Assembly (NCBI GenBank): GCA_026125895.1
Contig: JAHCKG010000017.1
Location: 33,721 to 97,720, forward strand
DNA from: Pseudolabrys sp.
GTDB taxonomy: Bacteria > Pseudomonadota > Alphaproteobacteria > Rhizobiales > Xanthobacteraceae
DNA: 64,000 nt
Direction of reading: 5' to 3'
Shown in pieces: positions 1 through 64,000 of this stretch (position 1 is its first letter; each line of letters begins with the position of its first letter). A program made the translations under genes and the position numbers. The notes beneath the pieces are model-generated. The model saw only the letters and a program-made list of their open reading frames with translations. It did not search any database and was not told the origin of the DNA.

Positions 1-5
1 TTCAT
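1..5 (-). CDS. start of a divergent gene leaving the window
   Basis: Only the first codons are inside the window. On the minus strand an ATG at 5-3 is preceded by a strong ribosome binding site (GGGGAGGA, about 5 bases upstream, at roughly 10-18). The gene is therefore divergent from the DeoR regulator and shares its promoter region. It probably belongs to the same sugar-acid locus, but nothing of its product can be read. Confidence 0.55.
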
Positions 6-70
6 TGGAATCCTCCCCAGGAAGGCCCGTCGGTTGGGACGATCGCGGGCACGGGGGAAACTCTTGATGC

Positions 71-137
71 GAATTTGATCGTTGTCAATCGAATTTGTCG
101 TAGTTTGACGCCGGTTGATCGAGTTTGTTATAGTTGC
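71..137. promoter_or_regulatory. three phased direct repeats, likely DeoR operator
   Basis: The heptamer GAATTTG/GAATTTG/GAGTTTG begins at 71, 91 and 121. The second and third copies extend into a longer match (ATCGAATTTGTCGTAGTTTG at 88-107 against ATCGAGTTTGTTATAGTTGC at 118-137). Spacings of 20 and 30 bases are whole helical turns, so all copies face the same side of the DNA. DeoR-family proteins commonly bind such direct repeats. The array lies between two divergent genes, which suits autoregulation. Function is inferred. Confidence 0.55.
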
Positions 138-147
138 GGGAGCACCC

Positions 148-966
148 ATGACCAATGACCGACAATCCACCACGCGCGTCGCGCTCATCCCTGCCCAGCG
201 CCAGGCGATGATCCTTGAACTGTTGCAGGCGGACGGCGCCGCCTCGGTGCAGCAGTTCGCCGACGCCATCGGCGCATCGGTCGCGACCATCCGGCGCGAT
301 CTGGAAACACTTGAAGCCAAAGGCTTTCTCGACCGCACCTTCGGCGGCGCCAGCCTGCGCGCGCGGGCGCTGGCGCGGCTCGAGCCGGGTCACGCGGTCT
401 CCGCTCACATCCGCCACGACGAGAAAGTCGCGATCGGCCGGACCGCCGCAGCGCGCATCGAGCCCCACCAGAGCGTGATATTTGACAGCAGCTCAACCGT
501 TCGCGAAGCTGCGCAGGCGATCCTCGACCGTGACATCCCGATCACCGCGATCACCAACGACATTCTCGTTGCGCAGACCCTCGCCAATTCGACCGCCATC
601 ACCGTGCTCACCATCGGCGGCCGGGTGCGTCCCGGTTCGATGACCCTGTACGGCGCACCGGGGGAGGATTTCCTGCTCGGCGTGAAAGCCGACGTGGCGC
701 TGATCGGCGCGCATGCCGTGACACTCGATGGGCCGAGCGAAGTGACCGTCGAAATCACGCGCATCAAGCAACTGATGGCGAAGGCGGCGCGCAGCGTGCG
801 CGTGCTGGCCGATCACACCAAGCTCGGCGACGCCTCGACATTCCGCATCTGCGCCATCGAAGACATCGACGAACTGGTCACCGACTGGAAAGCCGATCCG
901 GCGATCTGCGCCGCGCTGCGCGCACGCGGCACGACCGTGACCGTCGCCACCGGCGACACAGACTAG
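148..966 (+). CDS. DeoR/GlpR-family transcriptional regulator
   Basis: Cytoplasmic DNA-binding regulator of a sugar or sugar-acid operon, 272 residues from this start, the usual length of the family. The N-terminal DeoR helix-turn-helix (about residues 8-60) is followed by a DeoRC sensor domain that resembles a phosphosugar isomerase fold (about 75-240). An in-frame TTG exists at 115, but the ATG at 148 follows a GCGGGAG ribosome site and leaves the repeat array at 71-137 intergenic. The stop is two bases before the GTG of the kinase gene, so regulator and enzymes form one operon. The effector is probably a phosphorylated intermediate of that pathway (inference). Confidence 0.9.
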   Translation: MTNDRQSTTRVALIPAQRQAMILELLQADGAASVQQFADAIGASVATIRRDLETLEAKGFLDRTFGGASLRARALARLEPGHAVSAHIRHDEKVAIGRTAAARIEPHQSVIFDSSSTVREAAQAILDRDIPITAITNDILVAQTLANSTAITVLTIGGRVRPGSMTLYGAPGEDFLLGVKADVALIGAHAVTLDGPSEVTVEITRIKQLMAKAARSVRVLADHTKLGDASTFRICAIEDIDELVTDWKADPAICAALRARGTTVTVATGDTD

Positions 967-968
967 CC

Positions 969-2078
969 GTGCAGCTCATCCGTATCCTCGCTGACGATCT
1001 GACCGGCGCGCTGGATACGGCTGGCTGCTTCGTCCGCGAGGGACAGTCCCTGCCCCTGATTTTCGATGCCGCCTCCCTTCCGCGCAGCGGGAGTTGTGCG
1101 CTCTCGAGCGAAACGCGCGATGTCCCGGAGGATGAGGCGCTCGCCCGGGTGAGCGCGTTCGGCATGGCCTTCGACGGCTTCGAAGGTTTGGCCTTCAAGA
1201 AAATCGACAGCCTGTTGCGCGGCCACGTCGCCGCAGAGATCGTCCGTATCGTCCGGCAGAACCGTTTCGAGGCGGTGGTGCTGGCCCCTGCCCTTCCCGG
1301 GCTCGGGCGCGTCACCCGCAATGGCCGGCAATGGGCGAAGCTGGCCGGCGACGATGAGTACCGGATGATCGGGCCGGACCTCGCTTCCGCGTTCGCCCGT
1401 CTCGATATCGCCGTGCACTTCGACTTGTCCGCACCGCGCACATCCGGCGCGCCACAGGTTTTCCTTTGCGATGCGGAGACCGATGACGACCTCGAACGCA
1501 TCGCCGATCATGGCAGGCGCATGGGCCGCGTGCTCTGGTGCGGCAGCGCGGGCCTTGCCGAAGCAATCGCAGGCCCCGTCGCGCCGATCAAACTCGCCGC
1601 CCGCCGCGTGCTCGTCATTTGCGGCACGAGGCACCCCGTCGCATCGCTTCAGGTAAAGCGGCTCTGCCGCGACGAGCCATCGGCGGTGGCGGCGTTGCCG
1701 CCCGATTACGATGCGACAGCCGCCGCGCGCATCGTCAATGCGCGGCTGAAAGCCAATACCTGGGCAGCGCTCGCCGCCGACTTTCCCGACATGCCGGCCA
1801 CCGAGGCCCGGCGCCTGCTCGACGAGGCTTTGCGCGACGTGATGCCGCGCCTCGACCGCCCGGATGCCGTGATCGTTATGGGCGGCGACACGCTCGCCGT
1901 CTGCAACGGGAGTCTCGGCGCTTACGGCTTGGCGGTGCGCGGCCTGCTGGCGCGGGGCATCGCCGTTTCGGAATTCGCCGACGGCGCCTGGGCGGGCATG
2001 CCCGTCATTTCCAAATCCGGCGCCTTCGGTTCCGAGGATACGCTGCGCAAGATCATCGAGAAGGTTCAATGCCCCTGA
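969..2078 (+). CDS. four-carbon acid sugar kinase family protein (DtnK/OtnK-like)
   Basis: Predicted ATP-dependent kinase of a four-carbon sugar acid such as D-threonate or D-erythronate, making the 4-phosphate. The N-terminus carries the family motif ADDLTGALDTA (about residues 8-18), and the C-terminal nucleotide-binding part has MGGDTLAVC and SGAFGSEDTL (family pattern GGET...K.GGFG..D.L). At 369 residues it is somewhat shorter than the roughly 420 of characterised members. It starts with GTG two bases after the regulator stop, and its end overlaps the pdxA-like start by 10 bases. Kinase plus PdxA2 is the known D-threonate/D-erythronate route to dihydroxyacetone phosphate. The exact substrate here is inferred. 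Confidence 0.82.
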   Translation: MQLIRILADDLTGALDTAGCFVREGQSLPLIFDAASLPRSGSCALSSETRDVPEDEALARVSAFGMAFDGFEGLAFKKIDSLLRGHVAAEIVRIVRQNRFEAVVLAPALPGLGRVTRNGRQWAKLAGDDEYRMIGPDLASAFARLDIAVHFDLSAPRTSGAPQVFLCDAETDDDLERIADHGRRMGRVLWCGSAGLAEAIAGPVAPIKLAARRVLVICGTRHPVASLQVKRLCRDEPSAVAALPPDYDATAAARIVNARLKANTWAALAADFPDMPATEARRLLDEALRDVMPRLDRPDAVIVMGGDTLAVCNGSLGAYGLAVRGLLARGIAVSEFADGAWAGMPVISKSGAFGSEDTLRKIIEKVQCP

Positions 2079-3070
2079 CACGTCTTTGCATCACCATGGG
2101 CGACGCCGCCGGCATCGGCCCCGAAATCATTCTGAAGGCGCTGCGCACGCTGCGCTCCGGTAGCGCAGTGCCGACGGCGCGGATCAGCGTGGCCGGCTCG
2201 GCCAAGGTCTTCGACGCGGCAGCCAAAGCGATGTCGCTGCCGGCGCTGCAAAGCTTCGACGGCATCGAACTGATCGAGATCGACAGCGGTGCAGAGCCGC
2301 CCGCTTTCGGCCAATGGTCGGCCCGAACCGGCGAACTTGCCTATCGCGCCATCGCCGCGGCGGTCGAGGCGCAACGCGGCGGCCGTTCCGACGCCATCGT
2401 CACCGCGCCGCTGAGCAAGGAAGCCTTGCACCTCGCCGGCCATCAATATCCCGGCCACACCGAGCTGCTCGCCGATCTCTCCGGCGGCGCCGGACCGGTG
2501 ATGATGCTGGCGCACGGCGACTTCCGCGTCAGCCACGTCACGACGCATATTCCGCTCGAGCAGGTGCCAGCCAAAGCGACGCCGGAGCGGCTCGCCCGCG
2601 TCGTTGCCCTCACCCATCAAACGCTGATCCGCCTCGGCATCGAGCAGCCGCGCATCGCGGTTGCCGCGCTCAATCCGCATGCCGGCGAAGGCGGCGTGCT
2701 CGGACGCTACGACATCGATGTCGCCGGACCCGTGCTCGAAAAGCTGCGCAAGGACGGCATCGACGTCTCCGGGCCGGTGCCGGGCGATACGGTGTTCGTC
2801 AAGATGCGCGCCCGTCAGTTCGACGCGGTGGTGGCGATGTATCACGACCAGGGCCACATTCCGGTGAAGCTGCTCGGCTTCTCCGTCGATCCGGCAACCG
2901 GAAAATGGGAGGCCCTGAGCGGCGTGAACATCACTCTCGGCCTACCGATCATCCGCACGTCGGTCGATCACGGCACGGCCTTCGACATCGCCGGCAAGGG
3001 CATCGCGAGCGAACGAAGCCTGATCGAAGCCATCGAATACGCCGAGCTGCTCGCCAGCCGCAAACAGTGA
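2069..3070 (+). CDS. pdxA2: PdxA-family 4-phosphate dehydrogenase, probably PdxA2
   Basis: NAD-dependent dehydrogenase of 333 residues, the length of PdxA. Motifs seen are the start TMGDAAGIGPEI, the metal-binding YPGHTELL and the late YHDQGHIPVKLL. PdxA acts in vitamin B6 synthesis on 4-phosphohydroxy-threonine, whereas PdxA2 paralogues oxidise 4-phospho-D-threonate or -erythronate, with decarboxylation to dihydroxyacetone phosphate. The overlap with the sugar-acid kinase and the DeoR neighbour argue for PdxA2. The ATG at 2069 lies inside the kinase end, which implies translational coupling. A biosynthetic PdxA role cannot be excluded by sequence alone. Confidence 0.85.
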   Translation: MPLTRLCITMGDAAGIGPEIILKALRTLRSGSAVPTARISVAGSAKVFDAAAKAMSLPALQSFDGIELIEIDSGAEPPAFGQWSARTGELAYRAIAAAVEAQRGGRSDAIVTAPLSKEALHLAGHQYPGHTELLADLSGGAGPVMMLAHGDFRVSHVTTHIPLEQVPAKATPERLARVVALTHQTLIRLGIEQPRIAVAALNPHAGEGGVLGRYDIDVAGPVLEKLRKDGIDVSGPVPGDTVFVKMRARQFDAVVAMYHDQGHIPVKLLGFSVDPATGKWEALSGVNITLGLPIIRTSVDHGTAFDIAGKGIASERSLIEAIEYAELLASRKQ

Positions 3071-3083
3071 TCGGATTCGCACC

Positions 3084-4616
3084 ATGACAGAGCAAACCTC
3101 GAAGGCGCCGCGCATCATTCGTCTCGCCGCCGACGACAATGTCATCGTCGCCGTCGATCAGGTCGGCCAGGGCGCGTCGGTGGCCGGCGTCACGGCGCAG
3201 GCGCGCATCCCGCGCGGCCACAAGATGGCGATCGTGCCGATCGCGCTGAATGAGCCGGTGCGCAAATATGGCCAGATCATCGGCTTCGCCGCCAAGCCCA
3301 TCGCGCCGGGCGACTGGGTGCATGAGCACAATGTCGTCATGCACGATTTTGCCCGCGATTATCGCCATGCCGAAGATGCAAGAAACGACGAAGTGCTGCC
3401 GCCGGAACTGCGCGCTACGTTCGAAGGCTATGTCCGGCCGAACGGCCGCACCGGCACGCGCAACTATGTGGGCATTCTCACCTCGGTGAACTGCTCGGCC
3501 AGCGTCGCCAAGTTCATCGCCGAACAGGTCAACCGCTCCGGCGTGCTCGACGACTATCCGGAGATCGATGGCGTCGTGCCCTTCGTTCATGGCACCGGCT
3601 GCGGCATGGCTTCGCGTGGCGAAGGCTATGACGTGCTGCAACGGACGCAATCGGGCTACGCCACTCATCCCAATCTCGGTGCGGCGCTGATGGTGGGGCT
3701 CGGTTGCGAGGCCTTCCAGATCGAGCGCATGAAGAGCGAGGGACACCTCGTCGAAGGCGACCACTTCCAGACCATGACCATCCAGGCAGTCGGCGGCACG
3801 CGGAAGACCGTTGCCGAAGGCGTCGAGCGTATCAAGGCCATGCTGCCAGCGGCCGCTAAGGCCAGGCGCGAGACGCGGCCGGCCTCAGAGGTGGTGCTGG
3901 CTCTGCAATGCGGCGGATCGGACGGCTATTCCGGCATCACCGCGAACCCGGCCCTCGGCAAGGCCGTCGACCTGCTGGCGAAACACGGCGGCACCGGCGT
4001 GCTCGCCGAGACCCCGGAGATCTACGGCGCCGAACATCTGCTGACGCGCCGCGCGCTCAATACCAAGGTCGGCGAGAAGCTGGTCGAGCGCATCCGCTGG
4101 TGGGAAGACTACACGACGCGCAATCGCGGCGAGATGAACAACAACCCCTCGCCCGGCAACAAGGCCGGCGGCCTCACCACCATCCTCGAGAAGTCGCTCG
4201 GCGCCGCCGCCAAGGGCGGCTCGAGCACCTTGCGTGCGGTCTACGAGTATGCCGAGCCGATCACCGAACGCGGCTTCGTCTTCATGGATACGCCGGGCTA
4301 CGACCCGGTCGGCGCCACCGGCCAGGTCGCCGGCGGCTGCAACGTCATGTGCTTCACCACCGGCCGCGGCTCGGCGTTCGGCTGCAAGCCGACGCCGTCG
4401 ATCAAGCTCGCCACCAATCATTATGTCTACGAAACGATGACCGAAGATATGGACATCAACTGCGGCGATGTCCTCGACGGCGTGTCGCTGGAGCAGAAGG
4501 GCCAGGAGATCTTCGACAAGGTGCTCAAGGTCGCCTCCGGCGAGCACACCAAGTCGGAAGATCTCGGCTACGGCGATCTCGAATTCGTGCCTTGGCAGAT
4601 CGGCGCGACGATGTAG
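3084..4616 (+). CDS. UxaA-family sugar-acid dehydratase (altronate/galactarate type)
   Basis: Dehydratase of an aldonic or aldaric acid, 510 residues, the full length of UxaA/GarD proteins. An N-terminal SAF-like domain (about 15-100) leads into the UxaA body (about 115-500). Family motifs seen are VHGTGCG, the stretch around MDTPGYDPVGATGQVAGG and the FTTGRGSAFG...PSIKLATN segment near the C-terminus. The ATG at 3084 lies 13 bases after the pdxA2 stop. Together with the kinase and PdxA2 it suggests a locus that takes more than one sugar acid to central metabolism. The substrate (altronate, galactarate or another acid) is not decided by the sequence. Confidence 0.85.
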   Translation: MTEQTSKAPRIIRLAADDNVIVAVDQVGQGASVAGVTAQARIPRGHKMAIVPIALNEPVRKYGQIIGFAAKPIAPGDWVHEHNVVMHDFARDYRHAEDARNDEVLPPELRATFEGYVRPNGRTGTRNYVGILTSVNCSASVAKFIAEQVNRSGVLDDYPEIDGVVPFVHGTGCGMASRGEGYDVLQRTQSGYATHPNLGAALMVGLGCEAFQIERMKSEGHLVEGDHFQTMTIQAVGGTRKTVAEGVERIKAMLPAAAKARRETRPASEVVLALQCGGSDGYSGITANPALGKAVDLLAKHGGTGVLAETPEIYGAEHLLTRRALNTKVGEKLVERIRWWEDYTTRNRGEMNNNPSPGNKAGGLTTILEKSLGAAAKGGSSTLRAVYEYAEPITERGFVFMDTPGYDPVGATGQVAGGCNVMCFTTGRGSAFGCKPTPSIKLATNHYVYETMTEDMDINCGDVLDGVSLEQKGQEIFDKVLKVASGEHTKSEDLGYGDLEFVPWQIGATM

Positions 4617-4645
4617 CCTGAGCGGATCGCAACGGGACACGGATC

Positions 4646-5389
4646 ATGACGATGCAACCGCCAAGCGCCGATGTCGTGCAGAGCCTGGCGCCGACGGGGC
4701 GGCTCCGCGCCGCCATCAATCGCGGCAATGCCGTGCTCGTGCAGTCCGATCCGGCTTCGCGCACGCTGACCGGCGTCACCATCGATCTGGCGCGCGCACT
4801 CGGCGAAAGACTGTCGGTGCCGGTCGATCACGTGGTGTTCGATGCCGCCGGCAAGGTGTTCGAGGCGCTCAAGCGGCAGGAATGGGATATCGCCTTCCTC
4901 GCGGTCGATCCGGTGCGCGCCACCGAGATCGCCTTCACCGCGCCCTACCTGGTCATCGAAGGCAACTATCTGGTGCGCGCTGACTCGCCGTTGCAAACGC
5001 CCGAGGAAGTGGACCGTGCCGGCAACCGGATCGCGGTCGCCGCCGGCTCCGCTTACGAGCTGCATCTCACCCGCGCCATCAAGGCGGCGACGCTGATGCG
5101 CTCACCCGACGGCCGTGAAGCGATGAACCGGTTCGAGCAGGACGGGCTCGAGGTTGTCGCGGGCGTGCGCCAGGCGCTGCAGAACACCATGGCGATCCGG
5201 CCGGGCCTGCGCCTCCTCGAGCCGCCTTTCATGGCGATCCACCAGGCGATGGGAACGCCGGCCGGCCGCGCGGCCGGCGCTGCTTTTCTCGGCGGCTTCA
5301 TCGAGGAGATGAAGGCCTCAGGCTTCGTTGCCGGCTCGCTGCGGCGCGCCGGCCAGGGCGACGTGACCATCGCGCCGCCGGCGCGATAG
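4646..5389 (+). CDS. family-3 solute-binding domain protein without visible signal peptide
   Basis: 247 residues with the fold signature of ABC transporter substrate-binding family 3 (SBP_bac_3): an N-terminal lobe beginning near TGRLRAAIN, the hinge region GVTIDLARALGERL, and FTAPYLVIEGNYLV. The protein starts MTMQPPSADVV with no basic-hydrophobic leader, and no upstream in-frame start supplies one. It may therefore be a cytoplasmic ligand-binding protein. It is the last gene of the DeoR operon, 29 bases after the UxaA-like gene, and no permease or ATPase adjoins it. A mis-called start is possible, but the upstream gap is only 29 bases. Confidence 0.7.
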   Translation: MTMQPPSADVVQSLAPTGRLRAAINRGNAVLVQSDPASRTLTGVTIDLARALGERLSVPVDHVVFDAAGKVFEALKRQEWDIAFLAVDPVRATEIAFTAPYLVIEGNYLVRADSPLQTPEEVDRAGNRIAVAAGSAYELHLTRAIKAATLMRSPDGREAMNRFEQDGLEVVAGVRQALQNTMAIRPGLRLLEPPFMAIHQAMGTPAGRAAGAAFLGGFIEEMKASGFVAGSLRRAGQGDVTIAPPAR

Positions 5390-5424
5390 CCGCCGCAGCA
5401 AAACCGCCTCCTCCGCGTCATCCA

Positions 5425-6234
5425 TCAGGCGGCGTCGTTCGGCATGACGTCGAGCCGCACGACAATGCCCTCCAGCGCCTTGTTCGGCGCCGGATAGCGC
5501 TTCATCACCAGCGGATCGTGGCCCGGAACGATGTGCGCCGGGGTCGGCGCCTGCGCAATCAGCGTCTCGAAGGCATCGAGCATCTCGCCGACATGGAACG
5601 AGGTCGTGTAAGGCCGGCGGCTCTCCAGATTCTCGTAGAAATGCGAAACGTCGGACGCCACCACGACCCAGCCGCGCCTGGTGTGCACCCGCACGAACTG
5701 CAGCCCCGCCGAATGCCCGCCGACGACGTGCAGCGACAGGCCGGGCGCCAGGTCGCCGCTGCCGAAATGCCACGCCACGCGCTGCGCGAAATTGAGGCGG
5801 ACGATGCCGCAGACATCGTCGGCCTCGAAGGAATGCGCGAGCCGCGGATAGGCCATGTAGTGGCCGGTCGCGTAATGCATCTCCGGCTCCTGGAGATGGA
5901 AGCGCGCCTTCGGAAAGCGGTGGAAGTTGCCGACGTGATCGTAATGCAGATGGGTGAGGATGACGTCGGTGACGTCGCCGGCGTTGATACCGATCAGCCC
6001 GAGCGCGTCGATCGGATCGCGCAGGAAAGTCCGCTTGCGCCTCGCCGCGACCTCGGCCGTGAAGCCGCAGTCGATGACGAAGGTCCGCTCGGGCGACACC
6101 GCCGCCCACAGGAAGTAGTCCATGGGCATCGGCCCATCATGCGGGTCGCCGCCGATGAAATGGTCGCGGCGCCGCGCCTCACGCGTCGCATAGCGCAGAG
6201 CGTAGAGCTCGAATTCCGGCAGGTCGGAGGGCAT
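5425..6234 (-). CDS. MBL-fold hydrolase, N-acyl homoserine lactonase family
   Basis: Zinc-dependent hydrolase of 269 residues. The metallo-beta-lactamase motif HLHYDH is followed by the later His of VVGGHSAG, the Asp of VVASDVSHFY and the C-terminal VPGHDP, so both metal sites look intact. Relatives hydrolyse acyl-homoserine lactones or other lactones. The protein is clearly paralogous to the divergent gene at 6674 (shared DHFIGGDPHD / DNFIGGDPHD region, MPMDYF / MPLDYF, HVVGGHS / HHVGGHS). It converges with the operon at 4646-5389. Quorum quenching is only one option. A lactone intermediate of sugar or aromatic catabolism is equally plausible. Confidence 0.85.
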   Translation of the reverse strand: MPSDLPEFELYALRYATREARRRDHFIGGDPHDGPMPMDYFLWAAVSPERTFVIDCGFTAEVAARRKRTFLRDPIDALGLIGINAGDVTDVILTHLHYDHVGNFHRFPKARFHLQEPEMHYATGHYMAYPRLAHSFEADDVCGIVRLNFAQRVAWHFGSGDLAPGLSLHVVGGHSAGLQFVRVHTRRGWVVVASDVSHFYENLESRRPYTTSFHVGEMLDAFETLIAQAPTPAHIVPGHDPLVMKRYPAPNKALEGIVVRLDVMPNDAA

Positions 6235-6673
6235 CGCGTGTCCTTGAACGTTTCAGTGGGCTTATCTTCCGCGCGTCGCGCAACGGGACGCCTGCGGCAG
6301 CTCGGCCGCGCGCATCGCGCGGCGCCGGCGCGCATCGTTTCGGATGGCGGAATATGGCTTGCCGGCACTCCATCCTTGCATGTCGCCTTCCCCGCCGATA
6401 TGACGTTACTATAATATTGTAATACAATTTTCGGCGCGGCGGGGATTGCTCTTGGCGGGCCGCGAGGGAGGAACGGCTCATGGCCGCGGGCACGACCGCC
6501 GCGAGCAGAACCGCCGCACCTACGGGCGGTCTTCACGTCCGTGCGACGAACCTCACCGACCCGATCGCGCAATTACGTCGCAGGCCGATGACGGGCGCCG
6601 GCCGCCTCGTCTCTTTGCCGAATGGAGCGTCAATCCCTAGGATCGCCGGCAAAGACACCGAGCGGAGGACGCG
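6235..6673. other. 439-base divergent intergenic region between the two lactonase genes
   Basis: No credible gene lies here. The region is GC-rich except for an AT-rich island at about 6402-6432, which holds the palindrome listed separately. Both flanking lactonase genes read outward, so this is where their promoters must lie. The remaining sequence (about 6435-6670) shows no feature that can be supported. Confidence 0.7.
6416..6428. promoter_or_regulatory. 13-bp palindrome ATTGTA-A-TACAAT, candidate operator
   Basis: A perfect 6+1+6 palindrome inside the only AT-rich stretch of the 439-base region between the two paralogous lactonase genes. The GTA/TAC core resembles GntR-family operators. 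No regulator gene is adjacent, so the binding protein is unknown. Confidence 0.5.
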
Positions 6674-7492
6674 ATGAGCGACGACACCTACGAAATCTAC
6701 GCGATCAAGTACGGCCGCCATGAGCGGAACGCCCCGGACAATTTCATCGGCGGCGATCCCCACGATGTACCCATGCCGCTCGACTATTTCGTCTGGGCCA
6801 TCGTCGGCAAGGATCGCACAATCGTGCTCGACACCGGCTTTGATGAAGCGCGGGCCGCCGCGCGCAAGCGCAACATTTCCAAGCCGGTCGGCGACGGCCT
6901 GCGTGCGCTCGGCGTCGATCCCGCCTCGGTGCAGGACGTCATCATCTCGCACATGCATTACGACCACGCCGGCAACCACGACCTCTTTCCCAATGCCCGC
7001 TACCACCTGCAGGAATGCGAGATGGCCTATGCCACCGGGCGCTGCATGTGCCACGCCATGATGCGCATGGCGTTCGAGGCGGCGGACGTCACCGCGATGG
7101 TCAATAAGGTCTTCAAGGACCGCGTCATATTTCACGACGGCGCCGCCGAAATCGCGCCCGGCCTGTCGGTGCATCATGTCGGCGGTCACTCCAAGGGGCT
7201 GCAGGCAACGCGGGTCAAGACGCGGCGCGGCTGGGTCGTGCTGGCATCCGATGCCGCGCACTACTACGCGCATCTCGACCAGCGCCGCGTGTTTCCGATC
7301 ACCTACAATGTCGGCGACGTGCTCGCCGGCTACGACAAGGTCGAGGCGCTGGCGACGTCGAAAGCGCATGTCGTGCCCGGCCACGACCCGATCGTCCTCG
7401 ACATTTATCCGGCGGCGCGTCCCAACATGGAGGGTTGGGTGGCGCGGCTCGATGCCGACCCGAAAGCGAGACCGTCCGCCGCGCACGGCTGA
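6674..7492 (+). CDS. MBL-fold hydrolase, N-acyl homoserine lactonase family
   Basis: 272-residue zinc hydrolase, paralogue of the minus-strand gene at 5425. Metal ligands are visible as HMHYDH, HHVGGHS, LASDAAHYY and VPGHDP. The gene follows a GGAGG site (AGCGGAGGACGCG) and is the first gene of a unit that continues with a periplasmic binding protein (71 bases later), an ATPase and a permease. That arrangement suggests the lactonase acts on the transported compound, or on its lactone form, rather than purely on quorum signals (inference). Confidence 0.87.
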   Translation: MSDDTYEIYAIKYGRHERNAPDNFIGGDPHDVPMPLDYFVWAIVGKDRTIVLDTGFDEARAAARKRNISKPVGDGLRALGVDPASVQDVIISHMHYDHAGNHDLFPNARYHLQECEMAYATGRCMCHAMMRMAFEAADVTAMVNKVFKDRVIFHDGAAEIAPGLSVHHVGGHSKGLQATRVKTRRGWVVLASDAAHYYAHLDQRRVFPITYNVGDVLAGYDKVEALATSKAHVVPGHDPIVLDIYPAARPNMEGWVARLDADPKARPSAAHG

Positions 7493-7562
7493 CGATCCGC
7501 GATCGGAGCGGCAAATTGGAATGCCGATGTTCGAAAAACCAATAAACAGAAGGAAACGCACA

Positions 7563-8564
7563 ATGAAGAAAGTGATTGCCGCTCTTGCACTCGGCGCGGC
7601 CGTGATGGCGGCCGCCCCGGCCCGTGCCGAGGTCAGCGAACTGCGGGTGCCGCTCGGCGCCGGCGGCTTCGGCTTCCTGCCGCTGCACATGATGAAGAAA
7701 TTTCAGCTCGTCGAGAAGGAAGCCGAGAAGCTCGGCATCAAGCTGACCGTCAACTACGCCAATATCGGCGGCCCCTCGGTCATGAACGACGCGCTGCTGT
7801 CGGGCTCGGCCGACTTCATTTCCGCTGGCCCGCCCGCCTTCCTGATCCTCTGGGACCGCACCAAGGGCAAGGGCGACGTCAAGGGCGTCGCGGCCATGAG
7901 CACGATCCCGATGTATCTCAACACCAAGTCCGACCATCTCAAGAAGATTGAGGACCTCAAAGACGAAGACAAGATCGCCGTCACCGCGGTCAAGGTTTCG
8001 ATCCCCGCGATCATCATGCAGATGTATGCGCGGCAGAAGGAAGGCGCCGACGCCACCTTCAAGTATGACAAGTCGACCGTGTCGATGACGCACCCAGACG
8101 CGGTGGTCGCGATCCTGTCGGGCAACAAGCAGGTGACCGCGCATTACGCGTCGGCGCCCTTCCACCAGCGCGAAATCAAGGAAGGCGCGCGTACCATCCA
8201 GAACACCAATGATGTGATGGGCGGGCCGCAAACCTTCACCATGATCTCGACGACGACGAAATTCCACAAGGAGAACCCGAAGGCCTACGCCGCCTTCGTG
8301 AACGCGCTGAAAGTCTCCTTCGACATGATCAAGAAGGACAAGAAAGCCGCTGCCGAAGTGTTGCTCGAATCCATGGGCGGCAAGGGCTGGGACGTCAACG
8401 AGCTTGCCACGATGCTCGACGACAAGGACATGAAGTATACGACAACGCCGGAAGGCGTGATGAAATATGCCGACTTCATGAACTCGATCGGCACGCTCAA
8501 GAACAAGCCGGCTTCGCTCGACGACCTGTTCTTCGACGCCAAGTCGCTCGGCGGCGGCAACTAG
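7563..8564 (+). CDS. NitT/TauT-type ABC transporter substrate-binding protein
   Basis: Periplasmic binding protein of 333 residues with a clear Sec signal peptide (MKKVIAALALGAAVMAAAP, cleavage after ARA). The body has the SsuA/TauA-like layout, for example PLGAGGFGFLPLHMMKKF near the N-terminus and GSADFISAGPPAF in the first lobe. An ATG with upstream AGAAGGAAACG supports this start. ATPase and permease genes follow. NitT/TauT systems take up sulfonates, nitrate, pyrimidine precursors or aromatic acids, and the ligand cannot be read here. Confidence 0.87.
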   Translation: MKKVIAALALGAAVMAAAPARAEVSELRVPLGAGGFGFLPLHMMKKFQLVEKEAEKLGIKLTVNYANIGGPSVMNDALLSGSADFISAGPPAFLILWDRTKGKGDVKGVAAMSTIPMYLNTKSDHLKKIEDLKDEDKIAVTAVKVSIPAIIMQMYARQKEGADATFKYDKSTVSMTHPDAVVAILSGNKQVTAHYASAPFHQREIKEGARTIQNTNDVMGGPQTFTMISTTTKFHKENPKAYAAFVNALKVSFDMIKKDKKAAAEVLLESMGGKGWDVNELATMLDDKDMKYTTTPEGVMKYADFMNSIGTLKNKPASLDDLFFDAKSLGGGN

Positions 8565-8647
8565 GACCACGCCGCTTTTTCCTTCGGCCAGTGGCGGCGC
8601 CCTCGTGCGGTGTCGTCACTGGCCCCTTCATTCGGAGCATCGGGACA

Positions 8648-9436
8648 ATGGATCAAGGCCCCGCCCCCATTCTGGCTGTAAAGGGCGTGACACTTCAGTA
8701 CCAGACGCGCGATCACCTCGTCACCGCCACCTACCGCGTCAGCTTCGACATCTATCGCTCCGACCGCTACGTCATTCTCGGGCCGTCCGGCTGCGGCAAG
8801 TCGACCTTGCTGAAAGCGGTCGGCGGCTTCATCCGTCCGGTCGAGGGCGAAATCCGGCTCAATGATGTCTCGATCAGCAAACCGGGGCCCGACCGGGTGC
8901 TGGTGTTCCAGGAGTTCGACCAGCTGCTGCCGTGGAAGACGGTGAAGCAGAACATCGCCTTCGCGTTGACCGCGAGCGGCAAGATGTCCGGCAAGGAAGC
9001 CGAGCAGCGCGCGCTGCATTACATCGACAAGGTCGGCCTTACCAAATTCGCCGACAATTATCCGCACACTTTGTCCGGCGGCATGAAGCAGCGCGTGGCG
9101 ATCGCGCGCGGCATGGCGATGGAGCCGGAAATCCTGCTGATGGACGAACCCTTCGCCGCGCTCGATGCGCTGACGCGCGCCAAGATGCAGGAAGAGCTCC
9201 TGCAATTGTGGGACGACACCAAGTTCACCGTGCTGTTCGTCACCCACTCGATCACCGAAGCGGTGCGCGTCGGCAACCGCATCCTTCTGCTCTCGGCGCA
9301 TCCGGGTCAGGTCAAGGGCGAGATCAACAGCAACGGCACCGACGACATCGGCGCCGATGGCCGGCCTTTGTCGGAACGCATCGAACATCTTCTTTTTGAA
9401 CAGCAGATCGGCGAAAGGAGCGCGTCTCATGGCTGA
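8648..9436 (+). CDS. NitT/TauT-type ABC transporter ATP-binding protein
   Basis: 262-residue ATPase. Walker A is GPSGCGKST, the signature is LSGGMKQR, Walker B is ILLMDEPFAALD, and the switch His is in FVTHSITEA. ATG 8648 is preferred because the family start is just before the conserved VKGVTLQYQ strand; earlier in-frame codons lack family similarity. The C-terminal extension (HLLFEQQIGERSASHG) overlaps the permease start by 8 bases, so ATPase and permease translation is coupled. Confidence 0.9.
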   Translation: MDQGPAPILAVKGVTLQYQTRDHLVTATYRVSFDIYRSDRYVILGPSGCGKSTLLKAVGGFIRPVEGEIRLNDVSISKPGPDRVLVFQEFDQLLPWKTVKQNIAFALTASGKMSGKEAEQRALHYIDKVGLTKFADNYPHTLSGGMKQRVAIARGMAMEPEILLMDEPFAALDALTRAKMQEELLQLWDDTKFTVLFVTHSITEAVRVGNRILLLSAHPGQVKGEINSNGTDDIGADGRPLSERIEHLLFEQQIGERSASHG

Positions 9437-10304
9437 CGCCCGCCCCGTCCTCCATCCTCGTCCCGAGGCCATCTACCAGGTCAGCACCGCCGGCATCGGC
9501 GTCGTACAGCGTCCGCTGTCGCTCGGCCAGCGCCTCGCCAACCAGGGCGCCCTGCGCAAGACGCTGGTGCTCGTCGTGCTGGCGGCGATTTGGGAAGGCT
9601 ATGCGCGCTGGCTCGGCAACGATCTCCTTTTCCCAACCTTCAGCGCCACCGTCGCGGCGTTCTGGCAATCGATCGTCAGCGGCGAACTGCCCGCCGCCAC
9701 CTGGTATTCGATGAAGATCTTGTTCCAGGGTTACGCCGCGGGCCTGCTGCTCGCCGGCCTGCTGACCGCCCTCGCCAGCGCGACGCGGATCGGCGCCGAT
9801 CTGCTCGAGGTGCTGACGGCGATGTTCAATCCCCTGCCCTCGATCGCGCTGTTGCCGCTCGCCATGATCTGGTTCGGCCTCGGCACCGGCGGCATCGTCT
9901 TCGTGCTGATCCATGCCGTGCTGTGGTCGGTCGCGCTCAACACCCATTCCGGCTTCCGCGGCGTCAGCCCGACCTGGCGCATGGTCGGACAGAACTACGG
10001 CCTGTCCAATATCGGTTACGTCGTGCGCATTCTGATTCCGGGCGCGTTTCCCAGCATCCTCACCGGCCTCAAGATCGGTTGGGCTTTCGCCTGGCGCACC
10101 CTCATCGCGGCGGAGCTGGTGTTCGGCGCCAATTCCGGCGGCGGCGGGCTCGGCTGGTTCATCTTCCAGAGCAAAAATTCTCTGGAGATCCCGTCGGTGT
10201 TTGCCGGCCTGCTGACCGTCATCCTGCTCGGTCTGATCGTGGAGAATGTCGTCTTCCTCACCGCCGAGAAGATGACGGTGCGGCGCTGGGGCATGCAGCA
10301 CTAG
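9429..10304 (+). CDS. NitT/TauT-type ABC transporter permease
   Basis: Inner-membrane permease of 291 residues with about six hydrophobic segments, beginning around residue 38 (KTLVLVVLAAIWEGYARWLG). The EAA-loop region follows WRMVGQNYGLSN and lies before the GAFPSILTGLKIGWAFAWR stretch. The ATG at 9429 has AAAGGAG nine bases upstream and sits inside the ATPase gene end. Its stop shares the palindromic CTAG with the stop of the converging MmgE gene (4-base tail-to-tail overlap), so no terminator space exists between them. Confidence 0.9.
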   Translation: MADARPVLHPRPEAIYQVSTAGIGVVQRPLSLGQRLANQGALRKTLVLVVLAAIWEGYARWLGNDLLFPTFSATVAAFWQSIVSGELPAATWYSMKILFQGYAAGLLLAGLLTALASATRIGADLLEVLTAMFNPLPSIALLPLAMIWFGLGTGGIVFVLIHAVLWSVALNTHSGFRGVSPTWRMVGQNYGLSNIGYVVRILIPGAFPSILTGLKIGWAFAWRTLIAAELVFGANSGGGGLGWFIFQSKNSLEIPSVFAGLLTVILLGLIVENVVFLTAEKMTVRRWGMQH

Positions 10305-11650
10305 GCGGCGCGCGGCACGCTCAAGGCGCAGAGCCCGGCGACGTCCGGGCTCTCATCAAGCGACCAGATGGCATCGACCAGCGGAGCGATGTCGTGACGC
10401 GGATTCCATGCGGCGGCGGCGCGACGCAGCTTGGCCTCGAGATCGCCGTCGTTCATCGGATTGAGCTGGCTGCCGCGCGCCGCCTGCGTCGAGAGCTTGT
10501 GCACCTTGCCGTCGCGGGTGACGATATCGACCGCCGCGGCGATGGTCGCGAAGGACGCATCGCGCACCACCTCGACCTTGCCGCGCAGCGCCGCAACCTC
10601 CGGATCGGCGACACATTCGTCGCTGAACTCCTCCGGGCCCGCCTTGCCGCGCACCAGCGCGGCGCCAACCGCATGCTGCACGCTCACTTGTGACAGCCGC
10701 CCGCTGGTGACATGCGGCCGATCGGTACGGTCGGCGAGCAGCGGGTTGCCGCGCACGACAACCTTGACCACCTCGGCGTCGCCATGGTCGCGCCGCCAGT
10801 CCAGCACGCAGTCGAGCACCGGATTGATCACGAAGCCACACGGATACGGCTTGTAGGCGGTCTCCATGATCTGCCACGTTTTGCCCCAGCCCTCGGTCAG
10901 GAACGAGAGGTCCGGCGGCACACCCATGGCGTTGTAGAGACCCTGCACGCCGTTGAGCGGCTCCGGCGGGCCGTCGAAGCCGCGCTCCGCCAGCAGCGCC
11001 GACAGCAGTCCGTTGCGCGCCGCATTGCCGACGCTGGCGCTCTTCGATGCCGTGCCGAGATTTTCGCAAAGTCCGGACGATTGCGTCGCCGCCGCGCCCA
11101 GCGCCCAGACCAGGTGCTGCGCATCGAGCCCGATCAGCCGGCCGACGGCGGCGGCCGCACCGAATACGCCGCAGGTCGAGGTGATGTGCCAGCCCAGCCC
11201 GTAATGCTGCGGCGACACAGCCAGCCCGATGCGATCCTCGATCTCGTTGCCGAGCACGACGCCGAACAGCAACTCCGGACCCGTGACGCGGCGCAGCTCG
11301 GCCAGCGCCAGCAGCGGCGGCACCACGGGCGCGGTCGGATGGATCACCGTACGGGTGTGCGTGTCGCAGAAATCATAGACATTGGCGCCGGCGGCATTGA
11401 GGAAGGCGGCGCTCAGCGCATCGATGCGCTCGCCGCGGCCGACGAGGGTCGCCTGCCTGCCGCCGGAGAACGGCGCCAAAGTCGCCAGGGCGATCTCGAC
11501 CGGCGCGGTGCGGCAACCGGCCAGCGCCACGGCGAAGAAGTTCATCACCGAGCGCTTGGCCTGGTGCATCGCGTCGGCGGGGATGTCCTCGATCCGGGTG
11601 CCGGCAACGAACCGCGCCAGCTGCTGGGTGACGTTGGGACGGTCGAGCAT
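10301..11650 (-). CDS. MmgE/PrpD family protein (first copy)
   Basis: 449 residues, the normal size of this family, which includes 2-methylcitrate dehydratase (PrpD) and cis-aconitate decarboxylase. The N-terminus TQQLARFVAGTRIEDIPADA and the segments AHPTAPVVPPLLAL-like and WHITSTCGVFGAAAAVGRL are characteristic. A TTG at 11653 precedes the ATG used here. It is the last gene of a minus-strand unit after a decarboxylase-like gene and a short crotonase, only 15 bases from the crotonase stop and in the same frame. The substrate is likely a branched polycarboxylate or its CoA ester precursor, but this is unproven. Confidence 0.85.
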   Translation of the reverse strand: MLDRPNVTQQLARFVAGTRIEDIPADAMHQAKRSVMNFFAVALAGCRTAPVEIALATLAPFSGGRQATLVGRGERIDALSAAFLNAAGANVYDFCDTHTRTVIHPTAPVVPPLLALAELRRVTGPELLFGVVLGNEIEDRIGLAVSPQHYGLGWHITSTCGVFGAAAAVGRLIGLDAQHLVWALGAAATQSSGLCENLGTASKSASVGNAARNGLLSALLAERGFDGPPEPLNGVQGLYNAMGVPPDLSFLTEGWGKTWQIMETAYKPYPCGFVINPVLDCVLDWRRDHGDAEVVKVVVRGNPLLADRTDRPHVTSGRLSQVSVQHAVGAALVRGKAGPEEFSDECVADPEVAALRGKVEVVRDASFATIAAAVDIVTRDGKVHKLSTQAARGSQLNPMNDGDLEAKLRRAAAAWNPRHDIAPLVDAIWSLDESPDVAGLCALSVPRAA

Positions 11651-11665
11651 CAAAGCCTCGCGGAT

Positions 11666-12304
11666 TTAGGCGGCTGAAGTCGGATTATCGGTTGCGTTGC
11701 TTACCATGGCCGCCGTCACGTCGGCGACATAGGCTTCCAGCGCGGCATCGGCAACGGTGTGATTGATAAGCCCCATCGCCAACGCCTCCGCCGCCGTGAA
11801 CTGGCGCGCCGTATAGAAGATCTCCTTGGCGAAGGACGGCCCGACGACATCGACCAGCCGCTTGATGCCCGCAAAACCGTAGCCGAGGCCGAGCTTGGCC
11901 GCCGGGATGCCGAACTTCGACGTCTCGGTCGCGATGCGCATGTTGCAGCACATCGCCAGCGCCATGCCGCCGCCGATGCAATAGCCGCGGATCATGGCGA
12001 TGGTCGGCTTGGGAAATTCGTAGAACGCCGTATAGGCGCGACCGACCAGTTTGCCGTAGCGCTCGACCGCTTCTTCGGTCGCGCGGTCCTTCTCGAACCG
12101 CGAAATGTCGGCGCCGGACACGAAAGCCTTGCCGGCCGCGCCGGAGACGACCATGACGCGGATCGCGTCATCGGAGCGGAAATCGGCGACCACGGCTTCG
12201 GCCGCTGCCCACATGTCGAGCGACACCGCGTTGTGCCGCTCCGGATTGTTGAAGATCAGGTGACCGACCGCGCCCTCCTTGCGCGATAGAATCTTGTCGG
12301 TCAT
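11666..12304 (-). CDS. enoyl-CoA hydratase/isomerase family protein, shortened C-terminus
   Basis: Crotonase-fold protein of 212 residues; the family is usually about 255-265. The oxyanion-hole segments FVSGADISRF and CIGGGMALAM are present, but the two acidic residues of true hydratases appear replaced by Ala (GGGMALA for GGGxELA, GIPAAKLGLG for xxPExxLG). Hydratase chemistry is therefore doubtful. The last roughly 45 residues, which normally cap the active site, are missing: translation ends at NPTSAA, TAA. The codons after the stop read IREA in the same frame, as in normal crotonase C-termini. A nonsense change or deletion at the junction with the MmgE gene is suspected. Confidence 0.75.
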   Translation of the reverse strand: MTDKILSRKEGAVGHLIFNNPERHNAVSLDMWAAAEAVVADFRSDDAIRVMVVSGAAGKAFVSGADISRFEKDRATEEAVERYGKLVGRAYTAFYEFPKPTIAMIRGYCIGGGMALAMCCNMRIATETSKFGIPAAKLGLGYGFAGIKRLVDVVGPSFAKEIFYTARQFTAAEALAMGLINHTVADAALEAYVADVTAAMVSNATDNPTSAA

Positions 12305-12385
12305 GCCGCCACTCCCGTCTGGCCGAGGCCGCCGCGCGCCAGCGGCGGCTCATTGAGCCGACCCTGGGCCTGGAGGCAGGCGATC

Positions 12386-12811
12386 TTACGGCTTCTTCGC
12401 CGGGGCCGCCGAGACCTTGCCCATTTCCTTCAAGACTTCGTTGGCGATCTTGAAGGCGTCGAGGCCCGCGGGAATGCCGCAGTAGATCGTGGCGTGCAGC
12501 AGCGTTTCCTGGATTTCCTCGACGGTGACGCCGTTGTTGATGGCGCCGCGCACGTGCAGCTTGATTTCCGGGCCGCGGTTGAGCGCGGTGAGCATCGCGA
12601 GATTGAGCAGGCTGCGCGTCTTGCGCGGCAGACCCGGACGCGACCAGCCATAGCCCCAGCACCACTCCGTGGTGATGTGCTGGAACGCCATCATGAAGTC
12701 GTTGGCATTGGCGATCGACCCGTCGACATACTCCGGGCCCAACACTTCGCGGCGATGCTTCAGACCTTCGTCGAACATCACCTTGGCGGCTTTATCCATT
12801 TCGCTGCTCAT
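12386..12811 (-). CDS. carboxymuconolactone decarboxylase family protein
   Basis: 141-residue all-helical protein of the CMD/AhpD superfamily. The stretch LLNLAMLTALNRGPEIKLHV followed by INNGVTVEEIQETLLHATIYCGIPAG is the core of PcaC-type proteins, which decarboxylate 4-carboxymuconolactone in the protocatechuate branch. The ATG at 12811 follows AGGAAG; an upstream in-frame extension to 12919 has no family similarity. Neighbours are a crotonase and an MmgE/PrpD protein, not pca genes, so a related lactone decarboxylase or a redox-type CMD protein is possible. A single CxxC of the AhpD kind is not seen. Confidence 0.82.
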   Translation of the reverse strand: MSSEMDKAAKVMFDEGLKHRREVLGPEYVDGSIANANDFMMAFQHITTEWCWGYGWSRPGLPRKTRSLLNLAMLTALNRGPEIKLHVRGAINNGVTVEEIQETLLHATIYCGIPAGLDAFKIANEVLKEMGKVSAAPAKKP

Positions 12812-13014
12812 GATCGCTTCCTGTTGTGAGAGGGACTTGCTGTGTTGAGAAGGGAATCGTGCGGAGGCTGGGCAGAACCGGCAACCGTTGGGACTTGCCA
12901 GGCAGCGGCGCTGGCGCATGCTGCCGAACCGAGGCTCGGGCTTCCTGACGCTTCCTCCGCTGCTGTGTGCCGCCGGCTTTGCCGGGCTTTCCCGGCCGTC
13001 GGCGCCGGCATGAT

Positions 13015-13023
13015 TGTCTGACA
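13015..13023. promoter_or_regulatory. TGTC-T-GACA palindrome, candidate GntR/FCD operator
   Basis: A perfect nine-base palindrome in the 298-base divergent region between the CMD-family gene and the SDR gene (12812-13109), where no other feature is seen. It resembles binding sites of FCD-type GntR proteins, one of which is encoded just downstream of the SDR. The site is short, so chance is not excluded. Confidence 0.35.
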
Positions 13024-13109
13024 GTCCTACAGGGTGTAAAATAGCGCCGCCGGGCGGTCAAGAACCCGCTCCGCGCAAACCCGATGCAAAAATGGATGGC
13101 GGGAACGAA

Positions 13110-13901
13110 ATGCCGGCAATGCTGGACGGTCGCTGCGCGCTCATCACCGGCTCGGTCGGCGGCATCGGTTACGCCATCGCGCAGGCGCTCGCCGAGGCCG
13201 GCGCCACGGTTGTGCTGAACGCGCTCGTCGATCCGGCCACCGGCGAGGCCGCGGCGGCACATCTTGCGAAGGACACCGGCCGCGACATCGTCTTCGATGG
13301 CGCCGACCTGACCGATGTTGCCGCCATCGAGCGCATGCATGGAAACGCAGTCGCGCGGTTCGGGAATGTCGATATCGTGGTCAACAATGCCGTCGTCCGG
13401 CATTACGCGCCGGTCGATCAATTCAGCACCGAGGACTGGAACCGCTCGCTCGCGGTCAATGTGTCCGCCGCCTTTCATTGCGTCCGGCTCGCCGTACCGG
13501 GCATGCGCGCCGGAGGCTGGGGCCGCATCATCAACATGTCGTCGATCTTCGGCGCGCGCGGCGGCGAGAACCGCATCGACTACATCACGACCAAGACCGC
13601 CCTGCTCGGCCTGACGCGCGCCGTCGCCGTTGAGACGGCGGCGACCGGCATCACCTGCAACGCCATCGCGCCGGGCGCCGTCCCGACGCCGCCGCTGCTC
13701 GGCCGCATTCACGAACTGGCGGCCGAGGAAGGCGTGGACGCGTCGCAAGCCGAGCGCCGCTACGTAGCCGAACGCCACCCGACCAGGCGCTTCGTGGCGC
13801 CCGCCAATGTCGGGGCGCTGGCCGCGTTCCTGTGCAGCCCGGCCGGCGACGACATCACCGGCGCGACCTTCCCGATCGACGGAGGCTGGCAGGCTCGATA
13901 A
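13110..13901 (+). CDS. SDR-family NAD(P)-dependent oxidoreductase
   Basis: Rossmann-fold dehydrogenase/reductase of 263 residues. Cofactor motif TGSVGGIG, catalytic Ser in NMSSIFG and YITTK (Tyr-x3-Lys) are intact. The usual NNAG appears as NNAV. The overall pattern resembles 3-hydroxybutyrate dehydrogenase-like SDRs. The reading frame is open upstream to 13014 with ATG codons at 13092, 13110 and 13119; the region before 13110 has no SDR similarity, and GGGAAC lies six bases before 13110. It is followed by a GntR/FCD regulator, suggesting local control. The substrate is unknown. Confidence 0.85.
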   Translation: MPAMLDGRCALITGSVGGIGYAIAQALAEAGATVVLNALVDPATGEAAAAHLAKDTGRDIVFDGADLTDVAAIERMHGNAVARFGNVDIVVNNAVVRHYAPVDQFSTEDWNRSLAVNVSAAFHCVRLAVPGMRAGGWGRIINMSSIFGARGGENRIDYITTKTALLGLTRAVAVETAATGITCNAIAPGAVPTPPLLGRIHELAAEEGVDASQAERRYVAERHPTRRFVAPANVGALAAFLCSPAGDDITGATFPIDGGWQAR

Positions 13902-13909
13902 CTAGCCGC

Positions 13910-13940
13910 GCGGGGGGACGAAAATCCGCCGCCCCCCACG
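13910..13940 (+). terminator. GC hairpin after the SDR gene
   Basis: Six G at 13912-13917 can pair with six C at 13932-13937, with outer bases adding pairs, directly after the SDR stop at 13901. There is no T-run, so it is a weak terminator candidate and could be only a GC-rich coincidence. Confidence 0.3.
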
Positions 13941-13963
13941 CCGGCGGCATTCCGGCGCCCCGC

Positions 13964-13988
13964 ATTCCGTTGTACAGATGTCTGGAAT
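13964..13988. promoter_or_regulatory. inverted repeat ATTCC...GGAAT before the GntR/FCD gene
   Basis: The arms ATTCC (13964-13968) and GGAAT (13984-13988) enclose TTGTACAGATGTCTGG. The site contains an in-frame ATG at 13978 that would otherwise be called as the regulator start. Its position about 40 bases before the TTG at 14026 fits autoregulation. Confidence 0.4.
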
Positions 13989-14025
13989 CGGTCCGCCAGG
14001 ACCGGCATTTTCGGAGGAAACGGCT

Positions 14026-14775
14026 TTGACCGTCCCTTTCCTGAAGCCTGATCTGCGGGTCGAGAGAATTGCCGCGCCGCTGCGCCAGAGCGTCACCGAG
14101 AGCATCCGCTACGCCATCGCGCTGGGACACTTCACCGCCGGCGAGCGATTGACCGAGCGCGCGCTGTGCGAGATGACCGGCGTCAGCCGCACGCTGGTGC
14201 GTGAGGCGCTGCGGCAGCTCGAATCCGAGGGACTGATCGAGGTCGTGCCGAACCGCGGCCCGATGGTGACGCGGCTGTCCGCCGAACAGGCCGAGGGCGT
14301 TTATCAGGTGCGCATCGAGCTCGAAGGGCTCGCCTGCCAGCTCTTCGCCGAACAGGCCACCGGCCAGCAGCGCGACGCGCTGCACGAAGCGTTCCGCAAT
14401 CTCAAGAGATCATTGAAGGACACCGATCCGCTGGCGCGGCTGCGAGCCAAGAATCATTTCTACGAATGTCTCGTCGAAGGCGCCGGCAATCAGGCCCTCG
14501 GCGATACGCTGCGGCTGCTCAACGCCCGCATCATGTTGCTGCGCGCGACGTCGCTGCGCGCGCCCGGCCGCTCGACGGCGAGCCTCGCCGAACTCTCCGA
14601 GATGATGACGGCGCTCGACGAAAAGAACGGCAAGAAAGCCCGCGCGCTCGCCGAACATCACGTGCGCAATGCGGCGAAGGCGGCGGTCGCCCTGCTCCAT
14701 GCGCAGCCGCAAACCGCTCCAGCCAAGCCGGCGCGCGCCGCCAAGCGGCCCGCCGCGGCCGTCGGCGCACGCTAG
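14026..14775 (+). CDS. GntR-family regulator, FCD (FadR-like) subfamily
   Basis: 249-residue repressor/activator of catabolic genes. The winged helix-turn-helix spans about residues 15-80 (SVTESIRYAIALGHFTAGER, then VSRTLVREALRQLESEGLIE). The FCD effector domain covers about 90-225, with the metal-ligand pattern partly visible (RAKNHFYECLVEGAGNQAL, and HHVRNA late). The start is set at TTG 14026 because GGAGGAAA ends five bases before it; the ATG at 13978 lies inside a likely operator. A basic Ala/Pro/Lys tail follows the FCD domain. It probably senses a carboxylic acid of the neighbouring MmgE/SDR genes. Confidence 0.87.
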   Translation: MTVPFLKPDLRVERIAAPLRQSVTESIRYAIALGHFTAGERLTERALCEMTGVSRTLVREALRQLESEGLIEVVPNRGPMVTRLSAEQAEGVYQVRIELEGLACQLFAEQATGQQRDALHEAFRNLKRSLKDTDPLARLRAKNHFYECLVEGAGNQALGDTLRLLNARIMLLRATSLRAPGRSTASLAELSEMMTALDEKNGKKARALAEHHVRNAAKAAVALLHAQPQTAPAKPARAAKRPAAAVGAR

Positions 14776-14782
14776 CGGCGCT

Positions 14783-16153
14783 TCAACCGAGGCCGAGGAG
14801 CAAGGTCAATTCCGCTGCCGGATGGCCTTTGTCAAAGCCGCGGATCAGCGCCAGGCTTTTGTCGGCGCGCGCGCCGGCCAGGCCCGACATCGGCACCAGC
14901 GCGCGATACTTCGCCTCGAGATCGCTCCACTCGACACCGCGCGGGCCGGAGCCGCGTGGCGCCTTGCAGGTGCTGCGGAACTCCTCGCCGTTCTTCATGG
15001 TGATGATGACCGTGCCGCCATGGCGGTGCGGAAACCGGTCGGGCAAAGGTGCCGGGTTCGGATCGAACGTCACCTTGTCCTGCAAGCCGGCAATCACCGG
15101 ATCCGCCATCTTGCCCGGGTCCATGTGTTGCCAGCTGAAGCCGCCGTCGGCGATCGATGCTGCGACGAAGTAATAAAGACTATGCGCGGCATCGACGAGA
15201 TTGCGCGGATGCGGCTCGCCCTTGAACTTGGTCCACTGCACCGACGACGAGATCATGATCTTCTCGACATCGGCCGGATCGACATGACCCAGACGCGCGG
15301 CGTCGGAAGCCGCCTCCGCCGTGGCGTGAAACGGATGCGCGCCCGGCATCAGCTTGATCGCCATGTCGGTGACGATATCCCATGAGCCGCCGAGATCGCG
15401 GGTGATGTCGGCCAGTTCCTGTCCGCCCATGGCGGCGAGAAAACCGCGCGGGTGATCGAGCACGCCGAGTTCGCCTTCAAAACCGGCTTGCGCGGCCATC
15501 GCCGCTTGCAGGCCGGCGGCCGCCGAGCAGCCGGCGTGATATTCGCGGCCGCAACTGGTGTCGGCGGAAATCGCCATGCCGCCGATCGACGTCGCGGCGA
15601 GCGCTATGGCGTGCGCCATCTGCTGGGTATTGAGGCCCAGCAATCGCCCCGCCGCCACCGTGCCGCCAAAGACGGTCGACACCGAGCCGTGAAAGCCCCG
15701 CTGCATGCGTCCCGGCGTCAGCGCCTCATCGATACGCCCCGCCACCTCGTAACCGACGACCATGGCCGCCAGCATGTCGAGACCGGACGCGCCGAGCTTT
15801 TCGCCCAGCGCCACCGCGGTCGTCGAAACGACCGTACCGATATGCGCGATGCTGCGCAGGTCGCTGTCGTCGCTGGCCGCAGCGTCACTCGCCACCGCAT
15901 TGACGCGCGCGGCCGCGACGGCCGGCAGCTTGGTGCCGACGAACCACAAGGTCGCGTCGGGCGTGCCGCCGTTGCGCAGGTCGAGATCGCGAATAATGCG
16001 GGCCGAGGCGATGTTCTGCCCCATGGCCGTGCTCGCCACCGTGCTCGCCAGACTCATCTTGGCGCGCTCCAGCGCTTCGGCAGGCAGCGTCGCGGCTGCC
16101 GTATCCGTGGCGAAGGCAGCGAGCTTGACGGCAAGGCGCTGATCGGTGCTCAT
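14783..16153 (-). CDS. MmgE/PrpD family protein (second copy)
   Basis: 456 residues of the 2-methylcitrate dehydratase-like family, diverged from the copy at 10301. Typical segments are FGGTVAAGRLLGLNTQQMAHA and KLMPGAHPFHATAEAA. The ATG at 16153 follows GGGAACGTGAAG. It converges with the GntR/FCD gene (7-base gap) and lies downstream, on the same strand, of the FAD dehydrogenase, separated by 116 bases that carry a small palindrome. It may be read with the hydantoinase operon or from its own promoter. Confidence 0.83.
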   Translation of the reverse strand: MSTDQRLAVKLAAFATDTAAATLPAEALERAKMSLASTVASTAMGQNIASARIIRDLDLRNGGTPDATLWFVGTKLPAVAAARVNAVASDAAASDDSDLRSIAHIGTVVSTTAVALGEKLGASGLDMLAAMVVGYEVAGRIDEALTPGRMQRGFHGSVSTVFGGTVAAGRLLGLNTQQMAHAIALAATSIGGMAISADTSCGREYHAGCSAAAGLQAAMAAQAGFEGELGVLDHPRGFLAAMGGQELADITRDLGGSWDIVTDMAIKLMPGAHPFHATAEAASDAARLGHVDPADVEKIMISSSVQWTKFKGEPHPRNLVDAAHSLYYFVAASIADGGFSWQHMDPGKMADPVIAGLQDKVTFDPNPAPLPDRFPHRHGGTVIITMKNGEEFRSTCKAPRGSGPRGVEWSDLEAKYRALVPMSGLAGARADKSLALIRGFDKGHPAAELTLLLGLG

Positions 16154-16241
16154 CTTCACGTTCCCGGAATAACGCAGTCCCGCCGCGGACTGGAAGCTAC
16201 GGCGCCGCAACCTCTATAGGGGCGGCCCGCCGGGCAATCAA

Positions 16242-16254
16242 TATGACGATCATA
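16242..16254. promoter_or_regulatory. TATGA-CGA-TCATA inverted repeat, candidate operator
   Basis: A 5+3+5 palindrome in the AT-richer part of the 116-base gap between the FAD dehydrogenase stop and the second MmgE gene, about 90 bases before that gene. It could be an operator for the second MmgE gene. The binding protein is unknown, and the nearest regulator is the GntR/FCD protein. Confidence 0.35.
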
Positions 16255-16269
16255 CAATGCGGGTGGCGA

Positions 16270-17667
16270 TCAGCCGACGAGCCGCCGTGCGGCCGAGCGG
16301 CCCGCCAGCCGCCCCAGCGTCGTCGCCGTCAGCAGACCATTGCCGGACAGATAACCCGCTGCGCTGTCGCCGGAGACGCCGGCCGCGGCGCCGCCGGCGG
16401 CGAACAGGTTCGGAAACAGCGTGCCATCCTCACGCCTGACGCACGCATCGCCGTCTACAACAAGACCGCCTTGCGTGTGAAACAACGCGCCGGTGACCTT
16501 CACCGCGTGAAACGGCGGCGTAAGTGCCTGCTTGGCCGAGAACACGCGGCCGAAGCGGTCGGTGCCGTTGCGGGCTTTCAGCGCTTCGGTCTCGTCATAC
16601 TCAGCGAGCAGCACTTCCGGCGGCACGCGCATGCGCGCGGCAAGCTCCTCGAGCGTGGCTGCCGTCAGCAGCGCGCCGCCCTTTTCCGCGGCGCGGAAGT
16701 CCTCGAACTGCCGCGCGATGCCGGCAATGCGCGCATCGAACACATCGAAGGCGACCTCGCCCGGCTGACGCAGTACTTCGGCCGCCTGCTCGGAATAGCC
16801 ATGCGTCTCGTCGCTAAAGCGGCGGCCTTGTGCATTGACTTGGAAGCCGCCTTCGGCGATCACCGCCCAGGTGATGAGAATATTGTTCGGCGTCGCCACC
16901 GAGCCGTGGCCCTGATAGGCCGGCAGATGCGACAGCTGCGCACCGAGCGCGCGGCCCCACAGCACGGCATCGCCCTGATTGCCGGGATGGCCGAAGTAAA
17001 GTGCATCCGCCATCTCCGGAATGAGTTCGCGCACCAGCGCGGCGTTGCCGCCGTAGCCATTGCAGGCGAGGACGAGCGCGCCGCAGCCGATCGTTTCGTG
17101 CGAGCCATCGGCGCGCGTGAGTTCGATGCCGCGGATGCGGCCCTGCTCGTCGGCGAACAACGTCTCGACGCGGCTCTCGGCCAGGATAGTGACGTCAGCG
17201 GTTTCCGCCGCGCTGCGCAGGCGGTCGATCAATTCGGCGCCGGAGCGCGTCGGCAGGCCGTGCATGCGCATCGCCGAATGGCCGGGGTAATAGAAATTGT
17301 CGATGACATCGAACGGCAGGCCGTAGGTCTCAGCGAGCCATTCGACCGCCGGCCCCGCTTCGCGCGCCACGACCTCGACCATCGCGGCGTCATTCTCGCC
17401 ATGCGCCTTTCGCTGGATATCTTCAGCGAACAGCACGGCGCTGTCTTCGATACCCTTGGCGCGCTGGAAGCGCGTGCCCGCCGCCGGAATGAGTCCCGCC
17501 GACAGCGCGGTCGAGCCGGCCGGCACGGCGTCGCGCTCGATGACGACCGGATCGGCGCCGGCCTCCTTCGCCGCCAGCGCCGCGCACAAACCCGCCGCGC
17601 CGGCGCCGATAATGATCAGCGGCACCTCGGCGTCGAAACTCGCAGGCGGCGGCAGGACCTGGCTCAT
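16270..17667 (-). CDS. FAD-dependent oxidoreductase (fumarate-reductase/TcuA-like)
   Basis: Flavoprotein of 465 residues of the FAD_binding_2 family (fumarate reductase flavoprotein, tricarballylate and 3-ketosteroid dehydrogenases). The N-terminal dinucleotide motif IIIGAGAAGLCAALAAKEAG leads into VIERDAVPAGSTALSAG. The late segments RFGRVFSAKQALTPPFHAVKV, HTQGGLVVDGDA and NLFAAGGAAAGVSGDSAAGYLSG are family hallmarks. The ATG overlaps the hydrolase stop as ATGA, so it is translationally coupled. A role in desaturating a carboxylic acid before hydration would suit the adjoining PrpB-, PrpD- and LeuCD-like genes (inference). Confidence 0.85.
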   Translation of the reverse strand: MSQVLPPPASFDAEVPLIIIGAGAAGLCAALAAKEAGADPVVIERDAVPAGSTALSAGLIPAAGTRFQRAKGIEDSAVLFAEDIQRKAHGENDAAMVEVVAREAGPAVEWLAETYGLPFDVIDNFYYPGHSAMRMHGLPTRSGAELIDRLRSAAETADVTILAESRVETLFADEQGRIRGIELTRADGSHETIGCGALVLACNGYGGNAALVRELIPEMADALYFGHPGNQGDAVLWGRALGAQLSHLPAYQGHGSVATPNNILITWAVIAEGGFQVNAQGRRFSDETHGYSEQAAEVLRQPGEVAFDVFDARIAGIARQFEDFRAAEKGGALLTAATLEELAARMRVPPEVLLAEYDETEALKARNGTDRFGRVFSAKQALTPPFHAVKVTGALFHTQGGLVVDGDACVRREDGTLFPNLFAAGGAAAGVSGDSAAGYLSGNGLLTATTLGRLAGRSAARRLVG

Positions 17668-18257
17668 CCGATGCTCTTCATCACCTCGGCGATGGTGGCG
17701 ATATCGGCGACCGGGCGCAGGCCTTCGATCGCGGCTTTGTGCAAAGCCGGCGTCGGCGCGGCGCAACCGTCTTCCAGCACGGTCACGTCGATATCGCGCA
17801 CATGCGCGTCGCGCACGGTCGAGGCCACGCCGCCATTGGTGACGATGCCGCCGACGATCAGCCGCTCGACGCCGAACTTGCGCAACAGCCAGTCGAGGCG
17901 GCTCATGTAGAACGCCGAGTAAGCGAGTTTCTCGACGGTGAAGTCGAGCGGCTGCAGTTCATCGACCACCTGCTGGCCCCACGCCCCAGGCAGGAAGTCG
18001 CCCTTACGCAGGAACGGCCGCAACTTCTTGAGATGCGGCGCGATCATCGGCTCGCCGCCGCGGCCCGGCACCAACGTGAATAGGGTGCCGCCGACCACGC
18101 CGCCTTTGGCGCGCACCGCATCAACAAGCGGCTTCAGTTTGGCCGGCAGAGCGGCGGCCTCGGCGCTGACAGCGCCACCGCGCGCATAGGCGCCCTTCGG
18201 ATGGATGAAGTCGTTCTGCAGATCGACCAGCAGCAACGCCGTTGTCGCCATGCTCAT
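17664..18257 (-). CDS. isochorismatase/cysteine-hydrolase family protein lacking the nucleophile Cys
   Basis: 197-residue alpha/beta hydrolase. The triad Asp is in LLVDLQNDF (D12) and the Lys in VEKLAYSAF (K110), but the position of the catalytic Cys is Gly (TNGGVAST, G143, where amidases have TNxCVxST). True isochorismatases such as EntB and PhzD also have Gly there, so a non-covalent mechanism is possible. Ureidoacrylate or N-carbamoyl amidase chemistry is less likely despite the hydantoinase neighbours. The ATG at 18257 overlaps the hyuA stop as TGATG, and the stop overlaps the next gene as ATGA. Confidence 0.82.
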   Translation of the reverse strand: MSMATTALLLVDLQNDFIHPKGAYARGGAVSAEAAALPAKLKPLVDAVRAKGGVVGGTLFTLVPGRGGEPMIAPHLKKLRPFLRKGDFLPGAWGQQVVDELQPLDFTVEKLAYSAFYMSRLDWLLRKFGVERLIVGGIVTNGGVASTVRDAHVRDIDVTVLEDGCAAPTPALHKAAIEGLRPVADIATIAEVMKSIG

Positions 18258-20326
18258 CACTTGCGCTCCACGACGAGATTGCCCAGCGCATCGACGCGGC
18301 CGGCAAGATCGGGATCGATGAAGATGGTGGCGTCGGGCTGCTCCAGCACCGCCGGCCCTTCGATCACCGCCTTCACCGGCAGATCGAGCCGCGACCACAC
18401 CTTGGCGTCGTGCCAGGCGCCGCCGTGAAACACCGGGCGCGTGCCCTTTTCCGCTTTGGAAAGCGAGGCATCCGCCCGCGGCGCGAAGGCCGTGAGATCG
18501 AAAGCCGGGCGGCGCCCGACTGCCGCGGTACGCAGCGACACAATGCGCGTCGGAATGCCCGGCAGCAGCCGGCTGAACGCCGCCTCATAGGTCTTGTCGA
18601 AGGCGGCGCGGATCGCGGCTTCGGTCACGCCTGTGCCGGCCTCGCTGAATGTCACCGGCAGCGGCACCGCCACCGTATGCGTCTGGCCGAGATAATGCAT
18701 GTCGAGCTCGAACAGCACATCGACTCGGTCGACGGCGATGCCGGCGGCGTCCACCACCGCCTTCGCTTCCTTGCCGGCGGTGACCATGCGCGCATCGAGC
18801 GCGGCGATGTCGAGACCGTCGACCATCAAGTTGACGGTCTGCACCTGATCGTGGCGCAGATCGGCGATCACGCAGCCGAGCGCCGAGGTGACGCCCGGGA
18901 AGCGTGGCACCAAAGCACCCTTGAGCCCGATCTCCTTGACCAGCGCGCTGACATGCAGCGCGCCGCCGCCGCCGAACGGCATGGCGACGAACTTCGCGGG
19001 GTCGTGACCGCGCTCGATGGAGACGAGGCGAATGGCGCCGGCCATGCGCGCATCGGCGACGCGGACGATGGCTTCCGCCGCCGCCATCACGTCGATCTTC
19101 AAAGGCTGCGCGACATGCTTGTCGATGGCGCGCCTGGCCGCCTCGACATCGAGTGCGGCGAGCTTGCCGCCGATCGGCCGCGCCGCATTGATGCGGCCGA
19201 GCACGACATGGGCGTCGGTCAGCGTCGGCCGCTCGTTACCCTGCCCGTAGCACACCGGGCCCGGCACCGAGCCGGCGCTTTCCGGGCCGACCTGCAACAG
19301 GCCGCCGCGATCGACCCAGGCGATCGAGCCGCCGCCGGCGCCGATGGTGGTGATCTCGATCATCGGCGTGCGGATGACCATGCCGAAATCGATGGTGGTC
19401 TGCGCTGCCAGCGACGGCTTGCCGCCGGCGACCAGCGACACGTCGAACGAGGTGCCGCCGAGATCACCGGTGATGATGTTGTCGTGGCCCGCGGCGCGGG
19501 CAATCGCCGCCGCGGCAATGACGCCGGCCGCGGGACCCGACAAGGCCGTGCGCACCGGCAGCCGCCGCGCTGTCTTCGTCGACATCACGCCGCCGTTCGA
19601 CTGCACGATATGGAAGGTGCCCTTGAAGTCGTTGTCGTCGAGCGCCTGCTCCAGCCGCGCCAGATAGGCGGCGACGCCGGGCTGCAGATAGGCGTTGAGA
19701 CCGGTGGTCGAGGCGCGCTCGAACTCGCGGATCTCCGGCAGCACCTGATGCGAGGCCGAGACATGCTCGTTGTGCCACACCGCCTGGGCCGCCGCGAAGG
19801 CGCGCTTCTCATTCTCGGCATTGGCGTACGCGTTGATGAAGATGATGGCGAGCGCCTGCGCTCCCTTGCTCTTCAGTTCTTCCGCCGCCTTGCGGACCGC
19901 ATCGACATCCACTGCGGTGCGGATGGTGCCGTCGGCAAGCGTGCGCTCATCGACCTCGAGGCGTAGATCGCGGTCGGCGATCGGCGTGAAATTGCCCCAC
20001 AGGCCCCAGGTCTGGCGGCGGTCGCGGCGGCGCATTTCCAGCACGTCGCGAAAGCCACGCGTGGTGATCACGCCGACCCGCGTGCCCTTGCGTTCGAGCA
20101 GCATGTTGGTGCCGACCGTGGTGCCGTGCACGATAGAGCCGAAGCTCTTGACGTCGCCGAGCGCTTCCAGGCCCTGCATGAAGCCGGCCGCCTCGTTGCC
20201 GCGGTTGGACGGCACCTTGGCCGTGCGGAAGGCGCGCGCAGCCTCGTCGAACAGGAACAGATCGGTAAAGGTGCCGCCGACATCGACGCCGACGATGGCT
20301 TGCTTGTTACTCATCTTGTCACTCAC
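18257..20326 (-). CDS. hyuA: hydantoinase/oxoprolinase subunit A
   Basis: 689-residue ATP-binding subunit of the hydantoinase/5-oxoprolinase/acetone-carboxylase superfamily. The N-terminus has VGVDVGGTFTDLF (phosphate-binding loop of the actin-like ATPase fold), with GTTVGTNMLLERKGTRVGVITTRGF nearby in the family pattern, and the ITGDLGGTSFDVSLV segment in the middle. Partner HyuB is directly upstream. The GTG at 20326 overlaps the hyuB stop as GTGA and has GGGGGAG upstream; an ATG at 20314 is the alternative. Likely reaction is ATP-driven opening of a cyclic amide, or a related activation. The substrate is unknown. Confidence 0.88.
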   Translation of the reverse strand: MSDKMSNKQAIVGVDVGGTFTDLFLFDEAARAFRTAKVPSNRGNEAAGFMQGLEALGDVKSFGSIVHGTTVGTNMLLERKGTRVGVITTRGFRDVLEMRRRDRRQTWGLWGNFTPIADRDLRLEVDERTLADGTIRTAVDVDAVRKAAEELKSKGAQALAIIFINAYANAENEKRAFAAAQAVWHNEHVSASHQVLPEIREFERASTTGLNAYLQPGVAAYLARLEQALDDNDFKGTFHIVQSNGGVMSTKTARRLPVRTALSGPAAGVIAAAAIARAAGHDNIITGDLGGTSFDVSLVAGGKPSLAAQTTIDFGMVIRTPMIEITTIGAGGGSIAWVDRGGLLQVGPESAGSVPGPVCYGQGNERPTLTDAHVVLGRINAARPIGGKLAALDVEAARRAIDKHVAQPLKIDVMAAAEAIVRVADARMAGAIRLVSIERGHDPAKFVAMPFGGGGALHVSALVKEIGLKGALVPRFPGVTSALGCVIADLRHDQVQTVNLMVDGLDIAALDARMVTAGKEAKAVVDAAGIAVDRVDVLFELDMHYLGQTHTVAVPLPVTFSEAGTGVTEAAIRAAFDKTYEAAFSRLLPGIPTRIVSLRTAAVGRRPAFDLTAFAPRADASLSKAEKGTRPVFHGGAWHDAKVWSRLDLPVKAVIEGPAVLEQPDATIFIDPDLAGRVDALGNLVVERK

Positions 20327-22062
20327 GCGCGGGCTCCCCCGCGCAGCTTCGCCGTCGCACCGTCATCCACCGTGCCGTCGGGCTTGACCGCGACGCCGTA
20401 ATCGCTCGCCGCCTTGTCGCGCGACACGTAGCCGAGCGCCACGTCGCGGGCGACGCGGGCGGGCTCCCGTGTCATGGGGTCGCCGAAGCCGCCGCCGCCG
20501 GGCGTCTCCAGCCGCACGCGCTGGCCGCGCTTGATGCGCACATCGGTGATCTTGGAGACGAGATCCGGCGAGCGCTCACCGCTCTCGCTGTCAAAGTAGA
20601 AGCGATTGAGCGCGGCGCTCTTGCCGCCATTGACGCCGAAGGGCGGAAACTTGCCGCGCTCGCCGAGCAGGAACACGTCGGTGTCGCCTTCGTTCAGCGC
20701 CTCGATCTCGTAAATGGCGCCGCAGCCGCCGCGGTTGAAGCCCGGGCCAGCGGAGTCGACGCGCAGCGCCCACTGCGTGAACATCACGGGATAGAGCGAC
20801 TCCAGGATTTCCGCCGGCGGAATGGTCGCGGTCGAGATCGGGTTGTTGCCGTGGTTGAGGCCGTCGCCTTCCGGATTGCCCCCTAAGCCGCCGCCGAAGA
20901 AACAGAACATCACCCAGCGCCTGTGGTCCGCCCGCCAACCGGCGAGCGACAGCGCGTTGATGGTGGCGTAAGGGCTGCCATTGGCGCGCTCCGGCGCCGC
21001 CTTGGCGAAGGCGCCGAACACGGTGTCGATGACGCGCAGGATGGTCTCGGTGTAGCCGCCGACCGGCTTGGGCGCCGAGACGCCGAGCAGCGTCCTATCG
21101 GGAATGACGAACTCGATCGGCGCGAGACACCCGGCATTGGCCGGCACGTCGGTGAACAAATGCTTCAGCGCGACATAGCAGCAGGCCACCGCGGTCGAGC
21201 GCGCGATGTTGAGCGGGCCGCGGCACGGCGGCGCCGAGCGCGAGAAATCCAGCGTCATGCGGTCGCCGGCAATGGTCAGATCGAGCGCGATGCGCAGCGG
21301 CTCGTCGGTGATGCCGTCATTGTCGAGGAAATCGTCATACGAATAGGTGCCGTCCGGCAGCGCCGCGATATTGGCGCGCATCAGCGCCTCGGCGCGCGCC
21401 GACAGCGCCTGCATCGCGGCTTGGACGGTGTCGTCGCCATATTCGTCGAGCAAGGCGTGGACGCGCTGCTCGCCAAGCTGCAGCGCATTGAGCTGGCCGT
21501 TGAGGTCGCCCCAGTTCGACTGCGGCACGCGCGAATTGGCGGCGAGGATGTCGGCGATGTCCTGCCGAAATTGACCGCCACTGACGATTTTGACCGGCGG
21601 GACCCGGAAGCCCTCCTGGAAGCTCTCCGTCGCCTTGGCGTTGAAATTGCCCGGCACATTGCCGCCGACATCGAGCCAGTGACCGACCGAGGCGAGCCAG
21701 GCGAACACCTTGCCGTTGCGCATCACCGGCCGCACCAGGCGGAAGTCGTTGAGATGCGTGCCGCCGTCGTAGGGATCGTTGAAGAGATAGATGTCGCCCT
21801 CTTCGAGATCGCCCTGCGCCTTCGCCTTGTCGATCACCGCCTTGACGGCGAAGGCCATGGCGCCGACGAAGATCGGCAGCCCGGAAGTGCCCTGCACCAG
21901 GGTCGCGCCGGTCTCGGCGTGATAGAGGCCGTGGCAGGCGTCATGCGCTTCGGCGATGATCGGATTGAAGGCCGAGCGGAAAAGCGTCGCGTCCATCTCG
22001 TCGGCGATCTGCACCAGACGGCCGTTGAGCACGGCGAGCGTGACCGGATCGAGCGTGCGCAT
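20323..22062 (-). CDS. hyuB: hydantoinase/oxoprolinase subunit B
   Basis: 579 residues. It begins LDPVTLAVLNGRLVQIADEM, followed by NPIIAEAHDACHGLYHAETG, FNDPYDGGTHLNDFRLVRPV and the C-terminal LETPGGGGFGDP, all typical of HyuB. Length is normal. The ATG at 22062 overlaps the upstream lyase stop as TGATG. HyuA and HyuB form a heteromeric amidohydrolase. In this operon they stand between a Liv-type transporter with a PrpB-like lyase and an isochorismatase-like hydrolase with a FAD dehydrogenase, which suggests an N-heterocyclic or imide-containing carbon source (inference). Confidence 0.88.
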   Translation of the reverse strand: MRTLDPVTLAVLNGRLVQIADEMDATLFRSAFNPIIAEAHDACHGLYHAETGATLVQGTSGLPIFVGAMAFAVKAVIDKAKAQGDLEEGDIYLFNDPYDGGTHLNDFRLVRPVMRNGKVFAWLASVGHWLDVGGNVPGNFNAKATESFQEGFRVPPVKIVSGGQFRQDIADILAANSRVPQSNWGDLNGQLNALQLGEQRVHALLDEYGDDTVQAAMQALSARAEALMRANIAALPDGTYSYDDFLDNDGITDEPLRIALDLTIAGDRMTLDFSRSAPPCRGPLNIARSTAVACCYVALKHLFTDVPANAGCLAPIEFVIPDRTLLGVSAPKPVGGYTETILRVIDTVFGAFAKAAPERANGSPYATINALSLAGWRADHRRWVMFCFFGGGLGGNPEGDGLNHGNNPISTATIPPAEILESLYPVMFTQWALRVDSAGPGFNRGGCGAIYEIEALNEGDTDVFLLGERGKFPPFGVNGGKSAALNRFYFDSESGERSPDLVSKITDVRIKRGQRVRLETPGGGGFGDPMTREPARVARDVALGYVSRDKAASDYGVAVKPDGTVDDGATAKLRGGARA

Positions 22063-22946
22063 CAGTTCTTGCCCGGCTTGTAGTCGGCGTACCACTTGCC
22101 GCGCTCCAGGGTCTCCGGCGTGCCGATCAGGTCGTTGAGCGCGTTGAAGTCGAACATCTTCGGGCGGTATGCGTCCGTAGTGCCGTCGGCCTTGATCGTC
22201 GTATAAAAATCCTGCGCCGCTCTGGCAATGGCGCGGACGATGCCGCCGGGGAAGATGACGAAGGAAAAGCCTATCTTCTCCAGCTCATGCGCCGGCACGA
22301 TCGGCGTCTTGCCACCCTCCACCATGTTGGCCATCAGCGGCAGGCCCTTGCCGACGCGCTCGACGACGCGGGCCAGTTCTCCGCGCTCGCGCGGCGCCTC
22401 GACGAACAGCATGTCGGCGCCGGCCTCGCGATAGGTTGCGACGCGCTCGACGGCGCTGTCGAACCCCTCCACCGCCACGGCGTCGGTGCGGGCGATGATC
22501 AGCGTGTCTCGCGATTGCCGCGCATCGACCGCGGCCTTGATCTTGCCGGCCATTTCCAGCGCCGGGATCAGCGTCTTGTCGTCGAGATGACCGCAGCGCT
22601 TGGGGAAATCCTGATCCTCGAGCTGGATGGCGCTGGCGCCGGCGCGCTCCAGGAGGCGCACGGTGCGCTCGACATTGAGAGCGTTGCCGTAGCCGGTATC
22701 GGCATCGACGACGAGATGGGCCGCGACCCGGTCCCGGATCAAACCGACGGTATCGACCACCTCGCTTAGGGACACGAGACCAATATCCGGCCGCCCGAGC
22801 CTGGTGTAGGCGATGGCCGCGCCCGAAACATACATCGCCTCGAAGCCGGCCTGCTCCGCGATCAGCGCGGTCAGAGGGTCGTAAACGCCCGGCGCTACCA
22901 GAATCGGCGGCTGCGACAGGCGCGCGCGCAAGTTCTTGTCAGTCAT
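22062..22946 (-). CDS. isocitrate lyase/PEP mutase family lyase (PrpB/dimethylmalate-lyase-like)
   Basis: 294-residue TIM-barrel enzyme. Mg-binding DADTGYGN (81-88) and the loop FPKRCGH with Cys118 are present. The Cys loop marks C-C lyases (methylisocitrate lyase, 2,3-dimethylmalate lyase, oxaloacetate decarboxylase) rather than phosphonate mutases. It probably splits a branched 2-hydroxy di- or tricarboxylate. It follows the transporter ATPase gene by 3 bases and overlaps hyuB, so it is inside the transporter-hydantoinase operon. PrpD-like, LeuCD-like and FAD dehydrogenase genes nearby would form a methylcitrate-like sequence with it. Confidence 0.85.
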   Translation of the reverse strand: MTDKNLRARLSQPPILVAPGVYDPLTALIAEQAGFEAMYVSGAAIAYTRLGRPDIGLVSLSEVVDTVGLIRDRVAAHLVVDADTGYGNALNVERTVRLLERAGASAIQLEDQDFPKRCGHLDDKTLIPALEMAGKIKAAVDARQSRDTLIIARTDAVAVEGFDSAVERVATYREAGADMLFVEAPRERGELARVVERVGKGLPLMANMVEGGKTPIVPAHELEKIGFSFVIFPGGIVRAIARAAQDFYTTIKADGTTDAYRPKMFDFNALNDLIGTPETLERGKWYADYKPGKN

Positions 22947-22949
22947 GCA

Positions 22950-23663
22950 TCATAGTCCCAGATAGGTCCGTTTGAGTTCGGGATCGGCGGCGATTTCGGC
23001 GGCACGTCCCGACATGACGAAATGGCCTTCGGCGAGGATGTAGGCTCGATCCGCCAGTTCGAGGCTCTGCACCACATTCTGCTCGACCAGCATGACGGCG
23101 ACGCCGTCGGCGTGAATGCGCCCGATCAGGGCGAACAGCTCCTCGACCAGCAGCGGCGACAGCCCGAGCGACGGCTCATCGAGGATGAGAAGTTTCGGCT
23201 CGGCCATCAGACCGCGGCCGATCGCCAGCATCTGCTGTTCCCCGCCCGACAAGGTCCCGGCGTACTGGGAGAAACGTTCGCGCAGCCGCGGGAATATCCC
23301 AAACACCCGCTCGCGGTTCTGCGACCGGCGCTCGCGGGCCCGGCCATAGCTGCCGAGGTCGAGGTTTTCGCGCACCGTGAGGTTCGGGAAGACGCGGCGG
23401 CCTTCCGGCACATGGATGAGACCTCGCGCCACGATCGCGGCGCAGCTCTCACGTTCGATCGAGGCGCCGTCGAAACGGATGGTGCCGGCCTGCGCCCGCA
23501 AGACGCCGGACAAAGTGCGATTGAGCGTCGATTTGCCGACGCCGTTCGAGCCGAGCACCGTGACGATCTCGCCGGCATTGGCGGTCAAATCAATGCCGCG
23601 CAGCACTTCGGTCTCGCCGTAGCCGGCGCGCAGCCCTTCGATGGCGAGAAGCGGCGCGGTCAT
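22950..23663 (-). CDS. livF: branched-chain-type ABC transporter ATP-binding protein LivF
   Basis: 237-residue ATPase with Walker A GSNGVGKST, signature LSGGEQQM, Walker B LLILDEPSLGLSP and switch LVEQN, the last being typical of LivF. The first Walker A residues are slightly unusual (GSNGVG for GPNGAG). The start overlaps the LivG stop by 4 bases. It is the second ATPase of a complete HAAT-type importer in this operon. Confidence 0.92.
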   Translation of the reverse strand: MTAPLLAIEGLRAGYGETEVLRGIDLTANAGEIVTVLGSNGVGKSTLNRTLSGVLRAQAGTIRFDGASIERESCAAIVARGLIHVPEGRRVFPNLTVRENLDLGSYGRARERRSQNRERVFGIFPRLRERFSQYAGTLSGGEQQMLAIGRGLMAEPKLLILDEPSLGLSPLLVEELFALIGRIHADGVAVMLVEQNVVQSLELADRAYILAEGHFVMSGRAAEIAADPELKRTYLGL

Positions 23664-24409
23664 GATGCCGGCCTCGCCAAGCGGGCCGCAGCGCCGTGGC
23701 CGAGGTAGGCCTCGATGACGATCGGGTTGCCGGCCACCTCCTCCGGTGTGCCCTCGGCGACCAGCCGCCCTTCGGCAAGAACAAAGACCTGTTCGGCGAG
23801 ACTCATGACCGCCTGCATGACGTGTTCGATCATCAAAATGGTCACGCCGCGATCGCGCAGGCTTCGGATCACCGGGATGATGTCGCGGATTTCAGATGGA
23901 TTGAGGCCGGCCAGCACTTCGTCGAGCAGCAGAAGTTTAGGCTCCGTTGCCAACGCCTTGGCGAGTTCGAGCCGCTTGCGGCCAGCGACAGTGAGCGCGT
24001 CGGCCGGCGTGTCGAGCAGCGCCTCCAGACCGACTTCGCGCGCCACCTGCTCAGCCGCTGCGATGGCCGCATCGCGCCCGCGGTGCCGCAAATATGCGCC
24101 GACGCGGATGTTCTCGCGCACGGTGAGTCCTGCGAAGGGCTGCACGATCTGGAAGGTGCGGCCGATGCCGCGCCGCGCGAGCTTATGCGACGGCGCGCCG
24201 GTGACATCGTCGCCGTCGTAAAAGACTTCGCCGTCGCTCGGCTTGAGGAAACCGGAAATCACCGAGAACAACGTCGTCTTGCCGGCGCCGTTCGGGCCGA
24301 TCAGCGCGGTGATGCTGCCTTCGCGCACGCTCATCGACACGCCGCTGACGGCCAGCAGGCCGCCGAAGCGGCGCGACACATTGCGCACATCGAGCACCGG
24401 TTCAACCAT
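23660..24409 (-). CDS. livG: branched-chain-type ABC transporter ATP-binding protein LivG
   Basis: 249-residue ATPase: Walker A GPNGAGKTT, the LivG insert with GRTFQIVQPFAGLTVRENI, Walker B LLLLDEVLAGLNP and switch MIEHVMQAV. The signature region is less canonical (LTVAGRKRLELAKAL). The ATG at 24409 lies 5 bases inside the LivM end region, giving an 8-base overlap with its stop. It acts with LivF on the cytoplasmic side of the LivHM permease. Confidence 0.92.
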   Translation of the reverse strand: MVEPVLDVRNVSRRFGGLLAVSGVSMSVREGSITALIGPNGAGKTTLFSVISGFLKPSDGEVFYDGDDVTGAPSHKLARRGIGRTFQIVQPFAGLTVRENIRVGAYLRHRGRDAAIAAAEQVAREVGLEALLDTPADALTVAGRKRLELAKALATEPKLLLLDEVLAGLNPSEIRDIIPVIRSLRDRGVTILMIEHVMQAVMSLAEQVFVLAEGRLVAEGTPEEVAGNPIVIEAYLGHGAAARLARPAS

Positions 24410-25385
24410 GACGCACCTTCGCGGCACGAGCGCCCCGGCGCCGGAACTTCGCCAGCAGCGTCTTGCGCAGCCCGATGAGCCCGCGCGGCGACATCCACAC
24501 GACGGCGATCAGGACGATGCCGAAGACGACGAGATCGAGACCCGGCGCCTGCCCGGTGATCAGCAGAGCGGCCTCGCCGAGCGCCTTGACCACGACGGCG
24601 CCGACCAGCGGCCCGAACACGGTGCCGGCGCCGCCGATGATCGGCGTCAGCAACGCCTCGATCGAGATCCAGGTGCCATAGGCGATATGGGAATCGACGA
24701 ACAGGAAATACTGCACGTAGAAGCAGCCGGCCGCGGCGGTCATGGCCCCGGACACCACCATGGCCGCGAGCTTGATCGTCAGCGCATTGACGCCGAGCGC
24801 GCGCGCCGCATCTTCGTTCTCACGCACGGCGATCAGCCAGGCGCCGAAGCGCGAACGCTCGATCGCCCAGGTGATCACAAGCCCCGCCGCGACCAGCGAC
24901 AGGATCAGCCAGTAGAACGAGGCGCGGCTCTGGAATTGCATCGCGGAAAAGCGCAGGTCGAGCGTCACCAGGGTGCCGACACCGGCGCCGGTGACCGGCG
25001 CCACGCTCGCGACGATGCGCAGCACCTCGGCAAAGGCGAGCGTTACCAGCGCGAAATACGAGCCGCGCAGCCCGGCGCGGAACGCCAGCCAGCCGACGAC
25101 GACGCCGACGGCGGCGCCGGCGACGATGCCGGCGCCGAAGGCCGGCCACGCGTTGACCCCGTATTTCACCTGAAGGATCGCGGTGACATAGGCGCCGGTG
25201 CCGAAGAAGATCGCATGGCCGAACGAATACTGCCCGCCATAACCGCCGAGGATGTTCCAGCCCTGCCCGGCCAGCGCGATCATCAGCGTCACGACCAGGA
25301 AGTTCAGCACGACGTTCGACTGCACGAGCAGCGGCACCGCCGCGAGCACCGCAATGACGAGCGCGACGGGCACGAACGACTTCAT
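24402..25385 (-). CDS. livM: branched-chain-type ABC transporter permease LivM
   Basis: 327-residue integral membrane protein with many hydrophobic helices beginning at MKSFVPVALVIAVLAAVPLL. Family motifs are NILGGYGGQYSFGHAIFFG and the EAA-like loop RENEDAARALGVN. The true start is ATG 25385, which overlaps the LivH stop as ATGA; the frame stays open far upstream but only as a shadow of livH. A basic C-terminal tail follows the last helix. Confidence 0.92.
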   Translation of the reverse strand: MKSFVPVALVIAVLAAVPLLVQSNVVLNFLVVTLMIALAGQGWNILGGYGGQYSFGHAIFFGTGAYVTAILQVKYGVNAWPAFGAGIVAGAAVGVVVGWLAFRAGLRGSYFALVTLAFAEVLRIVASVAPVTGAGVGTLVTLDLRFSAMQFQSRASFYWLILSLVAAGLVITWAIERSRFGAWLIAVRENEDAARALGVNALTIKLAAMVVSGAMTAAAGCFYVQYFLFVDSHIAYGTWISIEALLTPIIGGAGTVFGPLVGAVVVKALGEAALLITGQAPGLDLVVFGIVLIAVVWMSPRGLIGLRKTLLAKFRRRGARAAKVRHG

Positions 25386-26263
25386 GCCTTGGCTCCGAAC
25401 AGGCCCTGCGGGCGCACCAGCAGCACGGCGATGAATATGAGGAAGATGCCGACCTGCCCAAGCGAGTCGCCGAGAAACAGGCTCGACAGACTCTCGACGA
25501 CGCCGATCACCAGTCCGCCGATCACGGCGCCGGGCACCGAGCCCATACCGCCGAGCACGACGATGGTGAAGGCGACCAGCACGAAGGCATTGCCCGCGGT
25601 CGGATTGACATAATAGGTCGGCATCAGCAGGCAGGCGGCGATGGCGACGCAGGCGGTGCCGAGGCCGAAGGTGACGGCATAGATGTGGGCGACATCGATG
25701 CCCATCAATTGCGCGCCGAGCTTTTCCTTGGCGACGGCGCGGATGGCGCGGCCGACATCGGTCATGGTCATGATCAGCCAAAGGATCAGCGCGACGACGA
25801 ATACCGCGCCGAAGCCGACGAGCCGCGGCAGCGCCAGGAAGGTGAAGCCGATGTCGATGCTCTGGAACGCGTAAGGCACATCGATCGTGCGCGTATCGCC
25901 GCGGAAGTTGAACAGCAGCGCGTTCTCGACGACGACCGCCAGCCCCAGCGTCACCAGCAGCATGTTGCTGTCGCTGCCGTGCGAAGCCGGACCTATGACG
26001 AAACGCTGCAGGCCGTAGCCGAGCGCGAAGAACAGCGGGGCGATGATGAAGATCGACAGATAAGGATCGATGCCCAGCAGCTTGAACGCGAAATAGGCGG
26101 CGAACATCGCCGCCGTCAAAAGCGCGCCGTGGGCGAAGTTGATGATGTGCAGCACGCCGTAGATCAGCGTCAGGCCGAGCGCGACGAGCGCATAGACCGC
26201 CCCGGTCAGGAGGCCGTTGAGCAGCGCCGGAATGAGGATGACGGGTGACAGCACGAAATACAC
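25382..26263 (-). CDS. livH: branched-chain-type ABC transporter permease LivH
   Basis: 293-residue permease; motifs GAVYALVALGLTLIYGVLHI and NFAHGALLTA at the N-terminus and VLGGMGSVPGAVIGGLVIGVVES late in the protein are characteristic. It starts with GTG and has no strong ribosome site, 49 bases after the binding-protein gene stop, so translation may depend on that upstream gene. It pairs with LivM. Confidence 0.9.
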   Translation of the reverse strand: MYFVLSPVILIPALLNGLLTGAVYALVALGLTLIYGVLHIINFAHGALLTAAMFAAYFAFKLLGIDPYLSIFIIAPLFFALGYGLQRFVIGPASHGSDSNMLLVTLGLAVVVENALLFNFRGDTRTIDVPYAFQSIDIGFTFLALPRLVGFGAVFVVALILWLIMTMTDVGRAIRAVAKEKLGAQLMGIDVAHIYAVTFGLGTACVAIAACLLMPTYYVNPTAGNAFVLVAFTIVVLGGMGSVPGAVIGGLVIGVVESLSSLFLGDSLGQVGIFLIFIAVLLVRPQGLFGAKA

Positions 26264-26312
26264 GGGTCGCGGGCGGCATCCTTCGACGGCGCCGCCCGCG
26301 ATCTCTCCTAAA

Positions 26313-27542
26313 TCAAGCCGGGAATTTCGGCTTGGCGTCGGCGAACTTCGCCGGCAGGATCACCTTGATGTCGTTGCCCTGCACCTGCGTGCCGCACGGC
26401 GCGGCGCCCTGGTTCTGGCCATCGACGAACTTGGTCGGTCCGTAGGGCATGATGTGCTCGGCCCAGGTCGAACTCGCCAGCGCCGCGGTGAGCTTGGCGC
26501 GATCGGCCGAGCCCGCCCGCTCCAGCGCGTCGGCGACGAGACCAATCGAGGCGTAGTTCAGATAGACCTCGTAGGTGAAGAACTGGCCCTTGGCTTCGAC
26601 CTTCTTCTTCAGCGCCTGCGCCTTGTCGCTCAACGGATTGAACCAGTGATTGCAATCCATGATGCCGTTGGCGGCTTCCGGGAATTCCTTGACGAACTTG
26701 TAGGACGATGCCGCGCCGCCGAGCACCGAGTAGATGCCCTTCGGCTTCACCTGCTGCTGCTGCATGGTGCGGGCGAGCAGGACGTACTCGTTGTAGTAGT
26801 TCGCCGGAATGACGAGATCCGGGTTCTGCGCCTTGATCTTCAGCACGATGGTGTTGAAGTCGCGCGTCGGCGTCGGATGGCCGATGGTCTCGAGCACCTG
26901 GAAGCCTTTCGCCGGCAGCTTCTCGTTGAGGAGCTTGGCGAGGCCCGCGCCGAACAGCGAGTCCTCATGCACGATCATCACCGTCTTGGCCGGCTTGCCG
27001 GCAGCATCGTTGATGGCGATGAGGTTATCGAGCGCCGTATTGGCGATGACGCCGAAGCCCGGACCGAACCGGAAGGTGTTCTTGAGGCCGCGCGTCATGA
27101 TGTTGTCGGCCACGCCGACATCGACGACGTAAGGCAGATCGTAACGCGCCGCCGCCTGCGTGGTAGCGAGACAAATGCCCGAGGCGTAGCCGCCGACGAT
27201 GCAGGCGACGCCCGCCGCGTTCATCTTTTCGACTTCGGCGGTGCCGCCGGCCGGCGTCGATTGCGCGTCGCCCGTCACCGGATCGAACTTGGCGCCGCCC
27301 AGCGCCTTGATGCCGCCGGCGGCGTTGATCTCCTCGATCGCCAGCATGGCGCCGAGCTGGCCCTGCGTGCCGGAGTAAGAGAGTGCGCCCGTGACCGGCT
27401 GCAACACACCGATCTTCACCGCTGCGCCTTGCGCGCGCAGCACGGACGGCATGGCGATGGTGCCGGTGGCGGCCGCGGCCGCGCCGAGCGCGGTCGAAGC
27501 GATGAATTGGCGGCGGTTTAGCGATATCTTCTTGTTCGACAT
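26313..27542 (-). CDS. ABC transporter substrate-binding protein, LivK type, Tat leader
   Basis: 409-residue periplasmic binding protein of the Peripla_BP_6 family. It carries a twin-arginine leader (NRRQFIASTALGAAAAATG, cleavage after LRA), so it is probably exported folded. The mature part starts VKIGVLQPVTGALSYSG and contains EEINAAGG. A strong AGGGGAG site precedes the ATG. It heads the transporter-hydantoinase operon (first gene after the GntR/HutC regulator, 15 bases). Ligands of this family include amino acids, amides, urea and aromatic acids. Confidence 0.9.
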   Translation of the reverse strand: MSNKKISLNRRQFIASTALGAAAAATGTIAMPSVLRAQGAAVKIGVLQPVTGALSYSGTQGQLGAMLAIEEINAAGGIKALGGAKFDPVTGDAQSTPAGGTAEVEKMNAAGVACIVGGYASGICLATTQAAARYDLPYVVDVGVADNIMTRGLKNTFRFGPGFGVIANTALDNLIAINDAAGKPAKTVMIVHEDSLFGAGLAKLLNEKLPAKGFQVLETIGHPTPTRDFNTIVLKIKAQNPDLVIPANYYNEYVLLARTMQQQQVKPKGIYSVLGGAASSYKFVKEFPEAANGIMDCNHWFNPLSDKAQALKKKVEAKGQFFTYEVYLNYASIGLVADALERAGSADRAKLTAALASSTWAEHIMPYGPTKFVDGQNQGAAPCGTQVQGNDIKVILPAKFADAKPKFPA

Positions 27543-27557
27543 TTCACTCTCCCCTTT

Positions 27558-28433
27558 TTAACGCGACGGCCGAAGCCCGGCCGGTTTGGCTTTACTGCGC
27601 AGTGTCTTCGTCGTTGTCTTTCTCTGACTGTCACTGTCCCGGCGCATCACCGGCGACCAGGACGAACTGGCGGACGTTTCCGACCGCACCAGATCGATCT
27701 CGAAGGCGTAGCGATCGGGCCGGTACAGCGCGTGCAGATGTTCGACGCCGCGACCGTCGCGGTCGTAAACCACGCGCACCAGTTCGATGAGCGGCGACCC
27801 GGTATGGAGATCGAGCGCCGCGGCCGCATCGGGCCCGGCCAGCACGGCGCTGATGCGCTGGCGCGCATGACCGACCTTGACGCCGGCGCGTTCGATCAGG
27901 TCGAGCAGCGGACGCGTCGCCAGTTCCTGTTCGGAGAACGTCACCGAGACCTTCTCCGGTACATGCGTCGTCAGATACGAGAACGGCAGGCCATCGACCG
28001 AACGAACGCGCACCGAGCGTTGCAGCAGCTGATCGGCGCCGGCGCCCAGCGCCTCGGCCACCGCGCCTTCGGCCGGCACATAGTTGAAATCCAGGAGCCT
28101 GACCGCCGTGCGGCGCCCCATATCGGCGAGATTGGCGAGAACGCCGGAAATGTCCGCCGTCATCGGCGCCGGCGCCGGACGATAGATCACGCGGGTGCCG
28201 GCACTGCGGCGGCGGTCGATCAGCCGCTCGCGTTCGAGCTCGCCGAGCGCCCGGCGCACCGTGACGCGGGAAACACCGTACTGAGCCGCCAGTTCGTTCT
28301 CGGTCGCCAGTCGGGTGCCGAAGCCGGCCGCGCCGCTCATGATGCGGTCGCGCAAGGTCAGATAGACCTGCTTTGCTTTCGCTTCGCCGAGCCAGTCGCG
28401 CAAGGTCCGGGTGCTCCCTGGAGACGCCCGCAT
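27558..28433 (-). CDS. GntR-family regulator, HutC subfamily (UTRA domain)
   Basis: 291-residue regulator. The N-terminal winged helix spans about residues 17-85 (YLTLRDRIMSGAAGFGTRLA, then VSRVTVRRALGELERERLID), followed by a UTRA ligand domain (about 95-235; VPEKVSVTFSEQELATRPLL). The tail is basic and low in complexity. ATG 28433 is preferred to 28442 because AAAGGG then stands nine bases upstream. It is divergent from the leuC-like gene and leads into the LivK gene, so it likely controls both units, with a transported compound or its first product as the effector. Confidence 0.87.
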   Translation of the reverse strand: MRASPGSTRTLRDWLGEAKAKQVYLTLRDRIMSGAAGFGTRLATENELAAQYGVSRVTVRRALGELERERLIDRRRSAGTRVIYRPAPAPMTADISGVLANLADMGRRTAVRLLDFNYVPAEGAVAEALGAGADQLLQRSVRVRSVDGLPFSYLTTHVPEKVSVTFSEQELATRPLLDLIERAGVKVGHARQRISAVLAGPDAAAALDLHTGSPLIELVRVVYDRDGRGVEHLHALYRPDRYAFEIDLVRSETSASSSWSPVMRRDSDSQRKTTTKTLRSKAKPAGLRPSR

Positions 28434-28453
28434 GGCGGCCATCCCTTTACTTG

Positions 28454-28469
28454 GTATTCTTTAGCATAC
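28454..28469. promoter_or_regulatory. imperfect palindrome GTATTCTTTAGCATAC, candidate GntR/HutC operator
   Basis: Twelve of 16 positions are symmetric, with GTAT/ATAC ends like GntR operators. It lies in the AT-rich 83-base divergent region between the HutC-type regulator and the leuC-like gene. The adjacent CATACAAT resembles half of the 6416 palindrome. Confidence 0.4.
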
Positions 28470-28516
28470 AATATTGGAGGCGTCCGGCAAGCCCGAGCTT
28501 TGCCCCAATAGTGAGC

Positions 28517-29947
28517 ATGATGATGCACGCCATGAGGCAGCCGCCCCTCACTTTGTTCGACAAGCTGTGGTCCGCACACGAGATCACGCGCCGTGAGGAC
28601 GGCGCCGCTCTGCTGTTCGTGGACCGGCACTTCGTGCATGAGGGCTCGTTTCACGGCTTCAGCCAGATCAAGGCGCGCGGCCGCAAGGTCGCCGAGCCGA
28701 CCCTCACCTACGGCGTCGCCGATCATTATGTGCCGACGCATCACCGCGAGCAGCCGATCGCCAATCCGGAAATCGCCGAGATGGTGCGCAAGCTCGAACA
28801 GAACACATCCGACAACGGCGTCACCTTGTTCGGCCTGCGCGACCGCCGCCAGGGCATCGTGCATGTCGTCGGCCCCGAACAGGGCCTGACATTGCCGGGC
28901 CTGCTGATCGTCTGCGGCGACAGCCACACCTCGACGCACGGCGCCTTCGGCACTTATGCCTTTGGTATCGGCGCGTCGGAAGTCGCGCATGTGCTGATGA
29001 CGCAGACGCTCTGGCAGAAGAAGCCGAAGCGCATGCGCATCACGGTGGACGGGCAGACGACCGCCGGCATTGCCGCGAAAGACATCGCGCTCGCCATCAT
29101 CGCGCAGATCCATGCCGACGGCGCGCAAGGCCACGCCATCGAATATGCCGGCAGCGCCATCCGCGCGCTGTCGATGGAAGGCCGCCTCACCCTTTGCAAC
29201 ATGTCGATCGAAGGCGGCGGCCGCTGCGGCATGGTGGCGCCGGACGAGACGACCTTCGCCTACATCAAGGGCCGTCCCTATGCACCGCAGGGCGAGTTGT
29301 TCGAGCGTGCCGTCGAAGACTGGTCGCACCTGCCCTCCGATGCCGATGCCGAATTCGACCGCGAGGTCAGCCTCGATGCGGCGGCGATCGCGCCCATCGT
29401 CACCTGGGGCACCACGCCCGACGACGCGCTGCCGATCGACGCCACCATTCCCGATCCGGCGCGCGAGGCCGATGAAGCGCGCGCCAGCTATATCCGCGAT
29501 GCGCTCGATTACATGGGCGTGCGTCCGGCCCAGAAGCTGACGGATATCGCCATCGACCGCGTATTCATCGGCTCCTGCACCAACGCGCGCATCGAGGATC
29601 TGCGCGCCGCCGCCGCCGTCCTCGCCGGCCGCCGCAGCAAGGTGCCGGGGCTGGTGTCGCCGGGCTCGACGCTGGTCAAGCAGCAGGCTGAACAGGAAGG
29701 CCTCGACCGCATCTTCACGAATGCCGGATTGGAATGGGTCGACTCCGGCTGTTCGATGTGCGTCGGCATCAATGGCGATCTGGTGCCGGAAGGCGAACGC
29801 TGCGCTTCCACCACGAACCGCAACTTCAAGGGCCGCCAGGGCCGCGGCGCGCGCACGCATCTGATGTCGCCGGCGATGGTGGCCGCGGCCGCCGTCTCCG
29901 GCCATCTCGCCGACGTGCGTCCGCTGCTCGCCGGCCGCAAGGTTTGA
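28517..29947 (+). CDS. leuC: 3-isopropylmalate dehydratase large subunit-like (aconitase family)
   Basis: 476 residues, the length of LeuC. The [4Fe-4S] cluster cysteines are visible in FIGSCTNAR and SGCSMC. Other LeuC motifs are GPEQGLTLPGLLIVCGDSHT, STHGAFG and GRPYAPQGE. The segment after DRHFVHE (GSFHGFSQIKARGRKV) differs from usual LeuC proteins (TSPQAF.GLR), which suggests a paralogue with another substrate. It is divergent from the GntR/HutC regulator and is followed after 9 bases by the small subunit. Several ATGs lie at 28517-28532; the first is used. The product may hydrate or isomerise an alkylmalate or alkylmaleate of the neighbouring PrpB/PrpD-like pathway. Confidence 0.85.
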   Translation: MMMHAMRQPPLTLFDKLWSAHEITRREDGAALLFVDRHFVHEGSFHGFSQIKARGRKVAEPTLTYGVADHYVPTHHREQPIANPEIAEMVRKLEQNTSDNGVTLFGLRDRRQGIVHVVGPEQGLTLPGLLIVCGDSHTSTHGAFGTYAFGIGASEVAHVLMTQTLWQKKPKRMRITVDGQTTAGIAAKDIALAIIAQIHADGAQGHAIEYAGSAIRALSMEGRLTLCNMSIEGGGRCGMVAPDETTFAYIKGRPYAPQGELFERAVEDWSHLPSDADAEFDREVSLDAAAIAPIVTWGTTPDDALPIDATIPDPAREADEARASYIRDALDYMGVRPAQKLTDIAIDRVFIGSCTNARIEDLRAAAAVLAGRRSKVPGLVSPGSTLVKQQAEQEGLDRIFTNAGLEWVDSGCSMCVGINGDLVPEGERCASTTNRNFKGRQGRGARTHLMSPAMVAAAAVSGHLADVRPLLAGRKV

Positions 29948-29956
29948 GGCACGATC

Positions 29957-30574
29957 ATGGAGAAATTCACCCGCCTCACCGCCAAGGCCTGCCCGCTGCC
30001 GCAGGCCAATCTCAACACCGACCAGATCCTGCCGGCGCGCTTTCTCAAATGGCCGCGCGAGAAAGGTCTGGGCTCGGTGCTGTTCCAGGATCTGCGCGTC
30101 GATGCCGACGGCAAGCAGGATTCGGATTTCCCGCTTAACCAGACGAAATGGCAGGGCGCGCGGATTCTCGTCGCCGGGCGCAACTTCGGCGGCGGCTCAT
30201 CGCGCGAGGCCGCGGTCTATGCCGTCTACGACCACGGCTTCCGCTGCGTGATCGCGCCCTCGTTCGGCGACATCTTCGCGCAGAATTCGGTGAAGAACGG
30301 CCTGCTGACCGCCGTCGTGTCCGACCACGATGCCGCGGAACTGGCCGCGGCGATCGCCGCCGATCCGGAGCGCGAGGTCACGGTCGATCTGGCGCAGCAG
30401 AGCATCGCCTGCGGCAATCGCACTTACGCCTTCGCCATCGATCCGGTCAGCAAGAACCAGCTGCTCAATGGCTGGGACGATGTCGATTTGACCGAGAGCT
30501 TCCGCGCGCAGATCGACGGGTTCCGAAAGGCGGACCGCGAGCGGCGGCCCTGGGCCGTCATCGGCCCGCGCTGA
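29957..30574 (+). CDS. leuD: 3-isopropylmalate dehydratase small subunit-like
   Basis: 205 residues, matching LeuD. Motifs NLNTDQILPARFL and NFGGGSSREAAVYAVYDHGF with IAPSFGDIFAQNSVKNGLL form the swivelling domain that completes the aconitase-type active site of LeuC. It starts 9 bases after the large subunit with ACGATC before the ATG. As for its partner, a role in leucine synthesis or in a specialised catabolic isomerisation cannot be settled from sequence; the divergent catabolic regulator favours the latter. Confidence 0.87.
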   Translation: MEKFTRLTAKACPLPQANLNTDQILPARFLKWPREKGLGSVLFQDLRVDADGKQDSDFPLNQTKWQGARILVAGRNFGGGSSREAAVYAVYDHGFRCVIAPSFGDIFAQNSVKNGLLTAVVSDHDAAELAAAIAADPEREVTVDLAQQSIACGNRTYAFAIDPVSKNQLLNGWDDVDLTESFRAQIDGFRKADRERRPWAVIGPR

Positions 30575-30582
30575 TCGGGCCG
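30562..30582 (+). terminator. GC hairpin at the end of the leuD-like gene
   Basis: CGGCCC (30562-30567) can pair with GGGCCG (30577-30582), with the stop codon in the loop. No T-run follows. It is a candidate transcription end before tamA, at low certainty. Confidence 0.35.
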
Positions 30583-30647
30583 CTCACGCATCCCCGCAAA
30601 ATTTCCTGTTGCGACATGCTGCTGCCTTTGTTTGGTAGTCTCTGGAC

Positions 30648-32663
30648 GTGTTGCGTGGGGTGCGGGTATTGCGAAGTGCCGAGTGGCGCGATGTCAGGCG
30701 AATTGCCATTGGTTGCTGCCTCAGCGCGGTCCTTCTAGGCCCGAGCCCCGCTTCCGCTTTCGATTTTTTCGGGCTCTTCGGCGATAAGCCGCCTGCCGCA
30801 TCGCAGCATGCGTTGCCCTACCTCATCGAGTTCCAGGGCGGCGAAAGTTCCAAAAGCATCGACAAGGAACTGAAGGAGGCGTTGGAGCAAGCCTCTACAT
30901 TATACAAGACGCGTCAGGATCCGCCGCCCGACGGCGAAACCCTCGTTCGCCGCGCCGAGGGCGACCTCGCGCCCATGCTCGATGCCCTGTGGGGCGCCGG
31001 CTATTACGACGCAACGCTGCGGATTGAGATTGCGGGGCAGCCGCTCGCGCTCGGCCGCACCACGCCGCCGAATGTCGCGCGCGGCGCCGAGAGCTTCCGC
31101 GCGCGAGAGGCGGTGCCGGTGAAGATCGTCGTCACACCGGGGCCGCTGTTCCATCTACGCAATATCGCCATCGTCGATGCGCGTACGCGGAGCCCGTTCA
31201 CCCCGGAGCAGTTGCCTCCGAAAGTCGTTAAGCTGCGGCCCGGCGATCCGGCGCGCGCCGCCGACATCCGCGCCACGCAGGCCGCGCTGATCGATCATTT
31301 CCGCAGCCTCTCCTATCCGCTGGCCAAGGTTGCCAACGTGCGGCCCACCGTCTTCCACCGCGAGGACGTGATGGGCGTCGCGATCGCCATCGACACCGGG
31401 CCGCGCGCGCCGTTCGGGCCGGTCACCGTTTCCGGCAAGTCCAATGTCGATCCGAAGGTCGTACGCTCGATGATCTATATCGAGCCGGGCGATCCCTATT
31501 CGCCCGCGGCGGTGGCGGCGTCGCGCAAGTCGGTGCTCAAGCTGCCGGCCATCAGCTCGGTGCGCATGCGCGAGCCCGATCACCTCGACGCCAACCGTCA
31601 GTTGCCCATCGACGCCGAAGGGACCGACCGCAAGCCGCATGTCGTCGGCCTGTCGGCCCGCTATTCGACGCTCGACGGTCCGGCGCTGCGCGCCTACTGG
31701 CAGCATCGCAATTTGTTCGGCGGCGCCGAGAGCCTGCGTCTCGAAGGCGATCTGTTCGTGCCGCCGCGCACCAACACGCGCGCGCTCGACAACCTCAAGG
31801 ACTTCGAGCTCGCCGATCTCGGCGGCCGCTTCAAGGCGAGCTTCGTCAAGCCGGGCCTCTACGGCACCCGCAACGATCTGTTGCTCGACGGCATGGTGGA
31901 GCGCGACAACACCGGCGGCGACGTCTTCGGCGGCTACAGCAGCAAGCGCGCGACGGCTTCGGCCGCGATCCGCCATCGCTTCACCGATACATTCTCGACG
32001 CAGTTCGGCGTCACCGCCGAGCGCGGCACCACCAGCGATTCGCTGGGCACTGTCGATTACAGCCTGTTCGGCCTGCAGGCCGCGGTGACCTACGACTCCA
32101 CCGATCGCCTGCTCGATCCGACAAAGGGCATCCGCGCCACCGGCACGGTCACCGCTTATCCGGAATTCCTCGGCTCCTCGGTCGGCATCGTCGAAAGCCG
32201 CGCGCAAGCCTCGACCTATTACGCCATCGACGACGAAGCGCGTTACGTCCTTGCCGGCCGTCTCGGCCTCGGCTCGGTGTCCGGCGCTTCGCTCGGCGAC
32301 ATTCCCTCGACGCACCGTTTCTACGCCGGCGGCGGCGGCTCGGTGCGCGGCTATCGCTTCCGCAGCCTGAGCCCGCTCGGCCCGACCGGCGAAGTGATCG
32401 GCGGCCGCAGCCTGGTCGAGGCCTCGCTCGAGGCGCGCATCAAGATCACCGACACGATCGGCCTCGTGCCGTTCTTCGACGCCGGCGGCGCGTTCGAACC
32501 CGCCTACCCGGATTTCAGCCAACCGCTGCGCTACTCGGCCGGCCTCGGCTTCCGCTACTACACCGCCGTCGGCCCCATCCGCGTCGATGTCGCCCTGCCG
32601 CTCAACCGGCGCGAGGGCGACAACCGCTGGGCGCTTTATGTCGGCATCGGACAGGCCTTCTGA
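30648..32663 (+). CDS. tamA: outer-membrane assembly protein TamA (Omp85 family)
   Basis: 671-residue Omp85 protein. A Sec-type leader (RRIAIGCCLSAVLLGPSPASA) is followed by POTRA-like domains (about 60-330) and a 16-strand beta-barrel C-terminus (about 340-671; GGGGSVRGYRFRSLSPLGPTG is the conserved lid-loop motif, and the last residue is Phe). With TamB it moves beta-barrel proteins and phospholipid-linked cargo between the membranes. The GTG start is uncertain; no ATG lies before the leader. The tamB ATG follows after one base. Confidence 0.88.
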   Translation: MLRGVRVLRSAEWRDVRRIAIGCCLSAVLLGPSPASAFDFFGLFGDKPPAASQHALPYLIEFQGGESSKSIDKELKEALEQASTLYKTRQDPPPDGETLVRRAEGDLAPMLDALWGAGYYDATLRIEIAGQPLALGRTTPPNVARGAESFRAREAVPVKIVVTPGPLFHLRNIAIVDARTRSPFTPEQLPPKVVKLRPGDPARAADIRATQAALIDHFRSLSYPLAKVANVRPTVFHREDVMGVAIAIDTGPRAPFGPVTVSGKSNVDPKVVRSMIYIEPGDPYSPAAVAASRKSVLKLPAISSVRMREPDHLDANRQLPIDAEGTDRKPHVVGLSARYSTLDGPALRAYWQHRNLFGGAESLRLEGDLFVPPRTNTRALDNLKDFELADLGGRFKASFVKPGLYGTRNDLLLDGMVERDNTGGDVFGGYSSKRATASAAIRHRFTDTFSTQFGVTAERGTTSDSLGTVDYSLFGLQAAVTYDSTDRLLDPTKGIRATGTVTAYPEFLGSSVGIVESRAQASTYYAIDDEARYVLAGRLGLGSVSGASLGDIPSTHRFYAGGGGSVRGYRFRSLSPLGPTGEVIGGRSLVEASLEARIKITDTIGLVPFFDAGGAFEPAYPDFSQPLRYSAGLGFRYYTAVGPIRVDVALPLNRREGDNRWALYVGIGQAF

Positions 32664-32664
32664 C

Positions 32665-35600
32665 ATGCGGAAATGGCGCACCAGCATCGGTATCGGCTTG
32701 GCGGTCTGCCTGATCGCGGTTGGCGCGCTGCTGGTCACGACGCTGGCGGGCCGCAGCGCCGACGACGACAAGGGCTTGCTGTCGAGCTTCCTGTCGCGGG
32801 CGCTGTCGACGCCGCAGTCGCGCGTGTCGATCGGCCTGGTGCAGGGCGCGCTGCTGTCCGACTCCACGATCAGCGACATCAAGATTTACGACCGCGACGG
32901 CGTCTGGCTCGAGATCGACAGAGTGCACCTGAACTGGACACGCTCGGCGCTGCTGTTCCGCAAGCTGCAGATCGACAAGCTCGAGATCGGCACCGTGCGC
33001 TATCTGCGGCCCGCGCTGCCGAACGAGCGGCCGGAAGCCGTATCCGACGAGCCGCTGCTGCCGGAATTGCCGCTCAAGGTCGAGATCAAGGACTTCAGCC
33101 TGAAGGAACTGGCGCTCGGCGCGCCGGTCATCGGCACCGCCGCGAGCATCGGCGCGACCGGCACAGCCTCGCTGGGCAATCCGACCGAAGGCCTCAACCT
33201 GCGCTTCGACGCCAAGCGCCTCGATGCGGCGGGCACGCTGGCCGCGCGTGTTCAACTCGTACCCGACAATCAGAAGCTGGCGCTGAAACTGACGGTCGAT
33301 GAGCCCGCCAACGGCATTGCCGCCAACGCGTTGAATATCCCCGGCCGGCCGCCCGTGAAGCTGAACCTCGACGGCGACGGCACGCTCGATGCCTTCAAGG
33401 CGCAGCTCGCCTTCTCGGCTGGCGATGACATCGGCGCCAACGGGACGGCGCAGATCAATCGCGTCAATGCCGAGCGGCGGCTGACCGTCGATATGGCCTC
33501 GCGCATCGAAGGCCTCTTGCCGCCCCTTGCCGCACCCGTGTTCGCCGGCACCACGCGGCTCAATGGCAATGTGAGTTTCGCCGACAGCGGCGCCATCGCG
33601 ATCGCGCCGCTGACCGTCGCCTCGCAGACGGCGCGGCTCGACGTCAACGGCGGCCTGTCCGCGGACCAGATCGCTGACGTCAGCATCACCGCGCGCTCGC
33701 TGCCCAATGCCGGCGACAAAACCGCCGCCGGTGGCGCCGAGATCGGCCGCCTCACTTTCGATTCCACCATCAAGGGCCCGCTGATGGGCCCGGCCATCAA
33801 TGCCACGCTCGATGCGCGCAATATCGCCACGCCGCAGGGCCGCGCCACGTCGGTCACCGCGAAGCTGAATGCTTCGCCGACCGGCGACGTGACCGACAAG
33901 GCCACACGCATTGGCTTCAGCGCCGACGCGCAGGCCGCCGGTCTCGCCCCGCGCGATGCGGCGCTGGCGCGCGCGCTCGGCGATACCTTGTCGCTCACCG
34001 TGCGCGGCAATTGGCGCGACGGCATTGCCGATATCGCCGCCGCTCGCCTGGAGACCAAAACGGCGCAAGCCGGCTTCACCGGGAAAGTCGGTCAAGCGCT
34101 GGTTCAGGGCCGACTCGCGCTCGAGGCTCCCGAACTTGCACGGTTCGCCGGCATCGCCGGAACCCGCCTGCGCGGCGCGCTCAAGGTCGATGCCGACATC
34201 AGTGGCGTGCCCAAGGACGGCCGCATCGAGGCCGCGATCGACGGCGGCGTCAATCGCTTCGGCACCGGCATCGCCGCGATCGACGGCCTCGCGGGCGAGC
34301 GCGTCACGCTCAAGGGCAAGGTGCTGAAGCTGCCGGCCGGCGGTTACGGCTTCGCCGATCTCAATCTCGGCGGCGAGCACGCCACGGCCCGGCTCGACGG
34401 CCAGGCGACCGTGACCGCCGCCGATATCGACGCCCGCGTCGTCATTCCCGAACTGAAATTTGCCGATGCGCGCCTCGCGGGCCGCGCCGAACTTGCCGGC
34501 AAGCTGGCCGGCACGATCGAGCGGCCGGATGCCAACGCCACCTTGACCGTGACCGACGCTCGGGCGCTCGGCCGGCCGATCTCTCGCCTCGCCGTCGGCC
34601 TCACCGCGACCGACCTCACCGGTCTGATCGACGCGCGTGCTACGCTCGATGGCAGCATCGACAACAAGCCTGCGAACGGCGCCCTGCATGTCGCCAAGCA
34701 GCAGAACGGCGCGTGGCTCTTGAACGATGTCGATCTTCGCATTGGCTCCGTCACCGCCAAAGGCGGCGTGACCTTGACGCCGGAGCAATTGGCCAGCGGC
34801 CGGCTGACGATCGATGCCGGCAATCTCGACGATCTGTCGCCGCTCGCTTTGACCAAGCTCGCCGGCCAGCTACGCGCCGATGCGACGCTCGCTGCCACCA
34901 ATGGCGGCCAGGACATTGCGCTGCAGGCCACCGCGCGCGGCGTCAAGTTCGGCGCCTCGTCGCTCGACCAGTTAGACGCCGATCTGCGCGCGACCGATGT
35001 CTATCGCAAACCGGTGATCGACGGCCATATCTCGATCGATCGCGCCCAGGTCGCCGGCGAAGTCATCAGGCAGGTGCGGCTGAGCGCGACCGGGGCGTCG
35101 GACGCGAGCGACATCGCCCTCACCGCGCAAGCGCGTGGTTTTACGCTCGACGCGCGCGGCCGCCTGATCGCCGCGGACGATGTCAGTCTTGAGCTGTCGC
35201 GGTTCACGGCCACGCGCGACAAGCATCGCCTCGCCCTCATCCAGCCGGCGACGCTGACCTTGCGCGACAACGGCGTCGACATCCGCGCGCTGATGCTGTC
35301 GCTCGATCGCGGCCGGCTCGCCGTCGACGGCCGCGCCGGCGACACCTACGACCTGACGCTCAAGGCGCAGACCGTGCCGCTGTCCATCGCCGATGTGTTC
35401 GTGCCCAAGCTCGGCCTCGGCGGCACGCTCGACGCCGACGCCCGCGTTACCGGCACCAAGGACGCCCCCACCGGGAAATGGTCGTTGCGGGTCGATAACC
35501 TCGTCGCGCCGCAAACCCGCGATGCCGGCCTGCCGCCCATCGACGTTAAGGCCTCGGGCCAGCTCGCCGATGGCAAGACCGGCGTCGATGGCAACCTCGG

Positions 35601-36963
35601 CGCCAAGGGCGCCGGCACCATCCGCGTCACCGGCACGGTACCCCTCGCCGGTGACGGCCTCGACGTCTCCGCCAGAGGCAACGTCAATATCGGCGTCGCC
35701 GACCGTTTCCTCGCGGCCAGCGGCCGCCGCGTCGCCGGCTCCGCCGCCATCGACCTCAAGATCGGCGGCAGCCTGCAGCAGCCGCGCATCGACGGCGCCG
35801 CCACCGTCAATGGCGCGAGCTACAGCGATCTGCTGCTCGGTATCCGCTACACCAACATCGCGGCGCGCATCGCCGCCCGCGGCGACGACGTCCGCATCGA
35901 GCGCTTCTCCGCGACGACGCCGAACGGCGGCACCATCACGGCGCAAGGCTCGGTGGCCATCGACCCGGCCGCCGGCTTCCCCGGCGACGTCAAAATCTCG
36001 GCGCGGCGCGCCAAGCTGATCGAGAACGACATCTACAGCCTGGTCGCCAACATGGCGGTGTCGCTGTCCGGGCCGCTGGCGCGCAATCCTTCCATCGCCG
36101 GCAAGATCGACGTGGTCTCGCTCGACGTCACGGTGCCGGAACGGCTGCCGACGACGCTTAGTCCGATTCCGGGAACGGTCCATGTCAACGCGCCGCCGCA
36201 AGCAGCAGCCCGCCTGGCCGCTGCGGCGCGCGCCCGGGCCCGCGCCAGCCGCGCCCCCGCCTTCGACGCTTCGCTCGATTTGACCATCACCGCACCGAGC
36301 CGCGTCTTCGTGCGCGGCCGCGGGATCGATGCCGAACTCGGCGGCGATTTGCGGCTGCGGGGGCGTTTGTCCGATCCGCAGACCGTCGGCTCTTTCGAAT
36401 TGCGGCGCGGCCGCATGTCGATCGCCGGTACGCGGCTCGATTTTACCGAAGGCCACATTGTTTTCACCGGCGACCTGACCCCGGAGATCGACTTCAAGGC
36501 GCAGACCCAGGCCAGCGACGTGACCGCCATCATCGCTGTCACCGGTCCGGCGCGCGAGCCGCAATTCGCGTTCAGCTCGCAGCCCGATCTGCCGCAGGAC
36601 GAGGTGCTGTCGCGCATCCTGTTCTCGAAAGCGAGCGGCGGCCTCTCCGCCATCCAAGCGCTGCAACTGGCGCAGGTCGCCGCGCAGTTCTCCGGCGGCG
36701 GCGGCCCGGACGTGTTCGAACGCGTGCGCAAGTCGCTCGGCGTCGACAGCCTCGATGTCTCGGTCGGCAGCAGCGGCAGTCCGACGGTCGGCATTTCGCG
36801 CTCGATCAACCGTCGCTTGAGCGTCGGCGTTAAAACCGGCGCGGAAGCCGGCGACAGCGGCGTCAGCGTCGATCTCGACGTCACGCGCAATCTGCGGCTC
36901 AAGGGCGAGGCCGACGCCAATGGCGGCACCGCCGTCGGCGCCGGCGTCGAATGGGAATACTAG
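32665..36963 (+). CDS. tamB: translocation and assembly module protein TamB
   Basis: 1432 residues, long as expected. One N-terminal membrane anchor (IGIGLAVCLIAVGALLVTTLAG) is followed by a very long, repetitive beta-rich periplasmic part built of D/N-G-containing strands, and the DUF490/TamB domain at the C-terminus (about 1080-1432, with ELRRGRMSIAGTRLDFTEGH and ISRSINRRLSVGVKTG). The fold is a lipid-carrying beta-taco/bridge. The ATG is one base after the tamA stop. It is convergent with the MarR gene, 8 bases away, so no terminator room is visible. Confidence 0.9.
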   Translation: MRKWRTSIGIGLAVCLIAVGALLVTTLAGRSADDDKGLLSSFLSRALSTPQSRVSIGLVQGALLSDSTISDIKIYDRDGVWLEIDRVHLNWTRSALLFRKLQIDKLEIGTVRYLRPALPNERPEAVSDEPLLPELPLKVEIKDFSLKELALGAPVIGTAASIGATGTASLGNPTEGLNLRFDAKRLDAAGTLAARVQLVPDNQKLALKLTVDEPANGIAANALNIPGRPPVKLNLDGDGTLDAFKAQLAFSAGDDIGANGTAQINRVNAERRLTVDMASRIEGLLPPLAAPVFAGTTRLNGNVSFADSGAIAIAPLTVASQTARLDVNGGLSADQIADVSITARSLPNAGDKTAAGGAEIGRLTFDSTIKGPLMGPAINATLDARNIATPQGRATSVTAKLNASPTGDVTDKATRIGFSADAQAAGLAPRDAALARALGDTLSLTVRGNWRDGIADIAAARLETKTAQAGFTGKVGQALVQGRLALEAPELARFAGIAGTRLRGALKVDADISGVPKDGRIEAAIDGGVNRFGTGIAAIDGLAGERVTLKGKVLKLPAGGYGFADLNLGGEHATARLDGQATVTAADIDARVVIPELKFADARLAGRAELAGKLAGTIERPDANATLTVTDARALGRPISRLAVGLTATDLTGLIDARATLDGSIDNKPANGALHVAKQQNGAWLLNDVDLRIGSVTAKGGVTLTPEQLASGRLTIDAGNLDDLSPLALTKLAGQLRADATLAATNGGQDIALQATARGVKFGASSLDQLDADLRATDVYRKPVIDGHISIDRAQVAGEVIRQVRLSATGASDASDIALTAQARGFTLDARGRLIAADDVSLELSRFTATRDKHRLALIQPATLTLRDNGVDIRALMLSLDRGRLAVDGRAGDTYDLTLKAQTVPLSIADVFVPKLGLGGTLDADARVTGTKDAPTGKWSLRVDNLVAPQTRDAGLPPIDVKASGQLADGKTGVDGNLGAKGAGTIRVTGTVPLAGDGLDVSARGNVNIGVADRFLAASGRRVAGSAAIDLKIGGSLQQPRIDGAATVNGASYSDLLLGIRYTNIAARIAARGDDVRIERFSATTPNGGTITAQGSVAIDPAAGFPGDVKISARRAKLIENDIYSLVANMAVSLSGPLARNPSIAGKIDVVSLDVTVPERLPTTLSPIPGTVHVNAPPQAAARLAAAARARARASRAPAFDASLDLTITAPSRVFVRGRGIDAELGGDLRLRGRLSDPQTVGSFELRRGRMSIAGTRLDFTEGHIVFTGDLTPEIDFKAQTQASDVTAIIAVTGPAREPQFAFSSQPDLPQDEVLSRILFSKASGGLSAIQALQLAQVAAQFSGGGGPDVFERVRKSLGVDSLDVSVGSSGSPTVGISRSINRRLSVGVKTGAEAGDSGVSVDLDVTRNLRLKGEADANGGTAVGAGVEWEY

Positions 36964-36971
36964 CGAGCAGA

Positions 36972-37463
36972 CTACGCGCGGCTGTTATGCGCCGGTGGCG
37001 TTCGCGCCAGTTTGTCGAACCGCGCCGAAGTGCGCTCGATGCGCTCCATTTCCACAGCGGACAGCAATTCGTCGACCCAGCTTTCGTGCATCGCAGCGAC
37101 GGCGCCGAACTGCGCGCGGCCTTCGCCCGTGAGCTTGACGATGAAGCGTCGCCGGTCTCCCGCCGCGCTTTCCCGGGCGACGTATCGCTTCACCAGCAGG
37201 CGGTCGATGATGCCGGTAACATTGCCGTTCGAGACCATGAGGGCTTGCGACAGCGCCGTCATCGTCATGCCGTCCGGGTGTCGGTCGAGCGCGGCCAGCA
37301 CGTCGAACTGCGGCAGAGTCATATCGAACCGGTCGCGCAACCTCTTGCGCAGCTCCGCCTCGATCACCTGCCGCGCCAGCAGCAGGCGGATCCACAAGCG
37401 CAGCCGCTGCTTGCGCAGCGGACGCGCGGCACCCGGACTTGCGGATTTGGCCGCGCCCACCAC
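36972..37463 (-). CDS. MarR-family transcriptional regulator of the downstream catabolic island
   Basis: 163-residue winged-helix dimeric regulator. Helix-turn-helix and wing are seen at MTLPQFDVLAALDRHPDGMT, LMVSNGNVTGIIDRLLVKRY and AGDRRRFIVKLT. It starts with GTG after AGGGGTGAT and is divergent from iorA across 126 bases that hold an 18-bp palindrome (37512-37529). The same palindrome occurs before four other transcription units of the 37-62 kb island, so this protein is the best candidate for their common repressor. MarR proteins are usually released by aromatic acids or CoA thioesters. The regulon assignment is inference from shared sites. Confidence 0.88.
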   Translation of the reverse strand: MVGAAKSASPGAARPLRKQRLRLWIRLLLARQVIEAELRKRLRDRFDMTLPQFDVLAALDRHPDGMTMTALSQALMVSNGNVTGIIDRLLVKRYVARESAAGDRRRFIVKLTGEGRAQFGAVAAMHESWVDELLSAVEMERIERTSARFDKLARTPPAHNSRA

Positions 37464-37511
37464 GTCAACATCACCCCTGACAGGAACCGAGTTGACCTAT
37501 AGCATACGGAA

Positions 37512-37529
37512 TGTTTTAAGGTTGAAGCA
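37512..37529. promoter_or_regulatory. MarR-type operator site A with iorA promoter
   Basis: TGTTTTAAGGTTGAAGCA matches the consensus TATTTTAAGNYTAAAAYA at 15 of 18 positions. A -35 box TTGACC at 37492-37497 with a 17-base spacer puts the -10 (TTTAAG, 37515-37520) inside the site, so a bound protein would block RNA polymerase at iorA. The site also lies 48 bases before the MarR start, fitting autoregulation. A wider inverted repeat CGGAAT/ATTCCG encloses it. Confidence 0.6.
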
Positions 37530-37589
37530 ATTCCGGAGCCTTATGGCCAATCCGGCCGGCGCGCCAGCCTCCGGGCCTGGGACTTGAGA

Positions 37590-39740
37590 ATGGCCGAACG
37601 TTCGTTTGCCAAAGAAGTTCGGGACCTCGAACTCGGCGAAGGCCAGGAGTTCCGGGGCGAAGGCATCCTCGCGCTGACCAAGGCCCTGCTGCAATCCGGC
37701 GTCGCCTATGTCGGCGGATATCAGGGCTCACCCATCTCCCATCTGATGGACGTTCTATCCGACGCCCAGGAACTGTTGGGCAAACTGGGCGTCCAGTTCT
37801 CCGCGTCCGCGTCGGAGGCCGCCGCTGCCGCCTCGCTGTCGGCGTCGATGATGTACCCGATCCGCGGCGCGGTGACCTTCAAGTCCACCGTCGGCACCAA
37901 TGTCGCGTCGGACGCGCTGGCCAACCTTGCCTCCTCCGGCGTGGTCGGCGGTGCCCTGATCATCCTCGGCGAGGATTACGGCGAAGGCTCCTCGATCATG
38001 CAGGAGCGCAGCCACGCCTTCGCCATGAAATCGCAAATGTGGCTGCTCGATCCGCGGCCTGACCTGCCCTCCATCGTCAAGGCGGTGGAAGACGGCTTCG
38101 AACTGTCGGAAGCCTCCAACACGCCGGTGATGCTGGAGGTGCGCGTGCGGTCCTGCCACGTCCATGGCTCCTTCATCGCCAAGGACAACAAGCGTCCGGC
38201 CTTCACGCTGCGTGAGGCGCTGGAAAACCCGGTCCGCGACGTCAACCGCATCGTGCTGCCGCCCGCCTCCTACATTCAGGAGAAGGAGAAGATTGAGAAG
38301 CGCTGGCCGGCCGCGGTCGAATTCATCAAGAGTCGCAAGCTCAACGAATTCTTCGACGGCGACCTGACCGACGTTGGCATCGCCGTGCAGGGCGGCATGT
38401 ATAACGGCGTGATCCGCGCGCTGCAGCGGCTCGGCCTCGCCGACGTCTGGGGCAAGACACGCATCCCGCTCTACGTCATGAACGTCGCCTACCCGCTGAT
38501 CGACGACGAACTCACGCAGTTCTGCGCCGGCAAGCGCGGCGTACTGATCGTCGAGGAAGGCCAGCCGGAATATATCGAGCAGGCGGTCAACACCATTTTG
38601 CGCCGCCGCGACATCCCGACCCGCATCTTCGGCAAGGACGTGCTGCCGATGGCCGGCGAATATACCGCCGACGTGATGCTCAAGGGCGTGCGCGATTTCC
38701 TCTCGGCCGCGCTGCCGTCGGCGCTGTCCGATGCGAGCCGCGCGCCGAACGTGCCGGCCATCGCCGACGATCCGCGCGTCAAGGCGCTGACCGGCGTCGT
38801 ACCACCGCGCCCGCCGGGCTTCTGCGTCGGCTGCCCCGAGCGTCCGATCTTCGCTGCGGTGAAACTGGTCGAGAAGGAGCTCGGCCAGCATCACATCGCC
38901 GCCGATATCGGCTGCCACCTGTTCTCGATCCTGCCGCCGTTCAACATCGGCGCCTCGACCATGGGCTATGGCCTCGGCCCCGCTTCGGCGGCGGCCTTCA
39001 ACGTGCCGTCGTCGAAGAAGTCGATCTCGTTCATCGGCGACGGCGGCTTCTGGCACAACGGCCTGACCACCAGCATCGGCAACGCCGTCTACAACAAGCA
39101 TGACGGCGTCATCGTCGTCGTCGACAATTACTATGCGTCGGCGACCGGCGGCCAGGACATCCTGTCCTCGCGCGCCGACAACGCGACGCGCTCGACACAG
39201 CATCCAATTACCAAGGCGGTCGAAGGCATCGGCGCCACTTGGGTGCGCCAGGTCGATCGCACCTACGACGTCGGCAAGATGCGCGACACGCTGAAGGAAG
39301 CGCTGACCGACAATTCGCCCGGCCCGAAAGTCATCGTCGCCTCGTCGGAATGCATGCTCAACAAACAGCGCCGCGAGAAGCCGCTCTTCAACAAGGCGGT
39401 GAAAGGCGGCCAGCGCATGGTGCGCGAGCGCTACGGCGTCGATGAGGATGTCTGCACCGGCGATCACGCCTGCATCCGCCTTTCCGGCTGCCCGTCGCTG
39501 ACGATCAAGCACAGCGACGATCCCTTGAAGGACGATCCGGTCGCCGCCGTGGACAATGGCTGCGTCGGCTGCGGCAATTGCGGCGAGGTCGCGGAAGCCG
39601 CGGTGCTGTGCCCGTCGTTCTATCGCGCCGAGATCATCCATAACCCGACGAGCTTCGACCGATTCATGGCGCGCATCCGCGGCGCGGTGATCGGCTTCCT
39701 GCAGCGCCGGCGCGCGCGCCACGCGCTTGCCCTCTCCTGA
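37590..39740 (+). CDS. iorA: indolepyruvate ferredoxin oxidoreductase alpha subunit-like (TPP and Fe-S)
   Basis: 716-residue thiamine-diphosphate enzyme that oxidatively decarboxylates an aryl 2-oxoacid to its acyl-CoA. The N-terminal pyrimidine-binding domain (GYQGSPISHLMDVL) is followed by a middle domain and the TPP/Mg-binding GDGGFWHNGLTTSIGN...VVVDN. The C-terminal ferredoxin-like part carries CTGDHACIRLSGCP and CVGCGNCGEVAEAAVLC. ATG 37590 is used; a TTG at 37584 is less likely. It heads an operon with iorB under site A. Likely substrates are indolepyruvate, phenylpyruvate, or an arylglyoxylate such as isatinate (inference). Confidence 0.87.
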   Translation: MAERSFAKEVRDLELGEGQEFRGEGILALTKALLQSGVAYVGGYQGSPISHLMDVLSDAQELLGKLGVQFSASASEAAAAASLSASMMYPIRGAVTFKSTVGTNVASDALANLASSGVVGGALIILGEDYGEGSSIMQERSHAFAMKSQMWLLDPRPDLPSIVKAVEDGFELSEASNTPVMLEVRVRSCHVHGSFIAKDNKRPAFTLREALENPVRDVNRIVLPPASYIQEKEKIEKRWPAAVEFIKSRKLNEFFDGDLTDVGIAVQGGMYNGVIRALQRLGLADVWGKTRIPLYVMNVAYPLIDDELTQFCAGKRGVLIVEEGQPEYIEQAVNTILRRRDIPTRIFGKDVLPMAGEYTADVMLKGVRDFLSAALPSALSDASRAPNVPAIADDPRVKALTGVVPPRPPGFCVGCPERPIFAAVKLVEKELGQHHIAADIGCHLFSILPPFNIGASTMGYGLGPASAAAFNVPSSKKSISFIGDGGFWHNGLTTSIGNAVYNKHDGVIVVVDNYYASATGGQDILSSRADNATRSTQHPITKAVEGIGATWVRQVDRTYDVGKMRDTLKEALTDNSPGPKVIVASSECMLNKQRREKPLFNKAVKGGQRMVRERYGVDEDVCTGDHACIRLSGCPSLTIKHSDDPLKDDPVAAVDNGCVGCGNCGEVAEAAVLCPSFYRAEIIHNPTSFDRFMARIRGAVIGFLQRRRARHALALS

Positions 39741-39753
39741 CGCGGCGCCGCCC

Positions 39754-41295
39754 ATGACCGCGCCCGCTCCCGCGATATCCCTCGATACGGCCAAGCCGCT
39801 CGCCATTGCGGTGCTGGCGATGGGCGGCCAGGGCGGCGGCGTGCTGGTGGATTGGATTGTCGCGTTGTGCGAGGCGCAAGGCTGGGCCGCGCAATCGACC
39901 TCGGTGCCCGGTGTCGCGCAACGAACCGGCGCCACGATCTATTACATCGAGGCGCTGCCGCTGCCGCCGAACGCGCCGCCCGGGCTCAAGCCGGTGCTGT
40001 CGCTGATGGCCGTGCCGGGCGAAGTCGATATCGTCATCGGCGCCGAGTTCATGGAAGCCGGCCGCGCCATCCAGCGCGGGCTGGTGACGCCGGATCGCAC
40101 GACGCTGATCGCCTCCTCGCACCGCGCTTATGCCGTGGTCGAAAAGCAGACGCCCGGCGACGGCATCGGCGATGCGCCGACCATGCTCGCGGCGGCGCAG
40201 GCGACCGCGAAGAAGCTCGTCGCCTTCGACATGGCCGCCGTCGGCGACAAGACCGGCAGCGCCATTTCGGCCGTGCTGTTCGGCGCGCTGGCCGGCGCCG
40301 ACGCCCTGCCCTTCCCACGCGAGGCTTACGAGGCGACAATCCGCGCCGCCGGCATCGGTGTCGAGCCGAGCCTGCGTGGTTTCGCCGCTGCTTACGAACG
40401 CGCCAGGACCGGCCCGCCGCTCGAGATCGCACCGCCGCCAAAGAAGGTCGTTACCGCGAAGACGCCGCAAGGCGAGTACGCCAAGTTTGTCGCGCGCGCG
40501 CAGGCAGAGTTTCCGGCCGAGATGCAGGCGATGCTTGCCGCCGGCTTGCAGCGCGTCGTCGATTTTCAGGATGTCGCCTATGGCCGCGAGTATCTCGATC
40601 TCGTCAAAGGCATCCTTGCCCTCGATCGCGCCGATCGTGGTTACGCACTCACGCAGTTGGCCGCCAAATACATCGCCGTCGCCATGGCCTATGACGACGT
40701 CTATCGCGTCGCCGACCTGAAGACGCGCGCCAGCCGCTTCGAGCGCGTGCGCCAGGAAGTCGGCGTCGCGCCCGATCAGCTCATCTACACCACCGAGTTC
40801 ATGCATCCGCGCATGGACGAAGTCGCCGGCTCATTGCCGAAGGCGCTCGGCCGTTTCATCGAGTCGCGGCCCGGCCAGTTCAAGACGCTCGACAGAATCG
40901 TCAATCGCGGCCGCCGCGTGCGCACCGGCACGATCCGCTGGTTCCTGATGCTGTATATCCTCGGCGGCCTCAAGCGCTTCCGGCGCGGCACTTTGCGTCA
41001 CGCCACCGAAGTGGCGCATCGCGACGCCTGGCTGGCGCGCGTCAGGCAAGCCGCGGCGAGGGATTACGACCTCGCCGTCGAGCTGCTGAACAACCGCCGT
41101 CTCGTCAAAGGCTATTCCGACACCCATGCGCGCGGGCTGTCGAAGTTCGACCGTGTCATGGCGGCCGCCGACAAGCTCGAAGGCCGGCCCGACGCCGCCG
41201 AATGGGTGCGCCGCCTGCGTGAGGCCGCCCTCAAGGATGAGGAAGGCGTCGCGCTCGACGGCGCGCTCAAGACCGTCGACAGTTTTTTGCATTAA
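39754..41295 (+). CDS. iorB: indolepyruvate oxidoreductase beta subunit-like with long C-terminal domain
   Basis: 513 residues. The first roughly 200 (AIAVLAMGGQGGGVLVDWIV, AEFMEAGRAIQRGLVTPDRT, DMAAVGDKTGSAISAVLFGAL) are the gamma/beta pyruvate-oxidoreductase domain that completes the IorA active site. The rest (about 230-513) is a helical extension of the DUF6537 kind found in proteobacterial members and absent from archaeal IorB. ATG 39754 is 13 bases after the iorA stop. A large inverted repeat follows its end. Confidence 0.85.
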   Translation: MTAPAPAISLDTAKPLAIAVLAMGGQGGGVLVDWIVALCEAQGWAAQSTSVPGVAQRTGATIYYIEALPLPPNAPPGLKPVLSLMAVPGEVDIVIGAEFMEAGRAIQRGLVTPDRTTLIASSHRAYAVVEKQTPGDGIGDAPTMLAAAQATAKKLVAFDMAAVGDKTGSAISAVLFGALAGADALPFPREAYEATIRAAGIGVEPSLRGFAAAYERARTGPPLEIAPPPKKVVTAKTPQGEYAKFVARAQAEFPAEMQAMLAAGLQRVVDFQDVAYGREYLDLVKGILALDRADRGYALTQLAAKYIAVAMAYDDVYRVADLKTRASRFERVRQEVGVAPDQLIYTTEFMHPRMDEVAGSLPKALGRFIESRPGQFKTLDRIVNRGRRVRTGTIRWFLMLYILGGLKRFRRGTLRHATEVAHRDAWLARVRQAAARDYDLAVELLNNRRLVKGYSDTHARGLSKFDRVMAAADKLEGRPDAAEWVRRLREAALKDEEGVALDGALKTVDSFLH

Positions 41296-41326
41296 GCCTT
41301 TTGCGTTCCGAGTGCCGCAACCACTC

Positions 41327-41463
41327 TTCACCTCTCCCCTGCGGGGAGAGGTCGGCGAGCGAAGCGAGCCGGGTGAGGGGGGCCTGACCAAAGGTCTGTA
41401 ACCCCTCACCCGCCCGCCTTCGCTTCGCTCAGGCGAGCGACCTCTCCCTATGGGAGAGGTGAA
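41327..41463. repeat. 137-base palindromic repeat between convergent genes
   Basis: The ends TTCACCTCTCCC (41327-41338) and GGGAGAGGTGAA (41452-41463) are exact inverted copies. The inner parts (GGGTGAGGGG against CCCCTCACCC; the GCGAGCGAAGCGAGC kind) pair as well, so the transcript can fold into a long branched hairpin. Such elements are widespread intergenic repeats in Rhizobiales. Its place between the iorB end and the SDR end suits a two-way terminator or RNA stabiliser. Confidence 0.75.
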
Positions 41464-41485
41464 GCGCGCGCGGCGCGACGTCTGC

Positions 41486-42214
41486 TCAAATCACAATCGA
41501 ACCAACGCTCGAGCCGCCGCAGACGAACAGGGTCTGCCCGGTGACGAACGAATTCGCCGGATCGGCGAAGAACAGCACGGCGCGAGCGACGTCGTCGCTG
41601 CGGCCGAGGCGCTTCACCGGGATCGCTGCCGCCAGACTCTGCTCGCGCGGATCGCCCACAGGGATGACGCCGCGAAACATATCGGTGTCGCCGATCGGTC
41701 CCGGCGCTACCGCATTCACCGTGATGCCAGCGGGCGCCAGCTCCAGCGCCCAGCTCCGCACCAGGCCGACGACGCCGGCCTTGGTCGAGCCGTAAGCCGT
41801 GCGGTTGGCCAGCCCTAGCGCGCCGCGCGTCGACATCAGCACGATGCGGCCGAAGCCGCGCTCCTTCATGCCCGGCAGCACCGCCTGGGTAATCGTCAGC
41901 GCCGCGCCGATGTGGAGCTGCGTCAGCGCCTGCAGATCCTCGATCTTGGTCTGCTCGATGCTCGCCGGGCGGATGGTGCCGGCGTTGTGCACGATATGCG
42001 TCACGGAGAAGCGTTTGGCGACGTCGGCGGCGGCCTGCGCCACCGCGTTGTTGTCCAGGAGATCGACCTCGACGCCGTGCAACTTCGGGGCGGCATCCTT
42101 CGGCTTCTGCCGGTCGAACACGACGACCTCGTAGCCCGCGCCGAGCAATTGCCGCGCGATCTCGGCGCCGATGCCGGAAGCGCCGCCGGTGACGATAGCC
42201 GTGTGCCCGCTCAT
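41486..42214 (-). CDS. SDR-family oxidoreductase
   Basis: 242-residue classical short-chain dehydrogenase: cofactor motif TGGASGIG, HNAG, catalytic Ser in LMSTRGAL and YGSTK (Tyr-x3-Lys), all intact. ATG 42214 overlaps the cyclase stop as ATGA. It is the last gene of the seven-gene minus-strand unit that starts after operator B at 48355. It may oxidise a hydroxy group formed by the dioxygenase, or act on a hydroxyacyl-CoA intermediate. Confidence 0.88.
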   Translation of the reverse strand: MSGHTAIVTGGASGIGAEIARQLLGAGYEVVVFDRQKPKDAAPKLHGVEVDLLDNNAVAQAAADVAKRFSVTHIVHNAGTIRPASIEQTKIEDLQALTQLHIGAALTITQAVLPGMKERGFGRIVLMSTRGALGLANRTAYGSTKAGVVGLVRSWALELAPAGITVNAVAPGPIGDTDMFRGVIPVGDPREQSLAAAIPVKRLGRSDDVARAVLFFADPANSFVTGQTLFVCGGSSVGSIVI

Positions 42215-43002
42215 GCGCCCTCCACCAGCGCCAACACGCGCAACGGACTGCCGGAGCCCTGCTTGATCTTCAGCGGCGCCGAGAAGATCACGGCCCCCTT
42301 CGGCGGCAGTTGGTCGAGATTGGTCAGGCACTGCAGGCCGAAGCGGCCCTTGCCGTGCATATAGAAGTGCGCCGGGAATGGCGGATTGAAGTGATGGCCC
42401 TGGCCGTGATCGGTGCCGATGGTTTCGGTGCCGAAGCCGTGGACGTCGCGCTCCTCCACCAGCCATTTTACCGCTTCAGGCACCGGGCCTGGCGTGTGCG
42501 CGCCATCGTCGCGCATGCCGGCATATTCGGCATAAGGCTTCTTCGACCAGTCGGTGCGCAGCAGCACCCACTCGCCGGCGCCGATGCGGCCGTGTTTGGC
42601 TTCCCAGGCTTGCAGGAACGGTACCGTCAGTTCGAAATCGGCATTGGCGGCGCTCTCAGCCGAGCAATCCACCACATTGGCCGGCGCGATGAACTTGTGC
42701 GGATCGATCGTATCGACGGCGTTGTTCGGCAGGTCCTTGCCGGAGATCCAGTGGATCGGCGCGTCGAAATGCGTGCCCGCATGTTCGGAGACCGAGAAGT
42801 TGTTCCAGTACCACGCCGGACCGCGCTCGTCGTAGCGCGAGATTTCCTCGAGGCGGAACGGCGCCGCCTGGCCGAACTCCGGCGGCAGCACGATGGTCGG
42901 GAATTCCTGTGTCAAGGTCTGCGTGAGATCGACCACCTTGATCGCGCCCGACGCGACGCGCTGGGCAAAGCCGAGAAGATCGGAAGCCGGATTGGCAACC
43001 AT
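42211..43002 (-). CDS. cyclase-family metal hydrolase (kynurenine formamidase / isatin hydrolase superfamily)
   Basis: 263-residue hydrolase with the family metal motif HAGTHFDAPIH (H74, H78, D80, H84). Members open amides or lactams such as N-formylkynurenine and isatin, and some are cyclases. Near the C-terminus IGTDHGQGHHFNPPFPAH supplies further His residues. A strong AGGAGGG precedes the ATG. In an operon with a Rieske dioxygenase, a lactam-ring opening step (isatin or oxindole type) is attractive, but other amides or lactones are possible. Confidence 0.85.
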   Translation of the reverse strand: MVANPASDLLGFAQRVASGAIKVVDLTQTLTQEFPTIVLPPEFGQAAPFRLEEISRYDERGPAWYWNNFSVSEHAGTHFDAPIHWISGKDLPNNAVDTIDPHKFIAPANVVDCSAESAANADFELTVPFLQAWEAKHGRIGAGEWVLLRTDWSKKPYAEYAGMRDDGAHTPGPVPEAVKWLVEERDVHGFGTETIGTDHGQGHHFNPPFPAHFYMHGKGRFGLQCLTNLDQLPPKGAVIFSAPLKIKQGSGSPLRVLALVEGA

Positions 43003-43011
43003 GATGCCCTC

Positions 43012-44253
43012 CTATCCTGCCAATTCGCGCTCGAGCGCCTTCGGATTGGCGGCAAGCCGCGCGCGGATATCCTCGGCGATGTCACCGACGAACACGTCCT
43101 CGAGCCCGCGCTGCAACGCCTGCACCACCGCCTTGGCCAAAGCCGCCGGCGTCACTTTCGGCGGCGGCACGGTCTGGAACCATTCGGTGTCGAGCGGGCC
43201 GAAGAACACATTCAACACCCGCACGCCGCCGGGTCGCAATTCGGCGCGCAGGCATTGCGCCGCCGACAGCGACGCCGCCTCAGCCGCCGAATAGGCGCCG
43301 TATTCCGGCCAGTTCATCAGCGCATGCACCGACAGGAGATTGACGAAGGCCGTCGCCGAATTGACGCCGTCGGCGCCGCGGCCGCGCATCGCCGGGCCGA
43401 AGGCTTGCGCCAGCCGCATCAAGCCGAAGTAACGGACATCCATTTCCTCGCGCGCCACCGTCACGCCGTGGCGCTGCATGATGCCGCCGGCGCGGATGTG
43501 CTCGGCGGTGTTGACGACGATGTCGATGCGGCCGCCGTTCTGCTCGGCCTGCTCGGTGACCGACTCGGAGTCGGTGACGTCGAGCGGCACGATCTCGACC
43601 CGCTCGATCTTCTTCAATTCGTCCTGCCCGGGAAACGGCTTCCACGGATCGGCAATGCCGACGAAGACGATGTTGCAGCCGGCGTCCGAGAAGGCTTTGG
43701 CCATCGCCTGCCCAACCGGCGTGCGGCCGTCGGTGATCAGGACGCGGCGGAATTTCGGATCGCAGGTCATTTCGCGCAAATGCGGATCGTCGGCCATGTT
43801 GGGGGTGTCTTTCTCCGGCAGCGCAATCATCACCGGCGCGCCGCCTTTGTCGAGCTTGAGATCGAGGCGAACGCGCTGGCCTTCCAGCACATCGCCGTGA
43901 AGATGCGAGAGGATGACCGGGCCGGCGTCGAGCTTGGTGAGGCCCACGCGCCAGGGCGTGCGCTCGCGAAAGTACGGGTCCGTCGAGGTGCGGATCGTGG
44001 TCTCGGCAAGCAAGGTGCCGTTGTTGTCCACCGGCTTGAACGGAACGCGAGCCGACAGACAGTTCGGGCAGGCATCGCGCGGCGGATAGAACGCCGTGCT
44101 GCAATCGTCACAGGTCTGCAGTTCGAAACGACCTTCCGCCGCCGCCTTGGTCAGGCCATGCGCGGTGCGGCTGCGCACCGACTGCGGATACAGCGGCTGC
44201 TGCGTGCGCTTCAGCGGATCCTTGCGCTTGGGGCGGATGAGCGGCGCGGTCAT
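43012..44253 (-). CDS. fusion of zinc-ribbon/OB-fold (DUF35) domain with a degenerate SDR domain
   Basis: 413 residues. The N-terminal part has a zinc ribbon (C48, C51, C62, C65) and an OB fold (about 75-150), as in partners of thiolases. Residues from about 168 form an SDR domain, but the glycine motif is degenerate (ITDGRTPVGQ) and the catalytic Tyr-x3-Lys reads YSAAE (Y321, E325), so the Lys is missing. The SDR half is probably structural or has altered chemistry. The ATG overlaps the thiolase-like stop as ATGA, so the two proteins are likely a complex, as in thiolase-DUF35 pairs. Confidence 0.8.
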   Translation of the reverse strand: MTAPLIRPKRKDPLKRTQQPLYPQSVRSRTAHGLTKAAAEGRFELQTCDDCSTAFYPPRDACPNCLSARVPFKPVDNNGTLLAETTIRTSTDPYFRERTPWRVGLTKLDAGPVILSHLHGDVLEGQRVRLDLKLDKGGAPVMIALPEKDTPNMADDPHLREMTCDPKFRRVLITDGRTPVGQAMAKAFSDAGCNIVFVGIADPWKPFPGQDELKKIERVEIVPLDVTDSESVTEQAEQNGGRIDIVVNTAEHIRAGGIMQRHGVTVAREEMDVRYFGLMRLAQAFGPAMRGRGADGVNSATAFVNLLSVHALMNWPEYGAYSAAEAASLSAAQCLRAELRPGGVRVLNVFFGPLDTEWFQTVPPPKVTPAALAKAVVQALQRGLEDVFVGDIAEDIRARLAANPKALERELAG

Positions 44254-45419
44254 GAGGCCCTCGCCAGCACGGCGGCGCCAGACGACAGGCCGCGGTCGTA
44301 ATTGATCATGCCGAAACCGGAGACGACGGCGATCTTCGCATCCTTCACCGGCTTGCCGATCGGCTGATCCGTCAACTGCCGGATCGCCTCGGTGATGCCG
44401 AGATGGCCGCCAGCGGCGCCCGCCTGCCCGGTCGAGAGCTGGCCGCCCGAGGTGTTGTGCGGGAACGTGCCGTCGGTGGTGAAGGTGTGCTGGCGGATGA
44501 AGTCCTTGCCCTCGCCCTTCTTGCAGAAGCCGAGGTCCTCGAACTGCATGGTGATGATCACCGGATAGTCGTCATAGGTCTCGAGCACATCGACATCGTC
44601 CGGCTTGATGCCCGCCATCTGCCAGAGGTCGTCGACATCCACGGCCCAGCCGCCGCGCGTCTGGATCGGATCGTCGGCAAAGGCGTGGTGACGTTCGATG
44701 GTGGAGAGCAGCTTCACCGCCGGCAGCTTGAGCGACTTCGCCACATCCTCGCGGCACACCAGAAAAGCCTCGGCGCCGGCACAGGGCATGACGCAATCGA
44801 ACAGATGCAGCGGATCGGAAATCGGCCGCGCCTTCATGTATTCGTCGAGCGTCAGTTTCTTCTTCATCATGGCGAAGGGGATCGACAGCGCGTTATCGCG
44901 CTGCGCGACGCAGATCTTGCCAAAGTCTTCGCGCGTCACCCCGTACATGTTCATGTAGTTCTGGGTGATCAGCGCAAAGGAAGCATTGGCCCCGCCCGAG
45001 CCATAAGGATAGACCGCGTCCTGCGCGAAGCGCGAGAACGACGACAGCGTCTTGCGGAACGAATCGACATGGTTGGTGTCGCCGGCGACCACCGCGACGA
45101 ACTGCGCATCGCCCGCCTGCACGGCGCGGGCGGCGCGGCGCAGACCGACAACGCCGCTCACCCCGCCCATCGGCACATGATCGAGCCAGCGCGGCGACAG
45201 GCCGAGATGCTGTGTCATGCCGACGGCGCTGTCGGCGCCGGTGGTGAAGCTCGACAGTACCAGGCCGTCGATGTCCTGCGGGCGAATGCCGGCGGTCTTG
45301 GTCAGCTGATGCAGCGCCCGGCCGATCCACCAATGCGCGGTGTCCGTAGAATAACGGACATAGGGCACCGTGACGGGAGCGCAGACGACGACGCCGTCAT
45401 AGGGAAGACGGGTTGTCAT
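44250..45419 (-). CDS. thiolase-fold protein lacking thiolase catalytic residues
   Basis: 389-residue thiolase-superfamily protein (SCP-x/acetyl-CoA acetyltransferase-like). The nucleophile loop reads MGGVSG (about 84-89) where active enzymes have ACASG; the HDCF-like segment reads TYDDYP; and the GHP motif is replaced by TGQAGAAGG. All three catalytic positions are thus changed, although the fold and the C-terminal SGFGMINYDRG segment look conserved. It overlaps the DUF35-SDR fusion gene. A palindromic repeat lies directly upstream, within the operon. It may be an acyl-CoA scaffold or carry out a non-thiolase reaction. Confidence 0.8.
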   Translation of the reverse strand: MTTRLPYDGVVVCAPVTVPYVRYSTDTAHWWIGRALHQLTKTAGIRPQDIDGLVLSSFTTGADSAVGMTQHLGLSPRWLDHVPMGGVSGVVGLRRAARAVQAGDAQFVAVVAGDTNHVDSFRKTLSSFSRFAQDAVYPYGSGGANASFALITQNYMNMYGVTREDFGKICVAQRDNALSIPFAMMKKKLTLDEYMKARPISDPLHLFDCVMPCAGAEAFLVCREDVAKSLKLPAVKLLSTIERHHAFADDPIQTRGGWAVDVDDLWQMAGIKPDDVDVLETYDDYPVIITMQFEDLGFCKKGEGKDFIRQHTFTTDGTFPHNTSGGQLSTGQAGAAGGHLGITEAIRQLTDQPIGKPVKDAKIAVVSGFGMINYDRGLSSGAAVLARAS

Positions 45420-45426
45420 GCCTTCT

Positions 45427-45522
45427 GTCGTCCCGGGCGAGCGAAGCAAGACCCGGGACCCATACGCCGCAGCAGAATTGACATGCTGCGGAGTATGGGT
45501 CCCCGCTTTCGCGGGGACGACG
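45427..45522. repeat. palindromic intergenic repeat inside the dioxygenase operon
   Basis: GTCGTCCC at the left end pairs with GGGGACGAC at the right, and GACCCATACGCCGCAGCA pairs with TGCTGCGGAGTATGGGTC around a short AT loop. Inner hairpins are CCCGGG/CCCGGG and CCCCGC/GCGGGG. Read as protein it gives the VVPAKAGTH phrase common as junk extensions in Rhizobiales. It separates the beta subunit (45550) from the thiolase-like gene (45419) and may attenuate or stabilise the operon mRNA. Confidence 0.75.
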
Positions 45523-45549
45523 ACGGAGAGGTTGATTGGGCGTCGAACA

Positions 45550-46032
45550 TCACATGAACAACTGGATGTTACCGAAAGCCGCCTCGCAATTGACGAGGTC
45601 GACACGCTTCAGCTTGATCTTCAGGACGCCGCCGACGAGGACGAGCGTATGCGTCGCCCAGGCGGCGTAAAGCTGCTGCTCGTCGTAACGCGTCTCGATG
45701 TAATGCATCGGCGTCCAGGTGACGTATTCGCCCTTGGCATCGTCGCGGCCGTCGATCTGCGGCGTCTGCAGCACGTGATGGCAGCGGCTCTTCGGCTTCT
45801 GCGAGAAGGTGCGGTTGCCCTTGAGCCGCTCGACGCGGATCTGCAGCAACAGCTTGTCCTCATACATCAGCGAGCCTACCAGCTTGGGGTCGGTCTGCCC
45901 CCACTCCAGCGGCATCCAGTAATAGGCGTCGTCGGCATAGAGCGCGAGCCACTCCTCGAAGCGATGCTGGTCGAGCAGCCGCGCCTCGTGGATGACGAAA
46001 TCGATGATCTCTTTGTCGGTCGGGCTTGTCAT
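45550..46032 (-). CDS. ring-hydroxylating dioxygenase beta subunit
   Basis: 160-residue small subunit of the Ring_hydroxyl_B / NTF2-like fold, for example FVIHEARLLDQHRFEEWLAL then YADDAYYWMPLEW near the start and SRCHHVLQTPQI in the middle. It has no catalytic role of its own and stabilises the alpha3beta3 oxygenase. The gene follows the alpha subunit by 11 bases and precedes the palindromic repeat. Confidence 0.88.
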   Translation of the reverse strand: MTSPTDKEIIDFVIHEARLLDQHRFEEWLALYADDAYYWMPLEWGQTDPKLVGSLMYEDKLLLQIRVERLKGNRTFSQKPKSRCHHVLQTPQIDGRDDAKGEYVTWTPMHYIETRYDEQQLYAAWATHTLVLVGGVLKIKLKRVDLVNCEAAFGNIQLFM

Positions 46033-46043
46033 GAGCGCTCAGC

Positions 46044-47357
46044 CTACATCGACATCGTCATGAATTTCTGCCAGGCGTGAAACTGGTTGCGCATCTGCCA
46101 TTCGGTCGTGCCGTTGGTCTCGGCGGTGACGTCGACCGGCTCTTGCGGATCGTACAGCCGCTGCACATTGACCCACTGGTTGGCGTCGACATGCAAGCCC
46201 TCCTGGGCGCGCTCGTACATTTCCAGATCGTCGTGACCGACCACCGAAGTCGGCGCATTAATCAGCCGGTTGTACATCTGCGTGCGTTCCAGCAACACGT
46301 CCGGCGCATCGACCAGGCGGAAGGTATAGGATTCGACCAGGGTCTTGTTCGCCGCGATCGGCTTGAACAGGCGGATGAGCTGAATCGGCCCCTTGATCAT
46401 CAGGTTGGGGAAATACACGGTGTTGTGCCGGGCTTCGCCGAGGATGCGCTTGGCGCGCTCCTCGCCATAGGCCGCCACCATCTTCTCGAAATAGCCGGGG
46501 ATCGCCGAATAGTCCGAGTGGATCGAATGATGCACGCCGGTGTGGCCGTGGCCGTTCGGCCAGACGCGGATGCCCATATTCTCGAAGAACTCGTAAGGGC
46601 TCATGAACGGCGCGAAGATCTCGACCGCCATCGGCTTCTTCGTGCCCGGCGGCGCGTTCTTCCAGACATTGACCGCGGTGCCGGCCGAGGATTCATGCGC
46701 CACCATCGGATGGCAGGTGTCGGTCTGGTTCTCGACCAGCATCTTCCAGTTGCAGTTGTGCATGTAGCGCAGCGGCAGACCGGCGACCTCGAGCTTGCCG
46801 ACCGGCGAGCGGTCCACCATGTTGTCGAAGCTCGACAGGCTGTCGCCGAAGAATTCCTCGAAGCCGAGGCCGACGTCGTTGATCTTGGCGAAGACGAAGC
46901 CGCGATAATTGTGCACGTGCCTGACCGGCGCCATGCCCTGCCCGGCGTGGCTCTGCTCGAGCCCGGTGTTCTCGTAGCCCTTCTTCAGCGGGATCGCGAG
47001 CAGCGAGCCGTCGGTCTTGAAGCTCCAGGCGTGATACGGACAGCGGAAGAACTTGCCGGCATTGCCGCAGGTCTCGGTGGTGATGCGCGTGCCCTTGTGC
47101 GGGCAGCGGTTGAACAGCACCTTCACCGACTGGTCGGTGTGACGCACCATCAGCACGGGCTGCAGGCCGATCGTGGTGCCGAAATAGTCGCCGGGATTGG
47201 GAATCTGGCTCTCGTGGCCGATATAGACCCAGGTATTGGCGAACAGGTGCTCCATCTCGAGCTGGAACACCTCGTCGTCGATGTAGACGTCACGGTGCAC
47301 TTCGGCCGGTCGCACCAGGTCACGGACTGCTTCGACGTTGCCGCGGTATCTCGCCAT
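46044..47357 (-). CDS. Rieske non-heme iron oxygenase alpha subunit
   Basis: 437-residue terminal oxygenase. The Rieske [2Fe-2S] ligands are C85, H87, C106 and H109 (NRCPHKG ... RCPYHAW). The mononuclear iron motif follows as QTDTCHPMVAH, with D213 as bridging residue and H216 and H221 as ligands. It catalyses dioxygenation or hydroxylation of an aromatic or indolic ring with electrons from the adjoining reductase. Alpha, beta and reductase genes lie together under operator B. Substrate not determined; indole-acetate-type oxygenases are one relative by recall. Confidence 0.9.
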   Translation of the reverse strand: MARYRGNVEAVRDLVRPAEVHRDVYIDDEVFQLEMEHLFANTWVYIGHESQIPNPGDYFGTTIGLQPVLMVRHTDQSVKVLFNRCPHKGTRITTETCGNAGKFFRCPYHAWSFKTDGSLLAIPLKKGYENTGLEQSHAGQGMAPVRHVHNYRGFVFAKINDVGLGFEEFFGDSLSSFDNMVDRSPVGKLEVAGLPLRYMHNCNWKMLVENQTDTCHPMVAHESSAGTAVNVWKNAPPGTKKPMAVEIFAPFMSPYEFFENMGIRVWPNGHGHTGVHHSIHSDYSAIPGYFEKMVAAYGEERAKRILGEARHNTVYFPNLMIKGPIQLIRLFKPIAANKTLVESYTFRLVDAPDVLLERTQMYNRLINAPTSVVGHDDLEMYERAQEGLHVDANQWVNVQRLYDPQEPVDVTAETNGTTEWQMRNQFHAWQKFMTMSM

Positions 47358-47378
47358 CGCGCTTCTCCGTTCCGTCCG

Positions 47379-48347
47379 TCACAAATCAAGAACCAGACGC
47401 GGGCTCTTCGAGCGTGACACGCAGATTTGCATCTTCTTCCCCTCGGCCTTCTCGGCATCGGTGAGAATGTAGTCCCGGTGGTCGGGTACGCCTTCAACCA
47501 CGTCCACCTGGCAGATACCGCAGTCGCCGCGCTTGCAGTCGTGCAGTGGATCCTTGCCGGCGTCGATCAGCACATCGAGGATGGTTTTGTCCGGCGGAAT
47601 TAGAAAACTTTCGCCCGTGCTTTTCAAGACGACCTCGAAGGCGCCGTCCCCGGCGGCCGGCTCCGCGGCGGTGAACAATTCGAAGCGCAGCCGGCCGTTC
47701 TCCCAGCCCAAATCCTTGGCGGCGGCGATGGCGGCGTCGATCATGGCGCGCGGGCCGCAGCAATAGACCGGCTCGTTGGCCTTCAGTGACGCCATCAGGC
47801 CGCGCACGTCGAACACCTGCCCGGCCGCGTCGTCGGCATGCAGCACCAGGCGCTCGCCGCACAGCGCTTCCAGCGCAGCGACGAACGCCAGCTGGTCGCG
47901 CGAGCGGCCGGCGTAGTAGAGCCGATACGGCCGCTTGTCCGTGGTCAGCGCCGCCGCCATCGAGGCGATCGGCGTAATGCCGATACCACCGGCGATCAGC
48001 ACGACCGGCGCCGCGCCCGGATTGAGCGGAAAGTTGTTCGACGGCGGCAGCACTTCGACGGTGTCGCCTGCGTTCAGCGCATGCATGAAGCGGGAGCCGC
48101 CCTGGCTTGGGTCTTCGAGGCGGATGCCGAGGCTGTAGGCGTGCGGCCGCGTCGTCGCCTGCGCATCGTCGCGCAGATTGATCAGCGAATAGGAGCGATC
48201 GTCGCCGCCGGGCAGCTTGATGCGGATATGGGCGCCCGGCTGCCACGACGGCAGCGGCTCGCCATGCGGCCGCGCCAGCGTGACGGCGCGGACCAAAGGC
48301 GTTTCCGACCGCACATCCGTCACGGTCAATGTCAGGGTTTCGGCCAT
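47379..48347 (-). CDS. PDR/VanB-type oxidoreductase (flavin-ferredoxin reductase of the dioxygenase)
   Basis: 322-residue electron-transfer protein. A flavin-binding domain (PGAHIRIKLPGGDDRSYSLI) and a NAD-binding domain (LIAGGIGITPIASM, YCCGPRAMIDA) are followed by a C-terminal plant-type [2Fe-2S] domain with C-x4-C-x2-C-x29-C (CKRGDCGIC ... QICVSR). It passes electrons from NADH to the Rieske oxygenase encoded next. The ATG at 48347 agrees with the family start, yet operator B ends only 7 bases upstream, leaving no room for a normal ribosome site. Confidence 0.9.
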   Translation of the reverse strand: MAETLTLTVTDVRSETPLVRAVTLARPHGEPLPSWQPGAHIRIKLPGGDDRSYSLINLRDDAQATTRPHAYSLGIRLEDPSQGGSRFMHALNAGDTVEVLPPSNNFPLNPGAAPVVLIAGGIGITPIASMAAALTTDKRPYRLYYAGRSRDQLAFVAALEALCGERLVLHADDAAGQVFDVRGLMASLKANEPVYCCGPRAMIDAAIAAAKDLGWENGRLRFELFTAAEPAAGDGAFEVVLKSTGESFLIPPDKTILDVLIDAGKDPLHDCKRGDCGICQVDVVEGVPDHRDYILTDAEKAEGKKMQICVSRSKSPRLVLDL

Positions 48348-48354
48348 TGCCGGA

Positions 48355-48372
48355 TATTTTAAGTCTAAAATA
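48355..48372. promoter_or_regulatory. MarR-type operator site B, overlapping the dioxygenase operon promoter
   Basis: TATTTTAAGTCTAAAATA, a perfect palindrome around AGTC and the best match to the consensus. On the minus strand TTGCCA, a 17-base spacer and TTAAAA (or TAAAAT at 18) make a promoter whose -10 is part of the site. Transcription would begin within a base or two of the reductase ATG, giving a leaderless or nearly leaderless mRNA. Confidence 0.7.
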
Positions 48373-48403
48373 ATCCGCTTGGCAACGCCCCTGTGCCGGC
48401 GTT

Positions 48404-49177
48404 TTACAGCCCCTTTGGATGGCTCATGAACTCGGCGATGATCTCCGGCGGCGCCTTGACGAATTCGCCGGCGCGGCTGACGCCGACACCCGCAAGTTTT
48501 CGCAATTTCACCGCGAGTTCCGCCATCTTCACCGCGATCGGAATGCCGTTGATGACCGGCGCACCGTCCACGACGTGGCCATGGATCGCCGAGAACAGCA
48601 GCATCGGAATGCCGCCGCCCGGGATCAGCACCTCGCAGCCATCCGCGACCAGCGGTTTCGCCTGCTCGGCGAACAGGTCTTTCACTTTTTCGGCGAGCGC
48701 CTCGGATTCATAGGCCTTGAGAATCTGTCCCGGCTCGAACTGCATCGCGTGGATGCCGGTGATGCGGCGCTCGAGTCCGTATTTCGCAATCTGGTGGCGG
48801 AACCAGGGAATGTAACGGGTATTGATGGTGACGATGCCGACGCGCTGTCCGAGCTGACAGCTATAGAGCATCGATGCTTCGCCCAGCGCCACCACCGGAA
48901 TATCGACGACGGATCGCGCCTCATAGAGGCCGGCATCCTGGAAATGACCGACGACGAAGGCGTCGTAGCCCTCGCGCTCGGCGCGCACTGCATTGCAGAT
49001 CACCTCACGGGCGCAACGCATTTCGACGATCGGATGCGCATAGGAGTCGTGCGGCGTGATGCCGTGCACCTCGACCTCGGTGCCCTCATCGACGATGGTC
49101 TTCAGATGGGCGCGCAGCCGGTCCCAGTAGATCTTGCCGTTCTCGTAATCGACGTAGCTCTGATACCAGATACGCAT
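48404..49177 (-). CDS. Asp/Glu/hydantoin racemase-superfamily protein lacking both catalytic Cys
   Basis: 257-residue protein of the aspartate/glutamate racemase fold. The two positions that hold catalytic Cys in racemases and maleate isomerase are changed: VVGHFQDAGL has His78 where relatives have CFGDPGL, and VLIPGGGIPM has Gly (about 188) where they have LGCAGM. Two-base racemisation is therefore unlikely; decarboxylation, lyase or isomerase chemistry, or a non-catalytic role, is possible. A strong AGGAGG precedes the ATG. It is divergent from the acyl-CoA ligase across operator C and lies just upstream of operator B on the same strand. Confidence 0.78.
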   Translation of the reverse strand: MRIWYQSYVDYENGKIYWDRLRAHLKTIVDEGTEVEVHGITPHDSYAHPIVEMRCAREVICNAVRAEREGYDAFVVGHFQDAGLYEARSVVDIPVVALGEASMLYSCQLGQRVGIVTINTRYIPWFRHQIAKYGLERRITGIHAMQFEPGQILKAYESEALAEKVKDLFAEQAKPLVADGCEVLIPGGGIPMLLFSAIHGHVVDGAPVINGIPIAVKMAELAVKLRKLAGVGVSRAGEFVKAPPEIIAEFMSHPKGL

Positions 49178-49227
49178 GTTTCCTCCTGAGCCGCGCCCGC
49201 CAATGGAATTCCGTTGCGGAGCGAAGA

Positions 49228-49245
49228 TATTTTAAGTTAGAAATA
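49228..49245. promoter_or_regulatory. MarR-type operator site C
   Basis: TATTTTAAGTTAGAAATA matches the consensus at 16 of 18 positions. It lies in the 77-base divergent region between the racemase-like gene (start 49177) and the acyl-CoA ligase (start 49255). Towards the ligase, TTGCGG at 49214-49219 with a 17-base spacer puts a -10 (TTAGAA) inside the site and the start point only about 6 bases before the ATG. Confidence 0.65.
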
Positions 49246-49254
49246 TTTTCCAGA

Positions 49255-50919
49255 ATGTCCAAGCCAATGTCCGAGACATCCCAGCCATTCTCCTCCGCAC
49301 CCAATCCCGCCGCTGTCGCGCTGGTTCGGGAACTGTCGCAGAGCTTCGCACCGGGTGAGCGCACCGTGCCAGCGATGCTGACGCGGCAGGCGGCCCGGTA
49401 CGGCGATAAGCCGTTGGTCGGGTTCGGCGATCGCTTCTGGACCTACGCGCAGACACGCGACGAAGCCGCCGCTTTCGGCGCTACATTGCTCGCCGCCGGT
49501 ATCAAACGCGGCGATCGTGTGGCGCTGATCTGTTCAAATCGTTTCGAGTTCATGCGCGCCTTTCTCGGCTGCGCCTGGATCGGCGCGGTGTCGGTGCCGG
49601 TCAACACCGCCTCGCGCGGCCACCAGTTGCAGCACATCCTCACCAATTCGGCGGCGCGCCTGCTCATCGTCGAGAGCCAGTTCGCCGGCAATCTCGAGCA
49701 TCTCGATGTCTCGGCGCTGCCGCTCGAAGCGGTGTGGACGGTCGATGCGGAACAGCCGCTCCATGTCGGCAAGATCGTGTCGCAGCCGGTGCCGCCATCA
49801 CGCGCCACGTGCGATGCCGCGGCGATGCGGCCGCGTGACATGCTGACGATCCTCTACACATCAGGCACGACGGGCCCGTCGAAAGGCGTGTGCTGTCCGC
49901 ACGCGCAATACTTCTGGTGGGGCGCCAACACCGCCGCGCTGCTGAGCCTGTCCGGCGACGACCGGCTGCAATCCACGTTGCCCCTCTTCCATACCAACGC
50001 GCTCAATACCTTCTTCCAGGCGCTGCTGATGGGCATCAGCGTCACTTACGAGAAGCGTTTCTCGGCGTCGGACTTCTACGCCGCGCTGACGCGCTCGAAG
50101 GCCACTGCGACCTATGTGCTCGGCGCCATGGTGCCGATCCTGCTGTCGCGGCCGCGCTCACCGGAAGAAGGCGCGCATGGCGTCAAGGTCGCGCTGGCGC
50201 CCGGCGTGCCGGCGCGCTTCCACGAGGAATTCACGTCGCGCACCGGCATCAAGCTGGTCGATGGCTGGGGCTCGACGGAAACCAATTTCGCCATCGGCAC
50301 GACCTGGGACCGCCAACGCCCGGGCACCATGGGCACGGTGTTCGCGGGCTTCCAGGCGCGGGTGGTCGATGCCGACGACAACGACGTACCGGACGGCGAA
50401 CCGGGCGAACTGCTGATCCGCGCCGACGAGCCCTTCGCCATCGCCACCGGCTATTTCGCAGCGCCGGAAAAAACCGTCGAAACCTGGCAGAACCTGTGGT
50501 TTCACACCGGCGATCGCGTCGTGCGTGAGCAGGACGGTTATTTCCGTTTCGTCGATCGCATCAAGGATGCGATCCGCCGCCGCGGCGAAAACATCTCGTC
50601 CTTCGAAGTTGAGCAGGTTCTGCTGAGCCATCCTGCGGTTGCGCTGGCGGCGGCTTTTCCGGTGCGCTCGTCGCTCGCCGAAGACGAGGTCATGATCGCC
50701 GTCGTCCTGCATCCGGCGCAGACACTTACCGCGCTCGATCTCGTCCAATACTGCGAGCCGCGTCTGCCCTATTTCGCCGTGCCGCGTTACGTCGACGTCG
50801 TCGAGGCCTTGCCCACGACGGAAAACGGCAAGGTGCAGAAATACAAGCTGAGCGAACGCGGCGTCACCGCCGCGACGTGGGACCGCGAAGCCGCCGGCTA
50901 CAAAGTGAAACGGACCTGA
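49255..50919 (+). CDS. AMP-dependent acyl-CoA synthetase/ligase (first copy)
   Basis: 554-residue ANL-superfamily ligase that activates a carboxylic acid with ATP and CoA. The P-loop-like motif is YTSGTTGPSKG, followed by DGWGSTET, TGDRVVREQDGYFRFVDRIKD (adenylate- and hinge-binding) and the catalytic Lys in TTENGKVQKYKL. The carnitine/crotonobetaine-CoA-ligase branch is the closest by eye. No ribosome site is visible before ATG 49255 (another ATG at 49267), in keeping with a very short leader from the promoter at operator C. Confidence 0.87.
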   Translation: MSKPMSETSQPFSSAPNPAAVALVRELSQSFAPGERTVPAMLTRQAARYGDKPLVGFGDRFWTYAQTRDEAAAFGATLLAAGIKRGDRVALICSNRFEFMRAFLGCAWIGAVSVPVNTASRGHQLQHILTNSAARLLIVESQFAGNLEHLDVSALPLEAVWTVDAEQPLHVGKIVSQPVPPSRATCDAAAMRPRDMLTILYTSGTTGPSKGVCCPHAQYFWWGANTAALLSLSGDDRLQSTLPLFHTNALNTFFQALLMGISVTYEKRFSASDFYAALTRSKATATYVLGAMVPILLSRPRSPEEGAHGVKVALAPGVPARFHEEFTSRTGIKLVDGWGSTETNFAIGTTWDRQRPGTMGTVFAGFQARVVDADDNDVPDGEPGELLIRADEPFAIATGYFAAPEKTVETWQNLWFHTGDRVVREQDGYFRFVDRIKDAIRRRGENISSFEVEQVLLSHPAVALAAAFPVRSSLAEDEVMIAVVLHPAQTLTALDLVQYCEPRLPYFAVPRYVDVVEALPTTENGKVQKYKLSERGVTAATWDREAAGYKVKRT

Positions 50920-50966
50920 CGACGCACCGCTTCAGGCCGCTCGCGTGTTGACTCGCCAAAACCGAT

Positions 50967-50984
50967 CATTTTAAGATTAAAATA
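50967..50984. promoter_or_regulatory. MarR-type operator site D with promoter of the Liv operon
   Basis: CATTTTAAGATTAAAATA matches the consensus at 17 of 18 positions. TTGACT at 50948-50953 and a 16-base spacer place the -10 (TTTAAG, 50970-50975) in the site, the same layout as at site A. Transcription from here leaves a leader of nearly 200 bases before the binding-protein gene at 51180. No other gene or structure was seen in 50920-51179. Confidence 0.68.
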
Positions 50985-51179
50985 ATTGCCGGGCCGGCGG
51001 TAGCCGCCGATTGCCTGTCTCGCCGCGGCGTTGGCGCGAGACCTGCATGACGCGAGCCGAAAGGTAGCAAGCCAGATCGGAAGCAAGCCGGCGCACCGGC
51101 GGCCTTCGAGAACGTGAATTTCGTCGGAAGTCCCGAGACCCAAGCGACATCGCTCGTCATCAAACGCAGGAAGATCATC

Positions 51180-52337
51180 ATGAGAAAGCTCGTGTTCGGC
51201 GCCTCCGCATTGGCCGGTTTGCTTCTTGCCGGCACCGCGGCCTCCGCCCAGGAAATCACCGTCGGTTTCGTGACCTCGCTCAGCGGCCCCGCTTCCTCGA
51301 TCGGCATCAATTACGAAAAGGGCATGAACGCCGCCTACGCCTACAAGGACGAAGTCAGCGGCGTGAAGATCAAGCTCATCAAGCTCGATGACGGCTCGGA
51401 CCCGTCGCAGGCGACCAAGAACGCGCGCAAGCTCGTCGAGCAAGACAAGGTCGATGTCATGATCGGCACGTCGAGCGCGCCCGGCACCAACGCGATGCTC
51501 ACCGTCGCCAACGAGCTCAAGGTGCCGTTCATCGCCGTGTCGCCCGTCAACGTCCCGCTGCCGAAGGAAGGCCACCCGTGGGGCATCAGCATGGTGCAGA
51601 CGCCGCCGCTGATGGTGAAGGTCATCGCCGACCGCATGAAGCGTGACGGCATCAAGACCGTCGGCTACATCGGCTTCTCCGATTCCTGGGGCGATCTCGT
51701 CTATAACGGCGCCAAGACCGCCGAGCAGAACGGCGGCCCGGCCGTTCTCACCAACGAGCGCTACACCCGCACCGACACCTCCGTCACCGCGCAGGCCCTC
51801 AAGGTCGTCGCGGCGAAGCCGGAAGGCTTCCTCGATGGCGGCTCGGCGACGCAGGCCGCGCTGCCGCTCATCGAGCTGCGCAAGCTCGGTTTCAAGGGTC
51901 CGTTCTTCGGCACGCCGTCGCTCCTGAACCGCGACTTCGTGCGCATCGGCGGCAAGGCGGCCGAAGGCACCCAGGTGTCGGCCGGTCCTGTGGTCGTCAC
52001 CAGCCAGCTGCCGAACGATCATTTCTCCAAGAAAATCGGCACCGCCTTCCATGAGACCTTCAAGAAGGTGAATGGCGGCGAGGCCGATGACGGCTTCTCC
52101 GGCTATGCCTTCGACGGCTGGGTCGTGTTCCTCGAAGCCGCCAAGACCGCTTTGACCAAGGCCAAGCCGGGCACGCAGGAATTCCGCCAGGCCCTGATGG
52201 ACGCCATCTACTCCAGCAAGGACGTCGCCGGCGTTCACGCCATCTACAACTTCACGCCGAAGTCCTATTACGGCGTCGATGAACGCAGCCTCGTCGTGGT
52301 CAAGCTCACCGACGGCAAGTGGGTGTACCAGCCCTGA
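51180..52337 (+). CDS. ABC transporter substrate-binding protein, LivK type
   Basis: 385-residue periplasmic binding protein with a Sec leader (MRKLVFGASALAGLLLAGTA, cleavage after SAQ or ASA). The mature part begins ITVGFVTSLSGPASSIG, a Peripla_BP_6 signature, and includes GTSSAPGTNAML. AGGAAG precedes the ATG. First gene of the importer unit under operator D; members in catabolic islands often bind aromatic acids. Ligand presumed to be the island's substrate. Confidence 0.9.
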   Translation: MRKLVFGASALAGLLLAGTAASAQEITVGFVTSLSGPASSIGINYEKGMNAAYAYKDEVSGVKIKLIKLDDGSDPSQATKNARKLVEQDKVDVMIGTSSAPGTNAMLTVANELKVPFIAVSPVNVPLPKEGHPWGISMVQTPPLMVKVIADRMKRDGIKTVGYIGFSDSWGDLVYNGAKTAEQNGGPAVLTNERYTRTDTSVTAQALKVVAAKPEGFLDGGSATQAALPLIELRKLGFKGPFFGTPSLLNRDFVRIGGKAAEGTQVSAGPVVVTSQLPNDHFSKKIGTAFHETFKKVNGGEADDGFSGYAFDGWVVFLEAAKTALTKAKPGTQEFRQALMDAIYSSKDVAGVHAIYNFTPKSYYGVDERSLVVVKLTDGKWVYQP

Positions 52338-52376
52338 TAATCCACCACCGTATCGCGGCGATTTGAGCAGGTACCG

Positions 52377-53420
52377 ATGAACGCACAGATCGCCGCGATA
52401 TTGGGCATCGATGGCATCGCCTCCGGCGCCATCTATGTCCTGATCGCCATCGGCTTCGTGCTGATCTTCGCCGTCACGCGGATCATCTTCGTTCCGTTCG
52501 GCGATATCACCGCCTTCACGGCGCTGACGCTGGCCAGCCTCGAGAACAAGAACCTGCCCGGCACGGTCGGCATGGTCGCGGTGCTCGCCGCCATGGCGAC
52601 GCTGATGGAAATTTTCAGCCTGTGGCGCAAGGGCGCGCTCAACAGGATACCCCGCGCCCTGCTCTTCTATCTCGTCCTGCCGCTCATACCGGCGGCGGTC
52701 ATTTGGCTGACGGCCGGCACCTTGCTGCCGACCGCGCTGCGCATCCTGCTCACGGTCGCCGTGATCCTGCCGATCCCGCCGCTGCTCAACCGCATCGTCT
52801 ACCAGCCGATCGCCGACGCCACCGTGCTATTGCTGCTGATCGTGTCGGTGGCGCTGCATTTTGCCATGAGCGGCCTCGGCCTGCTGTTCTTCGGCCCCGA
52901 AGGCGTCCGCACGCAGAGCCTCGTCGATTACACTGCGATCATCGCCGGCACGCCGGTGTCCGGCCAGGCCATGCTGATCCTCGGCTCGGCGATCTTCTTC
53001 AGCTTCCTGCTCTACCTGTTCTTCACCTTCACGCTCTACGGCAAGGCGCTGCATGCCACCGCGATGAACCGCACCGGCGCGCGCCTCATGGGCATCCGGC
53101 CGCAGCAGGCCTGCACCATCGCCTTCCTGCTCGGCGCGCTGCTCGCCGCCATCTCCGGCATCCTGATCGCGCCGGTGAACACCATCTTCTACGACTCCGG
53201 CTTCCTGATCGGCCTCAAGTCGTTCGTCGGCGCCATCATCGGCGGCATGGTGAGCTTCCCGGTAACGGCCATCGGCTCGATGTTCGTCGGCATTCTCGAG
53301 AGCTTCGCCGCGTTCCTGAGCAGCCAGTTCAAGGACGTGATCGTGTTCTCTATCCTGATCCCGGTTCTGCTGTGGCGCTCCTACACCCTGGTTCATGCCG
53401 AGGATGAGGACGAGGAATGA
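52377..53420 (+). CDS. livH: ABC transporter permease, LivH type, with insertion
   Basis: 347-residue permease, longer than the usual roughly 290. The N-terminal GIASGAIYVLIAIGFVLIFAVTRI and the C-terminal EAA-type region (ALHATAMNRTGARLMGIRPQ) are conserved. The additional length lies around residues 60-130, with extra hydrophobic segments (LFYLVLPLIPAAVIWLTAG, ALRILLTVAVILPIPPLL). It ends in an acidic tail and overlaps the next gene as ATGA. Confidence 0.87.
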   Translation: MNAQIAAILGIDGIASGAIYVLIAIGFVLIFAVTRIIFVPFGDITAFTALTLASLENKNLPGTVGMVAVLAAMATLMEIFSLWRKGALNRIPRALLFYLVLPLIPAAVIWLTAGTLLPTALRILLTVAVILPIPPLLNRIVYQPIADATVLLLLIVSVALHFAMSGLGLLFFGPEGVRTQSLVDYTAIIAGTPVSGQAMLILGSAIFFSFLLYLFFTFTLYGKALHATAMNRTGARLMGIRPQQACTIAFLLGALLAAISGILIAPVNTIFYDSGFLIGLKSFVGAIIGGMVSFPVTAIGSMFVGILESFAAFLSSQFKDVIVFSILIPVLLWRSYTLVHAEDEDEE

Positions 53421-55186
53421 ACCGGCAGATCACCCTCGCCGCCGGCGTCGTCGCCCTCCTGCTGCTGGCGGGCGCGCCGTTCTATCTGGCGCCGTTCTCG
53501 ATCACGCTGCTCAATTACATCGGCGTCTATTCGCTGATCGCGCTCGGCCTCGTGCTGCTCACCGGCAATGCCGGCATGGTGTCGTTCGGCCAGGCGTCGT
53601 TCATGGGCATCGCGGCCTATGCCACCGGCTGGACCTCGGCGGTGATGGGCTATTCGCCCTGGCTCGGGCTGGTTCTCGCGCTGGTGCTGACCGGGCTGAT
53701 CGCCGCCATTCTCGGGGCGGTCACGCTACGCCTCGGCGGCCACTTCCTGTCGCTGAGCACGATCGCCTGGGGCCTCGCGATCTATTTCAGCTTCGGCAAC
53801 ATCCCGGGCCTCGGCGCCTTTGACGGCATCCCGTCACTGCCGCCGATCTCGATCGGCAGCTTCGCCCTCGTCGATAGCGGACAGATCTTCTACCTGATCT
53901 GGGTCTCGCTGCTGCTAACGATGCTCGCGGTCCATAACCTGCTCGACTCGCGCGTCGGCCGTGCGCTGCGGGCGCTGCGCGGCGGCAACGCGCTGGTGGA
54001 ATCGCTCGGCGTCAACGCGCTGCGGGTCCGCCTCGCGACCTTCGTGATTGCCGCTTTGTGCGCAGCCTTGTCGGGTTGGCTCTACGCCCATATGGGCCGC
54101 TTCGTGTCGCCGACGCCGTTCGACGTCACCATGAGCATCATCTTCCTGATGATGGCGATGATCGGCGGCTCGGGCTATCTGCTCGGCGCCGTGGTCGGCG
54201 CCGCCATCATCATCCTGCTCAAGAACGGCATTCAGGACGTGCTGCCGCAGATCGCGCCCGGCGCCTCCGGCCAGCTCGAAGTCGTGGTCTTCGCCTCGCT
54301 GTTCATCCTGTTTCTGCAGCGCGCGCGCAACGGCATCGTCCCCTTCGTCGCGCAATGGATCCCCGAGCCGCATCGCGAACGGCCGCCGCAGGCCGAAGCG
54401 CTGCCGCGCCAGCCGCAACCGGCCAAGGGCACCGTGCTGATGCAGGTCGAAGCCGCGAGCCGCCGCTTCGGCGGCCTGATCGCCGTCAACGACGTCAGCT
54501 TCGAGGTGCGCGCAGGAGAGATCCTGGCGCTGATCGGCCCGAACGGCGCCGGCAAGACGACGATGTTCAACTTGATCACCGGCGCGCTGCCACCGAGCGG
54601 CGGCCGCATCGTCTTCGCCGGCAAGGACATCACCAAATCCGGCGCTTGCGACATCGCCGGCGCCGGCATCGCCCGCACCTTCCAGCACGTCAAGCTGCGG
54701 CCGAAGATGACGCTGATCGACAACGTGCTGCTCGGCACCTATGGCCGCACCAAGTCCGGCTTCATCAGAAGCGCGCTGCGCCTCGACCGCGCCGAGGAAG
54801 CGCGCGCGCGCCACGAGGCGATGCGCCAGCTCGATCGCGTCGGTCTCGGCGACCGGCCTTACGAACTCGCCGGCAACCTGCCGCTCGGCAATCAGCGCGT
54901 GCTCGAAATCGCCCGCGCGCTCGCCGCCGATCCGGTGCTGCTCGTGCTCGACGAACCCGCCGCCGGCCTGCGCCGCCAGGAGAAGCTGGCGCTCGCCGAA
55001 CTGCTGCGCACCTTGCGCGCCGAAGGCCTGACGATCCTGCTGGTCGAACACGACATGGAATTCGTCATGGGTCTCGTCGACCGCATCGTCGTCATGGAGT
55101 TCGGCTGCAAGCTGTGCGAAGGCGATCCGGCCGCGGTGCGCGCCGACGCCCGCGTGCAGGAAGCCTATCTCGGAGGCGTCGCCTGA
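53417..55186 (+). CDS. livM: LivM-LivG fusion: ABC permease joined to ATP-binding domain
   Basis: 589 residues. The first roughly 310 form a LivM permease (LTGNAGMVSFGQASFMGIAA; EAA-like ALRGGNALVESLGVNALRV). A Pro/Gln/Arg-rich linker (about 318-345) leads to a LivG ATPase with Walker A GPNGAGKTT, a modified signature LPLGNQRVLEIARAL, Walker B LLVLDEPAAGL and switch LVEHDMEFV. The fusion fixes one permease to one ATPase. It overlaps the neighbours as ATGA and TGATG. Confidence 0.88.
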   Translation: MNRQITLAAGVVALLLLAGAPFYLAPFSITLLNYIGVYSLIALGLVLLTGNAGMVSFGQASFMGIAAYATGWTSAVMGYSPWLGLVLALVLTGLIAAILGAVTLRLGGHFLSLSTIAWGLAIYFSFGNIPGLGAFDGIPSLPPISIGSFALVDSGQIFYLIWVSLLLTMLAVHNLLDSRVGRALRALRGGNALVESLGVNALRVRLATFVIAALCAALSGWLYAHMGRFVSPTPFDVTMSIIFLMMAMIGGSGYLLGAVVGAAIIILLKNGIQDVLPQIAPGASGQLEVVVFASLFILFLQRARNGIVPFVAQWIPEPHRERPPQAEALPRQPQPAKGTVLMQVEAASRRFGGLIAVNDVSFEVRAGEILALIGPNGAGKTTMFNLITGALPPSGGRIVFAGKDITKSGACDIAGAGIARTFQHVKLRPKMTLIDNVLLGTYGRTKSGFIRSALRLDRAEEARARHEAMRQLDRVGLGDRPYELAGNLPLGNQRVLEIARALAADPVLLVLDEPAAGLRRQEKLALAELLRTLRAEGLTILLVEHDMEFVMGLVDRIVVMEFGCKLCEGDPAAVRADARVQEAYLGGVA

Positions 55187-55902
55187 TGGCCCTGCTCTCC
55201 ATCGAAAACGTCAGCGTCAGCTACGGCAAGGCCGAGGCCGTGCGCAACGTCTCGCTCGAAGTCGATCGCGGCCAGATCGTCACAGTCATCGGGCCGAACG
55301 GCGCCGGCAAGACCAGTTTGCTGACCAGCGCCATCGGTATGATCCCGGCGTCGGGACGCGTCGTCTTCGACGGCGTCGACATCACCGCGCTGCCGACCGA
55401 AGACCGCATCGAGATGGGCTTCTGCCTGGTGCCGGAGCGGCGCGAACTGTTCTCGGAAATGTCGGTCTACGACAATCTGCTGCTCGGCGCCTACAGCCGG
55501 CGCGATGGCTCGGCGGCGATCAAGGCCTCGATGGAAGAGGTCTATGGCCGCTTCCCGCGCCTGCGCGAGCGCCACGCCCAAAAGGCCGGCACCTTGTCCG
55601 GTGGCGAGCGGCAGATGCTGGCGCTCGGCCGTGCGCTGATGGGCAGACCGAAGCTGCTGATGCTCGACGAGCCGAGCCTCGGTCTTGCGCCGCTCATCAC
55701 CCGTGAAATCTTCCGCATCATCGCCTCGCTGAACGAAAGCGGCGTGTCGATCCTGCTGGTCGAACAAAACGCGCGTGCGGCCTTGGAAACCGCAAATTTC
55801 GGGTATGTGATGGAGACCGGTGAGATCGTGCACTCCGGTTCGTCTGCCACGCTGATCGACGACCCGCGCTTGATCTCGACTTATCTCGGCGGTGCGCACT
55901 GA
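55186..55902 (+). CDS. livF: branched-chain-type ABC transporter ATP-binding protein LivF
   Basis: 238-residue ATPase: Walker A GPNGAGKTS, signature LSGGERQM, Walker B LLMLDEPSLGLAP and switch LVEQNARAAL. Starts at the TGATG junction with the fusion gene. Completes the importer of the operator-D operon, with one LivG fused and one LivF free. Confidence 0.92.
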   Translation: MALLSIENVSVSYGKAEAVRNVSLEVDRGQIVTVIGPNGAGKTSLLTSAIGMIPASGRVVFDGVDITALPTEDRIEMGFCLVPERRELFSEMSVYDNLLLGAYSRRDGSAAIKASMEEVYGRFPRLRERHAQKAGTLSGGERQMLALGRALMGRPKLLMLDEPSLGLAPLITREIFRIIASLNESGVSILLVEQNARAALETANFGYVMETGEIVHSGSSATLIDDPRLISTYLGGAH

Positions 55903-55945
55903 CGGATCTGCTCCCTCCGCCGCGCCGCTGCCGATGGAGGCCCGG

Positions 55946-57154
55946 ATGACCGACGTCCACATTCCGTACGGCGCCTACTGGGCGACCCCTTTCGCCAAAT
56001 GGCAGGGTTCGCTGGCGCATCTGCATTCGCTGCGGCTGGCCGCACATGTGACGAAGCACGCACTGGCGAAACGCAATATCGCGCCGGACGCCATCGACTT
56101 CGGCGTGCTCGGCACCACCGTGCCACAGAAGGGCGCGTTTTACGGCCTGCCCTGGCTGATGGGAGAAGCCGGCGCCGGCCATGTCGGCGGCCCGACCATC
56201 AACCAGGCTTGCGCCACCGGCGTGCGTATCATGGACGTCGCGACGTCGGAAGTCATGGCGGGGCGCGCCAAGGTCGCGCTGGCGGTCGCCACGGACCGTA
56301 CCTCGAACGGACCGCACCTCTATTATCCGGCGCCGAATTCGCCGGGCGGCACCGGCGAGCACGAGGACTGGGTGCTCGACAATTTTTCCCGCGACCCCTA
56401 CGCCAAGCTGGCCATGGTTGAAACCGCGGAGAACGTCGCGCGCAAGCACAATGTCGGCACGGCCGAACAGAACGCCGTGACGGTGCGCCGCTACGAGCAA
56501 TATGCCGAAGCGACGGCGAACGACGCCGCCTTCCTGCGCCGCTTCATGGACCTGCCCTTCGACGTGCCGGATGCGCGCTTTGCCAAGAGCGTCGGCCAGC
56601 TTTCGGGCGACGAAGGCGTGCACGCCACCAGCGCCGACAAGCTCGCGGCGTTGAAGCCCGTAATGCCCGGCGGCACCGTGACCTACGGCACGCAGACCCA
56701 TCCCGCCGACGGCATGGCCGCGATGGTGATGACCAGCGCCGAACGCGCGCGCGACTTGTCGAGCAACCCGGATATCGAGATCCGCATTCTCAGCTATGGC
56801 CAGGCCCGCGTCGATCGCGGCTACATGCCGGAGGCGCCCGTGCCGGCGGCCCGCGCCGCGCTCGACGGCGCCGGCATTGCCGCGTCCGATCTTGCGGCGA
56901 TCAAGTCGCACAATCCTTTCGTCATCAACGACATCGTGTTCGCCCGCCACTTCAATCTCGACGTCATGGGCATGAACAATTACGGCTGCTCGCTGGTGTG
57001 GGGCCATCCGCAAGGCCCCACCGGCCTGCGCGGCGTCATCGAACTGATCGAGGAACTGGCGCAACGCGGCGGCGGCCTCGGCCTGTTTCAGGGCTGCGCC
57101 GCCGGCGACACCGCGATGGCCGTGGTGCTGTCGGTTACCGACCGGAAACGCTGA
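55946..57154 (+). CDS. thiolase (acetyl-CoA acetyltransferase family) with intact catalytic residues
   Basis: 402 residues. Nucleophile Cys89 in NQACATG, the His of KSHNPFVIND, GHPQGPTGLR and the C-terminal Cys384 in QGCAAGD are all present, so this copy should be active, unlike the thiolase-like protein at 44250. GGAGG lies six bases before ATG 55946; the ATG at 55934 is less well placed. It would cleave a 3-oxoacyl-CoA thiolytically. It follows the transporter genes and precedes an acyl-CoA ligase, so the operon couples uptake, activation and cleavage. Confidence 0.87.
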   Translation: MTDVHIPYGAYWATPFAKWQGSLAHLHSLRLAAHVTKHALAKRNIAPDAIDFGVLGTTVPQKGAFYGLPWLMGEAGAGHVGGPTINQACATGVRIMDVATSEVMAGRAKVALAVATDRTSNGPHLYYPAPNSPGGTGEHEDWVLDNFSRDPYAKLAMVETAENVARKHNVGTAEQNAVTVRRYEQYAEATANDAAFLRRFMDLPFDVPDARFAKSVGQLSGDEGVHATSADKLAALKPVMPGGTVTYGTQTHPADGMAAMVMTSAERARDLSSNPDIEIRILSYGQARVDRGYMPEAPVPAARAALDGAGIAASDLAAIKSHNPFVINDIVFARHFNLDVMGMNNYGCSLVWGHPQGPTGLRGVIELIEELAQRGGGLGLFQGCAAGDTAMAVVLSVTDRKR

Positions 57155-57158
57155 CGCC

Positions 57159-58682
57159 GTGACAACACCGCCCTTCCCGACTGTCGTGCATATGCTCGCA
57201 GTGGGAGCGGCGGCTGCCCCGGATCGCGAAGCCTTGCGCTGCGGCGGCGAGTCCCTGAGCTATCGCGATTACGCCGCTTGCGTGGCCGGCTTTGCGGGCG
57301 AGCTCACTGTCGCCGTCGGGCCGGATGTCGCGCAATCGCGCATCGCGGTGGTGATGGCGAATTCAATCGACACCGCGGTCGCCATCTATGCCGTGGCGGC
57401 CACCGGCGCGCAGCTCGTGCCGCTGAACCCGGCTTACACAGCGCACGAGCTCGAGCCGATCCTGAGCGATGCCGATCCGGCGCTCATCGTCTTCGACGTC
57501 GCGCTTGAAGGCATGCTGCGAGAAGTCGCCGCGCGCATCGGCGTCGAGCGCCTCATCGCCATCGGTCCCGACAAGCGCCTTACCGCGTGGCATGGCAGCG
57601 GCCGCGCCCTCGACAGCTTCCCCGATCCCGACAACCTCGGTCTGCTGCAATATACCGGCGGCACCACCGGCCGCTCCAAGGGCGTCAACCTGACGCATCG
57701 CGCCGTCGCCACCAATGTGGCGCAGCGCGATGCCCTGCTGCCGAGCGAGGACGGCGAGCGCATCCTCGCCGTGACGCCGCTCTATCACTCCTATGCCATG
57801 GCGATGGGGCTGCATCTCGCCAGCCACTGCCGCGGCACCCTCGTCCTGCTGCCGCGCTATCACCCCAAGGATGTGCTCGATCTCATCGCCCGCGAGCGCA
57901 TCACGCTCTTTTCCGGCAGCCCGACTTTGTTCACCGGCCTGATGGGGCATGCCGACTTTGCTGCAACGGATTTCTCGTCGTTGAAGCTGTGCTTCTCCGG
58001 CGCCTCGGCGCTGCCGGTCGAGACGCTGAGACGTTGGGAAGAGGCCACCGGCTGCGGCATCTGTGAAGGTTACGGTCAGACCGAAGCCGGCCCGGTGCTG
58101 ACCTACAATCCGCGTCACGGGGTGCGCAAGGCGGGCTCGGTCGGCACGGTGTTGCCGTGGACCGAAGTCCAGATCGTCGATGTCGAGACCGGCACGAAAG
58201 TGCTGCCGGTCGGTGAGACCGGTGAAGTGCGCGCCCGCGGTCCGCAGATCATGAGCGGTTACCGCAACCGCCCCGAAGAGACGGCGACGGCGCTGCGCGA
58301 CGGCTGGCTCTATACCGGCGACATAGGCGCCTTCGACGAGGACGGCTATCTCTTCATCCGCGACCGCAAGAAGGACATGGCCATCGTCGGCGGCTTCAAT
58401 GTCTATCCGCGCGAGATCGAGGAAGTGCTGTGCGCGCATCCCGCCATAGCCGAAGCCGCCGTTGTTGCCGTCGCCGATCTTTATCGTGGCGAGGCGCTGC
58501 ACGCCTATGTGACGTTGAAAGACAATGCCGGCGCCGATGCCGACAGCCTGCTCGATTTTCTCAAGGAACGGCTGACGAAATACAAGGTGCCGGCCCGCAT
58601 CGTCATCACGGACGCCATCCCCAAGACCAGCGTCGGTAAGATCGACAAGGTGGCGCTGCGGGCGGTGGCTCAGGCGAAGTAA
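57159..58682 (+). CDS. AMP-dependent acyl-CoA synthetase/ligase (second copy)
   Basis: 507-residue ANL ligase, closer to long-chain/4-coumarate-CoA ligases than the copy at 49255. Motifs are QYTGGTTGRSKG, EGYGQTEAGP, YTGDIGAFDEDGYLFIRDRK and the catalytic Lys of KTSVGKIDK. The start is GTG, 4 bases after the thiolase stop. The last gene of the operator-D operon; a palindromic repeat and a GIY-YIG gene follow it. Confidence 0.87.
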   Translation: MTTPPFPTVVHMLAVGAAAAPDREALRCGGESLSYRDYAACVAGFAGELTVAVGPDVAQSRIAVVMANSIDTAVAIYAVAATGAQLVPLNPAYTAHELEPILSDADPALIVFDVALEGMLREVAARIGVERLIAIGPDKRLTAWHGSGRALDSFPDPDNLGLLQYTGGTTGRSKGVNLTHRAVATNVAQRDALLPSEDGERILAVTPLYHSYAMAMGLHLASHCRGTLVLLPRYHPKDVLDLIARERITLFSGSPTLFTGLMGHADFAATDFSSLKLCFSGASALPVETLRRWEEATGCGICEGYGQTEAGPVLTYNPRHGVRKAGSVGTVLPWTEVQIVDVETGTKVLPVGETGEVRARGPQIMSGYRNRPEETATALRDGWLYTGDIGAFDEDGYLFIRDRKKDMAIVGGFNVYPREIEEVLCAHPAIAEAAVVAVADLYRGEALHAYVTLKDNAGADADSLLDFLKERLTKYKVPARIVITDAIPKTSVGKIDKVALRAVAQAK

Positions 58683-58689
58683 ATGCTCC

Positions 58690-58728
58690 GTCATGGCCGG
58701 GCTTGTCCCGGCCATCCACGCCTTAAAT
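58690..58728 (+). repeat. left inverted-repeat arm of the GIY-YIG element
   Basis: Begins GTCATGGCCGGGCTTGTCCC and ends at the TTAAAT that contains the GIY-YIG stop. The arm matches the reverse complement of 59017-59059. It belongs to a repeat type that is frequent in Rhizobiales (read as WPGLSRPS when translated). Confidence 0.75.
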
Positions 58729-59010
58729 CAGCGTTTCATACAAATCCCGCCATTCCGGGTTTCCGCCGTGTATCAAACGGACTTTCCAGGCTCGTGGCCA
58801 GTGCTTGATCGTTTTTTCCCGCTGGATCGCCGTTCTGATGTCGTCAAAGACCTCAAAATAAACGAGCGACTTTAAGCCATACTGTTTGGTGAAGCCGTCA
58901 ATCAACCCGTTCCGGTGTTCGTAGCAACGGCGAATAAGATCGCTGGTGACGCCCACATAAGGGGTGCCGTCGGGCCGATTGCTCATGAAGTAAACGAAAC
59001 CGTCCTTCAT
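58723..59010 (-). CDS. small GIY-YIG nuclease family protein
   Basis: 95 residues from ATG 59010. The single domain has the GIY-YIG core in variant form (FVYFMSNRPDGTPYVGVTSD), then the Arg and His of LIRRCYEHRNG and the late KTIKHWPRAWKVRLI helix with the catalytic Glu region before it (QREK). This is the UriH/YhbQ-like class of stand-alone proteins common in alphaproteobacteria. The frame is open upstream through the right repeat arm, but that stretch is repeat, not protein. Role unknown; possibly nicking or maintenance of the repeats. Confidence 0.8.
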   Translation of the reverse strand: MKDGFVYFMSNRPDGTPYVGVTSDLIRRCYEHRNGLIDGFTKQYGLKSLVYFEVFDDIRTAIQREKTIKHWPRAWKVRLIHGGNPEWRDLYETLI

Positions 59011-59016
59011 GGCGGC

Positions 59017-59059
59017 ATTTAAGCAAGACGTGGATGGCCGGGACAAGCCCGGCCATGAC
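59017..59059 (-). repeat. right inverted-repeat arm of the GIY-YIG element
   Basis: Reads ATTTAAGCAAGACGTGGATG and ends in GGCCATGAC, the inverted copy of the left arm with a short insertion (GCAAGA for GG). It lies 7 bases before the GIY-YIG ATG, so it may carry that gene's promoter. Confidence 0.75.
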
Positions 59060-59077
59060 GATCCCCGCCCTCGCCGT

Positions 59078-60064
59078 CTACCGCCTGACCACCGGAGGCC
59101 TGGCGAGGCCGAGCCCATCGAGCGCCTTGAGGAAGGCCGACAGCCGCTCGCGGCGATAGGCCGGCACGTCCATCGCCGTGAAATCGTAGAAGCCCTTGCC
59201 GTCGCGCAGGCCGTTACGCCCCGCCGCCATGTTGTCCTTGACGATCTGCGGCGCTTCGAAGCGATCGCTCTTCATCGCGTCGGTCATGTAGCGGCTGGCG
59301 TAGAACAGGATGTCGCCGCCGCCCCAGTCGATGAATTCGAGCAGGCCGAGAATGGCGAAGCGGAAACCGAAGCCGTATTTCACCGCCTTGTCGATATCCT
59401 CGGCGGAGGCGACGCCCTCCTCCACCAGCCGCGCCGCCTCGTTCATGGCGAGCGCCTGGATGCGCGGCACGATGTAGCCGGGCGAGGCCTTGCACTCGAC
59501 CGGCACCTTGCCGATCGATTCCAGCAACGCCTTGAACTCGGCCATGACGCCGCGGTCGGTGTCGTCGGTCGCGCTCAGTTCGATCAGCGGCACGATGAAG
59601 GCCGGATTGAGCCAATGCGCGTTGAGGAAGTGGCTCGGCCGGCCGCTGTAGCCCGACAGTTCGGTCGAAAGAAATGTCGAGGTTGTGGAAGCGATGATGG
59701 CTTCCTTGCCGGCGACCTTGTCGATCACCGCGAAGGCTTCCCTTTTAGCTTCCACTGTTTCCGGCACGGCTTCGAAGATGATGCGCACGCCGTCGAGGCC
59801 GGCGCCGATCTCGTCGAAGCCGTAGCAGGACACGCGCGCCATAATCGGATCGATGTCGGCCACGTCGAAGCCGCCGATATCCGCCACCGATTTGAGCGAG
59901 GCGCGGATCTCGCGGTCGCAGTCGGCAAACAACCGCTGCTGCCCGTCCTTGTCGCGCGGCTTGCCGTCGATCAGGCGCACGTCGTGCCCGGCATAGGCAA
60001 AAGCGTGGGCGATGCCGCGGCCCATGCGGCCGGCGCCGACGCAGGCGATCACCGGCGCGCTCAT
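59078..60064 (-). CDS. 3-hydroxyacyl-CoA dehydrogenase family protein
   Basis: 328-residue NAD-dependent dehydrogenase. Rossmann motif VGAGRMGRGIAHAFAYAGHDVRLID, the catalytic-His region NAHWLNPAF (usually HFFNPP), and CKASPGYIVPRI at the start of the C-terminal domain. It would oxidise a 3-hydroxyacyl-CoA to the 3-oxo form before thiolysis. The ATG overlaps the stop of the opine-dehydrogenase-like gene as TGATG; both are under operator E. Confidence 0.87.
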   Translation of the reverse strand: MSAPVIACVGAGRMGRGIAHAFAYAGHDVRLIDGKPRDKDGQQRLFADCDREIRASLKSVADIGGFDVADIDPIMARVSCYGFDEIGAGLDGVRIIFEAVPETVEAKREAFAVIDKVAGKEAIIASTTSTFLSTELSGYSGRPSHFLNAHWLNPAFIVPLIELSATDDTDRGVMAEFKALLESIGKVPVECKASPGYIVPRIQALAMNEAARLVEEGVASAEDIDKAVKYGFGFRFAILGLLEFIDWGGGDILFYASRYMTDAMKSDRFEAPQIVKDNMAAGRNGLRDGKGFYDFTAMDVPAYRRERLSAFLKALDGLGLARPPVVRR

Positions 60065-61143
60065 CAGATGCCCTCGCGCAGCAGCGCGGCGAGGCTCTCG
60101 CGGCTTTCACCGGCGAGACCGAGCGTTCCCATGGTGCGGCCGGTCTTGCGGAAGTCGTTGCCGCTCGCCGCGCCGGCGATGGCGAGAAGCCCGGCCGCCA
60201 CCGGCGTCGGCACGCCCGCCCATTCGCCGAGCGAGACGATCAGGGCGAGACCCATGCCGACATCTTCCTGCAGATAGCGATGCGTCTTGAGGTCGAGATG
60301 CTCGTGCCAGTCGCCGGAGTCGACCAGCTTGTCATGCGCCAGCTTGCCGTACATCCAGTTCGACGTCTTGTAATGATCGGCCAGCGGAAAGTGCGGCGCC
60401 TTGTAGCCGAGTGCTTCGCGCAGCGCGATGCGTTCGGCGTCGAGCGCGTCGTGCACGCGCCGCACCGACGGCTGCGTGCCTTCCTTGTGAATGTCCCAGC
60501 GCGGAAAATGCTCGATCGGCGCCGCGCTCATGATGATCAGCGGCGGATGGATGATCGGCCCGGCATTCATGAGCGCGCCGGACAGCGCATCCTCGACCGG
60601 CTCGATCGCGCCCGGGAATGCCGCCGAAATCACCTTGAGCGCCTTGTCGGTGAGCCGCGCCGGGAACACGCCGGTCGGCAGCCGCGTCGCGCGCGTCGTG
60701 ATGGCGACCTCGTTCGGCCCGCGCTTGCGCGTCAGCCACGGCAGCGTGCCGGTCTCGGCGATGGCGATGTCCGCCTTGCAGCCATGCGCGCGCAGCACCT
60801 TCATCATCAGGTAGGAGCCGAAGGTACCGGGCGGCAGATAGATCACCTGCCCGTCGGTCAGGTGCGGCGCCAGCGCGACCGCGAGATCCTCCTGCGCGAA
60901 GGCCGGCACCGGCGCGACGATCAGTTCGGCGCCGCGCACCGCTGCGCCGAGGTCCGTCGTTGGCTTGGCGATCTTGACGTCACGCACGCCCTTGAAGTCG
61001 CGTACCGTGATCGTGCCGCTCTCGAGCACCGGCGCCAGCGCCGCGGCGTCGCGCCGCCAGAAGCGGACCTCGTGCCCGGCTTCCGACATATCGACGGCCG
61101 CCGCGTAAGAACCGTTGCCGCCACCCAGAACCGCGATTTTCAT
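60064..61143 (-). CDS. NAD/NADP octopine/nopaline dehydrogenase family protein
   Basis: 359 residues. N-terminal Rossmann domain with GGGNGSYAAAVDMSEAGHEVRFW, then a helical C-terminal domain with a His/Asp-rich middle (ADHYKTSNWMYGKLAHDKLV), as in opine dehydrogenases. This fold reduces or oxidises amino-acid/2-oxoacid adducts, but relatives also act on simple hydroxy acids. ATG 61143 is preferred; the upstream open frame crosses operator E (61178-61195). First gene of a two-gene unit with the hydroxyacyl-CoA dehydrogenase. Confidence 0.83.
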   Translation of the reverse strand: MKIAVLGGGNGSYAAAVDMSEAGHEVRFWRRDAAALAPVLESGTITVRDFKGVRDVKIAKPTTDLGAAVRGAELIVAPVPAFAQEDLAVALAPHLTDGQVIYLPPGTFGSYLMMKVLRAHGCKADIAIAETGTLPWLTRKRGPNEVAITTRATRLPTGVFPARLTDKALKVISAAFPGAIEPVEDALSGALMNAGPIIHPPLIIMSAAPIEHFPRWDIHKEGTQPSVRRVHDALDAERIALREALGYKAPHFPLADHYKTSNWMYGKLAHDKLVDSGDWHEHLDLKTHRYLQEDVGMGLALIVSLGEWAGVPTPVAAGLLAIAGAASGNDFRKTGRTMGTLGLAGESRESLAALLREGI

Positions 61144-61177
61144 GAGGATTTTCTGCCTTCGACGATGCACCGGCAGA

Positions 61178-61195
61178 TATTTTAACCCTAAAACA
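61178..61195. promoter_or_regulatory. MarR-type operator site E
   Basis: TATTTTAACCCTAAAACA matches the consensus at 17 of 18 positions. It lies 34 bases before the opine-dehydrogenase-like start, and the candidate -10 (TAAAAT on the minus strand) is within the site, though no good -35 box is visible. The SDR gene upstream (61238) ends 42 bases away. Confidence 0.62.
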
Positions 61196-61237
61196 ATTCG
61201 TGGGGAAAGCCTATCGATTGGCGCAAGCCGCGCGATT

Positions 61238-62014
61238 TCAACCCACCGGCCGGCCGCCATCCACCGCCACGGTCGAGGCCGTCATGTACGAGGCCTCGTC
61301 CGACGCCAGCCACAGGATCGGATAGGCCGCCTCCTCCGCCCTCGCCCAGCGCTTCATCAGGCAATGTGGCAGATGCTCGTTCTCGAGCGCCTCGCGGCTG
61401 CCGCCGGAAGCCTCGGCGCGCGCAACGTGAAACGGCGTCAACGTGTAGCCGGGACAAACGGCGTTGACCCGCACGCCATGCTCGGCCTCTTCGAAGGCGC
61501 AGGTCCGCGTCAGCGAGATGATCGCCGCCTTGGTCGCGTCGTACTGGCCCATGCCGGCGCGGCCCGACAGCGCGTAGGTCGAGGAGACATTGACGATGCT
61601 GCCGCGGCCGGACGATCGCAGTTGCGGCAGCGCCGCCTTGATCATGAAGGCGTAGCTCAGGAGGTTCACCGACAGCACGCGGTTCCAGGATTCGGCCGAG
61701 GCGTCGGCCAACGGCTCGTAGGATCGCACGGCCGCATTGTTGACCAGTACGTCGAGGCCGCCGAATTCGCCGACCGCCGCCGCCACCAGCTTCGCCGCGC
61801 TCGCATCGCTGGCGACGTCCGTCACCACCGCCGTGACGCGCGCCGAAGGCGTGGCCGCCTTGATCGCCGCGACAGCCGCCGTCACCGCCTTGTCGTCGTG
61901 ATCCGCCAGCACGACGCTGGCGCCTTCGGCGCAGAACAAGGCGCCCACCGCCGAGCCGATGCCGCCGCCGCCACCCGTCACGATCGCCGTCTTTCCTGCC
62001 AGTCGCCCGCTCAC
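61238..62014 (-). CDS. SDR-family oxidoreductase
   Basis: 258-residue short-chain dehydrogenase with TGGGGGIG, NNAA, VSSTYAL and QYDATK (Tyr-x3-Lys), so catalytically complete. The start is GTG 62014 because GGAAGGAG stands seven bases before it; an upstream GTG at 62038 lies before that ribosome site. It precedes operator E and the opine-dehydrogenase unit on the same strand, and may be read from its own promoter. Only a degenerate half of the MarR motif is found upstream of it. Confidence 0.87.
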   Translation of the reverse strand: MSGRLAGKTAIVTGGGGGIGSAVGALFCAEGASVVLADHDDKAVTAAVAAIKAATPSARVTAVVTDVASDASAAKLVAAAVGEFGGLDVLVNNAAVRSYEPLADASAESWNRVLSVNLLSYAFMIKAALPQLRSSGRGSIVNVSSTYALSGRAGMGQYDATKAAIISLTRTCAFEEAEHGVRVNAVCPGYTLTPFHVARAEASGGSREALENEHLPHCLMKRWARAEEAAYPILWLASDEASYMTASTVAVDGGRPVG

Positions 62015-62117
62015 GCTTTCGCTCCTTCCAGCACACAAATCGACGGCGCCAGTCTAAACGAAACCGGCGCCGTCGGTAACATGCTGCGGCAACTCGCCTG
62101 TGGTCCGGCGCTGCCGG

Positions 62118-62432
62118 TCAGGGCGTCACGACGATGCGACCCTTCATGTTCGGATGGAATCGGCAGAAATATTCGACGCTGCCGGCTCGCGTGAGCGTGA
62201 GCCGGCCGGACTTGCCGGGCGCAATCGTCACGTCCCAGCTCTTGTCGGACGCGGTGGCGGTGTGCGCCATGACATCCTTGTTGTCCCAGACGATGGTGTC
62301 GCCGACCTTGGCCTCCACCTCGGCCAGTTGGAACACCAATTTATCGATCGTGATGGTGATGACCTCCGCCTGCGCCGGGGCGGCCATGGACCAGCACAAG
62401 GCAATCGCTGTCAGAATCCGTCCCGGCGTCAT
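62118..62432 (-). CDS. periplasmic cupredoxin (plastocyanin/amicyanin-like)
   Basis: 104 residues with a Sec leader (TPGRILTAIALCWSMAAPAQA). Type-1 copper ligands are H57 (VMAHTATA), C90, H93 and M96 (EYFCRFHPNM), all present. It is a small electron carrier or copper-binding protein of the periplasm. TAGGAG lies before the ATG. It follows the DUF4142 gene by 10 bases, so the two form a unit from the ECF-type promoter at 62998-63026. Confidence 0.9.
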   Translation of the reverse strand: MTPGRILTAIALCWSMAAPAQAEVITITIDKLVFQLAEVEAKVGDTIVWDNKDVMAHTATASDKSWDVTIAPGKSGRLTLTRAGSVEYFCRFHPNMKGRIVVTP

Positions 62433-62442
62433 GGCGTCGCTC

Positions 62443-62967
62443 CTACTTGAGTCCGCTGGCGACGTGCTCGGCATGCTGCTCATGACCCTGAAACAGCTTC
62501 AGGCCGGTTTGCAGCAGGCTCTTGAGCTCGGCGTTGTTGGCCGACGGAATGAGCGTGGTCTCCAGCGCGCCATTGACCGTCTTGTGATAGGCGATCTCGT
62601 TGGCGACATAGGCCTTGTCGAACGCGGCGCCGTCGAGCTTGGCGAGGCTCGCGCGCTTTTCCGCGGCGGCCTTGGTCAGCGCCTTGCTGGTGTCGTTGTC
62701 TTCCGGCGTGACGCCGAGTTTCTTGACGAGATCGAGCGCCTGCTTGTTCACCGCGGTATGGTCACGTACCATGCCTTCGGCGAATTCCTTCACCGCCTTG
62801 TTTTTGGTCTTGGCCAGCGCCTGCTTGCCGGCCTCGACATCGAGCACGCCGGCCGTATAGGCGATGTGGGCGATCTGCGCATCGTTGGGTTTGGCGCTGC
62901 CTTGCGCCAGGGCCGCACCGGGCAACAGGCACAGCGCGGCCAGCGCGCCGATCAGATTGAGCTTCAT
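62443..62967 (-). CDS. DUF4142 domain-containing exported protein
   Basis: 174 residues: Sec leader (MKLNLIGALAALCLLPGAALA) and a helical ferritin-like DUF4142 domain (about 27-172), with family residues in VRDHTAVNKQALDLVKKLGV and in the His-containing C-terminus (FQGHEQHAEHV). The function is not established; members are often stress-induced envelope proteins. GGAGG precedes the ATG. The upstream region has the same promoter motif as the sigma-factor gene, so it is a likely target of that sigma factor. Confidence 0.87.
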   Translation of the reverse strand: MKLNLIGALAALCLLPGAALAQGSAKPNDAQIAHIAYTAGVLDVEAGKQALAKTKNKAVKEFAEGMVRDHTAVNKQALDLVKKLGVTPEDNDTSKALTKAAAEKRASLAKLDGAAFDKAYVANEIAYHKTVNGALETTLIPSANNAELKSLLQTGLKLFQGHEQHAEHVASGLK

Positions 62968-62997
62968 GACATCCTCCGTTGGTGTTGCATCTCATCG

Positions 62998-63026
62998 TTG
63001 GATGCAGCAGGCGGACGGAGGTTCCC
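62998..63026 (-). promoter_or_regulatory. ECF-type promoter of the DUF4142-cupredoxin unit
   Basis: On the minus strand GGGAACC is followed after 14 bases by GCATCCAA. The identical arrangement stands before the sigma-factor gene at 63742-63770. The -35 element GGGAAC is typical of extracytoplasmic-function sigma factors, so the sigma encoded next door is the expected reader. It lies 31 bases before the DUF4142 start. Confidence 0.65.
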
Positions 63027-63029
63027 GCT

Positions 63030-63716
63030 TCAGCGGCAGATCAACGCCACGATCTTCTCGGTCATGGCTTCGCAACGCCGGCCACCGAAGGGAAAGGTGC
63101 TGGTCAACGCCGGTCCGAGCTGACTTTCCAGTTCTTCGCGCAACAGCGCGCGGGCGCGGTGCAGCCGCGTCTTCACCGTCTCCGGCTTGAGGCTGAACAG
63201 ATCGGCCGTTTCCTCGACCGTCATGCCCTCGATGATGCGGGCGACGAACACGATGCGGAAGGCATCCGGCAATCGATCGATCGCTTTCTCGAGGACGACG
63301 CGGATTTCGCCTTGCGCCATGGTCTTCTCCGGATCGATGCTCACTGCCGAGACGGGAAAGTCGATGATCTGCGCCTGCGTGCGGTTTTCTCCGTAGCTCT
63401 CCCAATCGACGCTCGGCTTTCGCTTGCGCAGACGGCCGAGGGCCTCGTTCATGGCGATGCGCGTGATCCAGGTGCCGAAGGCGGCATCGCCCCGAAACAT
63501 GTCGAGGCCCGTGAAGGCGCGCACATAGGTCTCCTGCACCACGTCTTCGGCTTCGGCGTCGTTGCGCAGGATGCCGCGGGCGACGCGGAACAGCCGCCGA
63601 TTGTAGCGCGTCGTCAGGGTCCGCACCGCCGCCTCGTCGCGCAGCAGCGCGCGCCGCACCAGGTCTTCGTCCGTCGGGACGCCGCGTTCAGCTTGCGGGA
63701 TCAATGTCAGTGCCAT
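63030..63716 (-). CDS. ECF-family RNA polymerase sigma factor
   Basis: 228 residues. Region 2 spans about 20-88 (DAEAEDVVQETYVRAFTGLD core-binding and WITRIAMNEALGRLRKR), and region 4 about 150-205 (LPDAFRIVFVARIIEGMTVE then ETADLFSLKPETVKTRLHRA). A short tail has Cys residues. Its upstream sequence holds an ECF-type promoter shared with the DUF4142 gene, so it probably drives its own expression. No anti-sigma gene adjoins it in the window. Confidence 0.9.
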   Translation of the reverse strand: MALTLIPQAERGVPTDEDLVRRALLRDEAAVRTLTTRYNRRLFRVARGILRNDAEAEDVVQETYVRAFTGLDMFRGDAAFGTWITRIAMNEALGRLRKRKPSVDWESYGENRTQAQIIDFPVSAVSIDPEKTMAQGEIRVVLEKAIDRLPDAFRIVFVARIIEGMTVEETADLFSLKPETVKTRLHRARALLREELESQLGPALTSTFPFGGRRCEAMTEKIVALICR

Positions 63717-63741
63717 CGGTGTCGTCCTCGCCTATCGTCGC

Positions 63742-63770
63742 TTGGATGCGGCTGCGGCCAATAGGTTCCC
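63742..63770 (-). promoter_or_regulatory. ECF-type promoter of the sigma-factor gene
   Basis: GGGAACC, 14 bases, GCATCCAA on the minus strand, in the same spacing as at 62998-63026. It lies 26 bases before the sigma ATG, consistent with autoregulation. Confidence 0.65.
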
Positions 63771-63848
63771 GGCGCGCAGTATGCGCGTGGAATCTGGACG
63801 GCGTGACCGAATTCTGGCATTTCGCCGTCAAACGTGAGGGAGATCGTG

Positions 63849-64000
63849 ATGCCGAAAGCCTATTGGGTGGTGACTTATCGTTCCGTGACGAATCCGGCCG
63901 CGTGGCAGGCCTACGCCAAGCTGGCCGTCCCGGCGATCACCGAGGCCGGCGGACGCTTCCTCGCCCTGAACCAGCCGGCGAAGGTTTATGAATCCGGCCT
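63849..64000 (+). CDS. DUF1330 domain-containing protein, 3' end outside the window
   Basis: The first 50 codons are visible: a start MPKAYWVVTYRSV followed by WQAYAKLAVPAITEAGGRFLA and KVYESGL, the dimeric alpha-beta barrel (DUF1330) pattern of about 95-residue proteins. GGGAG lies before the ATG. It is divergent from the sigma-factor gene and may share its regulatory region. Function unknown. Confidence 0.85.
   Translation, partial: MPKAYWVVTYRSVTNPAAWQAYAKLAVPAITEAGGRFLALNQPAKVYESG

Follow-up and report, generated by a model that had tools for sequence, protein, structure and literature searches.

A putative palindromic operator shared by auxin-degradation and ACMR genes in a Pseudolabrys-like bacterium suggests one MarR-type regulon

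In Variovorax paradoxus CL14, the MarR-family protein IadR (MarR_73) represses the iad locus, and the auxin IAA, which contacts Tyr15, Ser28, His32, Trp45 and Arg46 of the repressor, relieves this repression (PMC9613470). For the second MarR of that locus, MarR_50 or IadR2, Conway et al. 2022 found neither a ligand nor a DNA site; deletion of MarR_50 highly raised only gene 51, apparently amplified the response of the locus to IAA and made IAA degradation faster (PMC9613470). The locus described here lies in a 64,000-nt stretch, called the window below, of a Pseudolabrys-like alphaproteobacterium. It resembles the IadR-regulated operon in its iad-like gene content and in having a MarR gene adjoining iadA, whereas its MarR differs from IadR in clade, recognition helix and pocket. 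With IadR2 its MarR shares clade A, the setting in an iad locus and the lack of the IAA-pocket residues.

Judged from sequence, the window genes are an iad-like auxin (IAA) degradation locus, in which an iadDE Rieske dioxygenase stands together with iadC and iadAB. The features are as follows.

36972..37463, minus strand: MarR-family regulator of clade A (IadR2/ACMR type; Pfam MarR_2, tree and pocket), recognition helix VSNGNVTGIIDRL
37512..37529, unstranded: weak putative operator copy TGTTTTAAGGTTGAAGCA, between marR (minus) and iadA/iorA (plus), with orthologous copies in L051 and L053
37590..39740, plus strand: iadA, indolepyruvate ferredoxin oxidoreductase alpha-like (TIGR03336, below its cut-off; start at an in-frame ATG)
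39727..41295, plus strand: iadB, iorB-like (POR, DUF6537)
41486..42466, minus strand: SDR dehydrogenase, true start probably further downstream
42211..43002, minus strand: iadI-like, putative cyclase family (PF04199)
43012..44253, minus strand: ChsH2-type zinc ribbon/OB fold fused to SDR
44250..45605, minus strand: thiolase-like
45550..46032, minus strand: iadE, Rieske dioxygenase small subunit (PF00866)
46044..47357, minus strand: iadD, Rieske dioxygenase large subunit (PDB matches 9o71, 7yls/8h2t)
47379..48347, minus strand: iadC reductase
48355..48372, unstranded: putative operator copy TATTTTAAGTCTAAAATA, centre 17 bp upstream of iadC, iadCDE operon (minus)
48404..49177, minus strand: Asp/Glu racemase-like
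49228..49245, unstranded: putative operator copy TATTTTAAGTTAGAAATA, between the racemase-like gene (minus) and the acyl-CoA ligase gene (plus)
49255..50919, plus strand: acyl-CoA ligase (PRK06155, above its cut-off)
50967..50984, unstranded: putative operator copy CATTTTAAGATTAAAATA, upstream of the Liv-type transporter/thiolase/ligase operon (plus)
51114..55186, plus strand: Liv-type ABC transporter genes (SBP, permease, permease-ATPase)
55892..58682, plus strand: thiolase and second acyl-CoA ligase, in one operon with the Liv-type transporter
59078..61143, minus strand: 3-hydroxyacyl-CoA dehydrogenase and opine-dehydrogenase-like genes (with 61143 adopted as the opine-dehydrogenase start)
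61178..61195, unstranded: putative operator copy TATTTTAACCCTAAAACA, upstream of the opine-dehydrogenase/3-hydroxyacyl-CoA dehydrogenase unit (minus)

The iadD product matches PDB 9o71 and 7yls/8h2t over residues 1-437 of 437 (E 1.5e-187 and 2.2e-185), chains which we take to be Variovorax IadD.

The palindrome has 7-4-7 dyad symmetry, TATTTTA-N4-TAAAATA. A sequence-only reading of this DNA had placed its five copies correctly (37512, 48355, 49228, 50967 and 61178, with 3, 0, 2, 1 and 1 mismatches to the pattern it used) and had judged a chance origin improbable, with which the result of 100 dinucleotide shuffles of the window, none containing a copy, agrees. Its claim that no copy occurs elsewhere holds for the window, where the whole 64,000 nt gave no further match at up to 3 mismatches, but fails for the genome, which carries two further strong copies on contig C1. 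By a PWM built from six of the seven sites found in this genome, the copy at 37512 is weak (20.0 vs 29.8-36.0 for the other four window copies), and two relatives, L051 (22.0) and L053 (24.8), have a copy at the orthologous position. The copy before iadC is also present in L051, L052, L053 and L054; those at 49228 and 50967 both have counterparts in L051 and L053, the former also a weaker one (18.9) in L052, and the copy before the opine-dehydrogenase unit recurs in G001, G002 and G003. No description of such an operator was found in the literature searched, which covered few subscription papers.

A scan for a relaxed dyad, with no more than 1 mismatch allowed, over the 4.52 Mb of this 82% complete genome returned 8 sites vs 3 for a reversed control, and six of the eight are the four strong window copies and the two on C1. 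The C1 copies are of comparable strength (35.5 and 32.3) and stand upstream of a Liv-type transporter and of the ACMR hydroxylase-fusion operon. Once 2 or 3 mismatches are allowed, the reversed control yields at least as many matches (9 vs 7/5; 19 vs 34), so that weak sites elsewhere are indistinguishable from chance; in three other genomes (G008, G018 and G021) the reversed control outnumbers the palindrome. C49:117680, considered as an extra site, was left out as weak (19.5), between mandelate-racemase-like and GntR/aminotransferase genes. The relaxed scan also lists C4:12340. In the C1 operon an FAD monooxygenase is fused to an old-yellow-enzyme domain and accompanied by ECH, ACAD and ligase genes. 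The fusion matches NF006101 (1288 bits vs a cut-off of 1078), named salicylyl-CoA 5-hydroxylase/oxidoreductase by NCBI, and is probably a 2-aminobenzoyl-CoA hydroxylase, aminobenzoyl-CoA being our presumed substrate, in view of the pathway context.

The window MarR carries a MarR winged-helix domain (MarR_2, 58.4 bits vs a curated cut-off of 27). The C1 ACMR operon encodes its paralog, which is 63% identical over 123 residues and has an identical recognition helix. In the tree, the window MarR falls within a clade of 57 rows (support 98/91), including two long-branch rows of doubtful place, that leaves out the IadR rows, and the second MarRs of G152, G315 and G245 group with it there. Outside the IadR clade, it is also without the IAA-pocket residues: at the positions of Tyr15, Ser28, His32, Trp45 and Arg46 it has Arg, Glu, Arg, Phe and Asp. 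Its best match in the PDB search was 3boq, with 3cdh far lower and 7kfo absent from the matches listed. From its sequence, the window MarR is unlikely to sense IAA. A profile search found no IadR in this 82%-complete genome, the IadR profile reaching at most 78 bits in G000-G004 vs 201-253 in 8 genomes with IadR.

The likeness to MarR_50, identified by position, rests on the second MarR found in each of three Variovorax-type genomes. A dyad related to the palindrome stands before the SDR gene beside the second MarR in two of these three by score and in the third by eye; before the SDR gene beside the MarR_50-position gene, the site reaches 14.0 and 7.9 in two of the seven genomes compared and stays below 2 in the other five. 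Variovorax also has IadR repressing the iad operon, whereas none was found in the 82%-complete genome studied here, and a clade-A type operator before every iad unit is a feature of this genome, unlike Variovorax.

The association of site and regulator could be followed at ACMR loci across the class, with the genome studied here left out, as were five partial-match rows from four genomes (G392, G618, G335 twice and G622). In a first set, 22 of 29 loci had a site of at least 15 bits, vs an average of 1.64 and a maximum of 3 in shuffles; five of these loci had no MarR in the fetched stretch, and the two of them that carry a site possess a clade-A MarR at another place in their genome, while the three siteless ones, from one genus, have none in the genome at E <= 1e-15. 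Among 39 further loci, the site was found in 15 of the 34 whose genome has the MarR and in none of the five whose genome lacks it. Overall, the palindrome stands upstream of ACMR in 37/60 loci with this MarR type in the genome and in 0/8 without, where G512 and G580 contribute two loci each and G575, whose MarR match reaches only 64 bits, counts as without. The palindromic sites thus co-occur with clade-A MarR. The other 23 of the 60 have no site of at least 15 bits in the scanned stretch, and some ACMR genes may sit inside an operon.

At iad loci, surveyed on the best 80 listed with one shuffle per locus as control, an upstream site of at least 17 bits occurs in 0/29 loci with IadR vs 32/51 without IadR in the locus; some of the 51 are incomplete, and at least 4 of their genomes have or may have IadR elsewhere. 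A profile search did find IadR in the genomes G025, G029 and G030, counted here as without it in the locus. At 15 bits, two of the 29 IadR-bearing loci turn positive, and weak matches (8-16 bits) near iad genes persist in loci with IadR. A different palindrome upstream of iadA is common to 13 Achromobacter and Aromatoleum loci, and a weak dyad akin to the TATTTTA-N4-TAAAATA palindrome (4.5-5.8 bits) is present between iadR and iadA in G101, G285 and G207; the aligned presumed iadR-iadA gap of Nitratireductor showed coding-like sequence and no footprint.

We consider it probable, as the best reading of these comparisons, that the palindrome is an IadR2/ACMR-type MarR operator which links IAA breakdown with its lower pathway. 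The sequence-only reading had instead proposed a regulon of five units with the adjoining MarR as natural regulator; it missed the auxin pathway and the distinction between IadR and IadR2. Its shared operator-like element, its MarR-type regulator and the confinement of strong sites to two loci stand, and the genome-wide search it had suggested gave few strong sites elsewhere, but the C1 pair before the ACMR operon and the Liv-type transporter takes the circuit beyond the five units and beyond the window. That the adjoining MarR is nevertheless the sole regulator of the window units, with the C1 locus separate, would fit the divergent marR and iadA with a site between them, an arrangement repeated in L051. 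We find this unlikely: the C1 sites are equally strong, the window MarR and the C1 MarR are identical in their recognition helix, and G003 retains all five iad sites though the adjoining marR is gone, its sole family MarR at E <= 1e-10 being the one in the ACMR operon. In G004, the sole family MarR at the same threshold lies beside ACMR in a divergent unit, and the iad palindromes are on C22 with no MarR within the fetched stretch. Candidates other than the adjoining MarR exist, and the sites probably did not belong to it originally.

Ownership by an auxin-sensing IadR of the MarR_73 type, with IAA as inducer, would agree with the repression and release described for CL14 (PMC9613470). It is very unlikely here and was dismissed on the tree, the pocket residues and the failure to find IadR above 78 bits in G000-G004, and neither the absence of strong iad-upstream palindromes from all 29 IadR loci among the best 80 listed nor the different palindrome before iadA in the Achromobacter and Aromatoleum loci fits it. 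Least probable of all, at a very small chance, is binding by an unrelated regulator or a non-regulatory AT-rich element; the 23 of 60 ACMR loci with MarR but no strong site speak for it, but the near-start position, the conservation in orthologous promoters and the lack of sites at 8/8 ACMR loci of genomes without clade-A MarR speak against it.

Sequence shows the sites and how they are conserved, which clade the MarR belongs to, that its IAA-pocket residues are gone and that site and MarR occur together; binding, repression and ligand are inferred. TATTTTA-N4-TAAAATA would be the operator of the MarR repressor clade, whose commonest home here appears to be the ACMR operon, with ACMR taken as the 2-aminobenzoyl-CoA hydroxylase at the entry to a CoA-dependent anthranilate pathway. 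In the Pseudolabrys-like bacterium, the iad genes, predicted to convert IAA to anthranilate, carry the same putative operator before each of five transcription units, and since it also precedes the ACMR locus, the upper and lower pathways could form one regulon with seven sites. The paralog of the ACMR MarR beside iadA, the ACMR MarR itself or both could act as repressors, binding in dimeric form close to the start codons. Release would come from an intermediate further down the route, in the simplest case anthraniloyl-CoA or anthranilate, rather than IAA itself; this choice of ligand is a guess from gene context. Palindromic operators are also those of MbdR, a TetR-family and hence non-MarR regulator, and of CouR, whose ligand is presumably of the aryl-CoA type. 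Both exert repressor control of CoA-dependent aromatic pathways (MbdR, PMC4424350; CouR, PDB 6c28, a structure among the PDB matches listed), and an aryl-CoA response of clade A is conjecture.

Our results suggest that one repressor family, unlikely to sense auxin by its sequence, controls the whole auxin breakdown route. More tentatively, and with somewhat less than even confidence, IadR2/MarR_50-type regulators might sense the end of auxin breakdown, as anthraniloyl-CoA or anthranilate, and the Pseudolabrys-like iad locus might have left auxin-sensing control altogether and joined the anthraniloyl-CoA regulon, in which case auxin breakdown would be switched on without sensing auxin. For the second MarR of auxin-degrading loci, we propose a family of operators, the ACMR operon as a usual target and a ligand shortlist. 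The suggested placing of auxin breakdown under a lower-pathway regulator would alter when such bacteria remove plant auxin.

The protein encoded at 46044-47357 matched PDB chains 9o71 and 7yls/8h2t, which we take to be Variovorax IadD, over its full length. Since it is accompanied by iadC, iadE, iorAB-like iadAB, a PF04199 protein, an OB-SDR fusion and a thiolase, the window genes constitute an iad-like (auxin, IAA, degradation) locus in the sense of PMC9613470. Among the matches listed, the closest named relatives were Rhizobiales and Pseudolabrys MAGs, with IadD 95-96% identical. The five palindrome copies reported by the sequence-only reading were confirmed in position; the symmetry is that of a 7-4-7 dyad (TATTTTA-N4-TAAAATA), the mismatches are 3, 0, 2, 1 and 1 in the order below, and 100 shuffles of the window yielded none.

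37512: centre 58 bp from marR (36972..37463, minus strand) and 63 bp from iadA; the weak copy
48355: centre 17 bp before iadC
49228: centre 18 bp upstream of the ligase gene and 60 bp upstream of the racemase-like one
50967: centre 138 bp before the transporter operon
61178: centre 44 bp ahead of the opine-dehydrogenase start, set at 61143

Elsewhere in the window, an AT-rich near-palindrome, TACTATAATATTGTAATA (6407-6424; weight-matrix score 14.8 bits), lies in a stretch where the ORF picker called no gene, and about 950 bp at 24428-25381, within a 2-kb bin whose AT skew (0.252) is unusual, were likewise without a called ORF.

A search of the own genome (82% complete) revealed two more strong sites outside the window, C1:247400 and C1:250270, so that the regulon is bigger than the window's five units. 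A relaxed dyad with one mismatch occurred 8 times vs 3 for the reversed control, six of the eight being the four strong window sites and the two C1 sites; weak members could not be listed, because with more mismatches the control equalled or exceeded the palindrome count. One C1 site has a Liv-type transporter on one side and a cupin gene on the other; the other C1 site separates an FAD monooxygenase gene from an ACMR-SDR-MarR-ECH-ACAD-ligase operon. The ACMR, a hydroxylase fusion, scored 1288 bits vs the NCBI equivalog cut-off of 1078 (equivalog name salicylyl-CoA 5-hydroxylase/oxidoreductase), and its role is presumably 2-aminobenzoyl-CoA breakdown. Such a role agrees with anthranilate as the end product of iad pathways, as described in PMC11630574 and PMC12633357. 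A weak site (C49:117680, L020 5681-5698, 19.5 bits) was also seen between mandelate-racemase-like and GntR/aminotransferase genes, about 3.5 kb from another MarR gene.

ACMR was present in 71 of 385 genomes sampled class-wide. Among the 29 best ACMR loci (own excluded), 22 contained a site of at least 15 bits, starting anywhere from 63 bp upstream to 1 bp downstream of the estimated ACMR start, and shuffling of the 29 gave a mean of 1.64 and a maximum of 3. A MarR with the window-type helix was encoded in the fetched stretch of 24 loci, 20 of which had the site, and a variant dyad (11.4 and 11.6 bits) was present in two of the four that lacked it. The remaining five genomes were searched whole with a profile of clade A (IadR2/ACMR-type MarRs): G343 and G487, which have the site, encode a clade-A MarR elsewhere, and the three site-less genomes, all of one genus, yielded none at E up to 1e-15. 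Among 39 more distant ACMR loci (38 genomes), the site occurred in 15/34 with such a MarR in the genome and 0/5 without. Pooled, it was found at 37/60 loci with such a MarR in the genome vs 0/8 without, counts given without a probability because the genomes are related; the other 23 of the 60 had no strong site within the stretch scanned, which slightly lowers confidence in a clade-A MarR as owner of the palindrome and slightly raises that in an unrelated regulator.

The window MarR and the C1 MarR of the ACMR operon are 63% identical across 123 residues and have the recognition helix VSNGNVTGIIDRL in common. In a tree of 117 MarRs, both fell inside a 57-row clade (98/91), together with the second MarR of Variovorax-type iad loci (G152, G315, G245) and with the IadR rows outside, the deep joins being unsure and several branches long, two of them inside the clade. 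In those three genomes, a piece of IadD 102 residues long shares 90-93% identity with 7yls, and the helix of the first MarR is that of MarR_73 (7kfo), the IadR type. The relative G003 has kept all five iad sites with marR absent from that place, and the one family MarR that it yielded at E up to 1e-10 lies in its ACMR operon. On the left, the G003 sequence corresponds to window 28001-30555 (81%) and runs into the iad operator after another 26 bp, which indicates that the tamA/tamB-like genes and marR are missing there. The circuit proposed by the sequence-only reading, with the adjoining MarR as regulator, was therefore right in regulator family but has to be revised in extent, given the two C1 sites, and in ownership, given the C1 paralog with the same helix and G003 without marR. 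In the window, the tamA/tamB-like pair (30648-36963; Omp85, TamB) adjoins marR, and both are missing from the corresponding place in G003. A strong palindrome of G003 (G003:C29:27796, L186 7797), which scores 36.3 bits and has neither an iad nor an ACMR gene known beside it on the map, is possibly a further regulon member.

Within the best 80 iad loci from among the matches listed, 29 carried IadR (called at 200 bits or more). An iad-upstream site of at least 17 bits occurred in 0/29 of these vs 32/51 others (one shuffle per locus: 2/29 and 2/51), with 2/29 vs 34/51 at 15 bits and 0/29 vs 29/51 at 20 bits. In whole genomes, an IadR profile of eight rows, three drawn from genomes under search, scored no higher than 78 bits in G000-G004 vs 201-253 in eight genomes with IadR, and 110-114 in some Bradyrhizobium and other genomes, which were placed in neither class. 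The separation of palindrome loci from IadR loci is not clean. Weak matches (8-16 bits) occur near iad genes of IadR-bearing loci, and a related dyad (4.5-5.8 bits) is located between iadR and iadA in G101, G285 and G207. With up to 2 mismatches, the strict palindrome was present in 24/30 named genomes, usually outnumbering the reversed control, and was rarer than the control in G008, G018 and G021. Upstream of iadA, 13 Achromobacter and Aromatoleum loci share a conserved palindrome of another kind, ATGAAATTTCAT or a close variant of it, which is a candidate IadR operator.

ATGAAATTTCAT loci, within 4851-5120: L100, L101, L108, L109, L111, L112, L116, L117, L119, L121, L097, L103, L106

For MarR_50, the IadR2 type, PMC9613470 gives neither a ligand nor a DNA site; it reports that gene 51 was the only gene highly raised upon MarR_50 deletion and that the deletion seems to make the locus respond more strongly to IAA. 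The SDR adjoining the MarR_50-position gene is, judging from gene order, probably gene 51. A related dyad starts 24 bp upstream of this SDR in G152 and G245 (14.0 and 7.9 bits), and a similar stretch in G315 scored below 2; four more distant genomes had no related dyad there. Furthermore, the ACMR loci of G152, G245 and G315 encode an additional clade-A-type MarR, with sites before ACMR of 15.1, 15.1 and 17.6 bits. Variovorax-type loci, such as L230/L231 and L232/L233, also contain a second iadDE-like Rieske pair about 10 kb from the first, with some 50% identity between its IadD-like part and the IadD of the window.

The IAA-holding residues of MarR_73 include Tyr15, Ser28, His32, Trp45 and Arg46, according to PMC9613470. 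At these positions the window MarR, its C1 paralog and the second MarR of the Variovorax type carry Arg or Lys, then Glu, Arg, Phe and Asp. Because the pocket residues differ, an IAA response via the window MarR is unlikely. Anthraniloyl-CoA or anthranilate could instead be the ligand, which would suit a shared control over ACMR and IAA breakdown. What makes the result interesting is that it proposes for IadR2 an operator and a ligand class that can each be tested.
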